Assembly: GCF_000379765.1 (NCBI RefSeq)
Contig: NZ_KB903465.1
Coordinates: 62,001 to 126,000 of the forward strand
Source of the DNA: Flexithrix dorotheae DSM 6795
Lineage (GTDB): Bacteria > Bacteroidota > Bacteroidia > Cytophagales > Flammeovirgaceae
Length of the DNA stretch: 64,000 nucleotides
Direction: 5' to 3'
Shown: piece by piece, positions 1 to 64,000 of the stretch
Layout of the letters: the number at the start of each line of letters is the position of its first letter
Position numbering within the stretch: the first letter of the stretch is position 1
Notes under the pieces: generated by a model
Database searches by the model: none
What the model was told of the DNA's origin: nothing
Seen by the model: only the letters and a program-made list of their open reading frames with translations
Program-made: the position numbers and the translations under genes

Positions 1-1784
1 AAAACGCCATCTGCAATTAAGGTATCTGGCAATGTTTGCTCCACTCCCTGAATAAAAAGCAAATCTGCAATTTCCCTAAATATCGGAGCAGCTACTTCAC
101 CTCCATAATGAGCTCCATTTTTAGGATCATCAATGGCTACCAAAATGCTGTACTTCGGATTATCAGCCGGGAAATAACCAGCAAATGAAGTATAATAACT
201 ATCTACATACTGCCCATTTTTCAACTTATGGGTAGTCCCTGTTTTCCCAGCAATAGTATATTCCGGAGTCTTTATTTCTTTGGCTGTTCCTCTTTTTACC
301 ACACCTTCCAAAAGCTCCCTTACAATCTTTAAAGTATTATCAGAGCAAATTTTTTCATTTAAAACTTCCGACTGATATTCTTCAATAACTTTATTCCCAC
401 TATATACCTTCCTGACAATAATAGGAGAAATCAGTTTACCATTATTGGCCACTGCATTGTAAAAACTCAACAATTGAAGTGGAGATAATTTCACCTCATA
501 TCCAATGGATAACCAAGGCAAAGAACAACCACTCCATCCCTGTTCCCCTGGCTTATTCACATAGGGCACTCCTTCTCCCACCATCTGGAAATTCATGTTA
601 CTGGTCAGTCCAAATTTATCCAGATAATTCAGATACTTGTTTGGTTTATCATTAAAATGCAGAAAAACCAATCTGGAAGTACCTATATTGGATGATTTCT
701 CAAATACAGTTCTAATCGGAATTTTGCCATATCCATAATAAACAGCATCTTTCATCACACAATCCTCATAAAACTCAAACTTTCCATCGTGAGCGTTTAC
801 CGTATCATCAATGGAAATATTGGTTTCTTCCAAAAGCGCCATAAAGGAAGCCAGTTTAAAGGTGGAACCCGGCTCGGTAGTTCCCTGAGGTCCAATGGCA
901 TAATTATAATCTTCAATATAATTTCTTCCATGTTTACTCAGGTTTACCATGGCTTTAATTTCCCCCGTCTCTACTTCCATCACAATGGCTGATCCATATT
1001 TTGCATTGTGCCGCTTTAAAGCCTTTTCCATAATCCTGGTGGTATGTTCCTGAAAACCAATATTTAAGGTAGTTTCAATATCAAGACCATTCTCCGTTTT
1101 CACTTCCCAGTCATTATTTACAGGCTTCCAGTCCCCACCGGGTATTTTCTGGTATAAAGCTTCTCCGCTAATTCCGGCCAGTTTACTATTGAAACTTTTT
1201 TCCAGACCAACACCTTTCACTTCATTAGCCGAATCCAGTCGGATGTGGCCTATCGTTCTTCTTCCAAGAGAACCAAATGGCAAAAATCTTTTATCTACTT
1301 TTTCGAAGATCACCCCACCATACCATTTTCCCTCTCTGAATAAAGGCCATTCTTCCATCATTTTTTTATGATGGTATTTCACATGTTTTTTACTTAATAA
1401 TTTATACCTTTTTCCACTTTCCCTGGCCGATTTCAATTCTTCTGCATATTCTTCAGCAGTTTTGTCTTCAAAATATTCTGCCAGTAAAAATGAAAGTGTA
1501 TCTACTGTGCTGTTAAATAGTTCATCAGTGGGAATAGATGGATCAAGTGCCACCCTGAAAAATGGCAATGAAGTAGCAAGCAGACTACCATCATCGGAAA
1601 CAATATTTCCCCTGGAAGCCTCTACTTTCATGAACTTCAAACCATATTCAGTTGCTGCTTTTTGCCATTTCTCATCTTCCACTACTTGGATATCAAATAT
1701 TTTTACCAGAATAATGGCCGCAAGAAGCACAACCGATAAAAAGGCCAGCCTGACTCTTACTAATATGGATTTCCTGATTCCCAT
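1..1784 (-). CDS. ftsI: Penicillin-binding protein FtsI/PBP3, 3' part cut by window edge
   Basis: Septal peptidoglycan transpeptidase (class B PBP) of the divisome. The reading frame starts at 1784 with MGIRKS, a single N-terminal membrane anchor (residues about 12-30), and runs off the left edge of the window. All three penicillin-binding motifs are visible: STFK (Ser307 is the acyl-enzyme serine), SSN (364-366) and KTGT (514-517). A purine-rich AGGAAGAAG lies just before the start, which falls 11 bp after the ftsL stop, so the two are co-transcribed. The long loop between anchor and transpeptidase domain fits class B PBPs. The C-terminus cannot be judged because it lies outside the window. 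Confidence 0.93.
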   Translation of the reverse strand, partial: MGIRKSILVRVRLAFLSVVLLAAIILVKIFDIQVVEDEKWQKAATEYGLKFMKVEASRGNIVSDDGSLLATSLPFFRVALDPSIPTDELFNSTVDTLSFLLAEYFEDKTAEEYAEELKSARESGKRYKLLSKKHVKYHHKKMMEEWPLFREGKWYGGVIFEKVDKRFLPFGSLGRRTIGHIRLDSANEVKGVGLEKSFNSKLAGISGEALYQKIPGGDWKPVNNDWEVKTENGLDIETTLNIGFQEHTTRIMEKALKRHNAKYGSAIVMEVETGEIKAMVNLSKHGRNYIEDYNYAIGPQGTTEPGSTFKLASFMALLEETNISIDDTVNAHDGKFEFYEDCVMKDAVYYGYGKIPIRTVFEKSSNIGTSRLVFLHFNDKPNKYLNYLDKFGLTSNMNFQMVGEGVPYVNKPGEQGWSGCSLPWLSIGYEVKLSPLQLLSFYNAVANNGKLISPIIVRKVYSGNKVIEEYQSEVLNEKICSDNTLKIVRELLEGVVKRGTAKEIKTPEYTIAGKTGTTHKLKNGQYVDSYYTSFAGYFPADNPKYSILVAIDDPKNGAHYGGEVAAPIFREIADLLFIQGVEQTLPDTLIADGV

Positions 1785-1795
1785 TGGTCTTCTTC

Positions 1796-2152
1796 CTATT
1801 CTTTTATTTCAATTTTAATTACAGGTTTATCATTTTCAATTAAACCAAGTCCTTTTACTTGGTTTACAATTTCATCTCTTTTACTCATATTAATATACTC
1901 ATACTTTCTGGAGCCATAATTTACCCTGAGTTTTTCAACATCTTTTTCCAGTAAATTTATTTCTCTCACCACTCTATCTGCATAATAAGTATTCGCAATA
2001 TAGATCACTCCGAGAAATGTAAGGAAAAAGAAATACGGTACATACTTGATGGCAGTTTTGTCATCAAAAGCGAACTCGAATTTGTACCCGGACAAATTCC
2101 CCAACACTCCTTTTTTTTCTTCTTCCGGCTTAGCGTAAGTATTAGTACTCAT
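1796..2152 (-). CDS. ftsL: FtsL-like divisome membrane protein
   Basis: A 118-residue bitopic membrane protein: about 35 cytoplasmic residues, one transmembrane helix (about 39-57, VPYFFFLTFLGVIYIANTYY) and a periplasmic coiled-coil stretch. It sits between rsmH and ftsI, the position of ftsL in dcw clusters, and its size matches Bacteroidota FtsL-like proteins. FtsL is poorly conserved, so the call rests on topology and synteny rather than on sequence motifs. Expected partners are FtsB/DivIC-like and FtsQ proteins at the septum. 28 bp separate it from rsmH and 11 bp from ftsI. Confidence 0.75.
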   Translation of the reverse strand: MSTNTYAKPEEEKKGVLGNLSGYKFEFAFDDKTAIKYVPYFFFLTFLGVIYIANTYYADRVVREINLLEKDVEKLRVNYGSRKYEYINMSKRDEIVNQVKGLGLIENDKPVIKIEIKE

Positions 2153-2180
2153 AATCTAAATCTTTATGCTATTGTGTTAT

Positions 2181-3095
2181 TTATTTTAAATCATTTTTAG
2201 TGGCAATCCTCAACCTCACACTTCTTGCCCTGTTATTTCTGGCAATCTCCTCATCCGATGCCTTTATTGGTTTATTGCTCACCGGAGTAAATGGCCTTAT
2301 TAAATTACCATAAAAATCTTTTTCCACTTTCCCCTCAAGATTCCCGGTTTTCAAATAATTTTTCACCAGTCTGTCCTCCAATGAATGGTAGGACATGACT
2401 ACCAATCTGCCTCCTGACTCCAGCACCTCCTCCGTTTGGAGCAGCATTTCTTTCAAAGCACCCATCTCATCATTCACCTCAATTCTTAGCGCTTGAAAAA
2501 CCTGGGCAAAATATTTAAACTCTTTCCCCTTCTGGGAATATTTTTCGACTATATCTAATAAGTCTTTTGTAGTTTCAATAGACTTTCCTGCCCTGCTGTT
2601 CACAATTCCTGAGGCCAGTTTCCTGAAATTCTTCACCTCCCCATAGCTACTAAATACAACCACCAACTCATCCTCACTGTATTCATTTACAATTTCCTTG
2701 GCTGTAATCCCTTTGGTCTGATCCATTCGCATATCCAGCTCTCCTACTCCCCTAATGGAGAATCCTCTTTCCCCTTTATCAAACTGATGGGATGAAACAC
2801 CTAAATCAGCCAAAATCCCGGAAACTTTGGGAAAACCTAAAATTTTCAAATACCGTTTCAGGTGTCTGAAATTTGACTCCACCAACGTAAATTTATTTTT
2901 ATCTAAACCTTCCGCATTTTTCACCGCTTCCAGATCCTGATCAAATGCAATTAATTTCCCTTTATTAAGCTTAGTTAAAATTGCTTTGGAATGTCCTCCC
3001 CCACCAAAAGTCAGGTCCACATACACACCATCCGGATTAATTTCCAATCCCTCAATACACTCATCCAACAACACCGGAACATGATAGGTGGCCAT
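2181..3095 (-). CDS. rsmH: 16S rRNA (cytosine(1402)-N(4))-methyltransferase RsmH
   Basis: SAM-dependent methyltransferase (formerly MraW) that methylates C1402 of 16S rRNA at N4. The N-terminus reads YHVPVLLDECIEGL, then the class I methyltransferase glycine motif DLTFGGGGHS at about residues 27-36. Further signatures are LADLGVSSHQFD (about 96-107) and the C-terminal SYHSLEDRLVK and NNRARSVRLR. The 304-residue length is normal for the family. It is 20 bp downstream of mraZ and belongs to the same dcw transcript. Confidence 0.96.
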   Translation of the reverse strand: MATYHVPVLLDECIEGLEINPDGVYVDLTFGGGGHSKAILTKLNKGKLIAFDQDLEAVKNAEGLDKNKFTLVESNFRHLKRYLKILGFPKVSGILADLGVSSHQFDKGERGFSIRGVGELDMRMDQTKGITAKEIVNEYSEDELVVVFSSYGEVKNFRKLASGIVNSRAGKSIETTKDLLDIVEKYSQKGKEFKYFAQVFQALRIEVNDEMGALKEMLLQTEEVLESGGRLVVMSYHSLEDRLVKNYLKTGNLEGKVEKDFYGNLIRPFTPVSNKPIKASDEEIARNNRARSVRLRIATKNDLK

Positions 3096-3115
3096 ATATT
3101 CAAAAAATTTATAAT

Positions 3116-3652
3116 TTATTCCTCAATGTTTTCTTCCTGGTTATCCACTTCAACCTTTTCCTCTTCGGTTACTTCTTCCTCTTTTACTTCTTGCTCATCA
3201 TCATCTTCCCAATTACCCAAATATTTTTGAGCCAGCAATGAATATTCATTCTGGTCACCAAAAAGGAATTCATCATAAACTTCAGGGTTCCAGATTTCCA
3301 CCCTTTTACCCAAACCAATCAACAACACATCTTTTTCCAGCTTGGCATACCTGAGCATCGACTTTGGAATCACAAACCTCCCGGTTTTATCCAATTCTAT
3401 TTCAGTGTTTCCCCTCAAAAAAATTCGCTGGAATTTTCTATCCTCTGGATTAAATTCATTCAGTTTTGCCACCTTATTAAAAATCTTCATCCATTCTGCA
3501 TAAGGATAAATCGTAAGACAAGGCTCAAAACCTCTTTTAATCACTATCTTATTTTCGGAATCTTCTGGTAAATCAGACTTTACCCGGGATGGCAAAACCA
3601 ACCTACCCTTGGCATCTAATTTACATTCGAATTCACTTGAGAAATAAGACAT
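3116..3652 (-). CDS. mraZ: Division/cell wall cluster regulator MraZ
   Basis: Transcriptional regulator at the head of the dcw cluster, with two AbrB-like SpoVT half-domains. The motifs KLDAKGRLVLPSR (about 11-23) and ELDKTGRFVIPKS (about 86-98) mark the two beta-barrel repeats. The C-terminal 30 residues are a very acidic tail rich in Glu, absent from short MraZ proteins and probably disordered. The first gene of this cluster, it lies 39 bp downstream of a Bacteroidota promoter overlapped by three AAAGTG boxes at 3718-3747, which argues for autorepression. Confidence 0.95.
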   Translation of the reverse strand: MSYFSSEFECKLDAKGRLVLPSRVKSDLPEDSENKIVIKRGFEPCLTIYPYAEWMKIFNKVAKLNEFNPEDRKFQRIFLRGNTEIELDKTGRFVIPKSMLRYAKLEKDVLLIGLGKRVEIWNPEVYDEFLFGDQNEYSLLAQKYLGNWEDDDEQEVKEEEVTEEEKVEVDNQEENIEE

Positions 3653-3690
3653 TAGGCGAAATTTTTCACTTTATATGGTACACCATAATA

Positions 3691-3720
3691 CAAATCTAAC
3701 AATATAAATTAATTAATCAA
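3691..3720 (-). promoter_or_regulatory. mraZ promoter of Bacteroidota type
   Basis: On the minus strand a TTG (-33 element, 3718-3720) is followed after exactly 19 bp by TAGATTTG (3691-3698), a perfect match to the Bacteroidota -7 consensus TAnnTTTG. The predicted start of transcription is a few bases downstream, some 30-40 nt before the mraZ ATG. The -33 TTG is part of the last MraZ box. Confidence 0.7.
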
Positions 3721-3747
3721 CCACTTTCAGGCACTTTTTACCACTTT
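3718..3747 (-). promoter_or_regulatory. Three tandem MraZ boxes (AAAGTGnnnn)
   Basis: Reading the minus strand there are three exact 10-bp units, AAAGTGGTAA, AAAGTGCCTG and AAAGTGGTTG, head to tail. MraZ proteins of other bacteria bind clustered direct repeats of this kind upstream of their own gene; AAAGTG-type repeats are known for Mollicutes. The last unit covers the -33 element, so binding would block polymerase. Confidence 0.7.
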
Positions 3748-4322
3748 TCCCCCTCATTTTTATAAACTACCCAAACTACTCTTTTATTATACCCCCACTC
3801 AAAAAGGTGATTTCGAAAAAAAAGGAAAGTATTTAAAGAAAGAAAAACAAGATATAAAATATTGATATTCAATAAATTATACAAAATTTTGAATTCCAGT
3901 CTAAATCCAAATAAAAACAGCTTTTTTTTCACCTAAACACTTTACAAGCATTAACAAATTAAGTGGATTAATTTCCCATACTGCCTGAATCAAGCCCTAA
4001 AAACCATATGTTTTTAGAGGGTGTTTTTGATATAGTGGAAGAAAGTGGGAAAAATCAGCAAAATTTACCCAAAAATTGGGGACTTGTGGTTTTTTGAGGA
4101 AAAAATGGAAAAATTCACCAAAAACATCCTTTTTTTCAAACCCGATAAATCATTGGAAATGAGTGGAAATAAATACGCATTGAAGCCAATAAGGAAAATA
4201 AACCAAGCGTTGGAAAGGTGTATTTTTTAGCACCATGGCAGTTTTTTAGCGCCATTGCAATTCAAGTTTAATGACAGCTTTCAATTAAATTAATCAGATT
4301 TTTTGTTGATCAATTGAAAATA
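3748..4322. other. Intergenic region without a convincing gene
   Basis: A divergent, AT-rich spacer between the mraZ promoter and the next gene on the plus strand. Short open frames (about 60 codons) at 3738-3932 and 4045-4230 have biased composition and no recognisable protein features. A near-perfect tandem repeat is present at 4223-4259. No RNA gene was recognised. Confidence 0.5.
4223..4259 (+). repeat. 18-bp tandem direct repeat, two copies
   Basis: TTTTTTAGCACCATGGCA (4223-4240) and TTTTTTAGCGCCATTGCA (4242-4259) agree at 16 of 18 positions, separated by one base. They lie 64-100 bp upstream of the lipoprotein start and could be a regulator site or simple duplication. Confidence 0.5.
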
Positions 4323-5024
4323 ATGATGAAGCATTTCCTGAGATTTATTTCCCTTTCATTAATCCTTTTTTCCTGCCAGACCGGAAATATTGATCCTGAA
4401 TTAATTTCCCTTGGTGAAAGCTTTTACCCCATAGCACCCGGAAGGTTTATTACCTATCAGGTAAAAAGCATCCAATTTGACGAACTCAAAAAAAGTGATA
4501 CCCTCGAATATCAAATGAAGGAAATCATTAAAGCCCCCTTTGCTGATCTTTCAGGCGATTCGATCTATAGAATTGAACAATTCACCAGAATTGACTCCTC
4601 TTACCAATGGAAAATAGATTCGGTTTGGACCTTAAAAACAACGCCATCAAGGATAGTTAAAACAGAGAATAATATTCCGTTTGTAAAGATTGTTTTTCCA
4701 ATAGAGCACAAAACTACCTGGGATGGCAACAGGTTCAATTCCTTTGGGGAAAATATATACAGTATTCGGGACCTCTATTCTTCCTTTTCCCTCAATAACT
4801 TTTCTTTCGATAATACGGTAAAGATAATGCACAGCGAGGACTCAAGTCTCGTAGCCAAAGATGTACGCTGGGAAATCTATGCAGACAGTATAGGTATGAT
4901 TTACAAACACCATGAAGTACTTCAATACCTCAGCGATTTTAATGACCCTAATTATGGAAGAGACTCTATTATTGGAGGCATTTTTATCTCAAAAAAAATA
5001 ATTGATTTTGGAATTGAAAATTAA
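4323..5024 (+). CDS. Predicted outer-membrane or periplasmic lipoprotein
   Basis: A 233-residue secreted lipoprotein of unknown function. The first ATG (4323) gives a short basic segment, a hydrophobic core and the lipobox LILFSC, so cleavage before Cys is expected. The open frame can be extended to a TTG at 4314, but ATG is preferred. The mature part is beta-rich and polar with no motif I recognise. Its neighbours, mraZ on one side and the GT5 gene on the other, do not suggest a role. The next gene is 368 bp away with its own promoter, so it is probably monocistronic. Confidence 0.8.
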   Translation: MMKHFLRFISLSLILFSCQTGNIDPELISLGESFYPIAPGRFITYQVKSIQFDELKKSDTLEYQMKEIIKAPFADLSGDSIYRIEQFTRIDSSYQWKIDSVWTLKTTPSRIVKTENNIPFVKIVFPIEHKTTWDGNRFNSFGENIYSIRDLYSSFSLNNFSFDNTVKIMHSEDSSLVAKDVRWEIYADSIGMIYKHHEVLQYLSDFNDPNYGRDSIIGGIFISKKIIDFGIEN

Positions 5025-5332
5025 TACTTTTTAACCTTGATAAGTAAGCAGAACCCACAAAGCAAAACTATTCCTGATTTTTCTTCAAGTTTAATTCCGG
5101 TTACTCTGGAAAACACCCCTTTATATCTTACTCAACCTTAAGGCATTAACAAATCAATTCTATTGAGTAATTTCCATATAATTCTACAAATGGGAACCCA
5201 ATTTTTACTATATTTTTATCTTCAGGAAACCATTAGGCAATTTCCTGCATTTAATGAAAAAGGGCGGCTAAAAAAGTTGCTTATTATTTAATTAACAAGG
5301 GCTATCAACATGTTTAAAACATTAAAATTATA
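5025..5332. other. Intergenic region, nothing recognised
   Basis: AT-rich sequence after the lipoprotein gene. No clear hairpin with a T-run and no ORF of note. It leads into the promoter at 5333-5362. Confidence 0.4.
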
Positions 5333-5362
5333 TTGAAAAACCTTTATTTTTTTGTACTTTTG
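5333..5362 (+). promoter_or_regulatory. Bacteroidota promoter for the GT5 gene
   Basis: TTG at 5333-5335, a 19-bp spacer and TACTTTTG at 5355-5362 match the -33/-7 consensus TTG-N19-TAnnTTTG. It lies 31 bp before the ATG of the downstream gene. Confidence 0.75.
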
Positions 5363-5392
5363 CGGTTAAATTAATGTAAATCAAAAAAGGAC

Positions 5393-6211
5393 ATGTCGAA
5401 GCAGAATCTTAAAATTCTTTATGTTTCAAGTGAAATTAATCCCTTCCTAAAAACCACCGAAGTTGCTGATTATGTGAGGAAATTACCTCAATCTATGCAG
5501 GAACGAGGTATGGAAATCAGAATTCTGGTTCCAAGGTTTGGATTAATTAATGAACGAAAAAATCGTCTTCATGAAGTAGTCAGATTATCGGGAATTAACA
5601 TTGTCGTGGGAGATGAAGAAAAACCCTTAACCATTAAAGTTGCTTCAATTCCAAGTGCAAAACTTCAGGTTTATTTCATCGATAATGAAGATTATTTCCA
5701 CAGAAAGTCTGTATTTAAAGATAAGCAGGAACGATTTTACAGTGATAATGATGAAAGAGCAATTTTCTTTTGCAAAGGGGTAATTGAAACGGTGAAAAAA
5801 TTAGGTTGGGCTCCCGATATTGTGCATTGCAACGATTGGATGACAAGTTTGATTCCAATGTACCTGAAAACAACATATAAAAACGATCCTATGTTCAAGG
5901 ATGCTAAAACTATTTTCACGGTATACAATACACAATTCGATCATAAATTTGAAGGAGACTTAATCTCAAAAGTAAAAATGGTAGATATTGAGGATGGGAT
6001 GCTAACCAATCTTCAGTCGGCCGATTATGATGGATTTATTAAAATAGGTGCTGAGTATTCCGACATTGTAACCAAATCCAGCAATGAAGTAGAAAATACC
6101 ATAAATGGACTTCTTAACGAATTTCAGGATAAGAAGAAAATTGATGTGATTGAGGCTGGTGAGGAATATCTGGACTCCTATTATGATCTTTATAACGAAT
6201 TGTTTGAATAG
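5393..6211 (+). CDS. Stand-alone GT5 (glycogen/starch synthase) N-terminal domain protein
   Basis: The N-terminus ILYVSSEINPFLKTTEVADYVRKLPQSM corresponds to the ADP-glucose-binding start of glycogen/starch synthases (usual form SEVxPxxKTGGLADVxxxLP). The motif APDIVHCNDWMT (about 139-150) matches the conserved PDIxHxHDW. At 272 residues only the GT5 N-terminal lobe is present. The C-terminal lobe that carries the rest of the active site is absent, and the KTGGL glycines are replaced by KTTEV. Short GT5-like proteins of this kind are common in Bacteroidota next to a DUF4270 gene and glmS, as here. Catalytic activity is doubtful; a sugar-nucleotide-binding or regulatory role is possible. Confidence 0.8.
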   Translation: MSKQNLKILYVSSEINPFLKTTEVADYVRKLPQSMQERGMEIRILVPRFGLINERKNRLHEVVRLSGINIVVGDEEKPLTIKVASIPSAKLQVYFIDNEDYFHRKSVFKDKQERFYSDNDERAIFFCKGVIETVKKLGWAPDIVHCNDWMTSLIPMYLKTTYKNDPMFKDAKTIFTVYNTQFDHKFEGDLISKVKMVDIEDGMLTNLQSADYDGFIKIGAEYSDIVTKSSNEVENTINGLLNEFQDKKKIDVIEAGEEYLDSYYDLYNELFE

Positions 6212-6225
6212 GCGATAATATTTTT

Positions 6226-7581
6226 ATGAAGAAAAATATTTATTCAAAAGGATTACTCTTAGCAGTAATCCTTTTATACTTTACATCCTGCAACAACCTG
6301 GAGGAGATAGGATTAGAACTACAGGGAGATAACCTAATAGTGAGTACACACTTTACTGACACTATTACGGTAAAAACTTCAGTCACACTGGTAGATTCTC
6401 TCATTACCAACAACAAAATATTAATTGGAAATCTAAATGATGACAAATTTGGGAAAACTTCCACCAGTAGCTACCTGCATCTTAGGTTAGATACTTTGGA
6501 TTTTCTTGAAAGTGCTGATGCAATTTTCGACTCAGCCAAAGTGTTTTTTGCTTATACACTGGTTTCCGGAGAGGAAAACAATAGCCAGACTTTTGATCTG
6601 TATGAATTAACTCAGGGCTTTGATGATTCCATTTATTATCAAACAAGTAACCTGGAATTCGATCCAAACCTACTGGGCTCTACTGAGGTAAATCCGTCCA
6701 CCGATACGGTTGATATATTTACCATCAGGGCAGATGGCTACGGTCAGAAAATTTTTGAATATATTAAAAACTTTGATGACCTTAATAACCCCGATAAAGT
6801 GGACGAAACCTTTAAAGGGATAAAAGTGGCTCCCGCTCCGGAGGATGACGGATTTGCACTAAAAATTTCACTTCCTACTTCGCAAAGTCCTTCTATCCCC
6901 ACTTATGTAAGGATTTATTACAGGACAACTGATTCGGAAACGGTAAAAACAAAAACCTTATATTTTAACCGGTCATTCTATAATGCCACACTTGATCTGA
7001 GTAGTAATCCGGCTTTGGCAGGGTTACAATTTGGAGAATCTATTCCCACATCGCAATTGCAAAATGAAGGATATTTTATAGGTGGTACTGGCCTGACGCT
7101 TAAAATTGAATTTCCTTATCTTGATCAGTTTAAAGGGAATAATGTAGAGTTTTTTGGGGTAAACAGAGCCCAGTTAAGTTTTGACCCGGTAGAGGGAAGT
7201 ATTTCCAATTATGGAACTCCTTCTGGAAACCTCTCTTTTATTGTATTGAGTGAAGACGGGGAATTAAATTTTTCAAGAAGACTATTGGATGAAGCTTCTC
7301 TTCCTCTGGGACAAGATGGACGAAGAATAACTGTAAGTGAGGTTTTTGGAAGTACAACTCCAATAAAAAACATGGTTTATAATTCAAGTGCAGGTACTTA
7401 TCCTATGGCTGAAATGACTTCATATATGCAGGAGATTATTGAAGGAACCAGGAAAAACACCGGGTTTTACCTGGACCTTAACCCCCTTAGGAATGAAAAC
7501 ATAAACCGTTTATTAATTTCCGATCCAGATCACCCGGGAGAGTCCAAACTCCGCTTGAGAATATTCTATTCAATACTATAA
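6226..7581 (+). CDS. DUF4270-family lipoprotein
   Basis: A 451-residue surface or periplasmic lipoprotein. The signal sequence ends in a lipobox (LLYFTSC, Cys22), followed by the segment NLEEIGLELQGDN typical of DUF4270 proteins. The rest is beta-rich with repeated LDTL/FDSA motifs. Function is unknown. It starts 14 bp after the GT5 gene and precedes glmS by 91 bp, the arrangement frequently seen in Bacteroidota and suggestive of a cell-envelope sugar link. Family assignment is from memory of conserved context and N-terminal pattern. Confidence 0.78.
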   Translation: MKKNIYSKGLLLAVILLYFTSCNNLEEIGLELQGDNLIVSTHFTDTITVKTSVTLVDSLITNNKILIGNLNDDKFGKTSTSSYLHLRLDTLDFLESADAIFDSAKVFFAYTLVSGEENNSQTFDLYELTQGFDDSIYYQTSNLEFDPNLLGSTEVNPSTDTVDIFTIRADGYGQKIFEYIKNFDDLNNPDKVDETFKGIKVAPAPEDDGFALKISLPTSQSPSIPTYVRIYYRTTDSETVKTKTLYFNRSFYNATLDLSSNPALAGLQFGESIPTSQLQNEGYFIGGTGLTLKIEFPYLDQFKGNNVEFFGVNRAQLSFDPVEGSISNYGTPSGNLSFIVLSEDGELNFSRRLLDEASLPLGQDGRRITVSEVFGSTTPIKNMVYNSSAGTYPMAEMTSYMQEIIEGTRKNTGFYLDLNPLRNENINRLLISDPDHPGESKLRLRIFYSIL

Positions 7582-7672
7582 TTTTTTATATGTAAGGCAA
7601 TTATTTTGCATTTTTCAGTTTAATAATTGTCTTACAAATAAATTTTTTCAACTCATTTTTTAACCAAATACT

Positions 7673-9517
7673 ATGTGTGGCATTGTTGCATACCTGGGTA
7701 ACAGAGAAGCCAGTCCCGTCCTAATAAAAGGGCTTCAAAGATTAGAATATAGAGGATACGATAGTGCTGGAATAGCAGTAATTGAAGACTCACTTGAAGT
7801 TTACAAGAAAAAAGGTAAAGTAAAAGAGCTTGAAGATCTTATTCAGAAAGAAAATCTGACAGGAACTATCGGCATAGGCCACACCAGATGGGCCACTCAC
7901 GGAGAACCGAATGATGTCAATGCTCACCCCCATTATTCTTCCAATAAAAAACTTGCCCTGATTCACAATGGGATAATCGAAAATTATGCTGCCATTAAAA
8001 AGGATTTAATTTCCAAAGGGCATGAATTTCAAAGTGAAACAGACTCTGAAGTTTTCATTCATTTTGTAGAAGATATCCAAAAACATAATGAATGCACTCT
8101 TGAAGAGGCAGTGAGAATAGCCTTAACCAAAGTAGTGGGGGCTTATGCCATTGTAATAATTTCACAGGATAATCCCAACCAGCTTATTGCAGCCAGAAAA
8201 GGAAGTCCTCTTGTGATAGGTATTGGGGCTAATAATGAAGAGTTTTTCCTTGCCTCTGATGCTACTCCCATTATTGAATATACCAAGGATGTGGTTTATC
8301 TTAATGATGAGGAAATTGCCATCATCAACAGAAACGGCAATATTTCAATCAAAAACATTGAAGATATAGCTCAAAATCCTTATATACAAACCCTGGACAT
8401 GGAGCTGGAAGCCATAGAAAAAGGTGGTTATGATTATTTCATGTTGAAGGAAATTTTTGAGCAACCAAGATCTGTTGCGGATTGTATGCGGGGTAGATTG
8501 GTTTCTAATAAAGACCATGCAGCTTTAGGAGGAATCAGGAAACATGTAGATGATCTTGTAAATGCAAACAGGATAATAATTGTAGCATGTGGGACCTCCT
8601 GGCATGCCGGCCTGGTGGCAGAATATGTTATTGAGGAACTTACAAGGACCCCAGTAGAAGTGGAATATGCTTCTGAGTTTCGTTACAGGAATCCTATTAT
8701 AAATAAAGGGGACGTTTTGTTGGCCATTTCCCAATCCGGTGAAACTGCAGATACCCTTGCTGCTATTGAGATGGCAAAAGCCAAGGGAGCTGTAATATTG
8801 GGCATTTGTAATGTGGTGGGTTCTTCTATTGCCAGAGCCTCGGATGAAGGTGCCTACACTCACGCTGGTCCTGAAATTGGCGTAGCAAGTACCAAAGCAT
8901 TTACCGCCCAGTTAACTGTACTGAATATTCTGGCATTGATGCTTGCCCGTCATAAAAAGACATTATCAGATAATCAGTTTAAGGAACTTACCGAGGAAAT
9001 GGAAAGCATTCCCGGGAAAATTCAGGAAGTTCTGGATTTGAACGGCCAGATCGAAGAAATTTCCAAACTTTATAAGGATGCTAAAAACTTCCTCTATTTG
9101 GGGCGAGGCTATAACTTCCCTGTAGCATTGGAAGGAGCATTAAAACTTAAGGAAATATCCTATATCCATGCTGAAGGTTATCCTGCAGCTGAAATGAAGC
9201 ATGGCCCCATTGCCTTAATTGACAAAGAAATGCCGGTGGTGGTTATTGCCACAAGGGATAGTTCTTATGATAAAATTGTTTCTAATATTCAGGAAGTAAA
9301 AGCAAGAAAAGGGAAAGTAATTGCCATTGTCACTAAAGGCGATGCTTTAATTCCCAAGATGGTGGATCATGTTATTGAAGTGCCTTCCTGCCATGAAACC
9401 ATTATGCCATTGATTTCCGTGATTCCGCTTCAATTACTGTCATTCCATATTGCAGTGATGAGAGGCTGTAACGTTGACCAGCCAAGAAACCTTGCCAAGT
9501 CCGTTACGGTGGAATAA
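7673..9517 (+). CDS. glmS: Glutamine--fructose-6-phosphate aminotransferase (isomerizing)
   Basis: Makes glucosamine-6-phosphate from fructose-6-phosphate and glutamine, the first step towards UDP-GlcNAc for peptidoglycan and lipid A. The N-terminal class II amidotransferase begins MCGIVAYLG with the Cys2 nucleophile, followed by RLEYRGYDSAG and GHTRWATHGEP. Two SIS isomerase domains follow, with CGTSWHAG, SQSGETADT and the C-terminal AMRGCNVDQPRNLAKSVTVE. The 614-residue length is normal. A strong terminator follows 20 bp after the stop. I saw no glmS ribozyme in the short leader. Confidence 0.97.
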   Translation: MCGIVAYLGNREASPVLIKGLQRLEYRGYDSAGIAVIEDSLEVYKKKGKVKELEDLIQKENLTGTIGIGHTRWATHGEPNDVNAHPHYSSNKKLALIHNGIIENYAAIKKDLISKGHEFQSETDSEVFIHFVEDIQKHNECTLEEAVRIALTKVVGAYAIVIISQDNPNQLIAARKGSPLVIGIGANNEEFFLASDATPIIEYTKDVVYLNDEEIAIINRNGNISIKNIEDIAQNPYIQTLDMELEAIEKGGYDYFMLKEIFEQPRSVADCMRGRLVSNKDHAALGGIRKHVDDLVNANRIIIVACGTSWHAGLVAEYVIEELTRTPVEVEYASEFRYRNPIINKGDVLLAISQSGETADTLAAIEMAKAKGAVILGICNVVGSSIARASDEGAYTHAGPEIGVASTKAFTAQLTVLNILALMLARHKKTLSDNQFKELTEEMESIPGKIQEVLDLNGQIEEISKLYKDAKNFLYLGRGYNFPVALEGALKLKEISYIHAEGYPAAEMKHGPIALIDKEMPVVVIATRDSSYDKIVSNIQEVKARKGKVIAIVTKGDALIPKMVDHVIEVPSCHETIMPLISVIPLQLLSFHIAVMRGCNVDQPRNLAKSVTVE

Positions 9518-9537
9518 TATCAAATAACTAAAAAAAC

Positions 9538-9575
9538 AAAAGGCAAAGTTGCTTTAATGCAGCTTTGCCTTTTTC
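9538..9575 (+). terminator. Rho-independent terminator after glmS
   Basis: AAAGGCAAAG ... CTTTGCCTTT forms a 10-bp stem around a short loop and runs into TTTTT. It separates glmS from the RidA-family gene. Confidence 0.85.
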
Positions 9576-9615
9576 TTTGGCCAAAATATCCATTTTCTCT
9601 TTCAATTAAATAACC

Positions 9616-9999
9616 ATGAAAAAAACCATTTATAATCCCCAAGCCGGCCAACCTATTGGGCCCTATAGTCAAGCCGTTCTGGCTGGCAATAACCTATTCG
9701 TTTCAGGCCAGATTGCCCTTGATTCAGGAACCGGAAACCTAATTAACGACACGATAGAAGAAGAGACCCATCAGGTAATGAAAAACCTGGGATTTATATT
9801 AGAAGAAGCCAAACTTTCTTTTAATGATGTAGTGAAGTGCTCAATTTTTTTGAAGGATTTAGGGAATTTTCAGCAGGTGAATGAGGTGTATGGCTCTTAT
9901 TTTTCGGAGGGTAATTTCCCAGCCAGGGAGACAGTGGAAGTAAGTAAATTACCCAAAGATGTAAATGTAGAAATATCTCTGATAGCCTATAAGGGGTAA
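9616..9999 (+). CDS. RidA-family enamine/imine deaminase
   Basis: A 127-residue Rid-family protein (YjgF/YER057c/UK114). Members hydrolyse reactive 2-aminoacrylate and related imines. Visible signatures: QPIGPYSQAV near residue 13-22, NLFVSGQIALD (27-37) and the C-terminal NFPARETVEVSKLPKDVNVEIS, whose Arg is the substrate-carboxylate-binding residue of active RidA. Length is that of a single trimer-forming domain. It stands alone after the glmS terminator. Confidence 0.92.
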   Translation: MKKTIYNPQAGQPIGPYSQAVLAGNNLFVSGQIALDSGTGNLINDTIEEETHQVMKNLGFILEEAKLSFNDVVKCSIFLKDLGNFQQVNEVYGSYFSEGNFPARETVEVSKLPKDVNVEISLIAYKG

Positions 10000-10005
10000 A
10001 TGCTA

Positions 10006-10185
10006 TTAATGCTTTCTTCCCTTAGAATTATACTTTTTCATGCTTTTTTTAGATGCTTTATGCTTGGGCAGCCAGGTCTGACCTTTTGGTTTTTGTCTGT
10101 CATAATATGATTTACAGCCTGTCTGTATTCCCAGAAAAAATATTGCCATCAAAAAATAGAAAAATATTTTTCTCAATTCATTCAT
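10006..10185 (-). CDS. Small basic lipoprotein (59 aa)
   Basis: A short gene on the strand opposite to ridA-like, convergent with it. The protein begins MNELRKIFFYF, has a hydrophobic core and a lipobox-like IQTGC (Cys24). It ends in a highly basic tail rich in Lys and Arg (PKHKASKKSMKK, then KGRKH). Small basic lipoproteins of this sort are widespread in Bacteroidota and have no assigned function. The start is the ATG at 10185; no upstream Shine-Dalgarno sequence is evident. Confidence 0.65.
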   Translation of the reverse strand: MNELRKIFFYFLMAIFFLGIQTGCKSYYDRQKPKGQTWLPKHKASKKSMKKYNSKGRKH

Positions 10186-10413
10186 ATTATTTCAATCAAA
10201 TTTGCCGGAAAAAGAACCTGTTGTACTATGTCACAATTTTAACCAAATCTTGTAGGAACTTGTTCATAAATACAAAAAATTCTGATTCTGCCTAAAAAAT
10301 GAGTATTGTATATATTTAAGTTTGTTAACGCAAAAATAAGGCCTGTTAGTACTTTCCCCTCTCCCAGGTATTTTGCCGAATGAGCGTTTTTGCAAGGAAA
10401 GCATCTGGGGAAA

Positions 10414-10995
10414 TTAAGTATTTGTAAGCGCGCAAATCTCCTGAAAAGTTTCAACAGGTGATATTCTATTCCAAATGCCACCAAGCAATGCCATTCCACT
10501 AAACCCCAATTGTTTTACCCGACCGATACTCTGTTTGTTCATACCTCCCAATGCTATAACTGTCGTGTTAGAACCCGCCAGAGCTTGCTTTAAATCCTCA
10601 ATTTTAAAAGCTGCACTATACCCGGGTTTGGAAATACTATTAAAAATCGGGCTTAAAAACACATATTCAAATATGGGATTATCCTCCGTTAACTGAGCCA
10701 AACTATGAAAAGACGTAGATTTAAGGTGTGGATTATTCAATTGCCATGACTCTTTGGTCTTCTCACTATAATGAAGCCCCCTCAGGTCATACTTATCAAT
10801 TAAATCATGATGAGAATGCAACATTATTCTTGGATGAAACTTTACCGGAACTTTTTGAATATATTGTTCCAGCTCTCTCAAACTAAACTTCGGTTTTCTT
10901 AAATGAAATATTTCTAAACCGTGGTTAAAGAAACCTTTTAAATATTCTAGTTCATTCGGAATGGTTTCGGGTGGAGAAAGCACGAGTATTTTCAT
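10414..10995 (-). CDS. Thiamine-phosphate synthase/TenI-like TIM-barrel protein
   Basis: A 193-residue protein of the ThiE/TenI family. Recognisable elements are IFHLRKP near residue 30-36, GLHYSEKT (about 74-81), VFLSPIFNSISKPGY (about 112-126, the SPIFxTxSKPGY loop) and IALGGMN (about 147-153, the phosphate-binding GG). ThiE joins the pyrimidine and thiazole halves of thiamine; TenI-type members instead aromatise the thiazole. The usual ThiE pyrimidine-binding QxRxK near the N-terminus reads HLRKP, so a TenI-like role is possible. No other thiamine gene is nearby. Confidence 0.8.
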   Translation of the reverse strand: MKILVLSPPETIPNELEYLKGFFNHGLEIFHLRKPKFSLRELEQYIQKVPVKFHPRIMLHSHHDLIDKYDLRGLHYSEKTKESWQLNNPHLKSTSFHSLAQLTEDNPIFEYVFLSPIFNSISKPGYSAAFKIEDLKQALAGSNTTVIALGGMNKQSIGRVKQLGFSGMALLGGIWNRISPVETFQEICALTNT

Positions 10996-11013
10996 GGCAA
11001 GGGAAAAATTTGA

Positions 11014-11511
11014 TTAAGGAATTGTCATATTTTGTTTCATAATTTCCTTCTCGGTTTTACTTAGCCTTAAATCACCCACAACGCTAAAATAATTAGGATT
11101 ATTCATGGCGAAAAGTATAAGCATAGCAATATATAAACCGGCAAAAACTATATTTCCAGATAAAAAATAAATCAATACGTTTACCACAGAAGCCACTTCC
11201 AGCCAAATGAATTTATTAAGGCTGATAGTATAATAATGAGTCAGTTTTTCCCTCAAATCGGAAATGGTTCTGGATACTTTTAATTTTCTAAAAAAAGCAA
11301 TGTAGGCAAAGGCCGCCATTCCAAAACAAACCACAGGGATTGACACTAAAAGATAATCAGGTATGGCTTTTAAAACCGGAGAATAATTATTTTCTCTTGA
11401 GGCAAAATAAACATACAAAAACACAGGAAGGGGAAACCCCACCATAATATAAAAAGTGGATCTTAATTTTGATAAATACTCTGATGCGTTTTTAAAATTA
11501 AGTTCTTTCAT
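11014..11511 (-). CDS. Four-helix integral membrane protein of unknown function
   Basis: About 165 residues counted from the ATG at 11511 (MKELNF); a slightly longer start is possible. Four hydrophobic segments are visible at about 20-40, 55-75, 105-125 and 125-145, with a soluble linker containing RTISDLREKLTHYYT and a polar C-terminus. No catalytic motif is seen. It lies 18 bp upstream of the ThiE/TenI-like gene on the same strand and is likely co-transcribed. Confidence 0.7.
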   Translation of the reverse strand: MKELNFKNASEYLSKLRSTFYIMVGFPLPVFLYVYFASRENNYSPVLKAIPDYLLVSIPVVCFGMAAFAYIAFFRKLKVSRTISDLREKLTHYYTISLNKFIWLEVASVVNVLIYFLSGNIVFAGLYIAMLILFAMNNPNYFSVVGDLRLSKTEKEIMKQNMTIP

Positions 11512-11520
11512 CAATATCAA

Positions 11521-11851
11521 TTTATTTAAATTTTCGGCAAAAACTTCTTTTGATTTTCAAAATTAAATAGAGTCATAAGGAAAATCAGCATTCAAATCTA
11601 ATCTGTAATTTTCCAAAAGTTAAAAATTCCCTTCTTTTCCTTCTTCAAATAATGCATATACTGAGGTTGAGAAATGAAATAATAGGACTTTTAGAAAAAA
11701 CAGGTTACCATTCCAATTTTGGTTTATTCATAGGTAGAGAGGGAAAATAAAAATGTTATTTTTTTTAACATTATTTATTTAATTTTTAAACAAAAGTTGT
11801 TTATTTTAGCATAAATCATTTTTTAAAATTATTTAACCCAATTCTCCCAGT
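11521..11851. other. Intergenic region, nothing recognised
   Basis: AT-rich divergent spacer between the membrane-protein gene and the small ORF at 11852. No RNA gene, repeat or consensus promoter was found. Confidence 0.4.
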
Positions 11852-12010
11852 ATGAAAACCGCCACTCATAAAACCGAAAGATTACTCAAGGACCTTAAAA
11901 ATGAAATCTTCTTTATGAATAATCATTTAGAGAAAGTAAGAAAGAATCAAAATATTTGGGAAGACAGAAGAAGCTATGTCAATAGCCTAAAAGAAAAATA
12001 TAAGAAATAA
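11852..12010 (+). CDS. Small highly charged protein next to attL (52 aa)
   Basis: A 52-residue ORF with ATG start, predicted helical, rich in Lys, Glu and Asn, ending DRRSYVNSLKEKYKK. The last host-side gene before the prophage, it is followed by the terminator hairpin in which the phage integrated. Its C-terminal pattern (RRxYxxSLKxKY) resembles that of a 48-aa prophage ORF at 49799-49945, which supports both being real. Function unknown. Confidence 0.55.
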   Translation: MKTATHKTERLLKDLKNEIFFMNNHLEKVRKNQNIWEDRRSYVNSLKEKYKK

Positions 12011-12114
12011 TTTTTCTCTAATTTGAAAAATTCATTTTAAGGAGGATTGCAATTCTCCTTTTAAAAGTAAAAGTTACAATTCCTATCGCAATTAATCAAT
12101 CGGACTCCATCACA

Positions 12115-12146
12115 ACACAAAACCCAAACTTTCCGTTTGGGTTTTT
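12115..12146. terminator. Bidirectional terminator hairpin containing attL
   Basis: AAAACCCAAAC, a TTTCC loop and GTTTGGGTTTTT form an 11-bp stem with A- and T-runs on both sides, so it works in both directions. It ends the small ORF at 11852. Its right half is the integration core. Confidence 0.75.
12125..12146 (+). repeat. attL core of the prophage
   Basis: A 22-bp sequence beginning CAAACTTTCCGTTTGGG and ending in five T is repeated identically at 54784-54805. The two copies bracket a region with integrase, repressor, replication and virion genes, as expected for attachment sites. The integrase lies 94 bp inside. Confidence 0.85.
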
Positions 12147-12218
12147 ATTTGCCCTTAAATTTTTATAAATATCTGATAATCAGTATCTTGCAGTTTAATA
12201 ACGAGTTATTTTGTCAAA

Positions 12219-12240
12219 TTTGCAACACGACTTTGCAACA
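12219..12240 (+). promoter_or_regulatory. Candidate integrase arm-type sites, left end
   Basis: TTTGCAACAC (12219-12228) and TTTGCAACA (12232-12240) are 13 bp apart, just before the integrase ATG. The same 10-mer occurs near the right end at 54676. Repeats shared by both prophage ends outside the core fit integrase arm sites. Confidence 0.45.
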
Positions 12241-13376
12241 TGATTTATAAAAAAGGGTTTATGCCCGACTTTAGAAAGGCTGTGCTGAAAACGTATGGGG
12301 AGGATCTTTCGAAAAGGTGGGTGGTTGAATATTGGCCGTATTCTGTAGAAGCTAATAAGCTTGTTAGAAAACAAATTTTTATCTCTTCAAAAAAATATCC
12401 TACTGCTGCGGAAAGGCTTGCATGGGCGGACAGAACTATTGCTGAAATCAATAATAATCTTCAAAATGGTGGATATATTGGTCGTAAGGAAGAAGAGATG
12501 GAGCTTTATGATGCCATTTTCAAGTTTATTGAGCATAAGAAAAAAAGTGTGGAGCATGTGGATGTTTATGAACAATTGCTTTACAAAGTATTTCTCCCGT
12601 TTTTTTCTAAAAAAAACAATTCCTTAAAGGTTACTGATTTTACCCGATCTGACATCGTTTTTTTTATGGATGAATGTCAGAAAAAATACAATTGGGGTAA
12701 TAGCACTAGAAATTATAAGAAGAAAATATTATCGATTTTTTTTGAGTTTTTTGTGGATCGGGAAATTATAGAAAAAAATCCTGTAAATGGTATAAAAAGA
12801 ATAAAAACCCCACAGCCAATTAAGAATTTCCCCTATCTGGATAATGAGGTAGGTGATATTTTCGACTATCTGAAAGTGCATGATTATGAAGTGTTCCTGA
12901 CTGCATGTTTTGTATATTATTGTTTTTTACGTCCTAAGGAAGTTCGTTTCCTGAAAATAGCTGATGTGGATATTTCAAGTGGTAAAATTCGGGTAGGTTC
13001 AAATGTTTCCAAAGTTTCCAAAACTAATTTTGTATTGATCCCGAAGGCATTTATTGCCATTTTGAAGGAATCTGGCTTTTTGGATCATCCAGGGTATCAT
13101 TACATTTTCCGAAATAAAGGAAAGAAAGGTCAACCGCCTTATGGAAAATCCAACATTCAGAAAAGATTTAGGGCAATCCTAGATGAATTGGGATATGACC
13201 ATAATTACAGTATGTACAGTTTTAAACATACAGGTTGCTGTAAGTTATACCGGCTTACCAAAGATATAAAACTGGTATCCAGGCAGTGCCGACATAGTAG
13301 TATTTCCACAACAGATGTTTATCTCAGGGAATTAGGTTTATACACTGAGGCCACTGACCTGGATGGATTCACCTAA
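12240..13376 (+). CDS. int: Phage tyrosine recombinase (integrase)
   Basis: Catalyses integration and excision between attP and the host terminator site. The 378-residue protein has an N-terminal arm-binding part, a SAM-like core-binding domain (about 88-185) and a C-terminal catalytic domain. Active-site residues seen: Arg231 (LRPKEVR), probable Lys261, Tyr326-Ser-Phe-Lys329 in the place of the usual HxxR box, His352 (CRHSS) and nucleophile Tyr361 (DVYL). The substitution of the second Arg by Lys and of His by Tyr is a deviation from the canonical set, although YSFKHT-type boxes seem frequent in Bacteroidota phage integrases. It is the only leftmost gene on the plus strand, convergent with the late operon. 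Confidence 0.95.
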   Translation: MIYKKGFMPDFRKAVLKTYGEDLSKRWVVEYWPYSVEANKLVRKQIFISSKKYPTAAERLAWADRTIAEINNNLQNGGYIGRKEEEMELYDAIFKFIEHKKKSVEHVDVYEQLLYKVFLPFFSKKNNSLKVTDFTRSDIVFFMDECQKKYNWGNSTRNYKKKILSIFFEFFVDREIIEKNPVNGIKRIKTPQPIKNFPYLDNEVGDIFDYLKVHDYEVFLTACFVYYCFLRPKEVRFLKIADVDISSGKIRVGSNVSKVSKTNFVLIPKAFIAILKESGFLDHPGYHYIFRNKGKKGQPPYGKSNIQKRFRAILDELGYDHNYSMYSFKHTGCCKLYRLTKDIKLVSRQCRHSSISTTDVYLRELGLYTEATDLDGFT

Positions 13377-13377
13377 C

Positions 13378-13671
13378 CTACTTTTTACTATCTCTAAGCA
13401 ATTGTTTGATTTCGGCAATGTCTCTTTTCATATAGCTCAAATCCACCTGCATAGGTTTAAATTCCTGCTCTGCATCTTTGAAGGTAAATTGGTTTTCTTC
13501 CAGCTTCTTTATTTTTGATTCTGCATTAGAAAGTCGTGCAAGGGTTGTGAAATAGAACCCAGTCATAATAAAAAGACCTCCCAAAAATGAAGGCACTGCC
13601 CAGGTGTAAATTTTATTTATCAAATCAATATTTACTTGTGGTTTCATTTCAATAGTTTCTGATTTTTGCAT
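13378..13671 (-). CDS. Holin-like small membrane protein with coiled coil
   Basis: 97 residues: a short N-terminus, one transmembrane helix (about 28-47, WAVPSFLGGLFIMTGFYFTT), then a charged coiled-coil (SNAESKIKKLEENQ, later YMKRDIAEIKQLLRDSKK). This topology resembles XhlA/hemolysin-type holin accessory proteins. It is the last gene of the late region, overlapping the tape-measure gene by 23 nt. A lysis role is inferred from topology and position only; the amidase is 15 kb away. Confidence 0.6.
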   Translation of the reverse strand: MQKSETIEMKPQVNIDLINKIYTWAVPSFLGGLFIMTGFYFTTLARLSNAESKIKKLEENQFTFKDAEQEFKPMQVDLSYMKRDIAEIKQLLRDSKK

Positions 13672-16282
13672 TTTTCGTGAGCTGATCCTCCAACTTTAAA
13701 GTGTTTAAATAAATTTCTTTTTCTCTTTCAAAATCATTGATATCTTTTCTTAAGCCTGCCAGTTCTTTTATCATCATCCTGGACATTTCCAGAGTTTCCT
13801 GATTATTGTGTTGACTGACCGCTGTGATGGCCTCATTGCTAGGAGTGGTATTGGCTACTGGCAATGGCCCTCCAGTTGCCATTTTCACTAACCCAAACCT
13901 GGAGTATTTCCCAGCCTGATTAATGGTTTTAATGATATCCTGATTATTGGCATAGGCATGTTTATTCACCATAAATTCACCTCCTTCAGCTTCAATATGA
14001 CCAAAGCCTCCCCAGCCTTGGATGCCTCCCTGGGAATGAGCTGGTCCTTTCAATTCTCCTCCTTTGGCCAGTTTCTGGCTGTTCACTTTTTTAATGGCAT
14101 TATTGGCTCTGGCCAATGCTGCAGCTGTTTCCAAACCTGCAATCACTGCTCCTGATCCTGGAAGGATCGCATTTATAGGATTGGTGTTGGCATTTTTCCA
14201 GATCCCGGCTATTTCTGAAGCCACCTCAGCATTGATGCCTACAATATGAGCTGCCTTTATTTTCTCAAAATGTTTTTTCCTCAGCTCCTCATCTGCTGTC
14301 AAATATTCCAGGGTAGCATTGATCGCTGTTTCGGTTCCTTTTATGGCTAACTGGGCTGCTGCTTCCTCTTTTTCCTGGGTTAAATTCTGATGGGCCACCA
14401 GGGCATCATACTCCATTTTCTTTTTCTCCTCCTCTGTTTTCTTTCTAATCTCCAGGACTTTTTTCCCAAAATCCTCTTCCAGTTTCAGCAGCTCTGCCTG
14501 GCTTTCTTTCACTTTCAGGATTTCATCTTTTTTATACCCAGATACAATTCCACCTCCAGCTGGAGTTTTCTTATCTTGATTGATATCAGTTTTATTTGTG
14601 CTCACTGATGAATTAGCTCCAAAATCTTCTCCAGCTCCTAGCAAATCAATCTGATTTCCAGCTCCAAATTGATAGCCTGATTGAAAAGCTGCAGCTGCAT
14701 TTTTGCCCAGGTTAGTATAATTTTCCACCAGAGATCCGGATAGTTTTTCATAGCCTGATTTGATTTTGGCCTGATCCAAAGTAAAGATCCCTTCAATCAC
14801 TTCTGAAATCCCATCTTTAGCTTCCAGCAGTGTTTTTTTAATATCAGAAAAAACACTTTTAAAAGTACTGGCCAGGGCATGCAAACCTCCTCTTACAATT
14901 TCTACATTATTATAAATGGTAATGAAGCCATTTATCAACCCTCTAAATACTTTCAGGATAGCTGATATGGTGAAGGTCAACACCTTAAATGTTCCGGTTA
15001 AGACCTTTACAATCACATCCACTGCACTGGTATTTTCCCCAAATATTTCCAGCTGATCCACCAGGTTGGAAAGTTCCTGGTATAACTGGTAAACCTGTTT
15101 TCCCAGGGCTTTGAATATCTGGATAACCGGCTCAGATTTTACATACAATTCCGATAAAAAATTGACAATTTTATCTGATACTTTGGTGATGATCAGGTTG
15201 AATTGTTCCTGATCTTTTTGCATTTTGATTTGCGCCTGGGTGTAATAATCTGCTGAGGCAATCAGGTCCTCAAAACCACCTTCAATATTCTCCAGGTTCT
15301 TTAAGAAATTAATGGTGAGTTCTTCTCCCTGGGAGCCAAACACATCTGAAATGATCTTTTGTGTAGCTGTAGCCCCAATATTTAGCTCATTCATTCTTTT
15401 TGTGATCCTGACCATAGCATCTCCAGTTTTTAGAGATCCCTTGTCAATTTCATCAAAAAGTTTTTCCTTAAAATCTTTTCCCAAAGATGTAATTGCTTCT
15501 TTAGTTGCATCTGTTGGATCCCTTAACCTTTGCCCGGCTTCCTGGTACAAATCTGCCACTACATCCAGGTTCCTGGCTCCAGCTCTTTCAGCTCTGATCA
15601 GAGTGCCCATGAAATCTTCAAAACTTCCTCCAGCCTCAGCTATTTTGGGTGAAAATTCCTGGACCACATCCAAAAATTCCCCTTGCGAATCTACCAGTAA
15701 ATTGGAGGTGAGCAGGAGTTCATCCAGGATTTTTCCGGCTGAGCCTCCAAAAGCTTCATAGGCTACTTTAGCAGCTCCTGCAGCGGTTTTAGTGTCTTCA
15801 CCCATAGCATTCGCCAGGGTGATACTTTTGGCAGTTAATGCATCAATATCTTCTCCACTTTCTGAGAATAACAGCCTGACATCCCGCCTGGCTTTTACTG
15901 ATTCTATTCCAATCAAACCTAGTCCCTGGACTACTTCCAAAATCTTATCTACCAACAGGATAATTCCGGTGGCCTTGAAAGCCGTTTTCATAAAACCTCC
16001 CACTTTATTCACTGCAGTACCAAACTTTCCCATGGATTGGTTGGCATGATCAATCTTCTTTTTGATCAGACCGGTTTCTTCTCCAACTTTCTGAGTGGCT
16101 GCTTTTACCTGGTCAAGTTTATTTTTATATTCTTGGATTTTGTTTTTATCATCAGGATTGATATTGGCCAATACCGCTTTTAACTTCCTGGCATCTGCAT
16201 GAAGTTCTTTGAGGGTGGTAGCAGAGCCTTTACCATCAATATTTAATTTGATTACCTTTTTATCTCCTTTTCCTCTGGCCAT
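13649..16282 (-). CDS. Tail tape measure protein
   Basis: 877 residues that set tail length and help DNA passage. The N-terminus is coiled coil (ELHADARKLKAVLANI), followed by a hydrophobic stretch (about 92-115) and alternating helical/hydrophobic segments as in tape-measure proteins. The C-terminal third has GPAHSQGGIQGWGG and EAEGGEFMVNKHAYANN, motifs I associate with tape-measure C-termini in Bacteroidota phages. It is unusual that the gene lies at the far end of the late region, 17 kb from the tail tube gene. A motif copy at 16329 and a preceding terminator suggest its own transcript. Confidence 0.85.
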   Translation of the reverse strand: MARGKGDKKVIKLNIDGKGSATTLKELHADARKLKAVLANINPDDKNKIQEYKNKLDQVKAATQKVGEETGLIKKKIDHANQSMGKFGTAVNKVGGFMKTAFKATGIILLVDKILEVVQGLGLIGIESVKARRDVRLLFSESGEDIDALTAKSITLANAMGEDTKTAAGAAKVAYEAFGGSAGKILDELLLTSNLLVDSQGEFLDVVQEFSPKIAEAGGSFEDFMGTLIRAERAGARNLDVVADLYQEAGQRLRDPTDATKEAITSLGKDFKEKLFDEIDKGSLKTGDAMVRITKRMNELNIGATATQKIISDVFGSQGEELTINFLKNLENIEGGFEDLIASADYYTQAQIKMQKDQEQFNLIITKVSDKIVNFLSELYVKSEPVIQIFKALGKQVYQLYQELSNLVDQLEIFGENTSAVDVIVKVLTGTFKVLTFTISAILKVFRGLINGFITIYNNVEIVRGGLHALASTFKSVFSDIKKTLLEAKDGISEVIEGIFTLDQAKIKSGYEKLSGSLVENYTNLGKNAAAAFQSGYQFGAGNQIDLLGAGEDFGANSSVSTNKTDINQDKKTPAGGGIVSGYKKDEILKVKESQAELLKLEEDFGKKVLEIRKKTEEEKKKMEYDALVAHQNLTQEKEEAAAQLAIKGTETAINATLEYLTADEELRKKHFEKIKAAHIVGINAEVASEIAGIWKNANTNPINAILPGSGAVIAGLETAAALARANNAIKKVNSQKLAKGGELKGPAHSQGGIQGWGGFGHIEAEGGEFMVNKHAYANNQDIIKTINQAGKYSRFGLVKMATGGPLPVANTTPSNEAITAVSQHNNQETLEMSRMMIKELAGLRKDINDFEREKEIYLNTLKLEDQLTKNAKIRNY

Positions 16283-16328
16283 AATGGTTTGATTTTATAA
16301 TGCCAAATTGGAAATTTTCCATGCCCTT

Positions 16329-16339
16329 TTTAAGGACAA
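16329..16339 (-). promoter_or_regulatory. Late motif copy 1 (TTGTCCTTAAA) before tape measure
   Basis: Perfect copy of the 11-bp motif on the coding strand, 46 bp before the tape-measure ATG and directly after the T-run of a terminator. Position after a terminator argues that it starts a new transcript. Confidence 0.6.
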
Positions 16340-16372
16340 AAAAAAGCATGACCAAACTCGGCCATGCTTTTT
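16337..16372 (-). terminator. Terminator upstream of the tape-measure gene
   Basis: On the minus strand AAAAGCATGGCC, a 6-nt loop and GGTCATGCTTTT pair with one G-T, followed by a continuous T-run. It ends the transcript of the small gene at 16400. Confidence 0.8.
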
Positions 16373-16399
16373 ACTATAAACAAAATGGAAGTTTAAACC

Positions 16400-16609
16400 T
16401 TATCCCTGTCCATCACCATCATCATCTATTTCATCAAAACCCAGCTCAGTTTCTGCTTTGAAATAAGCTTCATTGAAGGCAATGACTACCTTTTTTACTC
16501 TATCCTTAAAAAGGAACTGCACTACTTTACTATCTTTTTTCTTACTCACAGCCTCCACCAATGCAGTAGTGGCAGTTTGAAGAATTAACGGAAAAAATGC
16601 TTTTAACAT
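16400..16609 (-). CDS. Small late protein, hydrophobic N-terminus, acidic C-terminus
   Basis: 69 residues from the ATG at 16609; a TTG start three codons earlier is also open. The N-terminus MLKAFFPLILQTATTALVE is amphipathic/hydrophobic, the middle basic (KDRVKKV) and the end acidic (DEIDDDGDG). It has its own late motif upstream (16684) and its own terminator downstream, so it is a single-gene unit next to the tape measure. It could be a chaperone or minor virion protein. Unrecognised. Confidence 0.6.
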   Translation of the reverse strand: MLKAFFPLILQTATTALVEAVSKKKDSKVVQFLFKDRVKKVVIAFNEAYFKAETELGFDEIDDDGDGQG

Positions 16610-16683
16610 GATTTTCAATTTTTAATGAATGATTAATTAATCAATTATTTAGAGTTACTAATGTGGGGTTTATTCAGCTGGGG

Positions 16684-16694
16684 TTTAAGGACAA
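16684..16694 (-). promoter_or_regulatory. Late motif copy 2 (TTGTCCTTAAA)
   Basis: Perfect copy located directly after the stop codon of the 800-aa gene, about 75 bp before the ATG of the small gene at 16609. Extended match CTTGTCCTTAAA is shared with copies 3, 4 and 5. Confidence 0.6.
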
Positions 16695-16696
16695 GA

Positions 16697-19099
16697 CTAT
16701 TGCTTAGTAATATCAATAATCCCCACATATGCGAACTGGCTACCAGCCCGCACTGAGACGGAAAAGGTAACTTCTGTTACTCCTGTTATTGTATATAAAA
16801 CTCCATTATCGTCTGTATTATAATCTACATCGTCAGTACCTGCATCAAAATAATTATTCGAGTTAGCACCCTTTGCCGGGTTTGTATGATTTGTTAGCCC
16901 GTTTTCATTACCAACATTTGCAGATCTCGAAGTTCCTCCAGCCCGAGCTCCTGTTAGAAAAATGGTGTATGTTTCACCTATATCAAAACCAGAAAATTTC
17001 AATCTCATAGGAAGGTTTCCATTACCACTCCATAGAAACCAGCTATCAACCCATGCAGTATTTGGGTACTTGGTTGTGGATGAATTTGCGCCCGTGTCAT
17101 TACTCCCTTTGCCATCGGCATATCCATTGTCACCTTCTTGCAAAAGTTCCATACTTATTCCACTTGCATTGTTGCTAGTTGTGATTAATTCTCCATAATC
17201 TTGTGGAATTTGATCTTCGAAGTTATTCCAGTGGTTCCCGTTTACGTCCGGAGTTCCACTTACTACACTATTTCCACCATCACGGCCTAAATCTACAAGG
17301 ATCCTCTCCGTTTCATCTACATCATTTACAGAGACAGAAAACGATTCTGAATAAGTACCGAAAGCGGTTGAAACCTGAATCCTACATGAATAACTTGATT
17401 TCGTCTCAAAATCAAATACCTCATTTGCTCTAAGATTAGAGCCAGAGATATTAAAAGACGCATTATCAGTATCACCTGAACCTGATATCAAAGAATAAGT
17501 AGGGCTGCCATCGCCTGTAAAAGTTAAAGATCCTATTATGTCGTTGATACTATTGTTTTCATTTATAGAATTTGAACTTAATGCTATATCTGAAGGTGGT
17601 GTATCAGCAAGGTTATTTATATTTATTGTAAAAGACTTTTCAAAACTTCCACCAAAATTTGAAGATCTAACCCTGATTGAATATGATGTTTTGGATTCAT
17701 AATCAAAAACCTGTGAAGCTCTTAAACTTTGACCTGAAATATTGAAACTAGCGTTGTCATTGTCTCCCGTACCACTTACAAGTGAATAAGTATTTGGTTC
17801 GGAAACATCGCTTGTTAATACTCCTACTACATCATTTATATTATTGCCTTCATTAATCGATGAACTTGATAATAAAATATCTGTTGGCGCATCCTGATCT
17901 ACGGTTGCAATTGCGTAAACCGTATGTCGTACAATGTATTTTTTTGGATCATAAGGACTTGCAGAGCCATCATTAAACATGAACACCTCGCTTGATGAAT
18001 CGTAAAGTTCACCCGTACCACCTTGTTTCACTCGAATTTCATAATTCTTAGTCCCGGACAAATGAGGACTTGAAAGGGTTAACTCTAAATTAGAGCCGTT
18101 AATCACTCCCGTAAAACTTTCATTTTGTGAATCGGTATCATTCCACAATTGAATCCCAAAATTCCCACTACCTTGAACAGCTCCAGAGGCTCCCAGAACT
18201 GGAATAGTAAATTTTGAAACCCCGTCAAAACTAGGAGTTCCAAGCCTTAATTCTTCCCAACCAGAACTAAACAATTCACTATAAATTGACCTGGCAAACA
18301 TTACCCCCTCATACCTCTCTCCATGAGAGGTAATATGTATATTGTCTCCCTGATAATCTGCTCGGTATCTTGAATGTGAGATATGTACATTACTATATTT
18401 TGAAGCCTTCTCATGAAGCTGAATAGAGTAGTCTGGACTACCAACTAACCTTTGTTGATCTGCAAATACATGCACTTGGCTTGTATCCTGTTCACTATGC
18501 AAATGAGGTATTACATCTGTTCTAAAGTCATTTATTAAATCAACAAATTGATCACCGTACGGAGTTGGACTGTTATTTCCAGTTCCTCCATGCATCCAAA
18601 TTAGGTGCACTTTATATTTCCATCCGTTTGAATCGCATATTGTTTTTACCCTTGAAACACTTGAAATTGCTTCCTCAAAAAGTCCGGTTGAACCTCCTTT
18701 GCTTAGCTGGGTAATTGTTTTTCCTCCTGATGCATGAATTGTTACTACATACCGGAAATGTTTATTATTTACAAAATCATCTAATTGCTGCCCAAGTGAG
18801 GTTGCAATAGTTTCCACATTTGAAGTTGGAGCTGGTCCACCTGTAGAGTTGAACGTGTCACCTTCGGTTAGCTGTACCAAATTACCGGAATTATTGACCT
18901 CTAAAGGACCATCTTGCAATGTCAAAACATTACTTACTCCACTTGTTGTTAATGCTGGACTAGAATTATAACCACCAGCTTGACTTTGCCCTAAAACAAC
19001 AAAGTGGTGTACAGTTATAGCCTTTTTAACTATAACAAACTGAGCCATAACACCAAGACTTAAACTGAGTGCTAAGATTAAAAAAAATAGTCTTTTCAT
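16697..19099 (-). CDS. Secreted-type SGNH-like esterase with cadherin-like repeats
   Basis: 800 residues. A signal peptide (KRLFFLILALSLSLGVMAQ) precedes a domain with VVLGQSQAGG at about 35-43. That resembles the GQSN(M/A)xG block I of sialate O-acetylesterase/CE6 SGNH hydrolases; a late HITSHGERYEG (about residue 257) could carry the catalytic His. Two cadherin-like repeats follow (about 405-500 and 505-600; both contain DNASFNISG and FDYE/FDFETK). The C-terminal 200 residues look like a jelly-roll carbohydrate-binding module. It is the last of a three-gene unit with a fibre-like gene. It may deacetylate surface glycans during adsorption, but the signal peptide suggests export from the lysogen or producing cell. 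Confidence 0.65.
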   Translation of the reverse strand: MKRLFFLILALSLSLGVMAQFVIVKKAITVHHFVVLGQSQAGGYNSSPALTTSGVSNVLTLQDGPLEVNNSGNLVQLTEGDTFNSTGGPAPTSNVETIATSLGQQLDDFVNNKHFRYVVTIHASGGKTITQLSKGGSTGLFEEAISSVSRVKTICDSNGWKYKVHLIWMHGGTGNNSPTPYGDQFVDLINDFRTDVIPHLHSEQDTSQVHVFADQQRLVGSPDYSIQLHEKASKYSNVHISHSRYRADYQGDNIHITSHGERYEGVMFARSIYSELFSSGWEELRLGTPSFDGVSKFTIPVLGASGAVQGSGNFGIQLWNDTDSQNESFTGVINGSNLELTLSSPHLSGTKNYEIRVKQGGTGELYDSSSEVFMFNDGSASPYDPKKYIVRHTVYAIATVDQDAPTDILLSSSSINEGNNINDVVGVLTSDVSEPNTYSLVSGTGDNDNASFNISGQSLRASQVFDYESKTSYSIRVRSSNFGGSFEKSFTININNLADTPPSDIALSSNSINENNSINDIIGSLTFTGDGSPTYSLISGSGDTDNASFNISGSNLRANEVFDFETKSSYSCRIQVSTAFGTYSESFSVSVNDVDETERILVDLGRDGGNSVVSGTPDVNGNHWNNFEDQIPQDYGELITTSNNASGISMELLQEGDNGYADGKGSNDTGANSSTTKYPNTAWVDSWFLWSGNGNLPMRLKFSGFDIGETYTIFLTGARAGGTSRSANVGNENGLTNHTNPAKGANSNNYFDAGTDDVDYNTDDNGVLYTITGVTEVTFSVSVRAGSQFAYVGIIDITKQ

Positions 19100-19105
19100 A
19101 GCTAG

Positions 19106-20371
19106 TTAGTTTGTTCGGGGTATAGTGATTGAAACATATCCTGATACACCTGTTGCGATCACCTCCAAAACATCAGTAGCAGCAAAGGAAGTAGAACCAG
19201 TTTCACTTGAATTGTTTTTTTCAAATGTTACCGTGCCTGTTCCAGTTTTATAAGTGGTAACTAGGTTGTAAGTAATATTCTCATGAATGGGTATGTAAAC
19301 GGTTCCATCAGCTTCAAACTGGATGACTAAAGGTTGGTATACATAATTTGAAATCTGAGACCTTGTAATTGTTAAGGCAGAGGCATGCTGGGTTACATTA
19401 GACTCAGCAATCCTAGCATCAGCAAAAACACCAGTTGTGATTTTGGTCGTTCCCAAATTAGGTATTTCCGTACTGGTTAAATTGGTTGAAAAAACTCCAG
19501 CTGTTAAATCTAAACCTGCACCTGCAGTATATGTGGTATTTTGATCCACATAATTGCTAGAGTGAATTGTGCCTTGTCCGGATTGCGTCCAATCCACACC
19601 TCCTCCACCTTCAGAAATTGTTACCCATCCACCATCTTGCCTTCCATACTTATTTCCATCGCTGGGGGCATCTTGGAGATAAATAGAAAGATTTGGTGTA
19701 TTGGTGAAGTTCGAATAATTTAAATAGAATGCAGGAGCCTGGCCATTTAAAGCCTCAGCATTATCAGCAATCTGATCATTATCCGTATCATAATCAGATT
19801 TAAGCATATCTCCAGTACCTCCGCCAACGGAAAGAGCTGTAATTTGAGCCTGCAGTTTTCCAAAGGCTTCCAGGAAATTATCTGAAGATACAATATTGGA
19901 TGAACTCCCCAGGCTTAAACCTGTTAAAAGTGTCTCCCTTGATCTTTCTGGAGTAAAGTAAAGGTTCCCGTTTTCTGTAATTTGTCCCGTGTTAGTAGGG
20001 ATGGTTGGACGATTGGTCAGTGTACCATAATCATGTGTATGTCCTACGTCACTTTTTCCTGAAAACAGATTCATTAGATCTATTTGGTTGGAAATATCTC
20101 CTGTCACACTTCCCCATGGAACGTCTGCCATTACGTTTGTTCCAATGATCAAGGCTTTACTCACATCTTCAAGCGCATCACCTGAATTGGTTAAAGCAAG
20201 TATCTTCCAGAGGGTATTGTTTTGCTCGTTGAGAATTAAAGTGTTTTTTGAGAATGACCTACCTAGTGCGGTTGTAGAATCTGAAACCACTCTTATAGAG
20301 ATGGGTTTTGTTTGAGCATATCCACTAAGGGATATTACCATTATTAGCAATAGAATTATTCTTTTCATCAT
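19106..20371 (-). CDS. Tail-fibre-like protein with signal peptide
   Basis: 421 residues starting with a signal peptide (KRIILLLIMVISLSGYAQ). The body has features of phage fibres: GHTHDYGTLTNRPTIP, GDMLKSDYDTDNDQIADNAEALNGQ, and QSGQGTIHSSNYVDQNTTYTAG, i.e. Gly/Asn/Thr-rich beta-solenoid-like repeats; the last 80 residues form a beta-rich end domain. A signal peptide on a virion fibre is not expected, because virions assemble in the cytoplasm. ATGA overlap with the upstream 115-aa gene and a 6-bp gap to the 800-aa gene place the three in one operon. Confidence 0.65.
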   Translation of the reverse strand: MMKRIILLLIMVISLSGYAQTKPISIRVVSDSTTALGRSFSKNTLILNEQNNTLWKILALTNSGDALEDVSKALIIGTNVMADVPWGSVTGDISNQIDLMNLFSGKSDVGHTHDYGTLTNRPTIPTNTGQITENGNLYFTPERSRETLLTGLSLGSSSNIVSSDNFLEAFGKLQAQITALSVGGGTGDMLKSDYDTDNDQIADNAEALNGQAPAFYLNYSNFTNTPNLSIYLQDAPSDGNKYGRQDGGWVTISEGGGGVDWTQSGQGTIHSSNYVDQNTTYTAGAGLDLTAGVFSTNLTSTEIPNLGTTKITTGVFADARIAESNVTQHASALTITRSQISNYVYQPLVIQFEADGTVYIPIHENITYNLVTTYKTGTGTVTFEKNNSSETGSTSFAATDVLEVIATGVSGYVSITIPRTN

Positions 20372-20715
20372 GAAGTTATTTGTATAAGTGCAATAAAAAT
20401 TACTTTCTCTTCCGGGTCCAGATTTGCAGAAAAAACTACTCGGTTATTTTGAATGTCAATGGCATAATCCTCATCCTTAACCAATACAGCCCCATTCCTT
20501 ACAATTGATAAATCTCCATACTTTGCAAAAGGAATATTGATAAACGATTCTCCTCCAGCTGCTACAAAAATTTGAGTGGATAATCCATAATTAAATACAG
20601 CCTCAATTATTTTTAATAGTGCATCACCTACCATCACCTTTGTTATACTTTCTGGTAATTGAGCATCTTTTATTGCTTGTGCCCTTGCATTAAGTTGAGC
20701 TTTTGTCTCTGCCAT
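20368..20715 (-). CDS. Late-region protein of 115 aa, possible fibre connector
   Basis: The N-terminus is helical (TKAQLNARAQAIKDAQLPESITKVMVGDALLKII); the rest is beta-rich (VAAGGESFINIPFAKYGDLSIVRNGAVLVKDEDYAIDIQNN). The second half resembles short adhesin/fibre head domains in which Val/Ile strands alternate with turns. It is the first gene of the unit that encodes the two signal-peptide proteins and begins 43 bp after late motif copy 3. No named family recognised; a baseplate or fibre-attachment role is only inferred. Confidence 0.6.
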   Translation of the reverse strand: MAETKAQLNARAQAIKDAQLPESITKVMVGDALLKIIEAVFNYGLSTQIFVAAGGESFINIPFAKYGDLSIVRNGAVLVKDEDYAIDIQNNRVVFSANLDPEEKVIFIALIQITS

Positions 20716-20757
20716 TCTGAACTTTTTTTTGTAAAATTGGTAGGATACCAGGAGAGG

Positions 20758-20768
20758 TTTAAGGACAA
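20758..20768 (-). promoter_or_regulatory. Late motif copy 3 (TTGTCCTTAAA)
   Basis: Perfect copy 43 bp before the 20715 start and directly after the stop codon of the gene at 20772. It sits in the apex of an inverted repeat GAGGTTTA ... TAAACCTC, so it could be displayed in a hairpin. Confidence 0.6.
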
Positions 20769-20771
20769 GAC

Positions 20772-21299
20772 CTAAACCTCAAAAATAAAATCAGGAGCAA
20801 AATCAGCATGTTTGGTAATGATTTCTGAAGTGACTTTGGCCATCCTAGAATAGACTAATTTGGAAAACCATTTTTTTCTTTTGTGCTTATAACTGCCATC
20901 AGTCCTGGAGAAGGCAATGGCCCAGGCTATTCTTTGAAGCTGTGATTCTTTTGGCAATCTGGCCGGTTTTTTCTGATAACCAGGTACATATTTAAAAGCA
21001 GATAATCCTTTCTTTTCCACCCACTTTTTAAAGATCTCTCCGGATTGGTTTTGGGTAAAATCCAGTGTTCTTAATTCTCGAAATGAACCATGAGCTTTAA
21101 ATTCAATTATTGCCTCATGGTACTCCTTTTCTCCCCTCGAAACCAAATCTGTACTAATGGATTTTAATAATTCCCCGGTAATATCCAGCTTATTTTTCTT
21201 TACTGCCTGGGCCAATAAAATGGCTGTTTCCTGGAGCCAGTTTTCCAGGGTTAAATCTACATCCTTGTACAGCTCTGGAAGATTCACCTTTTTGGCCAT
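20772..21299 (-). CDS. Putative head-tail or tail completion protein
   Basis: 175 residues, mixed helical/beta, basic in the second half (KPARLPKESQLQRIAWAIAFSRTDGSYKHKRKKWFSK). Located immediately after the portal gene with the stop and start codons adjoining, which in phages is often the place of minor head or tail-completion (gp10-like) proteins. Elements such as LLAQAVKKNKLDITGELLKSI are compatible with that family, whose members begin with a helix and then LxxSI. No decisive motif. Confidence 0.5.
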   Translation of the reverse strand: MAKKVNLPELYKDVDLTLENWLQETAILLAQAVKKNKLDITGELLKSISTDLVSRGEKEYHEAIIEFKAHGSFRELRTLDFTQNQSGEIFKKWVEKKGLSAFKYVPGYQKKPARLPKESQLQRIAWAIAFSRTDGSYKHKRKKWFSKLVYSRMAKVTSEIITKHADFAPDFIFEV

Positions 21300-22624
21300 T
21301 ATTCAGCAGAGACCTCCTGTCCCCCTTTATGATTATCATCCAGTTTGGTGAGTTCGTAATCAATAATGCCAAATTGAATTTCCCTGTCCCAGCCATTTAC
21401 TTTTTTCACCTGGTAAAGTGGTTCCATTACCTTTTTTCGGTAGGATGGCACTTTGAGTTTTAAAAACATATCATAGGAGATCCTTTTGTCTGATCCTGAT
21501 GAAAGTTTCCCCTGGGTTTGGATGCCTGCAATACTGGGATCAATGCCATGGGCACTGGCAATGGCCACATTACTTTGCTCATAGAGTTTGACAAAAGCAT
21601 CATCAAATAGCTCTGGTTTGACCGGCTCTATGTGGATGCCTCCAATTTCTTTTCCCGTATTCTGATCGATCACATATTTAGATACAAAGGCTTTCCCTGC
21701 ATTTTTAGCTCCGGCCAGAAAACTATTCATTTCATCTCTTAGGTCTGTTTCCGCCTTTTTCATCTTTTCCTCATCATCTGCAAACTGTTTGAAATAGTCC
21801 CTGGGGATTTTCACGATCCACCTGATCTGATACATATTATCCATGCCCTTATCATGAAAAACAGGGATTTTATTGGCCATTTTCATCCAGTTCTGACTGC
21901 CTATGTAATCAGGTAATCCATAATAATGGCAGCCTGGAAAATACCTTTTTGAATGGCTGATGGTATTGGAATGGGCCAGCGGTTTTTTCGGATCAAAAAC
22001 CATTATTCTTTTAGCCTCAGCCTCTGTGAAATTCATCCAGTCATTGAGCAAATAATGGCTGACTTTTCGGTTTTTATCCGGCCTTCCAGCTCTGGCCAGA
22101 CTGGCATCTACATGCTTAATCCTGGCTATTTTCTTTTTTGATTTGGACCTGATTTTTTCATCCCAGATATTGCCTAACCAGCTTAAATCTGTTGCCCTTT
22201 TGGTAATAAATTCTTCAATATTATTCTCCTCCAGCCAGTCTTCTATTTCTGGATTTTTTACCCTGATTGGTTTAAATACACCCTCCTCCACTTCTATTTC
22301 TTTATAAAGAATCACCTTTTTACCTGAGATAAAATCAATCTTGGTATTGATAATACCAGGAGCAATATTATTTTGTAAGCCCAGCCTGAGCAAATCGGTT
22401 GGAAACAAATTATTCTCTCCCCAGGGGACATACCTTAAATGGTGGGTCCTGGTATTTTGAACTTCCAGGAAGTTATGCACCAAATTATCAGGATCCTTTT
22501 GGGGATGGTTTCTATCCTTAGTCTCTGAAGTGATCACCATCATGGCCTTGGCCTCTGGTAGGTAGTGCATATTATCTACCTCTTTGATATTCATCAGGCC
22601 ATATAAACTTTCTTCATTTCTCAT
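21299..22624 (-). CDS. Phage portal protein
   Basis: 441 residues, expected to form the dodecameric DNA channel at the capsid vertex. Seen: NLFPTDLLRLGLQNNIAPGIINTKIDFISGKK, typical for the portal clip/stem start in Bacteroidota phages; a central TDLSWLGNIWDEKI; and a C-terminal SAHGIDPSIAGIQTQGKLSSGSDKRISYDMF, the part of portals that reads GVPPxxxG in others. Position 570 bp after terminase large subunit supports the call. ATGA overlap with the gene upstream. Confidence 0.82.
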   Translation of the reverse strand: MRNEESLYGLMNIKEVDNMHYLPEAKAMMVITSETKDRNHPQKDPDNLVHNFLEVQNTRTHHLRYVPWGENNLFPTDLLRLGLQNNIAPGIINTKIDFISGKKVILYKEIEVEEGVFKPIRVKNPEIEDWLEENNIEEFITKRATDLSWLGNIWDEKIRSKSKKKIARIKHVDASLARAGRPDKNRKVSHYLLNDWMNFTEAEAKRIMVFDPKKPLAHSNTISHSKRYFPGCHYYGLPDYIGSQNWMKMANKIPVFHDKGMDNMYQIRWIVKIPRDYFKQFADDEEKMKKAETDLRDEMNSFLAGAKNAGKAFVSKYVIDQNTGKEIGGIHIEPVKPELFDDAFVKLYEQSNVAIASAHGIDPSIAGIQTQGKLSSGSDKRISYDMFLKLKVPSYRKKVMEPLYQVKKVNGWDREIQFGIIDYELTKLDDNHKGGQEVSAE

Positions 22625-22941
22625 TTGTCATGATTTATTTTTATACCATTGATTGCCACCCACAAGTCTGTGGATACTGAAAAGTTTTGCCTGGTTGCCA
22701 GGTCAAAGAAACGTACCGTTCGCTGTTGTACATAGTCATAGCGCAGGCGTTTGGCTTGTCTGGTTTCCCTGGTCACTTCTTCTATTTTGTCACTGCCTTC
22801 AGGATCTTTTTTGCATACATTTTCTTTCTCTTTAAACTCTCCATCCTGTTTGTAGTAGGCTATGCTGAAGGTATGCAGCCTGCCATTGATGAGTTCGGTA
22901 TCAGCCAGTCTGATGGCTGCTTTCAATCCTATTTCTTTCAT
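22621..22941 (-). CDS. Unrecognised protein preceding the portal gene (106 aa)
   Basis: The open frame extends to 23025, but I choose the internal ATG at 22941 (MKEIGLKAAIRLAD). The late motif copy 4 lies 30 bp before this ATG, at the same spacing as for other late units, and would otherwise be inside coding sequence. The protein ends QQRTVRFFDLATRQNFSVSTDLWVAINGIKI, a beta-rich segment. It overlaps the portal start by ATGA. A function in packaging or head completion is possible but not shown. Confidence 0.6.
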   Translation of the reverse strand: MKEIGLKAAIRLADTELINGRLHTFSIAYYKQDGEFKEKENVCKKDPEGSDKIEEVTRETRQAKRLRYDYVQQRTVRFFDLATRQNFSVSTDLWVAINGIKINHDK

Positions 22942-22971
22942 GAGGTAAAGATGAAAAGGATGGGCAATTTC

Positions 22972-22982
22972 TTTAAGGACAA
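22972..22982 (-). promoter_or_regulatory. Late motif copy 4 (TTGTCCTTAAA)
   Basis: Perfect copy upstream of the 106-aa gene/portal unit, 30 bp before the ATG at 22941. It lies within the longer open frame to 23025, which is the reason for preferring the later start. Confidence 0.55.
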
Positions 22983-23190
22983 GCCATGTTGCCATGGCAA
23001 TATTAAATTGCCATTGCCCTCTCATATTTCATCAAAATGGATTTTGATTGTTGCCTTTTTGTTAATGGGCGGCCTGCTCTCCCCCTTTGTTTTTGTACAA
23101 TATTGCCTGTTTTGAAAAAAACTAACTTTTTGATCTTCAAAAGTTTAAGCTGATTTTGGGGTTAAAAAAAGTACAAAAGCCCTGTTTTTT

Positions 23191-24627
23191 TTACCAGAAC
23201 TCCGGCTTTTCTATTTGGTGATAGCCTGGTTCCACATAATTATGAAGGCAGACATACACCAAATAATCAAAACAATCCGATAAATGGGTGGCTTGTTCCT
23301 GGGGTAAATTCTCGTCTTTTTCTGATCTTTTATCTTTTTGGAAGTCGGGAAAAATCGGAGTTTTTTTCAGGTTAGTGGCCAGGTAGGGACATTCCCTGGT
23401 ATTGATCCTGATCCTGGGGTGGTTTTCATTTTCCTGCAGTAATTTATTAATCACCCTATGCCTGGTAATATGCTCCGGATTATAATTCCAGGCTTTCAGT
23501 TCCGGTTGCCAGCCTTTTTGCCTGAGTAACCTTAAAATCAAATCATAGAAGGTTTCTGTGCTATTCGGATTTCTTTTATAGCCATTAGAATCTCCAAAAA
23601 TCTGCACCCTGGGATTCTCCCAATCTGCAAATTCTCTGTCAAATTGTTCAATTAAATGATCAATAATTTTAGTCCCCTTCACAAAGGATTCTGAAACAAT
23701 ATTCAATCTTTGAGGCAGCAATTGCCCCACAATCATGGAGTTAAACCCGGCATTAAAATCAAAGGAAAGCAGCAAGGGTTTGCTCGCTTCCAGGTCATAA
23801 AATTTGGTATATAGTGGATTGGTATAGCCATGTTTCTCTTCATCATAATCCAGGTAATAGGAATTGGGTACTGAATCAGCTTCCTCACACATAATTTCCA
23901 CATCATACTCCAGCTGGTTCATTTCCCTTTGCCATCTTTCCAATGTGTTCAATCCCAATACTGCCTGATTATCCCAGGAGGTACATTTGGTAAAATACAC
24001 ATCTTTGGGGTATTTGGCCATCAATTGCTCATAGGCCAACAGCCATTTTCCAGAAGACAACCAGGGCATGGAGGTATAAAAACCAATCTGGCCATGAAAG
24101 GGATTGCCCGCATAAATATGGTTATTTCCCCTTACTGTGGGCATAATCGCACTGTCATAAATTTCTTTATCCATGCCCATGGCTGCCTCATCTATGTCCA
24201 GTCCATCAAAGTTTTTTCCCCTAATGATATCGGCATTATGGCCTTTGGCTGTGCTCACTAAATCAATGGTATAGCCATTATTAAAAGTGATGATATCAGA
24301 ATAGTCATCTGGTTTTTCCCAGGGTTCCGGCCAATGGGCTGGAGGTCTTTTAAACCTTACAAAATGCCCTTTTTCCCCTTCCTGGTAACCCATACTTTTA
24401 ATGGCTCTCATCATGGAGGGCACCACATTATTTTTTAAGTGCTGCATGGTCACACTGACCAGGCCATACTTGGCTTTGGGCATGTAGGGAATTCTTACCC
24501 CACTATTCCCTCCAATGGTATATGACTTTCCAGAACCCCTGCCCCCAATAAAAACCTTGGACTTTTGTGGAGCCTTGATAAAATCAACCTGTTTAACATT
24601 GAAATAAACTGATTTGGTATTAATCAT
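23191..24627 (-). CDS. terL: Terminase large subunit
   Basis: ATP-driven DNA packaging motor and genome-cutting nuclease, 478 residues. The Walker A is GGRGSGKS (28-35), the Walker B/catalytic Glu is GLDIDEAA (about 141-148). The RNase H-like nuclease domain has three acidic sites: LSFDFNAG, IFGDSNG and THLSDCFDY. Length and motif order are normal. It overlaps the small-subunit-like gene upstream by 8 nt, the standard arrangement. It is located in the middle of the late region, after tail and lysis genes. Confidence 0.93.
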   Translation of the reverse strand: MINTKSVYFNVKQVDFIKAPQKSKVFIGGRGSGKSYTIGGNSGVRIPYMPKAKYGLVSVTMQHLKNNVVPSMMRAIKSMGYQEGEKGHFVRFKRPPAHWPEPWEKPDDYSDIITFNNGYTIDLVSTAKGHNADIIRGKNFDGLDIDEAAMGMDKEIYDSAIMPTVRGNNHIYAGNPFHGQIGFYTSMPWLSSGKWLLAYEQLMAKYPKDVYFTKCTSWDNQAVLGLNTLERWQREMNQLEYDVEIMCEEADSVPNSYYLDYDEEKHGYTNPLYTKFYDLEASKPLLLSFDFNAGFNSMIVGQLLPQRLNIVSESFVKGTKIIDHLIEQFDREFADWENPRVQIFGDSNGYKRNPNSTETFYDLILRLLRQKGWQPELKAWNYNPEHITRHRVINKLLQENENHPRIRINTRECPYLATNLKKTPIFPDFQKDKRSEKDENLPQEQATHLSDCFDYLVYVCLHNYVEPGYHQIEKPEFW

Positions 24628-25231
24628 TAGATGGGGGGATTTCTACGGTGGGCACTTCTTCAAATTCATTGCCGGCTGCACTCGGATCTGAAGTGATATT
24701 AATCACTGGCATATTGATAATTTTAGCCCCTTCACTATTATTCAGTCCTTTAATGTTGGCAGCTTCCTTTAAGGCAGCTACAGCGGTTTTCATCAGAGCC
24801 ACATTTTGTTTCTGGCTCATCACTTCATTGTCATTGATCTGGAAGGTATCTGGCAGCAATACTTCTCCATCTTCATTTCCTCTGGCAGTTCGAATACAGA
24901 TCTCTGCAATTTCTTCCAGTCTGGAAGCATAAAAACTTCTTTCTGCATCCTTATCGGTTACGGTAATTTTGCCATAGATCACATCGGCCTCTCGCATGAT
25001 CCGGTAGGCCATGGAATAATTTACTCCGGTTTTATCCTCTAAAAGTCTGGCCACTTTTTCTTTATTATAGCCCCTATTTCTCAAATCAATGGCCAGTTTA
25101 TACCTGCTCCAGGATTCCTGCTGTTTAGCAGTCAGTTCCTTTCCCTTAGAGATTTTTTCAATCAATTTGTCCAGCTTGCTTACCTTTCGAGTAGCTGGAT
25201 TTTGATTCATAAATGCAATTACATCCTTCAT
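24620..25231 (-). CDS. Probable terminase small subunit
   Basis: 203 residues. The first part is basic and helical, including LDKLIEKISKGKELTAKQQESWSRYK and a helix-turn-helix-like NKEKVARLLEDKTGVNYSMAYRIMREAD (about 55-82) suited to recognising the packaging site. The C-terminal half has an oligomerisation-type helix (ASRLEEIAEICIRTAR, then NVALMKTAVAALKEAANIKG) and an acidic Pro-rich tail. It directly precedes and overlaps terL. The call is based on position and HTH-like segment. Confidence 0.7.
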   Translation of the reverse strand: MKDVIAFMNQNPATRKVSKLDKLIEKISKGKELTAKQQESWSRYKLAIDLRNRGYNKEKVARLLEDKTGVNYSMAYRIMREADVIYGKITVTDKDAERSFYASRLEEIAEICIRTARGNEDGEVLLPDTFQINDNEVMSQKQNVALMKTAVAALKEAANIKGLNNSEGAKIINMPVINITSDPSAAGNEFEEVPTVEIPPSND

Positions 25232-26469
25232 GCACTATTTTTTTCATTCAGGTATTTTTTGAGCAGCAATTCTTCTTTGTCCAGGTCATTTCCATACTTG
25301 ATTATAAGTCCTGCTTTGCCACTGGCTTTTGCCCTCAAAATTTTGCCTTTTAGTTTGCTGATCCGGCTCCTGGTGTTTCGAATACTTAAATCCAGTTTTT
25401 CTGCATCTTTAGGCACTACTTCCAATTGCCTTTCGAATTTTTTAGGCAGTTTGTCATTTCTTTCAAAGTGTTTTTGCAGCCTTTCAATGCCATCTATTTC
25501 TGCTTTGAGTTTTAAAATTTCCGCCACTGCTGCTTTGGCTTCTGCTGGTTTTTCTTTTAGGGAAAATAGGGAATTGGAGAGTTTTTTCTTTCCGGCAATC
25601 ATTCCTGATTTTTTGATGATTAGCTCCTGGAGTTCTTTGGGATATTGGTAAATTTTCCTGGGAGATTTCCCTGGAGTATCCTCTGCAATTTGAGTGTAAT
25701 TGACAACTGGTTTAAGCTCCGATTTTTCGATCAATACAAAAGGATTGGACAGCAGGGCCTGTAGTTCTCTTTTTAAAATCCTTTCATTTTTCTTGTTTTG
25801 TGATCTTTCCAGTTTGGTAATCACATATTTTTTATTTGGCTGATGTTTTTTGAACAAAGCCAAAGCTACATCATAGCTAAAACAAGAAATGCAATCCCTA
25901 ATTTCAGTAATAGCTTTAATTTTTGTTTCGTTTTTTTTCGGTCTTTTTTCTGCAGTAATTGACTCTGTTTTTTCCTTAACTTTTGCCAGAATTTCCTGGG
26001 CAATTTGGCTGGGAGATTTTTCATGAGTGTTAAAGGTCAGGTGATGAGTTTTTTTAGTAAGTTTTTCATCAATATTCCTGATGGCTTCCTCTTTAGTGAT
26101 TTTATAAGGAAAAGGAATTTCAGGGTAATCAGCTTTTTCTCTTTCCATTAATCTTTCCAATAGCACTTCCCTGGGGCAGTCTAATTTTACAATGAGCAAG
26201 GACCCTCCTTTTTTCTCCCATTCCCCATATAAAAAATCAATTTTATCTGAAGTACCAGAGGTTTCCAGGATTACAGGATAATACCTTAATGTATCTTCAT
26301 GAAGATTCTTATAAGCCAGTTGTTCTCCATCCACTCTCCCATTACCATATATCAGCCTATAGCCATCAATTTCCATGTGAGTATAAACTGGATCCAATTC
26401 CTTTATAGCCTGGCAAACCTGACTTTTCCCGGTGCAGATATTGCCAATAATTGAAATCAACTGCTTCAT
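25228..26469 (-). CDS. P-loop kinase-like domain fused to coiled-coil late protein
   Basis: 413 residues from the ATG at 26469 (ATGA overlap with the upstream gene). Residues 1-170 form a nucleotide-kinase-like fold: P-loop GNICTGKS (9-16), then EIDGYRLIYG, VILETSGTSDK and LLIVKLDCPREVLLERLMEREK, a lid-like region as in adenylate or gluconate-type kinases. Residues about 185-270 (RDCISCFSYDVALALFKK) are a separate basic domain; the rest is coiled coil. Located between a structural-type gene and the terminase genes and translationally coupled to both. Substrate unknown; a polynucleotide or protein kinase role in packaging or host takeover is speculative. Confidence 0.65.
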   Translation of the reverse strand: MKQLISIIGNICTGKSQVCQAIKELDPVYTHMEIDGYRLIYGNGRVDGEQLAYKNLHEDTLRYYPVILETSGTSDKIDFLYGEWEKKGGSLLIVKLDCPREVLLERLMEREKADYPEIPFPYKITKEEAIRNIDEKLTKKTHHLTFNTHEKSPSQIAQEILAKVKEKTESITAEKRPKKNETKIKAITEIRDCISCFSYDVALALFKKHQPNKKYVITKLERSQNKKNERILKRELQALLSNPFVLIEKSELKPVVNYTQIAEDTPGKSPRKIYQYPKELQELIIKKSGMIAGKKKLSNSLFSLKEKPAEAKAAVAEILKLKAEIDGIERLQKHFERNDKLPKKFERQLEVVPKDAEKLDLSIRNTRSRISKLKGKILRAKASGKAGLIIKYGNDLDKEELLLKKYLNEKNSA

Positions 26470-27467
26470 ACTATCCAAAATCCGCTTTTGTCTTGATCAT
26501 TATAAGAGGGCAATTTGTTACTTTCTGGATTGTGGTAACTGCCATTTTCCTTAAATCCTGGGTAATCATCAGCATTGTCCTGCAAAAATTGCTTTAATTG
26601 TTCGGTGTAAATTTCTGCTGTTTCCCTGGTGGATTTCCTTAAGTTTTCAATCCTTTTGCCATCGGCTAGAGACCTGTTTCCAGATTGGAATTCCCGGATA
26701 TATAAACCATCTCCAATAATTTCCACCTGGATAAAGTTTAAGCCTTCCGATATTCCCCAGTAAGCCAGGGCTGGCTGGATTTTCTCCAATAGTTGCCTTT
26801 GCATGGCTGATAAGGGAGCAGAAAGTTTAATTTCATCCTGCAAAGCCTGTTTTAAGCTATCAAACTCAGTACTTCCCAAAACTGGTCTGATTTTAAAGTT
26901 TTCAGCATTTTTTAAATAGGGCCTGAAGGCCTGGTAAGTTTTAAGGGAGGAAAGTGAGGTGTTAAACCTGGAAAACTCGGTTTTATTCCTAATAAACAAA
27001 TCCCTTGTTTGGGTAAAGGCCTCTGAGGCCACCCAAATAGGAAAATCATCTGCATTTTTCTCCAGGTATTTTAAGGCCAGATCGGCATATCTATAGCCTT
27101 GTTTTTGGTAGGATAATTCTATTTTATTTACTGCCTGGTTGGTGGCCGGTCTGGAGGTATCTGCATCATCAGCATAGCTCTGCTGGATGCCCATTTCACT
27201 CACATGCACATTGATATGTGGAGCAGCTTCAAACAAGGTGTAATTTGATAAAGCAGCCTGGAGCAATTTCAATAATTTTAAATCCTTTCCAGCAGTAGTT
27301 TCCGCTTCATATTTGGCCAGAGTATCCTCATATTGCTCCTCTCCAATTAATGGAATGATATATTCGGCTGTGGCAACATTTACAAACCGTTTTAAAGAAT
27401 CAAAATTGTAATTCTTATTAATGGAGGCATGCTCCCTGATCTCTGAAGTTGTTTTTATAATTCCCAT
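26466..27467 (-). CDS. Late-region virion-type protein, 333 aa
   Basis: First gene of the kinase-terminase unit, starting 30 bp after late motif copy 5. The protein is helical with LKRFVNVATAEYIIPLIGEEQYEDTL (about 24-49), LLKLLQAALSNYTLFEAAPHINVHVSEMGIQQ (about 63-94) and a late ALAYWGISEGLNFIQVEIIGDGLYIREFQS. The middle pattern (ALANYTLxxAxPxxxVxxxxxGIQ) recurs in Bacteroidota phages in proteins placed close to head genes, which I remember as DUF6712-like. Likely a head-tail connector or minor head protein; not proven. Confidence 0.6.
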   Translation of the reverse strand: MGIIKTTSEIREHASINKNYNFDSLKRFVNVATAEYIIPLIGEEQYEDTLAKYEAETTAGKDLKLLKLLQAALSNYTLFEAAPHINVHVSEMGIQQSYADDADTSRPATNQAVNKIELSYQKQGYRYADLALKYLEKNADDFPIWVASEAFTQTRDLFIRNKTEFSRFNTSLSSLKTYQAFRPYLKNAENFKIRPVLGSTEFDSLKQALQDEIKLSAPLSAMQRQLLEKIQPALAYWGISEGLNFIQVEIIGDGLYIREFQSGNRSLADGKRIENLRKSTRETAEIYTEQLKQFLQDNADDYPGFKENGSYHNPESNKLPSYNDQDKSGFWIV

Positions 27468-27497
27468 AAGGCAATATTGCCTTTTTGTTTGCCGGGA

Positions 27498-27508
27498 TTT
27501 AAGGACAA
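27498..27508 (-). promoter_or_regulatory. Late motif copy 5 (TTGTCCTTAAA)
   Basis: Perfect copy 30 bp before the ATG at 27467. The gene upstream on the map lies on the opposite strand, so a promoter must be located here. Confidence 0.65.
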
Positions 27509-27570
27509 GATATTACGGTTTTAACCTAAAGCTGTTTAAATTTGAAATGCATTCCAATATAGGTTATTAG

Positions 27571-27825
27571 ATGGGAAAACAACAAAAATTTGAAATCATT
27601 CTCCAGGAAGGAAAAAGCTTTATTATAAGAAACACCAAACCCAGGTTTAAAGCTGAAATTAAACCCGGATCTGGTGTACATGAATTTTCTTTTGATGGTG
27701 AAAAATACCACCTAGAGTTAATTGAATTATTAGATCAGGTCACAAATATTGATTATAGATTGCAAAATGCAGCCAAAAAAGTAAAGAACCTATGGATACA
27801 GGAAAAAATTAAATCAGGAAAGTAA
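27571..27825 (+). CDS. Small protein on the opposite strand within the late region (84 aa)
   Basis: The only plausible plus-strand gene between the integrase and the repressor. ATG start; sequence KQQKFEIILQEGKSFIIRNTKPRFKAEIKPGSGVHEFSFDG is a well-formed beta-rich segment followed by a helix with IDYRLQNAAKKVKNLWIQEKI. It is divergent from the 27467 unit and convergent with the 28023 gene, overlapping it by 12 nt. Such isolated reverse genes in prophages are often expressed in the lysogen. Function unknown. Confidence 0.6.
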   Translation: MGKQQKFEIILQEGKSFIIRNTKPRFKAEIKPGSGVHEFSFDGEKYHLELIELLDQVTNIDYRLQNAAKKVKNLWIQEKIKSGK

Positions 27826-28023
27826 ATTGCATAAATCTTCTACTTCCTTGCTTTCCAATTTTAAAGTCTTTGATCTAATCTTTTTTGATAGGTTTGACCT
27901 ATACCGGTTAGCAAATAACTCAATGTCATTTTCATTGTTTTTTTCTGCCAATTGCCTTGCAAACTCTCTTAAATTTATCAAGCTACTATTCAATAATTTT
28001 AACCCATCTTTTTTAGTCATCAC
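27814..28023 (-). CDS. Small helical protein (69 aa)
   Basis: Lys/Asn-rich predicted helices (GLKLLNSSLINLREFARQLAEKNNENDIELFANRYRSNLSKK). Located 2 bp after the next gene on the same strand and probably coupled with it. No motif. Confidence 0.5.
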   Translation of the reverse strand: MMTKKDGLKLLNSSLINLREFARQLAEKNNENDIELFANRYRSNLSKKIRSKTLKLESKEVEDLCNLLS

Positions 28024-28024
28024 C

Positions 28025-28204
28025 TTAAAAACTTTTTTTCTTTAATTCTTTAATTTCCTGATCTGTTTTTTCCAATTCTTCTCCGATTTTGATCACTTCT
28101 TTTTGTTGTTCCATGGTTGCACTTAAACCATATTTTTTAGTCAATTCATCAAGTTTTTCAGCAAGTAATATTTTTTTTTCTAATAGCTTTTTTAAGGTTT
28201 CCAT
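28025..28204 (-). CDS. Small coiled-coil protein (59 aa)
   Basis: From the ATG at 28204 (METLKKLLEKKILLAEKLDELTKKYG) the protein is almost entirely coiled coil. The longer frame from 28282 would cover a GC-rich hairpin (28237-28254) and the end of the upstream gene, so the later ATG is preferred. Confidence 0.55.
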   Translation of the reverse strand: METLKKLLEKKILLAEKLDELTKKYGLSATMEQQKEVIKIGEELEKTDQEIKELKKKSF

Positions 28205-28236
28205 TTTGAATTTTTTTATGTTAAAAATATAATATA

Positions 28237-28254
28237 CCCCCCTTTTCAGGGGGG
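28237..28254 (-). terminator. Hairpin CCCCCC-loop-GGGGGG
   Basis: On the minus strand CCCCCC TGAAAA GGGGGG followed by an AT-rich stretch ending in five T. It lies between the stop of the gene at 28261 and the ATG at 28204, so it may terminate or attenuate the lysis unit. Confidence 0.5.
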
Positions 28255-28260
28255 ATTTGA

Positions 28261-28527
28261 TTAGTTTGAAATTGCCTGGCAAAAATCCTCTATAGTTATA
28301 TAAGGGATAACAGACCCTTTAATAAAGGGCTTAAAAGCACCTCTATTATAAGCAGCTAATACCAGGTAATAAAAATATTTAGGTAAAAGAATTTCAGGAT
28401 CAGTAATTATCCCAAAACAATTTGCGGAAGGATCCCACATTGGCTTTCCTGCATTCTCACCTTTTGACTGAATATAGAAGTCAGCTGACCAGGTTTGAGA
28501 ATTGTTGTGTGATTTGATTATAAACAT
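28261..28527 (-). CDS. Unrecognised protein of 88 aa
   Basis: Begins MFIIKSHNNSQTWSADFYIQSKGENAGKP and ends with LPKYFYYLVLAAYNRGAFKPFIKGSVIPYITIEDF. The C-terminal pattern (YYxxLA...FKxxxKGSxIPxIT) resembles the end of a target-recognition domain in type I restriction specificity subunits, but at 88 residues it cannot be a full HsdS. Located between the amidase and small coiled-coil genes, 103 bp downstream of the amidase stop. Function unknown. Confidence 0.5.
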   Translation of the reverse strand: MFIIKSHNNSQTWSADFYIQSKGENAGKPMWDPSANCFGIITDPEILLPKYFYYLVLAAYNRGAFKPFIKGSVIPYITIEDFCQAISN

Positions 28528-28630
28528 TTTGTGGTTCGTTTTTCGGCTGGTGATCCCCAGTGTTTTAGTGAATTATTATAGTACAAATATAGTTGCCATT
28601 TGGCAACTATACAAATTTATTTTCACTTTT

Positions 28631-29056
28631 TTATGCAATAAGTTGATATTCTTTTCTGGCATCAAAGGATGGGCAGGCTTTGGCCACATTTGGAAAATCC
28701 CTGTGCCCCAAAATTTCTGCTTTGGGGTATTTGTCTTTTAGCCATTTCACCAGGAATAAAAGGGTTTCTTTTTGGGCTTCAGTCCTGTTATCCATCGGCC
28801 TTCCTTTTTCGTCTATCCCGCCTATATAGCAGATATGAATGCTGTTTTGGTTATAGCCATACACCCCATTTGTCGGCTGATGTTCATAGGCTAATCTGCT
28901 AAACTTTCCATCTGTTTTCACCAGGTAATGATAACCTGGCCACACCCATTTTTTAATGTTTTGCCAATAGGATAAAATCGCCTCTTTAGTTGCAGTCTGG
29001 GCAGTGGCCGTACAATGCAGCACGATGTATAAAATCTCTCTTTGCGCTTCTATCAT
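28631..29056 (-). CDS. N-acetylmuramoyl-L-alanine amidase (endolysin)
   Basis: 141 residues, amidase_2/T7-lysozyme-like fold, cuts the amide bond between MurNAc and the stem peptide at lysis. Zn ligands: His in IVLHCTAT (residue 14) and the pair in AEILGHRDFPNVAKACPSFD (His118 region and Cys128). Tyr43 region PGYHYLVKTDG and NSIHICYIGG are further family signatures. No signal peptide, so a holin is needed. Coupled by ATGA to the end of the 597-aa tail gene. Confidence 0.93.
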   Translation of the reverse strand: MIEAQREILYIVLHCTATAQTATKEAILSYWQNIKKWVWPGYHYLVKTDGKFSRLAYEHQPTNGVYGYNQNSIHICYIGGIDEKGRPMDNRTEAQKETLLFLVKWLKDKYPKAEILGHRDFPNVAKACPSFDARKEYQLIA

Positions 29057-30846
29057 ATTTTCAATAATTCACATTCCACCGCAAAAGGCAATCTTTCATC
29101 ATGCCTGGCTGCAATGACTGTTCTAAGCTGTTTGACTAAAAAATTAATTCCGGCTAACCGTATGGGTTTTTCAAAATCAAAGGCTTTGAGTTGGGTGGCT
29201 GTCATGTAAATGGTCCGGTTCACCACTTTAGCCTGGGAAAGAAATTCTATCCAGTTTTTCCAAAATTTATCATAAATGCCTTTGGTGGTTAAATCCCAAC
29301 CATCAGCATTCCTGGAAGCAGTGGGTTTGCCTTCTACTTTGCCATGGTAGAATAAAAAAATGGGATCTGTAATGTCAGGAGTTTTATTTAAGTATGGTTG
29401 CTGGACTCCATTGATAAATACTTTAATATCATGCAACCAGTCCACATGCCTGATATCCAAATCAAAGTAAGGAATATTATCCTCATTTGGAAGGAAAGTA
29501 AAACCAATATCAATGTCATTTTCTCCATTTAAATAACTTTGGTATTCTGGTTCATGAACTGCTCCTGCATATTTGGTCCCATCCAGCATATTGATTTGAT
29601 AACCATCTTCTTCATAGGCTGCCACGGCATAAGCCTCACTAATTTCATAACCTTCCTGGGAGTTGTTTTTTAAGGTTTCATCTGTTTGTTTAATGGAGAT
29701 GATTTGCGCCTCAAAATCAAGGTTAACCACCAGGTTAAAACCTTCCAGAATTTCCAGCAACTTAAAAAAAGTAAGCCCAGCTGGGCATAGTTCTACATAA
29801 TCATAATAAGAACCATAAAATAACCTGCCATAAGAAAGGTTAGGATTTTTATCTCCAGAAAAATTATTATTGACCAGGATGAGTTTTTCCAAATCCGGAT
29901 CAATATCCAGGTTTATTTGCCAGCCATAGGTTTCAGCAATTTGTTCCAGGATAAACTTTAAAAAGGGCTGGGGAATCATGATCCTGGATGTCACATGTAA
30001 TTGCCCATTGTGGTGATTGATGATTTTAAAAGCCTCATTTGGAGTATTATCTGCATTGGTCCCCACATTGGGCATTAAGATTTGAGGGAAACAAACTTTT
30101 GTTGCGTTTTCATGATTGCCATTGGTGATGCCATTGATGGTATTGGTCGCTTCAGAGCTATATTGATTCACATCCTCAAAGGCTGGTGCCCAAGTGACAT
30201 TTGGAGTATAAATGGGTTTAACTTCAAATTGGTCTATATTGTTTACAGCTTCAAACATGAGCAGAGAAACTGTATTCCTTTCGGTAAAAGTGACCTGGCA
30301 ATTGAGGCCTGGATGGTTATTAATACTGTTCGCCAGATTCTGACTTAATGCGCTGCTGGATATGGCTCCTGAAACACTAAATTCAATGCCATTCACCTTT
30401 ACTGCTAAAGTTTTATTGGTCGTAGCAAACACAAAAGGAAAGGCAATGTGAAAGCCAATTTTTCTGGGGTTGTTTCTTAAGAAAAAACCTCCTACCCCTT
30501 CCAGCTCCCTGATCGGTTTTCTCATCCAGTCTATTTTTCTATTCACCTGCAGGTTAACTTCATAGGCTTCATGGGTAGCATCACTGATCACTAAATCACC
30601 AGAAACGATTTCCAGCCCATTAAAATACACTTCTGCAATAATAGTAGCCTGGTTTTGATCGCTGTCAATTTCATCCGGGAAGCCCAGGGCAATTTGGTTG
30701 ACATCGGTTTTGGGCAGTGAGAAGGAATAGGAGAAAGATTTGGCCAGCTCTCCTACACTGGAAAATACAGGACTGTTCAATTCCAGGGGAATACTGGTAT
30801 TGGGGAATAAATCAAGATTGGTGTGGTTTACTTTCAGTTCTAGCAT
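29053..30846 (-). CDS. Tail baseplate-like protein, 597 aa
   Basis: Large beta-rich protein; the N-terminus has VGELAKSFSYSFSLPKTDVNQIALGFPDEID (about 32-62). A segment of the kind KSYSFSLPxTxxN occurs at the same place in large tail proteins of Bacteroidota phages. A central FFKLLEILEGFNLVVNLDFEAQIISIKQ suggests a gp27/gp44-like baseplate hub fold, where the receptor-binding or cell-puncturing parts attach. It sits between another tail protein and the amidase with start/stop overlap on both sides. Assignment is by position and fold impression. Confidence 0.6.
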   Translation of the reverse strand: MLELKVNHTNLDLFPNTSIPLELNSPVFSSVGELAKSFSYSFSLPKTDVNQIALGFPDEIDSDQNQATIIAEVYFNGLEIVSGDLVISDATHEAYEVNLQVNRKIDWMRKPIRELEGVGGFFLRNNPRKIGFHIAFPFVFATTNKTLAVKVNGIEFSVSGAISSSALSQNLANSINNHPGLNCQVTFTERNTVSLLMFEAVNNIDQFEVKPIYTPNVTWAPAFEDVNQYSSEATNTINGITNGNHENATKVCFPQILMPNVGTNADNTPNEAFKIINHHNGQLHVTSRIMIPQPFLKFILEQIAETYGWQINLDIDPDLEKLILVNNNFSGDKNPNLSYGRLFYGSYYDYVELCPAGLTFFKLLEILEGFNLVVNLDFEAQIISIKQTDETLKNNSQEGYEISEAYAVAAYEEDGYQINMLDGTKYAGAVHEPEYQSYLNGENDIDIGFTFLPNEDNIPYFDLDIRHVDWLHDIKVFINGVQQPYLNKTPDITDPIFLFYHGKVEGKPTASRNADGWDLTTKGIYDKFWKNWIEFLSQAKVVNRTIYMTATQLKAFDFEKPIRLAGINFLVKQLRTVIAARHDERLPFAVECELLKI

Positions 30847-32465
30847 TATAACCTGGTTAAGGATACGGATTCAATTCTTCCTTTAAACCCGCCATGATCA
30901 GGGGTATCTCTTTTGGAAGCCGATAAGAAAAATGGATCGGGTTGGGTATTTCCAGGGCCGGTATTAAATGTCCTGGTCACAATGCCCGGACCAGTGATGG
31001 CCACTCCTGACAGGTTGCCAAAAAGCATCAAGGCCCCACTTTCATATTCAGATAAATAAGCCTGGAATTTATAAAAGGTATCTGCCTGAATGGTTTCTGC
31101 CATATTAAACTCTGCCCTTAAAATCTCGGTAAAAGCACTGCCCGCTTCATCAGTAAAATCCACTGAAATACCACTTGGCCACAGGACTACTTTGTCATTG
31201 GTATCAATCAGTCTCCAGTTGCCAATGCCTTCAAATTCAGAGACCACATCCAAATCAAGATCCTGTAATAATTCAATGGGATTACTGCCTGGGCTTCCCG
31301 GATCATCAATGTTTATTCTGTTGATTATCCTTCCAAAAGATTTCCTTTTATAGCCTTCCTGGTAGGAAAAAGAAAGGCCGATTAAATCATTATCTTTTTC
31401 ATGATAAACAAACTCACTGTTTTCAATTTCTATTGGGGTGAATTCATTTTTGGAAATGACATAAACTTCATCTGAATGGATAAAATCCTGCAGGTAATCC
31501 CTTTCCCCTTCAGCCAGCCAGCTGGTGTTTGCATTGCCTGCTAAGCGTGTTTCGATACTAGCTGCTTTACTCACTTCAAAGCCTCCTTCTTTCCTAAAAG
31601 CATAGGATTTGGCTGAGCTCACCAGTTTGGCAAATTCACCAGCACAAACCAGTGTATCATAACCACCAAGGGAGTTTTTAAACAAAAAGGCCATTTTAGT
31701 AAAATAGTGATTTTTGAGTCTGTAATTAAAAGTTTCAGATATCACTGCATTGTCACTATCGGTTAAATACACACTCCAGCCAGTGATGGGTTTGGTGGCA
31801 TTGGCTTTGATATTTAAAGCTTCATAACCCACCGGTATTCTAATCATTCCCCTGGTAGTGGTCAAATCATGGGCGCTATAGTTTAAAGTGGTATTATCAT
31901 TATAAAGGAGTCTTACATTCACCTGAATGGTGGCATTGCCCTCTACATCTAAAAAGTAATACAAATATTCTGGCACATCATGGGAGGTGAATTTGGGATC
32001 TGGGGCCGGGGTAAAAAATTTCCTTGCGGTATTGATAAAATGATCCTGCAGGGAAAGATCAAAAGCAGCTCTTTCCAAACCCGCTGGAATGGCTTTGAAG
32101 TTGATGGTAGAATGGAGACTTTCCTGCCCATCTTTGACTTCATAAACCTGAACGGTGTAGAAAATATGGGTGGCACAAAGCTCCATATTGTTGGCCCCAA
32201 ATTGCGGTTTTTCTGCTTTGCAAACTGTTTTTAATTGGTCCTGGATTTCAAAGGTGGTTTTGCCATTTTCATCCACTCCCCTCAGCCTGGAAATTACCAG
32301 CTCCTGGGGGGCAAAGTTGCTCGCTGCTTTAAAAAGTTTAATCCTGATTTTATAGGTATTGTAATTACCAAAATCACTGCTTTGGAAGGTGAAATAAACC
32401 GGGTTATTCACCCAGGCAATTCCTCCTGAATCATCTGTACTGTTATAAGTTATTGCTCCAGCCAT
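30846..32465 (-). CDS. Tail protein, 539 aa (distal tail/baseplate region)
   Basis: Beta-rich throughout. N-terminus AGAITYNSTDDSGGIAWVNNPVYFTFQSSDFGNYN, then several Ig-like stretches; the last 140 residues (from LLQDLDLDVVSEFEGIGNWRLID) look like a carbohydrate-binding jelly roll with VSLTRL at the end. Stop/start overlap TAATG with the next tail gene. A receptor-interaction part at the tail tip is plausible. No named family recognised. Confidence 0.55.
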   Translation of the reverse strand: MAGAITYNSTDDSGGIAWVNNPVYFTFQSSDFGNYNTYKIRIKLFKAASNFAPQELVISRLRGVDENGKTTFEIQDQLKTVCKAEKPQFGANNMELCATHIFYTVQVYEVKDGQESLHSTINFKAIPAGLERAAFDLSLQDHFINTARKFFTPAPDPKFTSHDVPEYLYYFLDVEGNATIQVNVRLLYNDNTTLNYSAHDLTTTRGMIRIPVGYEALNIKANATKPITGWSVYLTDSDNAVISETFNYRLKNHYFTKMAFLFKNSLGGYDTLVCAGEFAKLVSSAKSYAFRKEGGFEVSKAASIETRLAGNANTSWLAEGERDYLQDFIHSDEVYVISKNEFTPIEIENSEFVYHEKDNDLIGLSFSYQEGYKRKSFGRIINRINIDDPGSPGSNPIELLQDLDLDVVSEFEGIGNWRLIDTNDKVVLWPSGISVDFTDEAGSAFTEILRAEFNMAETIQADTFYKFQAYLSEYESGALMLFGNLSGVAITGPGIVTRTFNTGPGNTQPDPFFLSASKRDTPDHGGFKGRIESVSLTRL

Positions 32466-32493
32466 TATTAAATGATTTTACTTAAACTTCTGT

Positions 32494-33018
32494 TTACTTG
32501 AACTCTTGGGAAAACTCAGGAGCAAAATAATTTACCGTTTCTTCCTGGTCCCAAAAGGATTCATCCTTGCAGATTTTCGAATCTTCCACCAGTTCGAATT
32601 CCACCCTCCAGCCATAGCAATTGTCATGAAGTAGTCCATACAATGGGTCCAGACTAAACTGGCCAATGTCTTCCTCCATATCAAAATCAATTGCAATCTT
32701 TCTAATGAGCTGCTCGATATAATTTTCAAGGGCATTAAACACCAGCTCATCCTGTTTGTCATAGTCATCTTTGGGCACACTCGATATCAGGGCAAAGGCA
32801 ATTTTATATTCTTTTTGCAGGCCTGTTGAAAGCCCACCATCAAAACTTTTTTCCGGCAATTCCAGGAATAAACAGGGGTAGTCTATTTCACTTTTTAAGG
32901 ATTCAATAATCCGGTTAAAACCTCCAAACTTGAAACTTTTAATTTTGGAAGTCATCCCAACTAAAGCCTCAAAATATGCCTTTATATCATTGAAGTTGTG
33001 GATCTCTATTTCGCTCAT
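32494..33018 (-). CDS. Tail-completion-like protein, 174 aa
   Basis: Mixed alpha/beta: HNFNDIKAYFEALVGMTSKIKSFKFGG, DYPCLFLELPEK, YKIAFALISSVPKDDYDKQDELVFNALENYIEQLIRKI and a C-terminal GWRVEFELVED. This order (helix, strand pair, long helix, strand) fits minor tail or head-tail joining proteins. ATGA overlap with the 243-aa gene upstream. Confidence 0.45.
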   Translation of the reverse strand: MSEIEIHNFNDIKAYFEALVGMTSKIKSFKFGGFNRIIESLKSEIDYPCLFLELPEKSFDGGLSTGLQKEYKIAFALISSVPKDDYDKQDELVFNALENYIEQLIRKIAIDFDMEEDIGQFSLDPLYGLLHDNCYGWRVEFELVEDSKICKDESFWDQEETVNYFAPEFSQEFK

Positions 33019-33746
33019 GATTCGGTTTCAATTTTATCATAGTGTTTTTTGACCAGGATCAAACAGATCTCTGTAATGGGGGTTTCCTTCACTTTTTCCA
33101 AATCTCCAATAATTCCGGTTTCGGCAATGGCAATGAAAGTACCTGCCCAGCCCAATGGATCCTTTCCTCCTGATCCTCCCTGGAAAATGGGCTTGTACTT
33201 TTTAGCCAATAGATTTTTATTGGCCGTCATATAAAGCAGGGCTGAAAGTTTTTGCCTGGGATCAAGGTTTTTAAAAAGCTCCTTTCTTTTTTCAATGCCT
33301 TCCTCCTCCAGTTTGCATCTTTTTTCCCCATCCAATTCCCGGAAATACACCGCACATAAATCATCAAGTTTTTCAGGCTTTTCCTGCAGTTGATTGTAGT
33401 ACATATCCAGCATGGAATACTCTATGCCACTCATCAGCTTCATACTGGATTTGGGAGAATGATAAATTTGGTTATTGACCTTAATGGATTTTACCAGGGG
33501 AAGTGCGGGTAAATTGTCCACCCTCATCCAGTCCAAAAGCGTAATAATTTGAGCCAGCTGCACCTCATTCAAGCGGTTCAATAAATAAACCCTCTTCCCG
33601 ACTGTTTTAATCAGGAAAAGGGTTTTAATATCTTCATCTCTTGTTTCTGCATGGCATTCAATTAAATGCAGGCACATCTGATCGGTCAGGTCTTCATAGC
33701 TACCTGGTAATTGAAATTGAAAGTGACCAATTTTGATGTTATGCAT
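33015..33746 (-). CDS. Late protein of 243 aa, possible tail assembly chaperone
   Basis: Helical, soluble protein located immediately after the tail-tube-like gene, where tail assembly chaperones are encoded in many siphoviruses. Features: FQLPGSYEDLTDQMCLHLIECHAETRDEDIKT, NEVQLAQIITLLDWMRV and a Gly-rich FQGGSGGKDPLGWAGTFIAIAETG near residue 190. I see no obvious programmed frameshift site at its end. The role is inferred from position. Confidence 0.45.
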   Translation of the reverse strand: MHNIKIGHFQFQLPGSYEDLTDQMCLHLIECHAETRDEDIKTLFLIKTVGKRVYLLNRLNEVQLAQIITLLDWMRVDNLPALPLVKSIKVNNQIYHSPKSSMKLMSGIEYSMLDMYYNQLQEKPEKLDDLCAVYFRELDGEKRCKLEEEGIEKRKELFKNLDPRQKLSALLYMTANKNLLAKKYKPIFQGGSGGKDPLGWAGTFIAIAETGIIGDLEKVKETPITEICLILVKKHYDKIETES

Positions 33747-33750
33747 TTCA

Positions 33751-34275
33751 TTAAGCTGCTGGAGTTAATGGAATTTCTCCTTCATACTCATAAGGAGGAT
33801 CCAGGCTGGAAACCACTTTTAAGGAAATGGACATCTGGTTTCTGTCATTCCCGCCTTTGCCTCCGGTGGAGCCTTCATTCGGATCAACAGCTTCAAGGGC
33901 ATCAAAAAGATCACCCAATATCCATTTTTTTCCATTGGTATCTACAGCAATCCCGATCATATCGGTATTGTTAATTTTATCCATGGCTACCAATAATTCT
34001 GCCCTTAATTTGGGGTGCATAAACTCTACTCCCGATGTCCAGGACTTTCCTTTACTTGGTCCCTGAGTGCTAATATTCATCCTGGCTGCTTCATCTTTTA
34101 CAAATTCCAATTTCTTGAAATTTGTCCCGCTTTCCATGGTGATGTCAGTGGTAACTTTTCCATCCACTGCTGCAGGAATGGAAAGTACATCCTTTTGTAC
34201 TGCATAATAAAATGCGCTTAACCCAGCAGCATTTTTCTCGCAGTTGATATTCAATAATTCATCTAAAGTGCACAT
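33751..34275 (-). CDS. Probable major tail tube protein
   Basis: 174 residues; compact beta-rich protein with ENCEK/CEKNAAGLSAFYYAV at the N-terminus, then DITMESGTNFKKLEFVKDEAARMNISTQGPSKGKSWTSGVEFMHPKLRAELLVAMDKI. That matches the pattern of Bacteroidota tail-tube proteins as I know them (a strand pair, KLxFVKDEA, a domain ending in KVVSSLDPPYEYEG). The size and its place between capsid/connector genes and other tail genes support it. A leader motif GTTTAGCTTAAT (34287-34298 on the plus strand) precedes the start by 11 nt and also precedes the capsid gene. Confidence 0.65.
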   Translation of the reverse strand: MCTLDELLNINCEKNAAGLSAFYYAVQKDVLSIPAAVDGKVTTDITMESGTNFKKLEFVKDEAARMNISTQGPSKGKSWTSGVEFMHPKLRAELLVAMDKINNTDMIGIAVDTNGKKWILGDLFDALEAVDPNEGSTGGKGGNDRNQMSISLKVVSSLDPPYEYEGEIPLTPAA

Positions 34276-34286
34276 GTTTGTTTGCC

Positions 34287-34298
34287 GTTTAGCTTAAT
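34287..34298 (-). promoter_or_regulatory. Leader motif ATTAAGCTAAAC before tail tube gene
   Basis: A 12-mer identical to that before the capsid gene (35864-35875), each ending 10-11 nt before the ATG. Spacing suggests a translation-initiation element rather than a promoter. Confidence 0.4.
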
Positions 34299-34309
34299 TA
34301 AAATCAATA

Positions 34310-34549
34310 TTATTTCTTCACCTCTTTAGCAGGTGAAGCAGTCACCTTTTTAAGGTAAGCCGGGCAGGTTTCCAGGATAAATTTTAAAATATTCTGCCTG
34401 CCTGCTGCATTTTGGGCCAGCTCATTCAGCTTCTTTTCATCAAAATGATAAGGAGCTTTATTGTACCTGATCTGGAAGCCTTTCACCGCCCACTCATACT
34501 TTTCTGAGTCAATGGAAAATACCACTGGCTCTGCTGTTTTTTCTGCCAT
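34310..34549 (-). CDS. Small late protein (79 aa)
   Basis: Starts MAEKTAEPVVFSIDSEKYEWAVKGFQIRYNKAPYHFDEKKLNELAQN and ends with the helix ILKFILETCPAYLKKVTASPAKEVKK. It lies between the 86-aa gene and the tail-tube-like gene, 11 nt after a partial copy (AAGCTAAAC) of the leader motif. Likely a connector or capsid accessory protein; no family recognised. Confidence 0.55.
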   Translation of the reverse strand: MAEKTAEPVVFSIDSEKYEWAVKGFQIRYNKAPYHFDEKKLNELAQNAAGRQNILKFILETCPAYLKKVTASPAKEVKK

Positions 34550-34582
34550 TTTACTTTATTGTTTAGCTTTTGAAAGTGGGGA

Positions 34583-34843
34583 TTATTTAGAAGTATCTGC
34601 TTCAGTTTCTGCAGCTTCCACCTCAACTTCTTCCAGGATGTTTTGCCCTTCTACCTCAATCAAGGCATTGAGTAACCTTTCATGGGATTTTACATCTTCC
34701 ATGATCTTTTCTGTGATATGCTTTTTACCATTGACCGAGTAAAAAGCAGCCACTTTAAATTTGAATGACCTATCCCCAATTTTGATTACATCTTTGGGGA
34801 TAGTCAATTTATTTTCTGTTTTTTTGACTTGTTTTTTAGCCAT
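34583..34843 (-). CDS. Small late protein downstream of the capsid gene (86 aa)
   Basis: Basic N-terminus (AKKQVKKTENKLTIP), a beta hairpin IKIGDRSFKFKVAAFYSVNGKKHIT, a helix HERLLNALIEVEGQNILEEVE and an acidic tail. Position after the major capsid protein suggests a head decoration or completion protein. Unrecognised. Confidence 0.5.
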   Translation of the reverse strand: MAKKQVKKTENKLTIPKDVIKIGDRSFKFKVAAFYSVNGKKHITEKIMEDVKSHERLLNALIEVEGQNILEEVEVEAAETEADTSK

Positions 34844-34881
34844 TTCTATAAGGTTAAAAAATGATTGGATTCAATTAAAAA

Positions 34882-35853
34882 TTAAGCCTGGTCGTTGGTG
34901 ATGATATAATCCTCTCCGGCCAAAGTGAAAGTGGAAATACCACATCCAATTTTGCCATCCATCAGGATATTGATCACCCTTTTCTCCTGCTCTATCTTAA
35001 TCCTGTTCATATCTGATAACAAATCAGTTCCCATCTGCAGAATTCCTTCAGGTACAATGATTACCCTGCCCGATCCACTCAGTCCTGGCAATGGCACAAA
35101 GGAGGCATTCCCCTCTGATTTTTCCAGGGTCATTTGCTTAAAGGAATTATAGGTCAAGTGATCTCCATAACTATCCTTATAGTTTTTGTAGTAATTCGAA
35201 GATATATTTCTACCACAGAAGATTTTCACTTTTTCATACTTCAACACCTCTGGAAGGGCATCCCACATTTGCTCTATTTTAGCCACTGCATTCTGATCGG
35301 TAATGGCTCCGGTCGCTACTGGGGCAATGGTGGTGGCGGTAATGGCATCGGCTATTTGCTTTAAAAAGCCATCACAAACTTCCAGGGGATTCACCACTCC
35401 GGCTCCTGCTGCAGTCCCGGCATTATACACCGCTTTCCACACGATATTCTCCATAGAGGCCTGAACTTTCCTTAAAATCTGACCCATTAAAAACCCTTCA
35501 AAATGGTATTCGTAAGGTTTTAATTTCCCAGATTGCAATCTACCTTTCCATGTTTTGTAAAGGGTTAAGGGCACAATCTTCAAATCCACCTGCCAGTCCC
35601 TTACTTTCAGAATCCTGGCTTTAAATCCAAAGGCATCATTTGTTGGGTTCCAGCCATCTTCTTTGCCCACTTGAACAATCTCTCCAATCTCAGGCACAAC
35701 CATTGGTTCCTCGTCCTGAATATCGGTATTCAATTGGATATGATTAGCCGAGGCAAAGGTGTTCATCGCCTGGATAAACAAATCTATTCCTGGTCCTCTG
35801 CTGTACGCCCCAAGCGTAGCTACCAGGTTAGTTAAATCTATTGAGTTTGGCAT
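34882..35853 (-). CDS. Major capsid protein
   Basis: 323 residues, placed directly after the S49-type maturation protease/scaffold gene. HK97-fold features: N-terminal helix (LTNLVATLGAYSRGPGIDLFIQAMNT), the middle DWQVDLKIVPLTLYKTWKGRLQSG strand-rich part, the helix WDALPEVLKYEKVKIFCGRNISSNYYKNYKDSYG for the axial domain, and a C-terminal VINILMDGKIGCGISTFTLAGEDYIITND strand pattern. No large cleaved N-terminal delta domain is evident, in line with a separate scaffold on the protease. Context makes the call good; family not named. Confidence 0.75.
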   Translation of the reverse strand: MPNSIDLTNLVATLGAYSRGPGIDLFIQAMNTFASANHIQLNTDIQDEEPMVVPEIGEIVQVGKEDGWNPTNDAFGFKARILKVRDWQVDLKIVPLTLYKTWKGRLQSGKLKPYEYHFEGFLMGQILRKVQASMENIVWKAVYNAGTAAGAGVVNPLEVCDGFLKQIADAITATTIAPVATGAITDQNAVAKIEQMWDALPEVLKYEKVKIFCGRNISSNYYKNYKDSYGDHLTYNSFKQMTLEKSEGNASFVPLPGLSGSGRVIIVPEGILQMGTDLLSDMNRIKIEQEKRVINILMDGKIGCGISTFTLAGEDYIITNDQA

Positions 35854-35863
35854 TTGTCTTTTA

Positions 35864-35875
35864 GTTTAGCTTAAT
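35864..35875 (-). promoter_or_regulatory. Leader motif ATTAAGCTAAAC before capsid gene
   Basis: Exact 12-bp match to the element before the tail tube gene, ending 10 nt upstream of the capsid ATG; a 9-bp version (34561-34569) precedes the gene at 34549. Confidence 0.4.
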
Positions 35876-35879
35876 AAAA

Positions 35880-37241
35880 TTATAATTCGACTTTAGAATT
35901 TTTTGCTGCAGCTTTTGCAGCTGCTGCCTCTGCTGCCCATTCGGTTTGTTCCCATACTGGCTTTTCCTGGCTTTTGGCAGTTACATCCTCTTCTCCTTTT
36001 TCTACCGATTCTACCACAGAAACTGTCTCTGGATCTGCATCAAGTTTTGCCTTTAAATTGGCCTTTTCAGCTTTTAAAGAAGTAACCTCTGCTTCCAGAT
36101 CACCAACCTTCTTGTTAGAAGCTGTCACTTCATCACTTTTGGTTTTCAATTGAGCTGTAAGCTCATCTACCTTAGCATTTTTAGCTTCAAGTTGCTCTTT
36201 GAATTCATCCCTTTCCTTCAGGGCATCTTCTAAGTTTCCCAAAACTTTTTCCTCATCTTCCTCACTTACATTTTTAGAAAAAAAAGAAGATAAAATGGAG
36301 AATTTTCCTTTTGACATGGTATTTGAATTTTTGTTATTATAATCTTTACTTAATTCCACAACCCTTTCTATAGCCAGTTGCATATTGCCTTTTTTATCAG
36401 CCAACCCGGAAGTAATTGTTTCATCTCCCATGAATGTTGCCCCTTTAAAAATTCGATCTTCGTATTTAGAATTGATTTTTGATCCTCGGTCAGATTTTAC
36501 CGAGTCGATAATATTTTGTGCAAGAGGATTAATCAACTCCTCTAAAACAGCAGATTTTGAACCTTCTCCTCCCTCTCTAAGCCTCCTATACCAACTATTC
36601 TTCAATGGACTTAAATCCGAATAAATATCTTCGAATTTCACACCTAACTTTTTATAATATTCAGTGTCATCCACAAAAGGAAACATGGTTCCGATTGAAC
36701 CTAGAATATCAGAATCCTGGGAAATGATAATTTCTTTTGTTGAGGCTGCAATTCTATATGCTGCAGAGCCACAAACACCATTTACAAAGGTTACAACTGG
36801 CTTCACATTTTCTCTTATTACGGAGCATAATATCTCTGAAGCAGTTGATACTCCTCCACCAGAATCCATATCCAACACTACTCCAACTACTTCAGGATCA
36901 GCATAAGCTTCTCGAATAAACCTGGCTAAAGTTTTTGTACCAAATCCACCATAGTAATAAAGGTTGTATTTTGTTATCGTACCCTGAACAGGTATGATCA
37001 TTACCTTTTTCACTTCCTCATTTTGCTCACCTTCGGAACTTGTAAAAAGTCTTGAAAAAAGCTCTGAGGATAACTCAATAGAATAGGGATTATGTGCTTT
37101 TTGAGCTTGTTCCAGGTCAATACTCATTGTTGAGTTTTCTCCATTTAGCAAGCTGAAAAATAAAGGCACATTGCTGTAAAAATAATCTGGCATCATTGAC
37201 CAGACTCCATTTAAAATATCGTATCGAAGTTGTTCTATCAT
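35880..37241 (-). CDS. Head maturation protease (S49/SppA type) fused to scaffold
   Basis: 453 residues. The N-terminal half is an S49 peptidase: VVGVVLDMDSGGGVSTAS (about 118-135), then TFVNGVCGSAAYRIAAS with nucleophile Ser159, and LSPLKNSW with the likely general base Lys214. Residues about 290-420 are a long coiled coil (ALKERDEFKEQLEAKNAKVDELTAQLKTKSDEV region), the layout of protease-scaffold fusions that are processed during capsid assembly. The end is Ala-rich. First gene of the capsid-tail unit, 33 bp after late motif copy 6. Confidence 0.88.
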   Translation of the reverse strand: MIEQLRYDILNGVWSMMPDYFYSNVPLFFSLLNGENSTMSIDLEQAQKAHNPYSIELSSELFSRLFTSSEGEQNEEVKKVMIIPVQGTITKYNLYYYGGFGTKTLARFIREAYADPEVVGVVLDMDSGGGVSTASEILCSVIRENVKPVVTFVNGVCGSAAYRIAASTKEIIISQDSDILGSIGTMFPFVDDTEYYKKLGVKFEDIYSDLSPLKNSWYRRLREGGEGSKSAVLEELINPLAQNIIDSVKSDRGSKINSKYEDRIFKGATFMGDETITSGLADKKGNMQLAIERVVELSKDYNNKNSNTMSKGKFSILSSFFSKNVSEEDEEKVLGNLEDALKERDEFKEQLEAKNAKVDELTAQLKTKSDEVTASNKKVGDLEAEVTSLKAEKANLKAKLDADPETVSVVESVEKGEEDVTAKSQEKPVWEQTEWAAEAAAAKAAAKNSKVEL

Positions 37242-37274
37242 TACAACCGCAATTTGGTCGTAATTTGCAAGGCT

Positions 37275-37285
37275 TTTAAGGACAA
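37275..37285 (-). promoter_or_regulatory. Late motif copy 6 (TTGTCCTTAAA) before the capsid unit
   Basis: Perfect copy 33 bp before the protease/scaffold ATG and 4 bp after the stop codon of the lyase-like gene. It would drive protease, capsid, tail and amidase genes. Confidence 0.65.
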
Positions 37286-37289
37286 AAAT

Positions 37290-38819
37290 TTATGGCAGAT
37301 CCCAGTACTGTAATGGCACATTAGGTTCGTTTCCATATACCCCCTGCATTGGGTATTGGTAGCCAGATCTATTGATTTTACTCTTTGGCAAAAATCCTGT
37401 ATAACCGGCTGAGGTTTTCATCATGTAGAAATCTTTAAAATCCTGACGTTTATAATACTCATTTGCAACGGATACAGAAATCATGTGATGCCACGTTGTT
37501 GTGCCTCCAGAGTAACTTCCATCCAGTGGTTTGCCACCAAAAGTACGTTTGGGATTAAAACCATGATTAATTGTTCTATAATATTTTGAGTGGGTTTCAA
37601 GCATTTTTTCCAGTGACTTTGGGCCTCCTGTGGTGGAGGTGGCCCCATTCTTCCCTGTAATGCCTTCTGAGGTTTGATAGTTGAACCAGGAGGCATCTCC
37701 TTTGGCTTTCCAAACCGCATGAGCCATAAACGACATATTATTAAGAATAGCTCCTGAATATGTTAGCCCGGTTGGCCATCCTCTTTTAATATCTCCAACA
37801 GTTCCATCAGCAAAAACTCCAAACTGGATCATTTCCCTAAACATGTTGAATCCATGCTGTAACAATTGTTCATCATTTAGAATAGCACCAATTACAGCAC
37901 TACTTAACCCAGAAAGGGCTAATGGTCTATTGTTATAATCTCCTGTAAGCCTTGTTAATTTGTAACCTGCATAATTTGCTACTGGGTTATCATCATGCGT
38001 TTTTTCTCCATTCGGATCAGCGTATTTTTTTAGTTTTTCTGTATTGAAATTACCATTATTTCGATCATTTTCACTATCAAATACCTTATAAAGAAATGCC
38101 TGATCAGTATATTCTTTAAACTTTAATGCGCCATTTCTCAGCCAGGTTTCCACTTTTGTTTTTTCGGTTGCTGTAGCCCAAACCCTTACAAAATCCCAGG
38201 ATTTTGCTCTCCCTGTTAACCATTCTGATATTAAAAAAAATGGATTTTTATGCCACTTTAAAGCATCTGCATCATTAGGATCTTTATCCCATCGAGGAGA
38301 TCTTTTAAAATCTATATAAGGATTTTCAGCTTGTTCAACCAAGCGATTAATTACCATTCTGCCTAAATTTTCATCATTAAAAACCCTGGCATAAAATGCA
38401 GCAGCAATTAAATATTCCATGGAGTAAGCTCCCCCTCCATTGTGCAAAGTAGATCCATAGTCTAAATGTGCATCGTTTGCAAAAGGGATGATATTACTGT
38501 AATTATCTCCATTCCAATTGGGATTTCCCTCACCTCCATTTTTGTCAGATTTAAGTGGACCTGGATAAACATCCGGCTTTTGACTTATAAAAAGATTCGC
38601 ATTATTAACAATAGTCTGCTGACCTTCTCCTGGAGAATTTGCCCCCTGATCTCCCCAGTTCATATAAATCCCATTCTCCATCCTGTACTTCCACTTTTCT
38701 AAATCTTCAACTGAGAAAAGGTTACCATTTGCCGTGCCTGGAGGAGGTGGAGGTGGGTTTCCAGTATTCTGGTTTTTAGTTCTATAATTTATAAGAGCTG
38801 AAATATATCTTCTATTCAT
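37290..38819 (-). CDS. Alginate-lyase-like phage depolymerase
   Basis: 509 residues with a Pro-rich hinge (PPPPPPG, 22-28) after a short N-terminal anchor, then an alpha/alpha-toroid-type domain. The segment FADGTVGDIKRGWPTGLTYSGAILNNM (about 336-362) follows the alginate lyase pattern DGSxxxExxRGxxALxYxxxxL; HLDYGSTLHNGGGAYSMEYLIAAAFYARVF (about 118-147) is another typical helical hairpin. The usual Tyr-His of the active site reads Tyr-Ser here. It follows a fibre gene with TAATG overlap, so the enzyme is probably mounted on the tail to degrade an acidic capsule or matrix polysaccharide. No signal peptide. Confidence 0.65.
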   Translation of the reverse strand: MNRRYISALINYRTKNQNTGNPPPPPPGTANGNLFSVEDLEKWKYRMENGIYMNWGDQGANSPGEGQQTIVNNANLFISQKPDVYPGPLKSDKNGGEGNPNWNGDNYSNIIPFANDAHLDYGSTLHNGGGAYSMEYLIAAAFYARVFNDENLGRMVINRLVEQAENPYIDFKRSPRWDKDPNDADALKWHKNPFFLISEWLTGRAKSWDFVRVWATATEKTKVETWLRNGALKFKEYTDQAFLYKVFDSENDRNNGNFNTEKLKKYADPNGEKTHDDNPVANYAGYKLTRLTGDYNNRPLALSGLSSAVIGAILNDEQLLQHGFNMFREMIQFGVFADGTVGDIKRGWPTGLTYSGAILNNMSFMAHAVWKAKGDASWFNYQTSEGITGKNGATSTTGGPKSLEKMLETHSKYYRTINHGFNPKRTFGGKPLDGSYSGGTTTWHHMISVSVANEYYKRQDFKDFYMMKTSAGYTGFLPKSKINRSGYQYPMQGVYGNEPNVPLQYWDLP

Positions 38820-40807
38820 TATTGTGGGGTGATTTCAAGCTTATCGAACATTGCATAAGTGACCTTTCCTTCAATTTCAAAAGTGTGGTTTCCTGCTGAT
38901 AAATTTACCAATGAGGTGATTTCTAACCAGCCAAAATATGAACTACCTAAATCATTACTATTGATGATTCCCTTTTGCAGGTTAAGGGTGTGAGCTCTAA
39001 CCACTCCATCAATTTTGAGTATGTAATTATTTTCATATTGTGCTTCTGAAGTATTCCCTGACCTGACACGTGCAAAAATCTTGAAATTGCCTAAAGCAGC
39101 TATATTGAAATCAAAAGCAATTTTATCCCCATTATCCCCAAACCTGACCATGGTGTCACCTGTTTGCAGTCCAAAACTTAATATAACTGCATTGCTACCC
39201 ACTTCCGTGACTGTATAATCTCCTGGATCGGGTTTAATGATTTGAGAGGCAGCTGTAATAACACTCGACCATGGTCCCCTCACCCATTCCCCAGGGGTTG
39301 CACCTGTCGCTGCATTCATTCTGACTTCTGGAGCGATTACCATACCTAAATACGCTCCATCAATAGTATAATTTTGTCCCGATTCACCAGGAATAATTGC
39401 CTCATTTGTTCCATTATCATCATCTGCCACAACGAACCTGTAATCACGTGAACTTTCCACATCTCCATCAGGATCAAAATAACTGGCATTTATGGTTATG
39501 GTTTTTCCTACCTGTGCATCTCCTGTTAATCCTACATTTTGAGCCTGTGGAGGAGCATTTAATGCTTCTGGTATTAAAGTGAGTCTGTTTTTACCAGATA
39601 ACTTTCTGAACCAATAATGTATTTCATAAACTGCTCCAGCTGCAAATGTAAATGGTTTTATTACCACTTTCGTACTATCATTTATAGTAATTTCTGGCCA
39701 GTCATTACCCTGCCAGTAAAATACTCCAGTGATTCCGTTTTTAGCTCCAACTGTTGAAAAAGATAAGGCCACAGCTGTATTGGGATCATCCGGATCATTG
39801 TATATTGCATTTGCATCTAAAACTACAGCTGCTCCTGTCCTGTTTACATCTTCAGCAAATCCTCCACCACTTCCAGAGCTACTCTCTCCTGCTTTTACCC
39901 AGAAAATATCATCATTTTGTTTAGCCCGTATTGCTTCGAAATAAAACACCTCATCCTCTGCAATATCATGTGTTTCTTCTATTCCTTTTGCTCTTAGTCC
40001 GGTTAAGGTTACTGTGATCCCTCCAGCTTCATTACCCCTCACAATAGCTCTTCCTATTGCTCCAGTCCAAACCAGGCCGGCATTACTCAGGGAAAAACTA
40101 TTATTTGCAACGATTTCATATAACCGATCAAATCCCATTTGATAATTATCGAAATCTGCTCCAAAATCCTTTGTGATATCACTGTTTACCGTTGTTACTA
40201 TAGCCCCACCTTTTTTTCCATCTGTAATAACCGGGTAAAACTTATCTAGTGATCCAAAACTCCCATTCCAAATTCCGGATTTTTTAGTGATTAGCAATAT
40301 ACCATCCTCAGTCTTTTTAATATACAAAAAATGAGTTCCAGGTAATGCTATATTTTTTACGTATTTAAAACTAGAATACAATCCACTAAATCCATAACTA
40401 CTGCCTCCTACAGTAATTATATTATCATCTCCATTCTTTCGCAATACTCCGAACTCAAATCCAATTGGGACGGTTCCTGGAACAGACACTGTTAAATCAT
40501 CATTCCCACCACTATAAAAGATTTTACCATGATCTTCGTTTGTTATGTCATAACTTGACCCAGTTTTGGCCACCAGTTTGCCCATGTTTTTCTGAAGTTC
40601 TAAAAAGGAGATTTTATTGGCATCTCCAATGGCCAATTCATCGGTGGCCTCCAGGTTATTTTTCACTGTCCTGAACTGGAAAATGGGAAGGTAACTGTCT
40701 AATAACCCTGAAAAGTAATTCCTTAAATCCAGTGCCTTAATTGGCTTTAGATCAGGGAAAAATTGTAGGAGTTGAGAATGGAGCTTGCTTACTGAAAATT
40801 TTGCCAT
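38819..40807 (-). CDS. Tail fibre/receptor-binding protein, 662 aa
   Basis: Start taken as the ATG at 40807 (MAKFSVSKLHSQ) because it lies one base after the stop of the upstream gene; the frame is open to 40852. The N-terminal part (FSGLLDSYLPIFQFRTVKNN) may attach to the tail. The middle is beta-rich with an Ig/cadherin-like unit (APPQAQNVGLTGDAQVGKTITINASYFDPDG). The last 130 residues (DYTVTEVGSNAVILSFGLQ... TFEIEGKVTYAMFDKLEI) look like a CBM6/CBM35-type jelly roll, which would bind sugar on the host surface. Forms a unit with the lyase gene downstream. Confidence 0.65.
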   Translation of the reverse strand: MAKFSVSKLHSQLLQFFPDLKPIKALDLRNYFSGLLDSYLPIFQFRTVKNNLEATDELAIGDANKISFLELQKNMGKLVAKTGSSYDITNEDHGKIFYSGGNDDLTVSVPGTVPIGFEFGVLRKNGDDNIITVGGSSYGFSGLYSSFKYVKNIALPGTHFLYIKKTEDGILLITKKSGIWNGSFGSLDKFYPVITDGKKGGAIVTTVNSDITKDFGADFDNYQMGFDRLYEIVANNSFSLSNAGLVWTGAIGRAIVRGNEAGGITVTLTGLRAKGIEETHDIAEDEVFYFEAIRAKQNDDIFWVKAGESSSGSGGGFAEDVNRTGAAVVLDANAIYNDPDDPNTAVALSFSTVGAKNGITGVFYWQGNDWPEITINDSTKVVIKPFTFAAGAVYEIHYWFRKLSGKNRLTLIPEALNAPPQAQNVGLTGDAQVGKTITINASYFDPDGDVESSRDYRFVVADDDNGTNEAIIPGESGQNYTIDGAYLGMVIAPEVRMNAATGATPGEWVRGPWSSVITAASQIIKPDPGDYTVTEVGSNAVILSFGLQTGDTMVRFGDNGDKIAFDFNIAALGNFKIFARVRSGNTSEAQYENNYILKIDGVVRAHTLNLQKGIINSNDLGSSYFGWLEITSLVNLSAGNHTFEIEGKVTYAMFDKLEITPQ

Positions 40808-40808
40808 A

Positions 40809-41357
40809 TTAAGCGGTATAAAAGTCTTGGAAATAAAAATCTGCAGGGTCAAAATCTGCCTTGTTCACAGGGATCACATTATCAATCCCATTGGGTAACT
40901 GAAATGCAAAACTGGAGGACCTTTTTATCAGGTTGAAATCAAATGAATTCCTTCCACCTTTTTGATCTGTTTTTTGAGCAGGGAGGCATTTAACCTTGGG
41001 CATAAACCTGTATTGGCCGTTTCTGTTCAGGTACACCACTGATACCTGCCTCCCTAATATTTTATTGCTAAATCGTCTTTTGAAATCGGAGTCTTTTGAA
41101 AGAGAAAATTTGAGACTAAAATCAATTATATCTCCATGTGGGCTTTCTTGTGAGTTTTCATTTGCAAAACAATTACCTTTTACAATTGGGATATGCTTAT
41201 AATTACCATCCTCATTAATTCTTAGATCAGTAACTACCCCTTTATTATCAGTATAGCCTTGCAAATACTCATTTTCCATGAGCCAGAGATCCTGCACTCC
41301 GGAAAGGTTCTTCACACATTCCTCTGGAAATTCCTCTATAAAACCATAATCGATCAT
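40809..41357 (-). CDS. Unrecognised protein upstream of the fibre gene (182 aa)
   Basis: Beta-rich: DYGFIEEFPEECVKNLSGVQDLWLMENEYLQGYTDNKGVVTDLRINEDGNYKHIPIVKGNCF, then FSLSKDSDFKRRFSNKILGRQVSVVYLNRNGQYRFMPKVKC. Not hydrophobic, no signal sequence. One base from the fibre start, so likely a fibre- or baseplate-associated protein. No family recognised. Confidence 0.55.
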   Translation of the reverse strand: MIDYGFIEEFPEECVKNLSGVQDLWLMENEYLQGYTDNKGVVTDLRINEDGNYKHIPIVKGNCFANENSQESPHGDIIDFSLKFSLSKDSDFKRRFSNKILGRQVSVVYLNRNGQYRFMPKVKCLPAQKTDQKGGRNSFDFNLIKRSSSFAFQLPNGIDNVIPVNKADFDPADFYFQDFYTA

Positions 41358-41395
41358 ACTTCAAAGGAAATATGAAGCTGGGCAAAATTTCAGGA

Positions 41396-41980
41396 CTATT
41401 TAATTGGGAATTTTTTAATCCATCTTCTAATGGTATGATCTGAATTAATTTTATATTTCAATTTTGCTCTACGGTATGTAAGCCTTCCTGATTGCACCTC
41501 AAATGCAATCTTCTTTTTAAATCCTGTGGTATATCTCCTCCTTTGTTTACCTGGAAACCTTTTCCTTTTCAGTCTTATAAAAGACTTATGCATGCTTTCA
41601 TAGGCATACATTTCTTCTGGGATATTGTATTTATCAATAACCATCCTCATTGCTGCAAGCTCGGAAATACCTAAACATGCGCTGGTCACTTCGATCTCTC
41701 TCATTAGGGCAACATGCATACTTTTATTTATAGCATGCCCTATGGCATATTCAACCGAGCCAGTTTCAGTGTCTGTACACCCCTGGAGATTCACATTTAT
41801 CATCTCTATAGGGTTGGAAAATGGTGAGGAATTGAGCTTACCGTAAGCATGTAAGCAGGGATAAAAAAGATCATCTGTTCTTTTAAGGTTTAACAGATAA
41901 GAACCTGCCTCATGAACTAAATCATAGTATGAAGCTAATATTCCTAAAATGTAGGAATAAACAGGAACTCTGATAGTCAT
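41396..41980 (-). CDS. Protein with C-terminal transposase-type helix-turn-helix
   Basis: 194 residues. The C-terminal 50 residues read RRYTTGFKKKIAFEVQSGRLTYRRAKLKYKI..HTIRRWIKKF, the same plan as the HTH of IS3-family OrfA (YxxEFKxxIVxEV..G.xxxxxAxxYxI...TIxxWxKK). The N-terminal 110 residues are helical and Cys/Met-rich (GISELAAMRMVIDKYNIPEEMYAYESMHKS) and not transposase-like; no OrfB or inverted repeats are nearby. It is the first gene after a 600-bp region with a dense repeat array at 42193-42435. I infer a DNA-binding regulator, possibly the late-gene activator. Confidence 0.6.
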   Translation of the reverse strand: MTIRVPVYSYILGILASYYDLVHEAGSYLLNLKRTDDLFYPCLHAYGKLNSSPFSNPIEMINVNLQGCTDTETGSVEYAIGHAINKSMHVALMREIEVTSACLGISELAAMRMVIDKYNIPEEMYAYESMHKSFIRLKRKRFPGKQRRRYTTGFKKKIAFEVQSGRLTYRRAKLKYKINSDHTIRRWIKKFPIK

Positions 41981-42192
41981 AATTTTGCTGCTGTTTGCTG
42001 CTGTTTTGAAAGAATATTATAAAATTAAGCAGGTCAATTATGTTCACAAAGAAAAAAAATGTCCTATAGTGGATTTTTTTAGTATAATTGTACTTATCTA
42101 ATTCAGTGCCCCACCCTGAAAGCTGAATATTTGCACTAATGTTTCAGCTCAAAAATTCAGACCTACTTTTTCCAGAGCAATTTTTAAAAAAA

Positions 42193-42435
42193 GGTTACAA
42201 TGGTTACACCTATAAAAATCCGTTATAAGTTGCTGATTTATATACGGTTGTGGACCTGAAATTTTGTAACCGTTTTTGTAACCATTTTTGAAAAAAGTTA
42301 CAACTATTTTTTTTTGCCTTCATTTTGTAACCGTTGTAACCATTTTATTTTAAAAAGTTACAAATAAGTTACACTGTAACTATTTTATTATCAGTTAGAT
42401 ATAAATTGTTGTAACCGTTGTAACCGTTGTAACCG
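42193..42435. repeat. Iteron-like array of 13 TTGTAAC/GTTACAA elements
   Basis: Plus-orientation copies (TGTAAC core) start at 42264, 42276, 42325, 42334, 42375, 42409, 42418 and 42427; the last three are perfect tandem 9-mers TTGTAACCG. Opposite copies (GTTACA) are at 42193-42200, 42202-42209, 42297, 42357 and 42368. GTTACACTGTAAC at 42368-42380 is a perfect palindrome with one central base. Such density points to cooperative binding of a replication or regulatory protein. Confidence 0.7.
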
Positions 42436-42519
42436 TTTTTTTATTGAGGATATAAATTAGGAAAAATAGATATCAAAGATCAGGCATTAAACTGGTTTTG
42501 CAGTTATTGTATTTTTCTA

Positions 42520-42552
42520 ATAAAAAAAACCCTGGCAAATGCCAAGGCTTCT
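42520..42552 (-). terminator. Terminator of the early operon
   Basis: On the minus strand CCTTGGCA TT TGCCAGGG is followed by eight T. It lies 35 bp downstream of the 42587 stop codon and is part of a 38-bp repeat (second copy at 42987). Confidence 0.8.
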
Positions 42553-42567
42553 AAATTTAGTGTTTAA
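42530..42567. repeat. 38-bp direct repeat, copy A, containing terminator
   Basis: Matches 42987-43024 at 36 of 38 positions, starting CCCTGGCAAATGCCAAGG and ending GTGTTTAA. The two copies flank the P-loop gene 42587-42922 in direct orientation. Confidence 0.75.
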
Positions 42568-42586
42568 TGTAGTTATTAGGAGAGCT

Positions 42587-42922
42587 TTATATGATGCACT
42601 TAATAATATTTAGATCCATTTTTAGAAAATCATTTTCATCTAGTGTTTCTGAAATAATGATAATATTTGGAGTCTTAATTAATTCAGCATCCTTACCTCT
42701 CCTTTCAATTCTTATTTTTTCAGAACTTAAAAGCATCAGAACAGCCTCTTTATTTTTCAAGTCATCAATTACAATGAATTCCGTTTTGGAATTAATCATA
42801 TAATAGGAAAATGGACTTATAAGTAAATCTTCAGAAAGCCAGACCGTTTCTTTCTCTTTAGTTAATTCTTTAGCTTTCCTGGTTTTTCCACTAGATCGTT
42901 TTCCTGTAATTAAAGTAATCAT
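42587..42922 (-). CDS. Small P-loop ATPase (111 aa)
   Basis: Consists of little more than a nucleotide-binding core: Walker A GKRSSGKT (7-14) and a Walker B-type strand EFIVIDDL (about 49-56), with LLSSEKIRIERRG and NIIIISET as further strands. The size is about half that of a normal RecA/AAA domain. Last gene of the early operon; flanked by a 38-bp direct repeat that carries a terminator. Possibly a packaging, replication-loading or anti-host protein; unrecognised. Confidence 0.65.
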   Translation of the reverse strand: MITLITGKRSSGKTRKAKELTKEKETVWLSEDLLISPFSYYMINSKTEFIVIDDLKNKEAVLMLLSSEKIRIERRGKDAELIKTPNIIIISETLDENDFLKMDLNIIKCII

Positions 42923-42979
42923 GATATTTCATTTTTTTGCTATTTCTTTTAAATCTGAATTTTTAGTCGATAAGCATTG

Positions 42980-43012
42980 ACAAAAGCCCTGGCAAATGCC
43001 AAGGCTTTTAAA
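42980..43012 (-). terminator. Second hairpin of the duplicated terminator
   Basis: On the minus strand AAAAGCCTTGGCATTTGCCAGGGCTTTT is a long near-perfect inverted repeat with terminal T-run, 29 bp after the stop codon of the gene at 43041. Confidence 0.75.
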
Positions 43013-43024
43013 TTTGGTGTTTAA
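42987..43024. repeat. 38-bp direct repeat, copy B
   Basis: 36 of 38 bases identical to 42530-42567. Located between genes 43041 and 42922. Confidence 0.75.
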
Positions 43025-43040
43025 GTTTCGATTAATCTAG

Positions 43041-43355
43041 TTAATGGACTTCACTTACTGATTTCCATGAACTTTCATTTCCCTCAATAAATCTTTGAGT
43101 TTGATAAATATGTCCTTCAATCAAGGCTTTTATATCAAAAATATTCGGTTGTATCCTTACTTTTAATCCAGCTATTAATACTTCACAAACAATATCCTCA
43201 TTTTTAATTAGTTCCTTTGCAGCTTTGTATTTAGCCAAATCATTTTTGGCCTCAGTATTCCTAAATTCATCTTTTATCGATGAAATTTTATTAAGTAATC
43301 CTTCAAAAGGATTTTCATTTAGGCTTTCACCCATGCAACCTGGTTGTTCAAACAT
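43041..43355 (-). CDS. Early-operon protein of unknown function (104 aa)
   Basis: Soluble, helical: NPFEGLLNKISSIKDEFRNTEAKNDLAKYKAAKELIKNEDIVCEVLIAGLKVRIQPNIFDIKALIEGHIYQTQRFIEG. The pattern of two helices, strand pair and long helix is not one I recognise. It lies 37 bp from the next upstream gene in the early operon. Confidence 0.5.
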   Translation of the reverse strand: MFEQPGCMGESLNENPFEGLLNKISSIKDEFRNTEAKNDLAKYKAAKELIKNEDIVCEVLIAGLKVRIQPNIFDIKALIEGHIYQTQRFIEGNESSWKSVSEVH

Positions 43356-43392
43356 TTTATTTATAGTTAAAGTTAAAAATATAATTAAGTCT

Positions 43393-43716
43393 TTACTGAA
43401 TTTGAAGATTAAGAGTACTTAGCTTTTCCTTAATGATTTGTTGAATGACTTCATTATGCTTATAATCATTTATAGGTTGGGCATTTATCTTATTTGCCAT
43501 TTTAGTGGCATATTCTTCATTTACCGGAGTTATTCCGTAAATGGCACTAGGGAGATGATATTTAGTAAACTCCGGACAGCTTTCAGTTTTGGGTACATCA
43601 ATCCGGATGAATTCCTGTCCGGCAATTGTTTCAGTGGTAACTTTTCCAGCTAACTGGTTATGTCCAAATAGCTCTACTAAGGCCCAGCTCTCAAACTTGA
43701 TTTGATTTTCTTCCAT
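43393..43716 (-). CDS. Conserved Bacteroidota phage protein (107 aa)
   Basis: Reads KFESWALVELFGHNQLAGKVTTETIAGQEFIRIDVPKTESCPEFTKYHLPSAIYGITPVNEEYATKMANKINAQPI. I know this pattern (SWAxVELFGHxxxAG ... FIRxDVPE ... TxFxxxxAIYxIxPVxEExAxxxA) as a frequent small protein in Bacteroidota prophages and conjugative elements, without assigned function. It is probably a beta-rich, possibly nucleic-acid-related protein. In the early operon, 26 bp downstream of the gene at 43743. Confidence 0.65.
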   Translation of the reverse strand: MEENQIKFESWALVELFGHNQLAGKVTTETIAGQEFIRIDVPKTESCPEFTKYHLPSAIYGITPVNEEYATKMANKINAQPINDYKHNEVIQQIIKEKLSTLNLQIQ

Positions 43717-43742
43717 GGTAAATTAAAGTTTATAGTAAAAAA

Positions 43743-44051
43743 TTAAAATTTTCTTGGTATGTGTAAAATTTCAGGTATTAGATTTTTGGTTTCTGAATTA
43801 AATTTTACTTTAACCAAAAATTCTTTTTCGGGATTGCACTTTGCGTGAAAAATATTAATTGCTGTTTTTGTATCTGTTATTAATTGATCATCTATAGGTA
43901 AAACATCAGTATAGATAGTTTCTGGTCCATGATTTTTATCTTCTCCAACAATTACAATGTAAAAGTTGAAATACCCATTAGGCTTTAATAACCTTTCCTT
44001 TACATACTTTATGGCTGCATTTCTAGCCATTTTATAATTGAAATTGTTCAT
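43743..44051 (-). CDS. Early-operon protein (102 aa)
   Basis: Basic N-terminal helix (NYKMARNAAIKYVKERLLKPNGYFNFYIVIVGEDKNHGPETIYTDV), then acidic and basic strands ending in KFNSETKNLIPEILHIPRKF. No family recognised. 49 bp from the stop of the primase-helicase gene. Confidence 0.5.
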   Translation of the reverse strand: MNNFNYKMARNAAIKYVKERLLKPNGYFNFYIVIVGEDKNHGPETIYTDVLPIDDQLITDTKTAINIFHAKCNPEKEFLVKVKFNSETKNLIPEILHIPRKF

Positions 44052-44100
44052 TGTTAAACAAGGGTTTTATTATTTATCATATTTTTCAACTCTTAAAAAA

Positions 44101-46464
44101 TTAAAAAGGCATTCCATCCTTACCAGTATCCTTATCATCTTCCAGCAAATATTCAATCATCTCTTCATCATTCAGCCAGTCTTCTGGTTTTAATCGATAA
44201 GGTTTACAGGTTTTTCTGTAGTATTCAACTTCGAAAGTGTCTTCCTTAAAGCCAATTGGAATCTGGCTCCTCATGCTCTTTTTCTCAGGAGTAAGTTTTT
44301 TCTTATCCTTCAGATATTCTTTCAGTTCGAAAGCATCTATCTTATATTTTGCTGATTCATTTAATTTGTTAATCAGGTAGTCTCTGGGCATAAGAATCTC
44401 TTTCATTTTGTAGGTAAGGAAAAGCTCTTTGATATAATCCTCAATTACCTTCTCAAATCTGTTTTTGGTTTTCTCCAGAATCAATCTGAATTGATCGGTT
44501 ATGAATCTTTCTTTATAGAACCACAATCTATCTTCATCTGGATGGAAAATTTCCCTGGTCTTTAAAAAATGGATCCAGGCTGGAATTTCATCATTCAGTT
44601 TTTTCTCCAGGTGAGGATCTTTATCCTTATCCTCAATTTTACTCACCTTCACCACAAACCACCTGGAATCTTCTTCCTCAATTTTCATTACCTTATCAGC
44701 ATCATTGGAACCAATCATCAGCTTCCCATAGTAAGGGAATTTTTTCAGGTTTACCCCCTTGTTTTCCAGGTATTGGGTATCAGCCGTGGCCAATTGTTTC
44801 AACCTTTCTTTTTCTGTTTTTTTATCCAGGTCCAAAAAGCCTTCATCTATGGCAATGATAAACTTGGTAATGTAGTGGGCATTGAACTTCATTTTAAAAA
44901 GCTCATTATTGAGAATGGCCACATTTTCTCCTCCAAACATTTGTTGTACCCACTTGAAAAAAGTGGACTTTCCAGTTCCCTGTTCTTTGGAAACTAAAAT
45001 GGGTACTGGCAACATTCTTTTTGGTTTTTGTAAAAGGATGGACATATAATCAAGGGCCACTGTAAACTGATCTCCCAGTATTGGGTTATCAAAATCTGAT
45101 TTTCCACCAAAAATGTGTTTGAAAAATTTCTTCGAATTTTCTATTGTTCCTTCCATAGGTATGTGGGGTAAAGGGTTGGTTAAATTGTAACAATTATTGT
45201 GTACTCTTCTATACTCTCCATTCCAGTTGGGCACATTGCAAAAGGCATCATACTTTGGAATCTGGTCAATGAAATCTGGAAACCTTTTATAGTCTCTCTG
45301 AATTTCCCCTATTTTCCATGGCTCAATTGATTCTTCCAGTTCATCATTTTTATTGGGTGCAGCGATTGTTTTATACCAGTCTGATGCAATTCTCATATAC
45401 TTATCAGCATCTTCATGCTTTACATATTTCACACTTTCACCATTCCACTCATATCTCCTGCTCTTAAAAAGGAATTCCCGATTTCCAATGAATTCTCTAT
45501 ACAGATTGTAAAATTCTGTTTCATTGCTCAGGCCAAAATAGCCATATAGTTTATTCCTGGGATCTGTGATATTTTGCCCACTGAAATACTTTTTGGCAAA
45601 CTGGAATTGGTTAAGATCTTCCAGGATATCCTTTACATATTCAGGGAAGGCCAGTAAAAGATCGTCCAGGCCTTTTGCCGAATCCTTGTATTTGGTTTTG
45701 ATGTGGGAGAAATAGATCTGCTCCAGACAGGTACTGTTATCATCCAACAGGAGCTGCAGACTTTCTCTCCAGTTTTTGATGGCGGTATAAAAAGCAAATT
45801 GCCGTTTATAGAGATCCTTCTTTTTATCATATGTGATGGTTAGGGTATCTGCATCAGTAATAAAAAGTACTTTTTTAACCCTACATTTTATAATTACTTC
45901 CTGGATATCCTCATGAAGCATTCCCCTGGTTTCAGCTCCATAGAACCCATGAATGGAAGGCAGGCCAATAATATGCAAACCTGCCATGTCTCCTTTAAAA
46001 GCTTTGAATTCTCCTTCAGTAAAAAAAAGGGTATCGATTTCTTTTTCTTCCCGGAAAGCCTCAATGATCCTGGGAGTAAAAAATGGTTGCTGGCCAGATC
46101 CTTTTGGCTGGTAGTATTTTTGGGTATCAGTTTTATCTCCCTTCTTAATCACATTGGGTTTCTCCAGTCTTATCCTGGTGAATGACTTATGCCATTTCGC
46201 TCCTGGAGGGAGCCAGGTATATGGATAGCCCAATGGCTGAAAATAGTTAATTTGAATACCGCTTTCACAGGGTTGAAAGAAATTGTAATTGTGGTAATTG
46301 GCAATTTCACTTTTTCCGTACTTTCCACGATAACTGGGAGTGCATAAAAAATTATGTTTTTCCTCCTTAATCTTCAGCTCCTTTATCCTTTTTTGATAGT
46401 AGGCGTTTGGTTCAATTTTGTTGGTTTGCCAGGTGTGATCAGTAGTATCAATTTTCTTGTTCAT
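44101..46464 (-). CDS. Phage primase-helicase (TOPRIM-like plus SF3 helicase)
   Basis: 787 residues. The N-terminal third has TOPRIM-type motifs: FFTEGEFKAFKGD with Glu150, and FITDADTLTI with Asp204/Asp206. The C-terminal part is a superfamily 3 helicase: Walker A EQGTGKST (494-501), Walker B FIIAIDE (535-541) and LMIGSNDADKVMKIEEEDSRWFVVKV, which contains the motif C Asn and the Arg finger. This is the DUF5906-type replication protein of many temperate phages and plasmids. It is the main replication gene and sits 1.7 kb from the iteron array that may be its origin. Confidence 0.9.
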   Translation of the reverse strand: MNKKIDTTDHTWQTNKIEPNAYYQKRIKELKIKEEKHNFLCTPSYRGKYGKSEIANYHNYNFFQPCESGIQINYFQPLGYPYTWLPPGAKWHKSFTRIRLEKPNVIKKGDKTDTQKYYQPKGSGQQPFFTPRIIEAFREEKEIDTLFFTEGEFKAFKGDMAGLHIIGLPSIHGFYGAETRGMLHEDIQEVIIKCRVKKVLFITDADTLTITYDKKKDLYKRQFAFYTAIKNWRESLQLLLDDNSTCLEQIYFSHIKTKYKDSAKGLDDLLLAFPEYVKDILEDLNQFQFAKKYFSGQNITDPRNKLYGYFGLSNETEFYNLYREFIGNREFLFKSRRYEWNGESVKYVKHEDADKYMRIASDWYKTIAAPNKNDELEESIEPWKIGEIQRDYKRFPDFIDQIPKYDAFCNVPNWNGEYRRVHNNCYNLTNPLPHIPMEGTIENSKKFFKHIFGGKSDFDNPILGDQFTVALDYMSILLQKPKRMLPVPILVSKEQGTGKSTFFKWVQQMFGGENVAILNNELFKMKFNAHYITKFIIAIDEGFLDLDKKTEKERLKQLATADTQYLENKGVNLKKFPYYGKLMIGSNDADKVMKIEEEDSRWFVVKVSKIEDKDKDPHLEKKLNDEIPAWIHFLKTREIFHPDEDRLWFYKERFITDQFRLILEKTKNRFEKVIEDYIKELFLTYKMKEILMPRDYLINKLNESAKYKIDAFELKEYLKDKKKLTPEKKSMRSQIPIGFKEDTFEVEYYRKTCKPYRLKPEDWLNDEEMIEYLLEDDKDTGKDGMPF

Positions 46465-46475
46465 CGTTCAGTCAC

Positions 46476-46910
46476 TTATAAGTTTTTCACCTCTTTTGCA
46501 TATTCTAATTCCACTTTCAATGCATTGATTATGGTATTCACATTATTGGTTACTGCTTTGGCTTGTGGTATGTAGTTACTGTCCTCCCTAACTTTTTTTA
46601 TGTCTTCCAGGAGAATCGTTTTAAGGTCTCCCATAATTGAATTGGGTTGTTGGATGGTTACCCTTACCGGTTTAATTTCTTCTTTAATTTCTGCAAGTTT
46701 TTCCTGTTTATCTTCCCCACCAACAGGCAACAAACTGTCTAAAAAAGTATCAATTTTATCTGCAGGTATTTCGAAGGTTTTATGGTTGGTTACTATGAAA
46801 ACCATTTCATCATCATCAGAAATTCTAAAACGGTCAAAAACATAGTTTTTCGCTCCATAGAGCCATTCTTTATTCATATATGACAATAGGGTGTTAGCTA
46901 TTTTTTCCAT
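46476..46910 (-). CDS. Early-operon protein of unknown function (144 aa)
   Basis: N-terminus EKIANTLLSYMNKEWLYGAKNYVFDRFRISDDDEMVFIVTNHKTFEIPADKIDTFLDSLLPV, C-terminus a helix with NNVNTIINALKVELEYAKEVKNL. Located 11 bp before the primase-helicase, overlapping the HNH gene end by 17 nt. Possibly a replication accessory protein; unrecognised. Confidence 0.5.
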   Translation of the reverse strand: MEKIANTLLSYMNKEWLYGAKNYVFDRFRISDDDEMVFIVTNHKTFEIPADKIDTFLDSLLPVGGEDKQEKLAEIKEEIKPVRVTIQQPNSIMGDLKTILLEDIKKVREDSNYIPQAKAVTNNVNTIINALKVELEYAKEVKNL

Positions 46911-47553
46911 GATTTTTTTGTGATTTAATTTCTCTTTCTAATAATATTTTTGTCCTGGCCAGGTCTAAAATGTCAGGGTTATCCAGGAGTTTTTGTTTAA
47001 GTCCTTTGCTTTTCCTTGAAAGGAGGTGAGCAACAAATGAATCAGGTAAATTGAGTGTTCCGGAATTCCTTTTTATATTATCTTCCAGGGAAATCAATTC
47101 CAGGTTTTCAATCCTGCAATCCATCTGATCCCCATTTTTGAAAGTGAGAATCATATTCTCTGGTATAGGACCGTGTTCCCTCTCCCACAAATACCTGTGA
47201 TATAGTTCCCATTTTCCCAGGGAAACCCGGATATACTTATAATGTATATCTGTACCAGATTCCTTCCTCACAGAAATATCACCATCAGTTTTTGTATTAT
47301 GTGGTAAGTGTCCTTTTTTAAAGCTTCCTGAATTAGCTTTCATTATTCCTTTCGTTCCAGTATTCCATGGTTTGTCTCCCTTCTGAAATCTTGAAATTTT
47401 ACCCTTAATCCCCAATTCTCTCCTTCTCCTGGAGATAGTTTCCCTGGTACACCCAATCATTTCAGCAATTTCTCTATCCAATAGCTTTCCACCATGTTTT
47501 TTGATGATAGCAAGGTGAGCCTTGGTAATTACAAATGGTTTTTTGCGTGACAT
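46894..47553 (-). CDS. HNH homing-type endonuclease
   Basis: 219 residues. The N-terminal HTH (LLDREIAEMIGCTRETISRRRRELGIKGK, about 24-52) is followed by a linker with NUMOD-like FQKGDKPWNTGTKGI and GSFKKGHLPHNTKTDGD repeats. The HNH core is YHRYLWEREHGPIPENMILTFKNGDQMDCRIENLELIS (about 118-155), with His119, His127, Asn140 and Asn150. It is a free-standing endonuclease in the early operon. It may act as homing enzyme, in packaging or in exclusion of other phages. Confidence 0.88.
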   Translation of the reverse strand: MSRKKPFVITKAHLAIIKKHGGKLLDREIAEMIGCTRETISRRRRELGIKGKISRFQKGDKPWNTGTKGIMKANSGSFKKGHLPHNTKTDGDISVRKESGTDIHYKYIRVSLGKWELYHRYLWEREHGPIPENMILTFKNGDQMDCRIENLELISLEDNIKRNSGTLNLPDSFVAHLLSRKSKGLKQKLLDNPDILDLARTKILLEREIKSQKNHGKNS

Positions 47554-47555
47554 AA

Positions 47556-47957
47556 TTATCCTACTTTATGATATGGAATTGCCTTTTGGAGGGTATCCTG
47601 GTGGTCGATAAATTGATTTCTTTCTTTCTCCTGCATCATGATAAAATAAAGCATCTGAGTCTCCCAATTGATCTCTTTATTCTTGTACATGTTCATGATT
47701 AGGGTTTTGGAATCAAGTGGATCATAGCCGGTGTCCAGGGAAAAAACATCTTTCCAGTCTTTTAAGAAAAATGGAAAAATTCGCTCAATCTCTGCAGTCA
47801 TAATTTTCTCCAGGTGGCTGCCTTGGCTGTAGTTGATATCATACACCCTGCCTATCTGGTATTTTTCTGATTTCAATCTTACCGTAGTAAAATATTTGCA
47901 GTTTAATTTTCTATTCCAGTTATAGCTAAAATTGATTTGTCCAAATATTGCTTTCAT
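47556..47957 (-). CDS. ASCH/PUA-like domain protein (133 aa)
   Basis: The beginning IFGQINFSYNWNRKLNCKYFTTVRLKSEKYQIGRVYDINYSQGSHLEKIMTAEIERIF is the plan of ASCH domains (strand, KxxxG/KYFTTVRL, YxIGxxYxI, then strand), a PUA-like fold associated with RNA or modified nucleotides. The C-terminal half is helical (SKTLIMNMYKNKEINWETQMLYFIMMQEKERN). 2 bp from the HNH gene. Precise function unknown. Confidence 0.5.
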   Translation of the reverse strand: MKAIFGQINFSYNWNRKLNCKYFTTVRLKSEKYQIGRVYDINYSQGSHLEKIMTAEIERIFPFFLKDWKDVFSLDTGYDPLDSKTLIMNMYKNKEINWETQMLYFIMMQEKERNQFIDHQDTLQKAIPYHKVG

Positions 47958-47983
47958 AATTTTTAAATTTTTAGTGGGACCTT

Positions 47984-48304
47984 TTAATACTTTCCAGCCT
48001 CTAATTGCTGTATGAAGTCAGGGGGAACTAATTCAAAAAGGATCGTTTCGTAGGCTTCTATTTCCTCATTCAAGGGTTGAATCCTGTCATAAGGAACTCC
48101 CTTCTTTTCCATAATCGATCTTTGTGCACATAGTTTATCGTGTAACTGAAGTACAGCCTCCAGGTAGTCCGGGTCTTTATCCGGATCTATTCTAGTTTTT
48201 CGAAGTATTTGAACAATTCCCTTTGCCCGCTTTCTCTCTTGAATTCCTGGTATTTCCTTTTGCTCAAAAACTCTCCCAAATGCATTGCAGCAAGTACATA
48301 CCAT
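47984..48304 (-). CDS. Early-operon coiled-coil protein, start uncertain
   Basis: The last 70 codons (from IDPDKDPDYLEAVLQLHDKLCAQRSIMEKKGVPYDR) are clearly coding: charged, helical, ending QQLEAGKY. No good start codon exists after the stop of the overlapping membrane gene (48187), except an ATG giving only 42 residues. The ATG at 48304 gives 106 residues but overlaps the upstream gene by 118 nt in another frame, with an implausible start (CTCCNAFGRV). A -1 shift at the A5 run near 48199 would instead fuse it to the 77-aa membrane protein. Frame and start unresolved. Confidence 0.45.
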   Translation of the reverse strand: MVCTCCNAFGRVFEQKEIPGIQERKRAKGIVQILRKTRIDPDKDPDYLEAVLQLHDKLCAQRSIMEKKGVPYDRIQPLNEEIEAYETILFELVPPDFIQQLEAGKY

Positions 48305-48420
48305 ATTAAAAAACTTGGCACAAATAGAAAGAAATAAAGCCCATGAACTTTGAATCCAGCGTAGGCAAATAATGCTGTACAGAAAGAAAAAAGGATTAAC
48401 CATATCGTTTGTTTTTTCAT
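48187..48420 (-). CDS. Small two-helix membrane protein (77 aa)
   Basis: ATG start; MKKQTIWLILFSFCTALFAYAGF and LYFFLFVPSFLIWYVLAAMHL are two transmembrane helices, with a basic C-terminal tail (SKRKYQEFKRESGQRELFKYFEKLE). Sits between the 401-aa membrane protein and the uncertain coiled-coil gene. Unrecognised; possibly part of a phage membrane complex. Confidence 0.6.
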   Translation of the reverse strand: MKKQTIWLILFSFCTALFAYAGFKVHGLYFFLFVPSFLIWYVLAAMHLGEFLSKRKYQEFKRESGQRELFKYFEKLE

Positions 48421-48464
48421 GATTAAAAAATGTGTAATGTTTAATTTCTGAGGTAGGTAAGAAA

Positions 48465-48495
48465 GCTGCCTGGCAAGTCCAGGCAGTTTAATCTA
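48465..48495 (-). terminator. Hairpin after the 401-aa gene
   Basis: Minus strand CTGCCTGG ACTTG CCAGGCAG, an 8-bp GC-rich stem, followed by a C/T-rich stretch (CTTTCTTACC). It lies between genes 48526 and 48420 and may attenuate transcription. Confidence 0.55.
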
Positions 48496-48525
48496 GCGTT
48501 CACTAACCAAAAAATTACCACCTAC

Positions 48526-49731
48526 CTATAAAGTCTTTTTCCAGGTAATTGACCGTTCATCATCTTCCAGCCTATTGGAAGTAATCTTCCATTTTTCCCT
48601 AATTTTATTTTCCTGATTTCTTATTCTTTTCATCTTTTCAGCACACTTGGTACTGCAGTATTTTTTTGGATTGGCAGACACTTCTTTTCTGATGTTTACC
48701 TGGAAGGTTTTGCCACATCCATCAGCTTTGCAAATTCTATTCTCAAACTCTGTTAATTTCTCGGATTCTGTTACACCACTCGCTGTGGGGCTGCATTCCT
48801 CATTTTGAGGAAACTGGAAAATTGGGGTGGGTAAAGCCCCAATTTCCGGTGTTTCGCTGGTTGTTTCCTGATCATCTGGCTGGTCTTCCGAATCATCTTC
48901 AGGGTCTGGTAAATTGCCGTTTGGTTTATCTGTTTCATTGAAATATTCATTGGCTGATTTGTACCCAAAATAAAACCCGAACACCATGCAGATTAAGTAC
49001 AAGCTCTCTGAAAAAATAACATTGTATCTGTTAGTCTTTACCTTGCTTGCCAATGTGGTTTTGTACTGGCTGATGTTTTCATCATGCTCCTGAATATTCA
49101 AATTCCTTTGTGAGGCATATTCCTCATGCAGTTTGTTTTTCTGGCTCTCCAGCTGCTCCAGTTTTTTTGTATCCATGGAAACCTCAGCTGAGGTATGATA
49201 TTTATTTCCAGTGGGAGGGAGATAATAATTTCCTTCCCAGGTGTATTTCTTTTTTATAACTGAAATCTGTTTTTCTTTTTCGGCTAATAAGGATGTAAAT
49301 ACCCGATCAGTTTCAGCTGTTTTGGTATCTTCTGGGATGACAATTGCCTCTCTGGCTCTATCGGTTACACCATTGTAGCTGAAGTAAACAGAACCAGCCA
49401 TAAGGGCTAATCCAAGTGAAAGAAAGAATACATTAAAACTGGTGGCCGGTCCTAAGAATTCAGTCATGAATTTGCTTATTACAGCCGTTTTAAGCACTTC
49501 AAATACTATGTTAAGTATTAGTGCCAGGGCAGGAGCATAAACATGCTTATTCCCCACTATTTGATTTAAAAAGTACGCATATTCACTCCATCCTGAATAA
49601 GCCTGGCAAACCAGACTTACCATCATAAGCACTATAAAAACAGAAAAAAACCTGTCGAAATAGTCTTTTGGGATGATATATGACCTGTAGAATTTGCGCA
49701 TGAAGAATTCTTTGACTTTATTTGTCTCCAT
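48526..49731 (-). CDS. Four-TM membrane protein with C-terminal zinc-finger-like motif
   Basis: 401 residues. TM segments at about 28-48, 62-84, 97-120 and 241-263. Between TM3 and TM4 is a 120-residue soluble domain with coiled coil (DTKKLEQLESQKNKLHEEYASQRNLNIQE). After TM4 follow an acidic, Pro/Glu-rich linker and a Cys4 site, ICKADGCGK ... KKYCSTKCAEK (C-x4-C and C-x3-C), then a basic tail. Early-operon position; no family recognised. A tether of the replication complex to the membrane or a superinfection-exclusion protein are possibilities. Confidence 0.65.
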   Translation of the reverse strand: METNKVKEFFMRKFYRSYIIPKDYFDRFFSVFIVLMMVSLVCQAYSGWSEYAYFLNQIVGNKHVYAPALALILNIVFEVLKTAVISKFMTEFLGPATSFNVFFLSLGLALMAGSVYFSYNGVTDRAREAIVIPEDTKTAETDRVFTSLLAEKEKQISVIKKKYTWEGNYYLPPTGNKYHTSAEVSMDTKKLEQLESQKNKLHEEYASQRNLNIQEHDENISQYKTTLASKVKTNRYNVIFSESLYLICMVFGFYFGYKSANEYFNETDKPNGNLPDPEDDSEDQPDDQETTSETPEIGALPTPIFQFPQNEECSPTASGVTESEKLTEFENRICKADGCGKTFQVNIRKEVSANPKKYCSTKCAEKMKRIRNQENKIREKWKITSNRLEDDERSITWKKTL

Positions 49732-49771
49732 AACATTTTGAATTGAGATGATTTAAATTGTTATTCTTTGG

Positions 49772-49800
49772 AAGGGAGCTGTTGCTGCAGCTCCCTTTTT
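49772..49800. terminator. GC-rich hairpin after the 48-aa ORF
   Basis: GGGAGCTG, a 6-nt loop and CAGCTCCC form an 8-bp stem followed on the plus strand by six T. On the minus strand (the gene direction) no T-run follows, so its use there is uncertain. Confidence 0.4.
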
Positions 49801-49945
49801 ATTTCCTGTCCTGGTATTTCCTTTTCAAACTTGAAATGTAATTCCTTCTAAATCCCCAGCGCCTTTTGCCTGCAGGAGTTTGTCGTTCTTTTTCCCTCTC
49901 CACCATTTTTTCTAATAAGGCAGGGTGGTCATTCGTGTTTTTCAT
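49799..49945 (-). CDS. Small basic protein (48 aa)
   Basis: MKNTNDHPALLEKMVEREKE at the start and AGKRRWGFRRNYISSLKRKY before the end; very basic. Overlaps the 50-aa gene upstream by 17 nt, typical of a packed phage early operon. Its C-terminal pattern RRxYIxSLKxKY is shared with the host-side 52-aa ORF next to attL. Possibly DNA- or RNA-binding. Confidence 0.5.
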   Translation of the reverse strand: MKNTNDHPALLEKMVEREKERQTPAGKRRWGFRRNYISSLKRKYQDRK

Positions 49946-50081
49946 AACCCATCTTTTTTATATTGTGAATGATATTTTCAAATTTCTTTTGGTCTTTGCG
50001 CTGATGCCTGATCACTAAAAATCCTGCTATAAAAGCGCATGTGATATAGTAAATCCAGATGAATATTTCGTATGATGTCAT
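49929..50081 (-). CDS. Small single-TM protein (50 aa)
   Basis: ATG start; MTSYEIFIWIYYITCAFIAGFLVI is a transmembrane helix with a basic, helical tail (RHQRKDQKKFENIIHNIKKMG). Located between the 58-aa and 48-aa genes in the early operon; overlaps the latter by 17 nt. Confidence 0.5.
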   Translation of the reverse strand: MTSYEIFIWIYYITCAFIAGFLVIRHQRKDQKKFENIIHNIKKMGYEKHE

Positions 50082-50085
50082 TATT

Positions 50086-50262
50086 TTATAGCTTGTTATA
50101 TACCTGATGAACTGGGGTATTTTTCATACCGGTTCTCATTATTTCTCTTAGCTGTTTTATTTCCTTAGCAATTTTTAATTTGGTGGCTTCTGATAATCCA
50201 ACTCTTTTTTTCATGTCGTTCAGTCGCCAGATTTCTTTTTGGATATCGTCTAATGTCCTCAT
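50086..50262 (-). CDS. Small helical protein (58 aa)
   Basis: MRTLDDIQKEIWRLNDMKKR and LSEATKLKIAKEIKQLREIM are amphipathic helices; basic. Its ATG overlaps the stop region of the RHH gene (shared base at 50262), so the two are translated together. Unrecognised; may form a helical hairpin regulator. Confidence 0.55.
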   Translation of the reverse strand: MRTLDDIQKEIWRLNDMKKRVGLSEATKLKIAKEIKQLREIMRTGMKNTPVHQVYNKL

Positions 50263-50465
50263 TATGGGTTTGGTTTATTTTGATATAGAAATTCTTTGAG
50301 TGCTAGCCGGATGGCATCAGAAATGGTTCGGTCTTCATTATCACAAAATTCTAATAAATCATCATGCAGGTCTTTAGAAATCCTGCCACCAATATGCACT
50401 CCTAAAAGTTGCTTGTCTTTTTTTTTCTCCGTGGAAATTGCTTCACTGGTCAATTGACTATACAT
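50262..50465 (-). CDS. Ribbon-helix-helix (Arc/CopG-type) regulator
   Basis: 67 residues. After a polar N-terminus the RHH fold is seen: strand LLGVHIGGRIS, helix KDLHDDLLEFCDNED and helix TISDAIRLALKEFLYQN. As the first gene of the early operon, divergent from the repressor, it is placed like a Cro-type or early repressor. It probably binds in the 95-bp shared region (50466-50560). Confidence 0.75.
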   Translation of the reverse strand: MYSQLTSEAISTEKKKDKQLLGVHIGGRISKDLHDDLLEFCDNEDRTISDAIRLALKEFLYQNKPNP

Positions 50466-50472
50466 TTGTTTA

Positions 50473-50535
50473 ACATTGTTTTACATTGTTTTACAATTAT
50501 ACAATATATCGAACACAACAACAAAATATTGTACA
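50473..50535. promoter_or_regulatory. Phage control region with ACATTGTTTT repeats
   Basis: Two direct copies ACATTGTTTT (50474-50483, 50484-50493), the second overlapping the palindrome ATTGT-TTT-ACAAT at 50485-50497, then TATACAATATA and ATATTGTACAG (50526-50536). The ATTGT/ACAAT half-sites lie between the divergent RHH and repressor genes and are the probable operators of the lysis-lysogeny switch. Confidence 0.6.
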
Positions 50536-50560
50536 GTTAATTTCAAATATTGAGCTATTG

Positions 50561-51037
50561 ATGTTAAATCTGGAAAACTTACTTAAAAATCAGGGGGATA
50601 AAGTTGGATGGAACTTGAAAAAAATTGCACTTAAAAGTGGGATTCCATATACAACATTATTACATAATGTAAAGCAAAATGATATTTCTATTCAAAAATT
50701 AGAGAAAATAGCAACAGCACTAAATGTTACTCTTGAAGAACTAATTTTTCAAAAGGAAAAATCAGAAATAGAAAAATCTAAAGAATCAGAATATAATGAT
50801 TTAATAAAAAAATATGTCAAGTCTCTCGAGCGAGAAAAGGAATTAGAATCAGAATTAAAAAAATATAAGAAGGAGTACCAGGTAGAACAAGGCTCTCCGG
50901 AGGATACTATAAATATCTTAAAAAAAGCCAGTGATATGCAGGAGAAAGAGTTGCTGATATTGAGAAAAGAAATTCAGCTACAAAGAGAAGAATTAATTTC
51001 CCTCAGAGCAAAAGTGAAAGCTTATGAGGGGAGGTAG
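50561..51037 (+). CDS. XRE-type prophage repressor with coiled-coil C-terminus
   Basis: 158 residues from the ATG at 50561 (MLNLENLLKNQ); an upstream TTG at 50486 would run through the operator and is rejected. HTH of the Cro/CI type: NLKKIALKSGIPYTTLLHNVKQNDISIQKLEKIATALNVTLEELI (about 17-62). The rest is a long coiled coil (residues about 66-155), not a LexA-like protease domain. So induction cannot use RecA-stimulated autocleavage as in lambda. First gene of a lysogeny operon that continues with the Ntn hydrolase gene 38 bp downstream. Confidence 0.82.
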   Translation: MLNLENLLKNQGDKVGWNLKKIALKSGIPYTTLLHNVKQNDISIQKLEKIATALNVTLEELIFQKEKSEIEKSKESEYNDLIKKYVKSLEREKELESELKKYKKEYQVEQGSPEDTINILKKASDMQEKELLILRKEIQLQREELISLRAKVKAYEGR

Positions 51038-51075
51038 GAAAATCAAATTAAACTTTTATCCTAAACCTTAATAAA

Positions 51076-51933
51076 ATGACAATTGCGATTAATGCAAAAA
51101 TCCATGAGGGTGTTGTATTGGCAAGTGATAGTGCTACTACTATGATAGATCCCTCTGGTAGAGTTTTTAATGTTTATGAACATGCAAACAAAATTTTTAA
51201 TTTATACAAAGGTCTACCGATTGGTGCAATCACATATGGATTAGGTAATATTGGTCATGCTTCCATTGCAACTTTAGCAAAGGACTTTAGACAAGAGTTA
51301 AAAACCAAAATGGATCCTGAGAATTATAAATTAATAGATATTGCAAACCAGTTCTCAGATTTTATTAATGGCAAATATGAATCAATATTTAAGAATGTGG
51401 AGGTACATAAAAGACCTGCCCTTGGATTTGTAATTGGAGGGTATTCTACAAATTCAGATTTACCAGAAGAATATCAAATAATTTTTCCTTTTAACGTTAA
51501 ACCAATGGCTGTAAGGCCTCCACAAGAGACAGGTTTAACATGGAATGGAGAGGTCGAACCTTTAACTAGATTAATATTAGGCCATGGAAGTCAATTAGAT
51601 ACGTTTGTTAGTAAAACTATTAGTTTGTTTAAAGGTCAGAAAGAGGCTAATCAATTTGTTGCTTTCTTAAAAAAAAGTTCCCAGGTATCAATGATTACAC
51701 CAGGTATGCCCCTCCAGGATGTCATTTATTTAGCTGAATATTTAGTGGAAACGGCTATAAAATTTGCTAAATTTAGACCAGGAGCCCAAACTGTTGGTGG
51801 ACCAATAGAAATTGCCGTGATATCTAAACATGAAGGATTTAAATGGGTTAAACGCAAACACTATTTTAGTACCGAATTAAATAATTTTTCTGCAACTGAA
51901 ACACAAAACTTATCAAATAATGGAAAAAGCTAA
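51076..51933 (+). CDS. Proteasome-beta/HslV-like Ntn hydrolase
   Basis: 285 residues. The N-terminus TIAINAKIHEGVVLASDSATT is a proteasome-beta pattern. After Met removal Thr2 would be the N-terminal nucleophile, Asp18 aligns exactly with Asp17 of the proteasome, and the Lys of NKIFNL (Lys39, i.e. Lys33 plus a five-residue insertion) is the third catalytic residue. ITYGLGNIG and the C-terminal VGGPIEIAVIS fit the beta-sandwich. No prosequence. The extra 80 residues (100-190) are not found in HslV. Encoded directly after the repressor and before a terminator at 52118, so expressed in the lysogen. May degrade the repressor, incoming phage proteins or act in a defence role; all speculative. Confidence 0.7.
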   Translation: MTIAINAKIHEGVVLASDSATTMIDPSGRVFNVYEHANKIFNLYKGLPIGAITYGLGNIGHASIATLAKDFRQELKTKMDPENYKLIDIANQFSDFINGKYESIFKNVEVHKRPALGFVIGGYSTNSDLPEEYQIIFPFNVKPMAVRPPQETGLTWNGEVEPLTRLILGHGSQLDTFVSKTISLFKGQKEANQFVAFLKKSSQVSMITPGMPLQDVIYLAEYLVETAIKFAKFRPGAQTVGGPIEIAVISKHEGFKWVKRKHYFSTELNNFSATETQNLSNNGKS

Positions 51934-52111
51934 ATCAGATAAAAAGTCAAATTTGATCCATGATGATCAGGTGAAAAATACAGAAATGCCAGTCATGTTT
52001 TTAGAGTTAAAAATTAACCATGGTTCATGGAATTACTCTGAATACCAAGGTAAAAATGAAAATGAAGTTAGCAAAATAACTCATGAAACTGCAAATTTCA
52101 GCTACAATTAA
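51920..52111 (+). CDS. Small charged protein overlapping the Ntn hydrolase gene (63 aa)
   Basis: ATG 14 nt before the end of the hydrolase frame, so translationally coupled. N-terminal third is Lys/Asp-rich (EKAKSDKKSNLIHDDQVKN), then MPVMFLELKINHGSWNYSEYQGKNE, a short beta-like unit. Possible substrate, adaptor or regulator of the hydrolase; no family recognised. Confidence 0.55.
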   Translation: MEKAKSDKKSNLIHDDQVKNTEMPVMFLELKINHGSWNYSEYQGKNENEVSKITHETANFSYN

Positions 52112-52117
52112 ATAGAT

Positions 52118-52150
52118 AAAAAGCAACCGAAATTAATTCGGTTGCTTTTT
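52118..52150. terminator. Bidirectional terminator of the lysogeny operon
   Basis: AAAAAGCAACCGAA ... TTCGGTTGCTTTTT is an inverted repeat with 14-bp arms and runs of A and T on both sides. It ends repressor-hydrolase-small protein transcription. Confidence 0.85.
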
Positions 52151-52380
52151 ACTCAACATTTCAATTATATTTCTCTCTTCCTCAAATGTTTCTTGCAAAG
52201 CCTTAACAACATCCAAGAAATCCGCCCTTAATGACTCCTCTGGAGTTCTGTTTTTAATTCTTTCGAAAGTTTTGGAATATATTATTCGCTGCCCAGTCCA
52301 AAAACTGCAAGTATTCCATTAAATACCTGATTTTGAGATAATCCATACTTTTTACGAATTTGCAGTTCTCTATATCTCAT
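52133..52380 (-). pseudogene. Frameshifted small ORF opposite to the lysogeny operon
   Basis: The ATG at 52380 opens MRYRELQIRKKYGLSQNQVFNGILAVFGL and then hits a stop (near 52283). A -1 shift there joins a frame with GQRIIYSKTFERIKNRTPEE... ending in ETFEEERNIIEMLSKKQPN. The combined 80-residue protein looks genuine (HTH-like start, charged helical end). So this is a gene with a frameshift, or a sequencing error. No canonical slippery heptamer at the join. Confidence 0.45.
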
Positions 52381-52420
52381 ATTAAAGGTTAACAATTATT
52401 AAATTTCAATTAAATTTATT

Positions 52421-52434
52421 GTGAATATATTCAC
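52421..52434. promoter_or_regulatory. Perfect 14-bp palindrome GTGAATATATTCAC
   Basis: Located in the 111-bp divergent region between the frameshifted ORF (start 52380) and the gene at 52492. A self-complementary operator for a dimeric HTH protein is the natural reading. Confidence 0.5.
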
Positions 52435-52491
52435 GCCCTCAAACATTGCTTATGATACTAACATTTTTTGGACTTTTTAAAATACAGCACA

Positions 52492-52722
52492 ATGTTAGAC
52501 TTTTTTAAACCAGATCAAACAGATTTTGATTTGGATCATGTTATTAAAACCAGCCTTGGAGCCTTAGACAAAATACGTTTCCTAAAGAAAGAAAATACTG
52601 CTCTTGTGCAAAAAGTTGAGAGGCTTGAAGTAATAATAGAGCAACAAAAGAGGATTCTTGAAATACTTGAAACAAAAAGAAAAAGAGAGTTAATAGAACA
52701 TGCTGAAGTCAATCAGAATTAA
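52492..52722 (+). CDS. Coiled-coil protein (76 aa)
   Basis: ATG at 52492 (MLDFFKPDQTDFD) preferred to a TTG at 52468. After DLDHVIKTSLGALDKIRFLKKENTALVQKVERLEVIIEQQKRILEILE it is a continuous leucine-zipper-like coiled coil. Accessory region of the prophage, convergent with and overlapping the next minus-strand gene by 14 nt. Function unknown. Confidence 0.6.
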   Translation: MLDFFKPDQTDFDLDHVIKTSLGALDKIRFLKKENTALVQKVERLEVIIEQQKRILEILETKRKRELIEHAEVNQN

Positions 52723-53383
52723 CAATTTCCTCCCTATCCATATAATTAAATATGACATATATTATCCATATGGTTATTCCTCCAACTTTATAAGGCATTC
52801 CTGTCTGACCATTATAAAGAATAAAATCAAGTAATTTAAGTAAAACCAGCACTATGAAAGCCATCACAATCATAGCTGCTGGTTTTGATATTTGTTTTTT
52901 TACAACCCAATATAATCCTACTGTTAGCATAAGGTCTATAATATGTAGCATAAGGAAAACCAGATACCATCCTAATGGCCATTGATAATTATAGAAAGGG
53001 AACAAATAAAAACTTTCCTTCATTAATGGTTTATCGATAAATGCAAAAACATCCCAACACAAAATTTTCCCAAACATTAAATAAGCTACAAGAAAGTGAG
53101 AAAAGAAAAGGAATAGGCTGACTAAAGATAACCTATTCAGCCTGGATTGTCTTGTGGTAAGGTTATATATCAATCCTACTTTAATAATGAATACCAAATG
53201 TAGTGTAATAAAATACACATAGTTTTTATAGGTGGTGTATTTTGTGGGAGCAAAGGGATATATATAATGTTTTTCACCATCATACCCCCCTGGAAAGATT
53301 AGAAATAGATAATAAAAAAGAAGGATAACCACTAACCAGGTGATTATCCCAAATTCAATTTTTAAAGTTTTTGTTACTTTCAT
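52709..53383 (-). CDS. Polytopic membrane protein (224 aa)
   Basis: Six or seven hydrophobic segments (about 11-32, 55-72, 84-104, 137-155, 165-185, 200-215). Between TM1 and TM2 are GGYDGEKHYIYPFAPTKYTTY, and between TM3 and TM4 KESFYLFPFYNYQW. Its ATG overlaps the TGA of the 40-aa peptide gene. Expression from the prophage and many helices would suit a superinfection-exclusion or transport role; not recognised. Confidence 0.65.
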   Translation of the reverse strand: MKVTKTLKIEFGIITWLVVILLFYYLFLIFPGGYDGEKHYIYPFAPTKYTTYKNYVYFITLHLVFIIKVGLIYNLTTRQSRLNRLSLVSLFLFFSHFLVAYLMFGKILCWDVFAFIDKPLMKESFYLFPFYNYQWPLGWYLVFLMLHIIDLMLTVGLYWVVKKQISKPAAMIVMAFIVLVLLKLLDFILYNGQTGMPYKVGGITIWIIYVIFNYMDREEIVNSD

Positions 53384-53502
53384 TTTCTGTTATCCTCATT
53401 ACCTGTTGGAGGCTCCTCAGGTTTGTCTCCTCCACCATTGTCCACTTCCTCTGGAAACCTTGAAAGCATTTGGTCATTTAATAGTTCAAACATATTATTC
53501 AT
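53380..53502 (-). CDS. 40-aa peptide upstream of the membrane protein gene
   Basis: MNNMFELLNDQMLSRFPEEV followed by DNGGGDKPEEPPTGNEDNRK. Amphipathic N-terminal helix, then a Gly-Gly-Gly and an acidic Pro-rich tail; ATGA-coupled with the 224-aa membrane protein. The layout (leader helix, Gly motif, short core) is reminiscent of Bacteroidota precursor peptides, but no processing enzyme is adjacent. Confidence 0.5.
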   Translation of the reverse strand: MNNMFELLNDQMLSRFPEEVDNGGGDKPEEPPTGNEDNRK

Positions 53503-53517
53503 TTTAAAGTTAAAAAA

Positions 53518-53688
53518 TTATTTCAATTCATCATCTAACTGATCAATTATATTGTTCAACGTTTCTTTTTGGCGATTGTTTTTATCGAAAAAAATCTTCT
53601 TTAAAGAATTTCTAAAATAGAATATTCCCATTGACAGAAAAATAATGAAAACACAAATAATAATTATAAGGTAGACAAGTATATCCAT
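53518..53688 (-). CDS. Small single-TM protein (56 aa)
   Basis: MDILVYLIIIICVFIIFLSM is a transmembrane helix; the tail is basic then acidic (FRNSLKKIFFDKNNRQKETLNNIIDQLDDELK). 15 bp upstream of the peptide gene on the same strand, first of a three-gene accessory unit. Confidence 0.55.
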   Translation of the reverse strand: MDILVYLIIIICVFIIFLSMGIFYFRNSLKKIFFDKNNRQKETLNNIIDQLDDELK

Positions 53689-53847
53689 CTCCAGCTCAGC
53701 TTAGTTAGTTGAAAAAATGCGAGTTAATAAGATTTGTGATTGGACTATTATTGTTAGTGGGAGTCAGAGCACTATATATAACTTTTCTGAATCGGGAATT
53801 TTAGAATTGGAAATTAATTTGTTAAACAAATTCATACCAGTATTATT

Positions 53848-53896
53848 AAAAAAGATACCCCCTCACAGTATATAGTGAAGGGGTATCTTTTTTAAT
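53848..53896. terminator. Strong bidirectional terminator
   Basis: AAAAAGATACCCC, loop and GGGGTATCTTTTTT with arms of more than 11 bp. It separates the 145-aa gene from the accessory unit at 53688. Confidence 0.85.
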
Positions 53897-53914
53897 AACT
53901 TTGAAAAGAAAATA

Positions 53915-54352
53915 TCAATCAACTTCTTCTACTTCTTCTACTTCATATTTTTTATCACTTTGACTTTGACTTTTACCATAATAATAACCTCCTCCACCAG
54001 AAACTAAAGCAGTACCTAGAATTTTCAAAAATTCCATGGCAAATTCTGGGTGTTCTGAAGAAAGAGAAAACATAATCAATCCAATAATTCCAAATGAAAT
54101 GAGTCCAGTAAAAATCCATTTCATTTTCGTTTTCTTATAGTCGTATTCCCTGTATTGCTTAAAATCTTCAACATTTTTAGTTAAAGCAAATTTTGCATAA
54201 TCATGGGAATTATTAACCTCTTTTTCTCGTATTTTTAATCCTGCAGCTTCATTTTCAATCTGTTTTTTTTGATTCTCTAAAAACTGAAATAAAAGTTTGT
54301 TATCATAAGGAGAAAGGTTCCCTTGGCCTCTCTTTTGATTGTGTTGACTCAT
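53915..54352 (-). CDS. Membrane protein with cytoplasmic coiled coil (145 aa)
   Basis: N-terminal 75 residues helical and charged (LLFQFLENQKKQIENEAAGLKIREKEVNN), then one TM helix (about 78-98, WIFTGLISFGIIGLIMFSL), a short outer loop and a Gly-rich second segment (LKILGTALVSGGGGYYYGKSQSQS) with acidic tail. Similar small proteins occur in bacterial accessory loci. The ATG overlaps the stop of a 34-aa ORF. Prophage right-end accessory gene; unrecognised. Confidence 0.6.
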   Translation of the reverse strand: MSQHNQKRGQGNLSPYDNKLLFQFLENQKKQIENEAAGLKIREKEVNNSHDYAKFALTKNVEDFKQYREYDYKKTKMKWIFTGLISFGIIGLIMFSLSSEHPEFAMEFLKILGTALVSGGGGYYYGKSQSQSDKKYEVEEVEEVD

Positions 54353-54453
54353 CTTTTCTTATCTGTTCTTATTACCACTTTAAATTTTCCATACCCTCTT
54401 TGTCCTAATTTAGGTGGAATTACTCTTACACTTTCTATAAGATTTGTATTCAT
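54349..54453 (-). CDS. 34-aa ORF coupled to the 145-aa gene
   Basis: MNTNLIESVRVIPPKLGQRG then YGKFKVVIRTDKKR; basic beta-like peptide. ATGA overlap with the downstream gene indicates translation coupling. May only be a leader peptide. Confidence 0.4.
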   Translation of the reverse strand: MNTNLIESVRVIPPKLGQRGYGKFKVVIRTDKKR

Positions 54454-54675
54454 TTTATAGAATGATAAGAAAGATTTTGGGGAGTAAAAAACCTGATTTT
54501 TTGATAGTACAGACATAGTAAATAACGGCTTAGGTTCAGTTAATTAGTGATACATATGTGACATGAAGTCTAAATATATAACGTAAAAATGAGTAAAAAA
54601 TACCAAATAATAGTCATTTTGTTACAAAATTGAATTAAACAACTCTTTTTTGAATAATTTAATCATTATACTTAT
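54454..54675. other. Promoter region of the right-end accessory genes
   Basis: AT-rich, no ORF. It should contain the promoter for the 34-aa/145-aa unit. No consensus -33/-7 pair stood out. Confidence 0.35.
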
Positions 54676-54723
54676 TTTGCAACACACCAGCAACAAATCC
54701 AGCTAAAAACAAACTGCAACACG
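54676..54723 (+). promoter_or_regulatory. Candidate integrase arm-type sites, right end
   Basis: TTTGCAACAC (54676-54685), a related CAGCAACA (54688-54695) and CTGCAACACG (54714-54723) lie about 60-110 bp inside attR. The 10-mer is identical to that at 12219, on the left end. Confidence 0.45.
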
Positions 54724-54732
54724 GTTATCAGT

Positions 54733-54766
54733 AAAAACAAACCCCTCACAGCAGTCTGAGAGGGGC
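54733..54766 (-). terminator. Phage-borne terminator just inside attR
   Basis: On the minus strand CCCCTCTCAG ... GAGGGG (6-bp GC stem extended by 3 further pairs after a mismatch) is followed by TTTGTTTTT. It would stop transcription entering the prophage from the CsgG-like host gene. Confidence 0.65.
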
Positions 54767-54783
54767 TAAACGCTAGTAGAATA

Positions 54784-54805
54784 CAAACTTTCCGTTTGGG
54801 TTTTT
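54784..54805 (+). repeat. attR core of the prophage
   Basis: 22-bp identical copy of the core at 12125-12146. Here the hairpin is shortened to the CAAAC/GTTTG stem because the left arm comes from phage DNA (GAATACAAAC). Confidence 0.85.
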
Positions 54806-54822
54806 CTATGCATTTTCAAATC

Positions 54823-56607
54823 TTAATTCAGGCTGGAGGGGATTTCAATTCTGATTCCACCTGTAAAAAATACCGGGCCAAACCGCACATCGGGATAAGG
54901 AACAATCTCATCCGGAACCTTATAAAATTTTTTCTCTGGCTCACCTTCTTTATTTTGTTTTCCAGTATGAGCCTCATATTTCCAGGAATTAAACCGCAAA
55001 TTTCTGTAAGCCACTTCCCCGAAAAACACAACATTTTTTATTCTTAGGTTAGCTTCTAATTTTCCAGCCGCCATAAATGACCAGTCACGTACATAATCAC
55101 TTTCCTGATCACTTATTTCATTAATTACACTCAGGTCTTGTTTCAGTCGGCCATATCCAAGTTCTATACCCGGGGATAAATATAAAATTTCGGGCACCAG
55201 GGGAATATGATAATTTACAAAGGCTTTCGGCAACCAGGTTTTTAATTCCCCATCCCCCAGAGAATAGAAATCCAACCCTATCCCCCCGGAAAAATTGGAT
55301 AGTAAATCCCGAACTTGCATATTCACATGCAGCACACTTCCCCCACTCAACGGTTTATACCCTGCTAAATAGTCTGTTCCAATGGTGCGTGGTCCTGGCT
55401 CACCATTATCAATTGTATAATCTCCTGAAGGCTGGTTGGGTTCAATTGTTTTCTGATTGTGGGAAAATCCATAAGAAACCGATCCCCCAACCAAAATTGG
55501 TGATCCATAAGTATGTTTTACCAACATCCCCTTTTTAAACTGATACCTCCCATCCAGCACCCTTCCTTCAGCATGATTAAACTCTACTTTATCGATATAA
55601 ATAAGCCCAACTGCTTTATTTTTCCCCAAATTTAACCTGTCCTTTTTAGCCTTAATCACTTTAAAATATTGCCCCTCCTTTATTTCAAAATTACTCCCCC
55701 GGTCAATTACCACTTTATTGAGTGATTTTTCCAAAATAGTAGCCTCATTTTTCTTTTCTTCCCTAACTTCCCTTACCAATAGTCCTGTAGTTGAAATTTT
55801 ACTTTTTCCTAAAACAAGCCCCTTGGCAAACATACTTTCAGTTTCGGTAATTTTTATTAAACCCAGCTTTGGTGTCCCTGCATGAATTTCAATATCCCCT
55901 TCTAAATTCTGATTTTCATTCGCATTTAAATTGAAGACCTCAAACACCATTCCTTCCTTCACTCCCATTTCATAACCCCGGTCCAGAATAATTTCGCCCT
56001 CTCTGATATCCTTGATGTAGGCCTGAATCAAAAAATATTTCTTAAATTTATCTACAATTTCATAAGCTAATCTTCCTAAAGCTTCCGTGGAAGCGCTTTG
56101 AGGGTTTCTACCTTCCGCATATGCTGTTGCCTCGGTAGATTCAACATAAACACCCGTTTCTATATCCAATAATCGAATATTGGCTTTTATCTTAGTAGAG
56201 TAATATTCTGGCTGTGCCAGTTCTCCTTCATCATTATAATAGGCCGGATGATAATCTGTAGTGTTTCCTGCAAAATTGCCTACAATAAATTTATTTACGC
56301 CCCGTCTTTTTCCGACTTCCACAGCAGTAGCTTCATCCACCATTCCGGACAATTGAAGTCTCAATTCTTTGGCAATTTCTTTTAATTCCGCATCATCAGT
56401 TGTGATTACATTAAATTTTTTAGAGGCAACAATCAGATTTAAGATTCTTTCGGTAATTATCTCTTCCATTTCCTCAGCATTAGGGCCTTGCCATCCGCTA
56501 AATGGAAGCACTGAGATATCTTCTTTTTCAAATGGATTTGACTGGCAATAAAGTTGAAACTGGATTAATAAAACCAGAGAGGCGCAAGTAGTAATAAATT
56601 TCATCAA
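54823..56607 (-). CDS. CsgG-like secreted protein with C-terminal barrel-like domain
   Basis: 594 residues with signal peptide (MKFITTCASLVLLIQFQLYC). Residues about 27-185 are CsgG/FlgT-like: ISVLPFSGWQGPNAEEMEEIITERILNLIVASKKFNVITTDD, later GKRRGVNKFIVGNFAG and ANIRLLDIETGVYVESTEATA. The middle has two repeats of a beta domain with DRGYEMGVKEGMVFEVF and DRGSNFEIKEGQYFKVI, and the C-terminal 240 residues look like an outer-membrane barrel (alternating strands, ending GPVFFTGGIRIEIPSSLN). Host gene, last before the prophage; its natural terminator was split by integration. Confidence 0.75.
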   Translation of the reverse strand: MMKFITTCASLVLLIQFQLYCQSNPFEKEDISVLPFSGWQGPNAEEMEEIITERILNLIVASKKFNVITTDDAELKEIAKELRLQLSGMVDEATAVEVGKRRGVNKFIVGNFAGNTTDYHPAYYNDEGELAQPEYYSTKIKANIRLLDIETGVYVESTEATAYAEGRNPQSASTEALGRLAYEIVDKFKKYFLIQAYIKDIREGEIILDRGYEMGVKEGMVFEVFNLNANENQNLEGDIEIHAGTPKLGLIKITETESMFAKGLVLGKSKISTTGLLVREVREEKKNEATILEKSLNKVVIDRGSNFEIKEGQYFKVIKAKKDRLNLGKNKAVGLIYIDKVEFNHAEGRVLDGRYQFKKGMLVKHTYGSPILVGGSVSYGFSHNQKTIEPNQPSGDYTIDNGEPGPRTIGTDYLAGYKPLSGGSVLHVNMQVRDLLSNFSGGIGLDFYSLGDGELKTWLPKAFVNYHIPLVPEILYLSPGIELGYGRLKQDLSVINEISDQESDYVRDWSFMAAGKLEANLRIKNVVFFGEVAYRNLRFNSWKYEAHTGKQNKEGEPEKKFYKVPDEIVPYPDVRFGPVFFTGGIRIEIPSSLN

Positions 56608-56975
56608 AAGAACAATTTCAGTTAAAAATAGTAGTATCGTGAGTTATTTTTTCTTCAGAAAAAAATTGAGTAGTAGAGATTATCCAGGGTTTATTTTGCC
56701 TCTTTATACGGATTTTTTTGATGGTGGTTATGGATTTGGAGAAAACTTAAATGCATTCAATTTTACCTTAATTGAGCTGTAATGGGAAAGGGTTGCTCTA
56801 ATTAAAATAGTACCGTGCATAATTTTTTTAGATTTAGTTGTAACCATCACTATTTTCGGTAGTAACCATATCAAAGCCTAATAAAAATCCAGCTTTATCA
56901 CCATTCATTTTGTGATGAATAAACTAAAATGAAAGAGCAAATGACCTACTTACAAAAACTTAATCTGATTAAAAA
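56608..56975. other. Divergent intergenic region with two GTAACCAT repeats
   Basis: AT-rich. GTAACCAT occurs at 56840-56847 and 56862-56869 (22 bp apart), 106-136 bp before the ECF sigma gene; GTAAC is a plausible ECF -35 core, so autoregulation is possible. No other feature seen. Confidence 0.35.
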
Positions 56976-57515
56976 ATGACTGATGAAAAAGTCATGGGAG
57001 ATGTTAGTCGGGGAGATCTTGACAAAGCTGCAATTCTGTTCGAAAGGTATCAGGGAAAAATGTTTAACTTTTTTCTAAAGATGACTTTTGAGAGAGATTT
57101 AAGCCAGGATATGACCCAAAATCTTTTCCTAAGAATGATAAAATACCGGACTTCATTTAATGAGTCCTTAAGCTTTAAATCCTGGATTTATCAGATCGCC
57201 AGAAACGTGCATTATGATCATTACAGAAAACTAAAGGGGAAGTTTTCCAAATACACAGATTTGGAGGCCATTTCGGATCATCTTGCCCATCAGGGAGATG
57301 ATAAGGAACAAATAGAAAGAGAAAAATCGCTGCATAAAGCCATGACACTTCTGGATGAAGAACAAAGGGAAATTTTAATTCTAAGCAAATTTCAAAAATT
57401 GAAATATCATGAAATTGGGAAAATTCTGAATTGCTCTGAAGGGGCGGTGAAAGTAAAGATTCACCGGGCAATTAAAAAATTAAAAGGGTTGTATTTCATG
57501 GTTGAAAACAACTGA
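56976..57515 (+). CDS. ECF-type RNA polymerase sigma factor
   Basis: 179 residues. Region 2 is ERDLSQDMTQNLFLRMIKYRTSFNESLSFKSWIYQIARNVHYDHYRK (about 46-92); region 4 is LDEEQREILILSKFQKLKYHEIGKILNCSEGAVKVKIHRAIKKLK (about 127-171) with the -35-binding HTH. Followed by a membrane protein that is likely its anti-sigma factor and two DUF4097-type genes, an arrangement common in Bacteroidota. Confidence 0.93.
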   Translation: MTDEKVMGDVSRGDLDKAAILFERYQGKMFNFFLKMTFERDLSQDMTQNLFLRMIKYRTSFNESLSFKSWIYQIARNVHYDHYRKLKGKFSKYTDLEAISDHLAHQGDDKEQIEREKSLHKAMTLLDEEQREILILSKFQKLKYHEIGKILNCSEGAVKVKIHRAIKKLKGLYFMVENN

Positions 57516-57563
57516 TGAAAACCTTATTCCAAAAAATTAACACTAAGCTTAAATATTAGAGCT

Positions 57564-58376
57564 ATGGATAATGATAATTTAAAAGACAAACTTGTGGATT
57601 TTATAGAAGGGAAACTTCCTCCACAAGAAGAAGTAGAGATTCAGCATTTACTGGCCGAAGATGAGGAGCTTTTCAAAGAATATGATCAGCTAAGGATTGT
57701 GCTTGAAAGCCTGGAAAATAGCAGGGAAGCCACTCCTGACCATTCTCTTTCCACTCATTTCTACGAAATGCTTTCAGAAGAAAAAACAAAACAGGCATCT
57801 GCCAATCATCTGGGGAAATTCAGTGTAATTTACAACAATGCCAGGAGCATTTGGAAAAATAATCTGGTAGTAAGAATAGCGGCTTCCATCACCATTTTTC
57901 TGGCAGGTTATATTCTGGATAAAAACATTCAGGTAGAGGAAATCCAGACCACTGAAATTGCCACTTTAAAGGAGGAATTAGAATCTACCAAAACCCTGGT
58001 GATGTTGTCATTACTCAAACAGGAATCGGCAAGTGACCGGTTGCAGGCAGTAAATATAAGTTATGAAATGGAAGAGGCCGATAATCAGATTATTAATGCC
58101 TTAATCCATACGCTAAATACAGATCAGAATGATAATGTAAGGCTGGCTGCTTGTGAAGCACTCGGCCATTACACGGATAAACCGCTGGTAATTAATGCAC
58201 TGATTGAAACGCTAACACAGCAACAAGATCCTGAAATCCAATTGGTAATAATCGACCTTTTGGTTAAATCCAAAGAAAAAAGAGCCATTCCCCAAATCAG
58301 AACCTTACTGGAAACTCAGGAAGTAATCCAAACCGTAAGGAACAAGGCCAATGAGGGAATTGGGCAACTATTATAA
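57564..58376 (+). CDS. Anti-sigma-factor-like membrane protein with HEAT repeats
   Basis: 270 residues. N-terminal LKDKLVDFIEGKLPPQEEVEIQHLLAEDEELFKEYDQLRIVLESLE is the anti-sigma zinc-finger-like fold without the Cys/His ligands. One TM helix (about 99-117, VVRIAASITIFLAGYIL) separates it from the periplasmic part, which has HEAT-type repeats (NDNVRLAACEALGHYTDKPLVINALIETL and DPEIQLVIIDLLVKSKEKRAIPQIRTLLE). 48 bp after the sigma gene. Presumably holds the sigma factor at the membrane. Confidence 0.85.
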   Translation: MDNDNLKDKLVDFIEGKLPPQEEVEIQHLLAEDEELFKEYDQLRIVLESLENSREATPDHSLSTHFYEMLSEEKTKQASANHLGKFSVIYNNARSIWKNNLVVRIAASITIFLAGYILDKNIQVEEIQTTEIATLKEELESTKTLVMLSLLKQESASDRLQAVNISYEMEEADNQIINALIHTLNTDQNDNVRLAACEALGHYTDKPLVINALIETLTQQQDPEIQLVIIDLLVKSKEKRAIPQIRTLLETQEVIQTVRNKANEGIGQLL

Positions 58377-58416
58377 TATAATTCAAACAAAACAACTTTT
58401 AAAATCTAATTATAAA

Positions 58417-59202
58417 ATGAATAAAATAGCCAAAATATTCTTCACTCTTTTATTAGCAATTGGTATGGCTGTTGGGCTTCATGCACAGGAGTTTAAAACC
58501 AAATTCACTGGAAAATCTTCCAATAGTAAAATTTCAATTGCCCTTAATAATAGCGAAGTGATCATAGAAGGACATGAAGGAAATGACGTGATAATTATTG
58601 CAAAAGGATTTAAGGCTCCTCCAAAAAGAGCAGAGGGTTTAAAACCACTTTATAACACTAATGTAGACAATACCGGAATAGGATTAGCACTTATCATTGA
58701 GGGAGATGAAATGAAAATAGAAAAAGCCTCCAGAGAAGACATAGATTATACCTTTAAAATCCCTTCTAATGTTCGCCTGGTTGTAAATGAAACCCAATGG
58801 CAGGGAGATGGCATAGAAGTACATAAAATGGCTGGAGAAGTTGAGGTAAACGCCAAAAACTCAGATATTGTGTTTAAAGATGTCACCGGGCCAATTGTAG
58901 CCAATACGACTAATGGGGACATAGAAATTGTTTATTTGTCCTTAAATCAGGAAAAGCCCAATTCCATTAAATCCGTAAATGGCTTTGTGGATGTAACTTT
59001 GCCCGCTTCCTCTAAAGCTGAGGTTAAAATGAGGTCGATGAATGGAGAAATTTACAGCAATTTTGAATTGACTTATCCTGAAGATAAAAAAGGGATACCC
59101 CATGTAGGCGGAAATAATACGATAGAAGGAAAGCTTAATGGAGGAGGAATAATGCTCAGTATCAACTCCATTAATGACGATATTTACCTTAGAAAAAAAT
59201 AA
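58417..59202 (+). CDS. DUF4097-like secreted beta-helix protein
   Basis: 261 residues from the ATG at 58417, with a signal peptide (KIAKIFFTLLLAIGMAVGLHAQ). The rest repeats short strands (NNSEVIIEGHEGNDVIIIAKG, EVNAKNSDIVFKDVTGPIVANTTNGDIEIVY, KSVNGFVDVTLPASSKAEVKMRSMNGEIYSNF), the pattern of DUF4097/DUF4098 adhesin-like proteins. Third gene of the sigma/anti-sigma cluster and probably a regulatory target. Confidence 0.8.
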   Translation: MNKIAKIFFTLLLAIGMAVGLHAQEFKTKFTGKSSNSKISIALNNSEVIIEGHEGNDVIIIAKGFKAPPKRAEGLKPLYNTNVDNTGIGLALIIEGDEMKIEKASREDIDYTFKIPSNVRLVVNETQWQGDGIEVHKMAGEVEVNAKNSDIVFKDVTGPIVANTTNGDIEIVYLSLNQEKPNSIKSVNGFVDVTLPASSKAEVKMRSMNGEIYSNFELTYPEDKKGIPHVGGNNTIEGKLNGGGIMLSINSINDDIYLRKK

Positions 59203-59265
59203 ATAATCAAATCAGGAGGGTTTTAACCCCCTCTCCTTTTCTTCCCCTCAAAACCCATTTACATC

Positions 59266-59961
59266 ATGAAACTACAAAATACGCTTACCATTTTAATGGT
59301 AACCCTGGCCCATTATGCCTTTTCCCAAAAAATTGTTGAAAGAACAATTAGTGTTGCTCACCAAAAATCCATCAACCTGCAATTTAATCAGGCGGATTTG
59401 ATTAAAATCACTGGCTGGGATAAAAAGGAAATTCAATTTAAAGCTTCTATTGATTTAAATGGAGGCACCCTGAATGATTCTCTTCATCTGTTTTTTGAAG
59501 AAGGAAATGAAGAAATCCAAATCTATTCCCAAATAGACAAATCATTTAAGCACTGGATGAGTAAAAGGAATTATACGGAAGAAGATGGCAGAAATTATTA
59601 TTGGGGCAAAAATGAGAAGTTTATCATCAGTGAAATCCTTTATGAACTCAAAATCCCTAAGGAACTCATCACTCAACTCAAAACCATAAACGGAGATATT
59701 GAACTTAAAAACCTGGATAATTCCCTTACCGCAAAAACAATTAATGGGTTCATAGATTTAGACTGGAATCCTGAAACAGGAGCTTATTTCGAAATGAAAA
59801 CTATCAACGGAGAATTATACTCCAATCTGGAGAATATTGAATTTACCAATAAAAAAGAACATCCGATAGTGGGCTACCCGCTAAAAGGGACCTATAAGTC
59901 CGGTAAAACACCTGTGATGCTGGAAACTATCAATGGGAATATTTTCCTGAGAAAAAGGTAG
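59266..59961 (+). CDS. Second DUF4097-like secreted protein
   Basis: 231 residues; signal peptide KLQNTLTILMVTLAHYAFSQ, then NQADLIKITGWDKKEIQFKASIDL and three units ending in KTINGDIEL, KTINGFIDLD and KTINGELYSN. The shared TINGxI pattern and the closing NGNIFLRKR match the neighbouring gene, with which it arose by duplication. 63 bp apart, same operon. Confidence 0.8.
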   Translation: MKLQNTLTILMVTLAHYAFSQKIVERTISVAHQKSINLQFNQADLIKITGWDKKEIQFKASIDLNGGTLNDSLHLFFEEGNEEIQIYSQIDKSFKHWMSKRNYTEEDGRNYYWGKNEKFIISEILYELKIPKELITQLKTINGDIELKNLDNSLTAKTINGFIDLDWNPETGAYFEMKTINGELYSNLENIEFTNKKEHPIVGYPLKGTYKSGKTPVMLETINGNIFLRKR

Positions 59962-59966
59962 TTAAA

Positions 59967-61043
59967 TCATTTGAATTCTACCATTTTTTTCTCGAAATGC
60001 CTCCAATCGAAATCATTGTAGGTAATAAGGGAAAGCAAATCACCTTCCTGGATTTTGCTTTCATAATCAGGGCAAATTTCAGGTTCTCCATTTCTAATAA
60101 TGGCAAATGGCGAACATTTTATACCTGTCATGGCTGAAGCTTTTATCAAAGCAATCAGGAATTCATTCCAGGTCCAGCCAATTACAAGTTCAGGGGATAA
60201 AGTTTGAGGGTTGGAACCTTTTGAGTTTAATAATAATTGTTCGATAATTTCAGCCGAATATTTGTCCTGGCATTCCTGCACAAGTGCAAATAATTCAAAA
60301 CTTTCCAAAACCTGAGTAGAATTCACATCATCAAACATCCAGGCATTTGCAGGATCGACCAGAATATGTAAAACCCTTGTCTGATTTTCCACAAACTTTG
60401 AAACCAAATCTACAATGGTTTTTGTGGCCCCATCAGAATCTGAAACGTTAGGCTCTGTGGGGAAAATAATGATGGCCTTATTTTCTTTTAATCCGGCATT
60501 TTCATAGGTCTCTCGGCTCAACGGATTCCCTTTTATAAAATGAATACCCCGTAAAAGGGAAATGGCTTTTGGTAATTCTTCCAGACTACTATCCACCACA
60601 CAAACCCCTACATTCTTTTCTGCATCTCTGATTTCTTTCACAAAATTGATCAATTGATTTTCTCCTGGAAAATTGAAAATTACATAACCATCTTTATAAG
60701 GGTTTTTCATATAACCTAATCTTTTAATGTCTGATAAATGAACTTTATAATCGAAAAAGGCAGAGAACAGTGCACCCAAAATAGCAATACCAAGGGTACA
60801 TAAAATCACAGTTACCCATCTGCCCAAAGTAGTTTCTGCGGGTCTGTTGCCATAACCTACGGTGGTAAATGTTTGCCAGCTTTGCCAAAAAGCTTCTTCC
60901 CAACTTACGTTTTCTGCAAATTGAAATGCAACTACATTTAGACAAAATAGAATGATGAAAACCACTCCCAACTGAACAAGCCAAAGCAAGGGCTGCTGCT
61001 TTTTAAGTTTACTTGTTAAGTCATTAAATAATCTAAAAATCAT
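59967..61043 (-). CDS. Two-TM potassium channel with TrkA-N (RCK) domains
   Basis: 358 residues. TM1 (about 21-40), pore helix SWQTFTTVGYGNRP with selectivity filter TVGYGN (61-66) and TM2 (about 76-98, LGIAILGALFSAFF), followed by a RCK-type Rossmann unit (DGYVIFNFPGENQLINFVKEIR, VGVCVVDSS, IHFIKGNPLS) and a second C-terminal one with WTWNEFLIALIKASAMTGIKCSPFAIIRNG. The filter is TVGYG as in K+-selective channels. Glycines of the usual GxGxxG are replaced by NFPGENQ, so ligand binding may be altered. Monocistronic, convergent with the DUF4097-like operon. Confidence 0.9.
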   Translation of the reverse strand: MIFRLFNDLTSKLKKQQPLLWLVQLGVVFIILFCLNVVAFQFAENVSWEEAFWQSWQTFTTVGYGNRPAETTLGRWVTVILCTLGIAILGALFSAFFDYKVHLSDIKRLGYMKNPYKDGYVIFNFPGENQLINFVKEIRDAEKNVGVCVVDSSLEELPKAISLLRGIHFIKGNPLSRETYENAGLKENKAIIIFPTEPNVSDSDGATKTIVDLVSKFVENQTRVLHILVDPANAWMFDDVNSTQVLESFELFALVQECQDKYSAEIIEQLLLNSKGSNPQTLSPELVIGWTWNEFLIALIKASAMTGIKCSPFAIIRNGEPEICPDYESKIQEGDLLSLITYNDFDWRHFEKKMVEFK

Positions 61044-61463
61044 GGCACCAACTTATCTATTTTCCTGATTTTATCAAAAAAAATCTACTTTATGTTAATA
61101 AATATTAATATTTATTTAAGAAAAAACCCGAATTATTCAAAATTGTGTTTTTCAAAGAAAAAAATGGAATTATTCTTGATACAGGTTTTATAAGGCAATC
61201 ATGAGCAATCTCGGTATAAACTTTTGTCCTATTTGAATTTTAAAGAATGGGATATATTGTGAATGATAAATAATCTTTGAATAATACAGTATTACCTGCG
61301 TTCCATTTTTAAGGAAAATATTATATATTGGTTTCACTTAAATACTAACTATTAATTTTTTACATTGATTCTTTAAAACCTATTCCACTGCCAAAAAATA
61401 TTACCTAAAAGGAATTGACCACAAAGAATCCGCAATTTTTTAAAAGGCTTACATTTTTCTGAC
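61044..61463. other. Divergent intergenic region, nothing recognised
   Basis: AT-rich spacer between the channel and histidine kinase genes. No consensus promoter, RNA gene or repeat identified. Confidence 0.4.
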
Positions 61464-63749
61464 ATGTTAAAACCCAATGCGTTCATAATGATTTTTATGA
61501 CACTGATGTTAAGCAGTGGGCTGTCAGCTATTGGGAAGAGCGGAAAGGAAGATAGTCTTAAAAATGTAATTAACACTCACCAGTCAGATTCCGCAAGGAT
61601 AGAAGCGATGATGGAACTATCCATACATTATTATCGCTCTGATATCAATCAGGCTCAGACACTGGCTTCACAAGCAGTTGACTTATCCTCAAAAATCAAT
61701 TTCCGAAAAGGTTTAGCTTATAGCCATTTTATCCTTGGAAAAATTTATGGCAGACTCAATGATCCGAAGCTCAGCCTAAAGGAATATTTGTTGTCATTAA
61801 AAGTTTATCAGGAAATAGAAGATAAAACCTATATCTGTAAAATCTTCAACAACATAGGATTGATTTATAAAAATCAGGCTGACTATGATGAAGCTATATC
61901 TTACTACCTGAAAGCACTGGATCTGGCTAAGCAGGAAAATGATTTAAAAAACACGGCTGATGCCCTTAACAACCTTGGTACTGTATACAGAAGGGTTGGG
62001 AAATACGAAACTGCCATCGACTATTTTATTCAGGCCCTTAAGGTAAAAGAAGAAATGGGAGATAAAAAAGGTGTGGCCGCCATTAACGGAAATCTGGGAA
62101 ATCTTTACCTGGATCATAGTGAATACGATAAGGCTCTGCATTATTATCAGGCTGCCAATACCCTTTTTGTTGACCTTGGAATCAGAAAGCTAGAGGCGGT
62201 TTCTCTCTCCAATATTGGACTGGTTTATTTTTATAAAAACAATTTAAAAGCTTCTCTGGAACACCATAAAAAAGCATTGCCCATTCTTACCGAACTTGGG
62301 GAATATAGCGAAATTGCAAATTGCCTTAACGATATTGGAAGTATTTACCTGAAAGAAAACAACTATGCCTTAGCCATACAAACATTCCAGCAAGGCCTAA
62401 AGTCATTTAAAGCAGCCGGAAGCAAAAACATGCTTTATATGGCCGAAACGTATAACAATTTAGGTGAACTTTATATCAAAGTCGGGGATTTTCAATCTGC
62501 TTTGGAGTACCTGGAATCAGGAAGAGCCATTGCCAATGATATTGATAACTTGTCTCTAAAAAAGGACATTTATCGAAACCTGGCCTTATTTTATGAAAAA
62601 ACTGAAGATTTTGAAAAAGCCTATTTAAACCACAAATTATTCACTTCTTATAAAGACAGCATTTATAACCTGGAGAAAACCCAGCAAATTGCGGAGATCG
62701 AAACCAAGTACGAAACCGAAAAGCGTGATCAGGAAAATATGTTTTTAAAGAATGAGCAGGCCAGAAAAAATGCCGAGCTCAAGCGAAAAGACCTGGAAAA
62801 CAAAATGCTGGCAGGAGGAATTATTCTTTTTCTTATAGCCATCATTCACTTTTATAGAATAAACAAGCAGAAAAAAGCCACCAATAAAATTCTCTCAGAA
62901 CAAAATAAGCAGATTTACGATAAGCAACTGGAAATTGTCAATATCAACGAGAACCTGAAAGAATCTCAAAAAAGGCTTCATAATGCCAACTCCGAATTAA
63001 GGCTGTTGAATGACGGGCTCGAAGCTACTGTAAAAGCAAGAACTTCTGAGTTACAAAAGACCAATAATGAACTTGACACCTTTCTTTACCAATCCTCCCA
63101 TGCCTTAAGAAGGCCCTTGGTTCATATCAATGGTTTAATGCAAATCCTTAGAATTGAGGAAGATAAAATAAAAGCGCAGGATATTTTTGATAAGTTGAAC
63201 TACACTATCCAGAAAATGGATATGATGTTGAGCAAGCTGGTAATGGCCAGTGAAGTACATTATGGTCAGGAAAAGGAAAGAGAGATAAATTTTGAGGAAT
63301 TAATAAAGGATGTCTGGGCATTTTTAAGTCTTAAGTACGATACCAAAAGCATCAGATTTGGAGTGGAGATAAATACCGATCTCAAGTTTTTGGCAGATGA
63401 AAGAATGCTTAGAATTATGTTCCAGAATATTCTTGAAAATTCAATTCTGTTTAAGGTAGATTCTACCTTAAGACCTCCTTCACTTGGAATTGATATTACA
63501 AGTGATTCCGAACACATGGAAATAAAAATTCATGACAATGGCATAGGCATTCCTAAAGAAGCCCTTTCTGATATTTTTAAAATGTTTACCGTGGCCACAC
63601 ACAAAACAGAAGGGTACGGTCTGGGGCTTTATATTGTAAACAAAGCAGTGAAAAAGTTGAAAGGAACAATTACAGTTTCAAGTTTTGAACATGAGTATAC
63701 CGTTTTTAGAATTACCATTCCTTTGGTAAAAGCCACTCAATTAATTTAG
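61464..63749 (+). CDS. TPR-repeat sensor histidine kinase
   Basis: 761 residues. Signal-sequence-like N-terminus, then about ten tetratricopeptide repeats (residues about 45-400, e.g. DYDEAISYYLKALDLAKQEND, KYETAIDYFIQALKVKEEMGD), one TM helix (about 452-466, GGIILFLIAIIHFY), coiled coil and a kinase core. H-box FLYQSSHALRRPLVHINGLM with His546; N-box MFQNILENSILFK; G-boxes IHDNGIGIPKEA and GYGLGLYIV. Periplasmic TPRs with cytoplasmic kinase is a typical Bacteroidota arrangement. No response regulator lies inside the window. Confidence 0.93.
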   Translation: MLKPNAFIMIFMTLMLSSGLSAIGKSGKEDSLKNVINTHQSDSARIEAMMELSIHYYRSDINQAQTLASQAVDLSSKINFRKGLAYSHFILGKIYGRLNDPKLSLKEYLLSLKVYQEIEDKTYICKIFNNIGLIYKNQADYDEAISYYLKALDLAKQENDLKNTADALNNLGTVYRRVGKYETAIDYFIQALKVKEEMGDKKGVAAINGNLGNLYLDHSEYDKALHYYQAANTLFVDLGIRKLEAVSLSNIGLVYFYKNNLKASLEHHKKALPILTELGEYSEIANCLNDIGSIYLKENNYALAIQTFQQGLKSFKAAGSKNMLYMAETYNNLGELYIKVGDFQSALEYLESGRAIANDIDNLSLKKDIYRNLALFYEKTEDFEKAYLNHKLFTSYKDSIYNLEKTQQIAEIETKYETEKRDQENMFLKNEQARKNAELKRKDLENKMLAGGIILFLIAIIHFYRINKQKKATNKILSEQNKQIYDKQLEIVNINENLKESQKRLHNANSELRLLNDGLEATVKARTSELQKTNNELDTFLYQSSHALRRPLVHINGLMQILRIEEDKIKAQDIFDKLNYTIQKMDMMLSKLVMASEVHYGQEKEREINFEELIKDVWAFLSLKYDTKSIRFGVEINTDLKFLADERMLRIMFQNILENSILFKVDSTLRPPSLGIDITSDSEHMEIKIHDNGIGIPKEALSDIFKMFTVATHKTEGYGLGLYIVNKAVKKLKGTITVSSFEHEYTVFRITIPLVKATQLI

Positions 63750-64000
63750 TTTCTTATCCCCTCCTTTCTCGCCAATTTTCTCAAAAACACTACTACAATT
63801 TCGGAATCGAAAAAAACAACTGACTACTATTCCAACAAAATTATCTTCATGCCTCAATATATGTTAATGGTCCTCGTTTTGGAAAAGCATATATAGAAAC
63901 CAGGAAATTATCCAAAATAGTTTCTATAAAGCTATAATCACTTAAAAATGGGAATTTGATTCTCATAATTTTTTAGCCAGGGCTGATTTTTTTATGTATA
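63750..64000. other. End of window, no gene recognised
   Basis: AT-rich sequence after the histidine kinase; no ORF, hairpin or RNA gene identified. Confidence 0.4.

Follow-up and report, generated by a model that had tools for sequence, protein, structure and literature searches.

A candidate late promoter, apparently shared by many Bacteroidota viruses and probably switched on by a virus-made protein

The stretch of DNA analysed here (the window, 64,000 nucleotides of Flexithrix dorotheae DSM 6795, contig NZ_KB903465.1) contains a prophage whose late (virion) gene region lies on the minus strand at 13649..41357, as assigned from open reading frames, PHROG matches to protease, portal, terminase and tail fibre, and a tape measure gene recognised by cluster. 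An exact-match search of the window returned six copies of the 11-mer TTGTCCTTAAA in this region, all on the minus strand and at the positions given in an earlier note, which had proposed them as a phage-specific late promoter. The distance from box end to start codon is 30–74 nt across the six copies, in keeping with the spacing before late units described there. Also as described, a hairpin and T-run, identified by eye, precede copy 1, and copies 2, 3 and 6 begin 2–4 nt past the preceding stop codon.

For the tape measure gene (ATG 16282), the box is at 16329..16339, with GTCCT at 16333-16337 and 46 nt between box end and ATG. The computed register places a −7 element, CAATTTGG, at 16303-16310 and a predicted transcription start (+1) near 16298, which would give a leader of ~16 nt. 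In the same computed register, the 69-aa gene (ATG 16609) has its box at 16684..16694, 74 nt from the ATG, and CACATTAG at 16658-16665 (predicted +1 near 16653); the unit of the 115-aa, fibre and tail proteins (ATG 20715) has its box at 20758..20768, 42 nt away, and CAATTTTA at 20732-20739 (predicted +1 near 20727); and the head protease/capsid/tail unit (ATG 37241) has its box at 37275..37285, 33 nt away, and CAAATTGC at 37249-37256 (predicted +1 near 37244). The protease of a relative (L024 1995), 35% identical to that of the window, also has an upstream box.

At the two remaining units the box ends 30 nt from the ATG and the predicted +1 is the A of the ATG itself, so that the mRNAs are predicted to be leaderless. 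These are the 106-aa/portal unit (ATG 22941; box 22972..22982; CATCTTTA at 22946-22953; predicted +1 22941) and the 333-aa adaptor/kinase/terminase unit (ATG 27467; box 27498..27508; CAATATTG at 27472-27479; predicted +1 27467). The start of the 106-aa gene was set by a 50% identical L010 protein, whose gene also has a box 30 nt from its ATG, and the L010 orthologue of the 333-aa adaptor has its box at an equal distance upstream. One further site, degenerate and absent from the earlier note, is AGTCCTGAAA at 41392..41396 on the minus strand, which overlaps the stop codon of the regulator gene discussed below and is followed by the −7 element TTCCTTTG in matching sequence register. It lies exactly 34 nt before ATG 41357 of a 182-aa gene, the predicted +1 again being the A of the ATG, and the related L024 gene (start 6071) likewise has GTCCT 34 nt upstream.

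Shuffled windows hold on average 0.14 matches to the 11-mer, with a maximum of 1 in 100 shuffles, which agrees with the earlier estimate of far less than one by chance. The count of six is right for the late region but not for the window as a whole, where a seventh exact copy is found at 58936-58946 on the plus strand inside ORF 58351-59202; this copy, in a host ORF, is probably a chance occurrence. As to whether the motif is common in the host, the 9.54-Mb genome has 26 copies of the 11-mer, 6 of them in the prophage late region and 20 elsewhere, versus 45 copies of the reversed letters, and the 11-mer is therefore not a common host element.

Counted from GTCCT, each of the six window sites has CA at +22/+23 and T at +27; the combination of A at +23 and T at +27 is present at 9.9% of window positions. 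The pooled sites have a second element at fixed spacing, GTCCT-N22-YAnnTTTG, with YAnnTTTG at +22 to +29. In the logo, built from 62 of the 76 GTCCT sites (those at a distance of 30–80 nt, with 6H and laban excluded), A +23, T +26, T +27, t +28 and G +29 stand out. In F. johnsoniae, according to the available text of PMC6847099, −5 is the last position of the −7 element and the start of transcription follows 4–5 nt further on, and because of this spacing we place the predicted +1 34 nt after GTCCT. Judged by its sequence and by its expected distance to the predicted +1, the YAnnTTTG element is the Bacteroidota sigma-A −7 box. The previous statement that no TAnnTTTG occurs at a fixed distance has thus to be amended: a −7 box in fixed register is present, and what stands is that it is degenerate in the window, where the elements are poor, with C at −12 in 6/6. 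It is also to be noted that the pooled weight matrix is unspecific, the six sites scoring 13.0–15.3, the reversed window up to 16.5 and one host position 17.9. No TTTG is conserved around −33 in the pooled logo; GTCCT occupies −39 to −35 instead. Even in host promoters the −33 element is much less evident, as stated in the same text (PMC6847099). With the usual −33 element missing, the promoter would be expected to be inactive in the lysogen.

The commonest distance from GTCCT to the start codon is exactly 34 nt, both in the discovery sites and in the test sites described below. The ATG is at exactly +34 in 19 of the 76 discovery sites and in 10 of the 58 test hits to the strict pattern; when the −7 patterns are relaxed, the numbers are 23/91 and 17/158, the next highest offset having 5 and 7, respectively. 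Since this places the start codon at the expected start of transcription, many late mRNAs should be leaderless.

The arrangement is conserved. GTCCT-core boxes precede late genes in 11 of 13 related phages (the window counted), and the other two have variant boxes in the same register, GTCAC in laban and TGTCT in 6H (2 strict and 4 relaxed sites in the latter), the regulators of these two phages being sisters with support of 98/89. De novo k-mer counts likewise bring out GTCCT-core repeats before late genes of other (pro)phages. One relative, with 67% terminase identity over the best segment, retains TGTCCTTAAA upstream of three orthologous genes, and at the two of these where the flanks were aligned, the flanks have diverged. 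No such promoter was found in four phages without the regulator protein, and G126b, fetched for its terminase match, has neither a regulator match nor a box.

A separate set of 20 loci was picked by homology to the HTH protein encoded at 41396. It comprises 19 of the 21 places ranked 4–24 by regulator homology, together with G442 (rank 40); ranks 1–3 are discovery loci, and G601 (short contig) and G496 were left out. In these loci 39 strict promoters are found, versus a mean of 0.3 and a maximum of 2 for 29 permuted boxes, with the reservation that the loci include mutual near relatives and the matches are not all independent. Five loci (G707, G745, G572a, G572b and G550) are close to the discovery prophage G072, and 35 of the 39 promoters lie in the 15 loci outside its clade. 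Four of the 20 loci (G572a, G572b, G429 and G674) lack a strict promoter; in G429 the regulator frame is interrupted by a stop. When the −7 requirement is dropped, GTCCT is only in fourth place among 30 in these loci. A search that left the box sequence open ranked GTCCT as the top 5-mer in 10 of the 20 loci, and also in G359, whose divergent regulator came to light later; in several test loci and in Leef_1 this search gave no result, and no box was seen in G126a. In a control with shifted offsets, several loci scored at or above the true offset. As shifts of a few nucleotides let the k-mers land on the flanks of the same box, this control is confounded and was counted neither for nor against. 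The orthologous boxes, the presence of GTCCT boxes in 11 of 13 phages and the permutation-controlled test support the original proposal, as far as sequence comparison goes, and the late promoter appears to be shared by many Bacteroidota viruses.

The proposed late activator is a 194-aa protein encoded at 41396..41980 on the minus strand, consisting of a family domain and a predicted C-terminal HTH_28-like helix-turn-helix. Its match to Pfam HTH_28 is weak (E 0.01, below the cut-off), whereas the L024 counterpart passes; the C-terminal extension is found only in these two among 13 aligned members, and three other members scanned with Pfam gave no DNA-binding domain. A first profile, from two HTH proteins, matched 59 of 390 genomes, and among the matches listed, the own genome aside, nearly all covered only the C-terminal HTH. 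For this reason the family was rebuilt from the 13 phages, and by profile search it is present in 13/13. Genome-contig scans gave no relatives of the terminase or the HTH protein, and when viral contigs were scanned with the protease, portal and tape measure, only the source phage itself came up. The AlphaFold2 model has a moderate mean pLDDT of 70.8 and no significant match in a PDB fold search. In a structure search of a viral library its best match is an uncharacterised Leef_1 protein of 157 aa (E 0.014, probability 1.00), which from its length and label is probably that phage's member of the family. Of the two readers suggested earlier, the 41396 HTH protein fits, with its family in all 13 phages, whereas the 50262 RHH protein is unsupported (E 0.012 against the regulator profile) and was dropped.

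We propose that the repeats are the upstream half of hybrid promoters, in which a phage box is combined with a host sigma −7 box. The layout would be a GTCCT core at −39 to −35, a 22-nt spacer and a degenerate sigma-A YAnnTTTG at −12 to −5. The 41396-41980 protein would bind the box and recruit or hold the host RNA polymerase with sigma-A, and the separate late units (tape measure, fibres, portal, terminase, head) would be activated in parallel, many of them, with the start codon exactly at the expected transcription start, yielding leaderless mRNA. What the sequences themselves show is the boxes, their register with the −7 element, their conservation, their co-occurrence with the protein family and the 34-nt peak; what we infer is that transcription begins from the boxes, that they are bound by this protein and that leaderless mRNAs result. 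A virus-made protein probably switches the promoter on, and the full model, with GTCCT late promoters, a phage HTH activator, host sigma-A and often leaderless mRNA, is in our judgement quite likely. We also lean, with less assurance, towards a wider reading, in which late transcription of a large proportion of Bacteroidota tailed phages is under the control of one ancient, unrecognised activator family, acting through GTCCT and the host −7 element, with the spacing tuned to start at the A of the start codon; leaderless mRNA would thus be a main route to virion proteins in bacteria where such mRNAs are rare.

It could be argued that the promoters are as described and that their box has some other reader, be it an activator of the host or another protein of the phage. 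Co-occurrence with the boxes does not single out the HTH protein, because structural genes co-occur too: the portal, terminase, adaptor and capsid families also span 12–13 phages. Among phmmer clusters, however, no other family lacking an evident virion role spans 13/13, a number that the regulator family reaches in the profile search. In most members of the proposed activator family no DNA-binding domain is recognised, and a different regulator, annotated as LuxR in Leef_1 and laban, occurs in 7 of the 13 phages; yet by phmmer this LuxR-like family is absent from the window, L010, G072, G320, Bacteroides phage BT-TP2 and the Porphyromonas phage. The host genome shows no enrichment of the 11-mer. 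Furthermore, the box has changed in the laban/6H regulator clade while Polaribacter phage Leef_1 and Cellulophaga phage Ingeline_1 keep GTCCT, and the Flavobacterium hosts of the former pair belong to the same class as the hosts of the latter. We consider a different reader unlikely.

Phages are known to use sigma factors of their own for late genes, and a phage-made sigma factor reading the whole promoter would agree with the degenerate −7 element of the window. The downstream element in the logo nevertheless matches the host sigma-A consensus and register (available text of PMC6847099), and a scan of the candidate 41396 protein gave no sigma domain, which makes this option very unlikely.

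TTGTCCTTAAA loosely resembles boxA, and all six copies are in sense orientation upstream of genes, as would suit an element working in RNA, either like boxA or as a leader signal, in antitermination or translation (no rRNA genes were found in the assembly). We set this option aside as highly improbable, since the predicted start is downstream of the box, which lies ~35 nt upstream of it; the −7 register is fixed, and a transcription start explains the 34-nt start-codon peak. Finally, a chance or non-regulatory repeat, for which the 20 further genomic copies could speak, is hardly credible in view of the 0.14 copies expected in the window, the orthologous boxes and the permutation test.

Our literature search, with most subscription journals outside its reach, brought up no publication describing late promoters or a late activator for these phages, and in a paper on flavobacterial phage isolation (PMC8776804) a term search gave neither 'promoter' nor 'late gene'. 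Leaderless mRNAs amount to 5.5% in F. psychrophilum (available text of PMC9723704), and ~3.7% of 5' UTRs in B. thetaiotaomicron are shorter than 10 nt (available text of PMC7366714). Bacteroidota mRNAs are described as being without Shine-Dalgarno sequences (part of PMC6847099), and the late units, if the model is true, would offer a natural test of leaderless translation in such a phylum. Late operons and their activator could then also be recognised by this signature during annotation of gut, oral and marine phages, and Bacteroidota might gain an inducible expression switch.

Compared to Bacteroidota sigma-A (sigma-ABfr) promoters, with −33 TTTG and −7 TAnnTTTG, the downstream consensus and the expected distance to +1 are alike. 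However, GTCCT at −39 to −35 replaces the −33 element, the T at −12 is C in all window sites, and the GTCCT type is seen here upstream of the late genes in a single phage group. Phage T4 middle promoters consist of a MotA box and the host −10 element. The resemblance is that a phage-specific box in the −30s stands in for the upstream element of the host and the sigma element of the host is retained; the box and its position differ, however, and the genes are late rather than middle. P2 Ogr and Mu C are small phage DNA-binding activators of late genes. The putatively DNA-binding protein considered here is likewise small and phage-encoded and would turn on several late units; it differs in box position, and PHROG/Pfam scans of family members gave no named activator family, only a transposase-type HTH in two members. 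PHROG 21888, of unknown function, matches the 6H and laban regulators, and only these two among the members scanned.

The 11-mer TTGTCCTTAAA occurs seven times as an exact match in the 64-kb window, six times on the minus strand and once on the plus strand, compared with 0.14 copies in the shuffled window. The six copies that the earlier note had placed ahead of late units (16329, 16684, 20758, 22972, 27498 and 37275) were all recovered by exact match search on the minus strand, and all lie within the prophage late region, whose reverse-strand genes include head protease, portal, terminase and tail fibre (PHROG matches); the tape measure was assigned by clustering with annotated tape measures. 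The seventh copy, at 58936 on the plus strand, is inside an ORF. In the whole genome (9.54 Mb) the 11-mer is found 26 times, compared with 45 times for the same letters read backwards, and there is therefore no genome-wide enrichment. Judging from the comparisons described here, the boxes most likely represent a class of activator-dependent late promoters with a previously unnamed activator family.

The terminase of the IMG/VR contig 3300027607_000128 (stretches L010 and L024) is 67% identical to that of the window in the best segment. This contig has three copies of CTGTCCTTAAA, located before relatives of the window 333-aa gene, 106-aa gene (50% identical) and protease (35% identical). At two places that were aligned, TGTCCTTAAA is common to the window and L010 amid diverged intergenic sequence, with the same box-to-ATG distance in both; for the protease, the GTCCT-to-ATG distance is 34 nt in L024 and 37 nt in the window. 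A GTCCT box also precedes the 182/179-aa gene downstream of the HTH gene in window and L024 alike. In the window, the stop codon of the HTH gene overlaps this kind of box of the next gene (AAATAGTCCTG, 41392-41398). At L010 525-609, two GTCCT boxes face apart with ca 5 bp between them, flanked by 174-aa and 334-aa genes, each box being 34 nt from its ATG.

Relatives were collected by terminase homology, giving 13 phages: the window, L010, three prophages (G072, G320 and G174), Polaribacter Leef_1, Cellulophaga Ingeline_1, Flavobacterium 6H and laban6-1, Bacteroides BT-TP2, Porphyromonas phage028a, the gut contig MT835542 and the Microcystis-labelled Mea-Yong924-1. When k-mers ahead of ORFs were counted without supervision, GTCCT-core repeats ranked at or near the top in most relatives: CCCACGTCCTA in G320, TGTCCTATT in G174, TTnCGTCCTA in G072, TGTCCTTTT in Leef_1, TGTCCTTTTA in Ingeline_1 and TnTGTCCTTT in BT-TP2, with TGnCCTTTAT in MT835542 and CGCTGTCCnT in Mea-Yong scoring close to shuffled sequence. 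In laban, this count gave TTCATGTCAC. No such repeat is prominent in this count for 6H, nor GTCCT for the Porphyromonas phage, where GTCCT sites precede the protease, the tape measure and a 686-aa gene. The Microcystis-labelled phage MZ447863.1 (L070) has GTCCT sites at 13128, 23808 and 28730 with TTTG-like −7 elements, one of them strict, and encodes a protein of the regulator family; it may in fact infect a Bacteroidota companion of Microcystis.

We now turn to the sequence downstream of the box. In a logo of 62 of the 76 GTCCT sites (distance 30-80 nt, 11 phages), the letters that stand out are A (+23) and TT(T)G (+26 to +29); everywhere else downstream of the box the information content is 0.5 bits or less. 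By its letters, this element at fixed spacing is YAnnTTTG, the Bacteroidota −7 element; the six window sites read CAATTTGG, CACATTAG, CAATTTTA, CATCTTTA, CAATATTG and CAAATTGC in this register. According to the excerpt of PMC6847099, the F. johnsoniae −7 element spans T−12 to G−5 and transcription begins 4-5 nt beyond, which would place GTCCT at −39 to −35 and +1 at +34.

The ATG is exactly 34 nt after GTCCT at 19 of the 76 discovery sites, with 2, 2, 1 and 2 cases at 32, 33, 35 and 36 nt. In the test loci described below, 10 of 58 strict hits (either strand) have an ATG at +34, every other offset of 30-41 being seen at most once. Relaxing the −7 pattern gives an ATG at +34 for 23 of 91 discovery and 17 of 158 test hits, and the runner-up offset within 30-60 is then seen 5 and 7 times, respectively. 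Since related phages each contribute their homologous sites to all these counts, the cases are not all independent. In the window, the ATG of the 106-aa, 333-aa and 182-aa genes coincides with the predicted +1, and their mRNAs would thus be leaderless. In the excerpts of the respective papers, leaderless mRNAs amount to 5.5% in F. psychrophilum (PMC9723704), and 5′ UTRs shorter than 10 nt to about 3.7% in B. thetaiotaomicron (PMC7366714).

The candidate activator is the 194-aa protein encoded at 41396-41980 on the minus strand, which matches HTH_28 weakly (E 0.01) and shares 40% identity with its L024 counterpart. Six other phages have a small protein in common, and the profile of this protein matches the 194-aa protein in hhalign (probability 86%, E 5.6e-6). 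A profile built from nine members, the window's included, added four more (G320, 1e-14; laban, 3.5e-9; Mea-Yong, 9e-8; 6H, 5.7e-6), so that the family is found in all 13 phages. In the phmmer clusters, portal, terminase, adaptor, capsid and tail-region proteins are near-universal as well, profile extension having been applied to the regulator alone. The HTH extension is limited to the window and L024 members, and the AlphaFold2 model of the 194-aa protein has a mean pLDDT of 70.8 (two-row alignment). The regulator gene precedes the head protease in most annotated phages, with no single fixed location.

The family was then used to choose new loci. Of the genomes searched, 64 of 390 from the order and 5 of 395 from the phylum match the 13-row regulator alignment, and 20 new loci of 30-40 kb each formed the test set. 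Within the 110 nt ahead of ORFs, the pattern GTCCT-N23-A-NN-TT-N-G has 39 occurrences, with at least one in 16 of the 20 loci, compared with an average of 0.3 and a maximum of 2 for the 29 other arrangements of the five letters. When the −7 requirement is dropped, GTCCT ranks only fourth (85 vs a mean of 57.4 for the other arrangements), and the signal is therefore carried by the paired elements. Without the five loci near G072, 35 hits remain in 15 loci, and in an open-box search 10 of the 20 loci have GTCCT as their leading 5-mer. In G359, fetched for its terminase only, the −7 element follows five of six GTCCT; only later was a divergent regulator identified in this locus (E 5.8e-4, then 2e-29 on iteration). 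Neither a family member nor a GTCCT promoter is present in four Bacteroidota phages taken as controls (B40-8, 11b, B124-14 and FCL-2) or in the host DNA of the window, a modest control, since few hits are expected by chance.

Two phages have variant boxes. In laban, ATGTCAC occurs six times, and five of these copies are followed by a −7-like element at the spacing seen for GTCCT (strict at four); in 6H, ATGTCT occurs at four places (two strict), including upstream of the protease and of the small gene preceding portal. In a 35-row tree, their regulators are sisters (98/89) adjoining that of Ingeline_1, which keeps GTCCT. The Flavobacterium hosts share their class with the hosts of Leef_1 and Ingeline_1, so that the box change follows the phage protein instead of host class, an argument from one event in a tree whose deep branches are weak.

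In architecture the sites resemble T4 middle promoters and other activator-dependent phage promoters. A plain host promoter differs in that the late promoters are without a −33 element, which is weak in hosts too, and promoters of a phage sigma factor differ in look, as the host −7 element is retained here. For the activator-dependent reading, we infer the timing, binding and activity of the late switch as follows. In the lysogen, the late promoters, without a −33 element and with a poor −7 element, would be ignored by the sigma-A polymerase; after induction, the HTH protein would be expressed from a different promoter, bind GTCCT and bring the polymerase to the −7 element. Late promoters in some phages directly follow a T-run resembling the terminator of the preceding unit. 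The late units, each with its own promoter, would come on side by side and not through a single long antiterminated transcript. A term search of PMC8776804 gave no description of such late promoters, and none of these promoters or of the activator was found in a literature search that left subscription journals mostly outside.

No sense-strand GTCCT is present in the 606 nt that precede the regulator gene. In this 600-bp gap there is a cluster of GGTTACAAC / TTGTAACCGTTGTAACC repeats (42196-42442), which look like iterons or sites for an early factor and possibly control the regulator or replication. Two terminator-like 43-nt copies (42525-42567 and 42982-43024), 93% identical and 457 bp apart, each have a small gene ahead. 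Finally, Ingeline_1 (L066 21703-22491) and Leef_1 (L063 28136-28996) carry, besides an annotated integrase, a second tyrosine-recombinase gene (Pfam), located between the replication and late genes.
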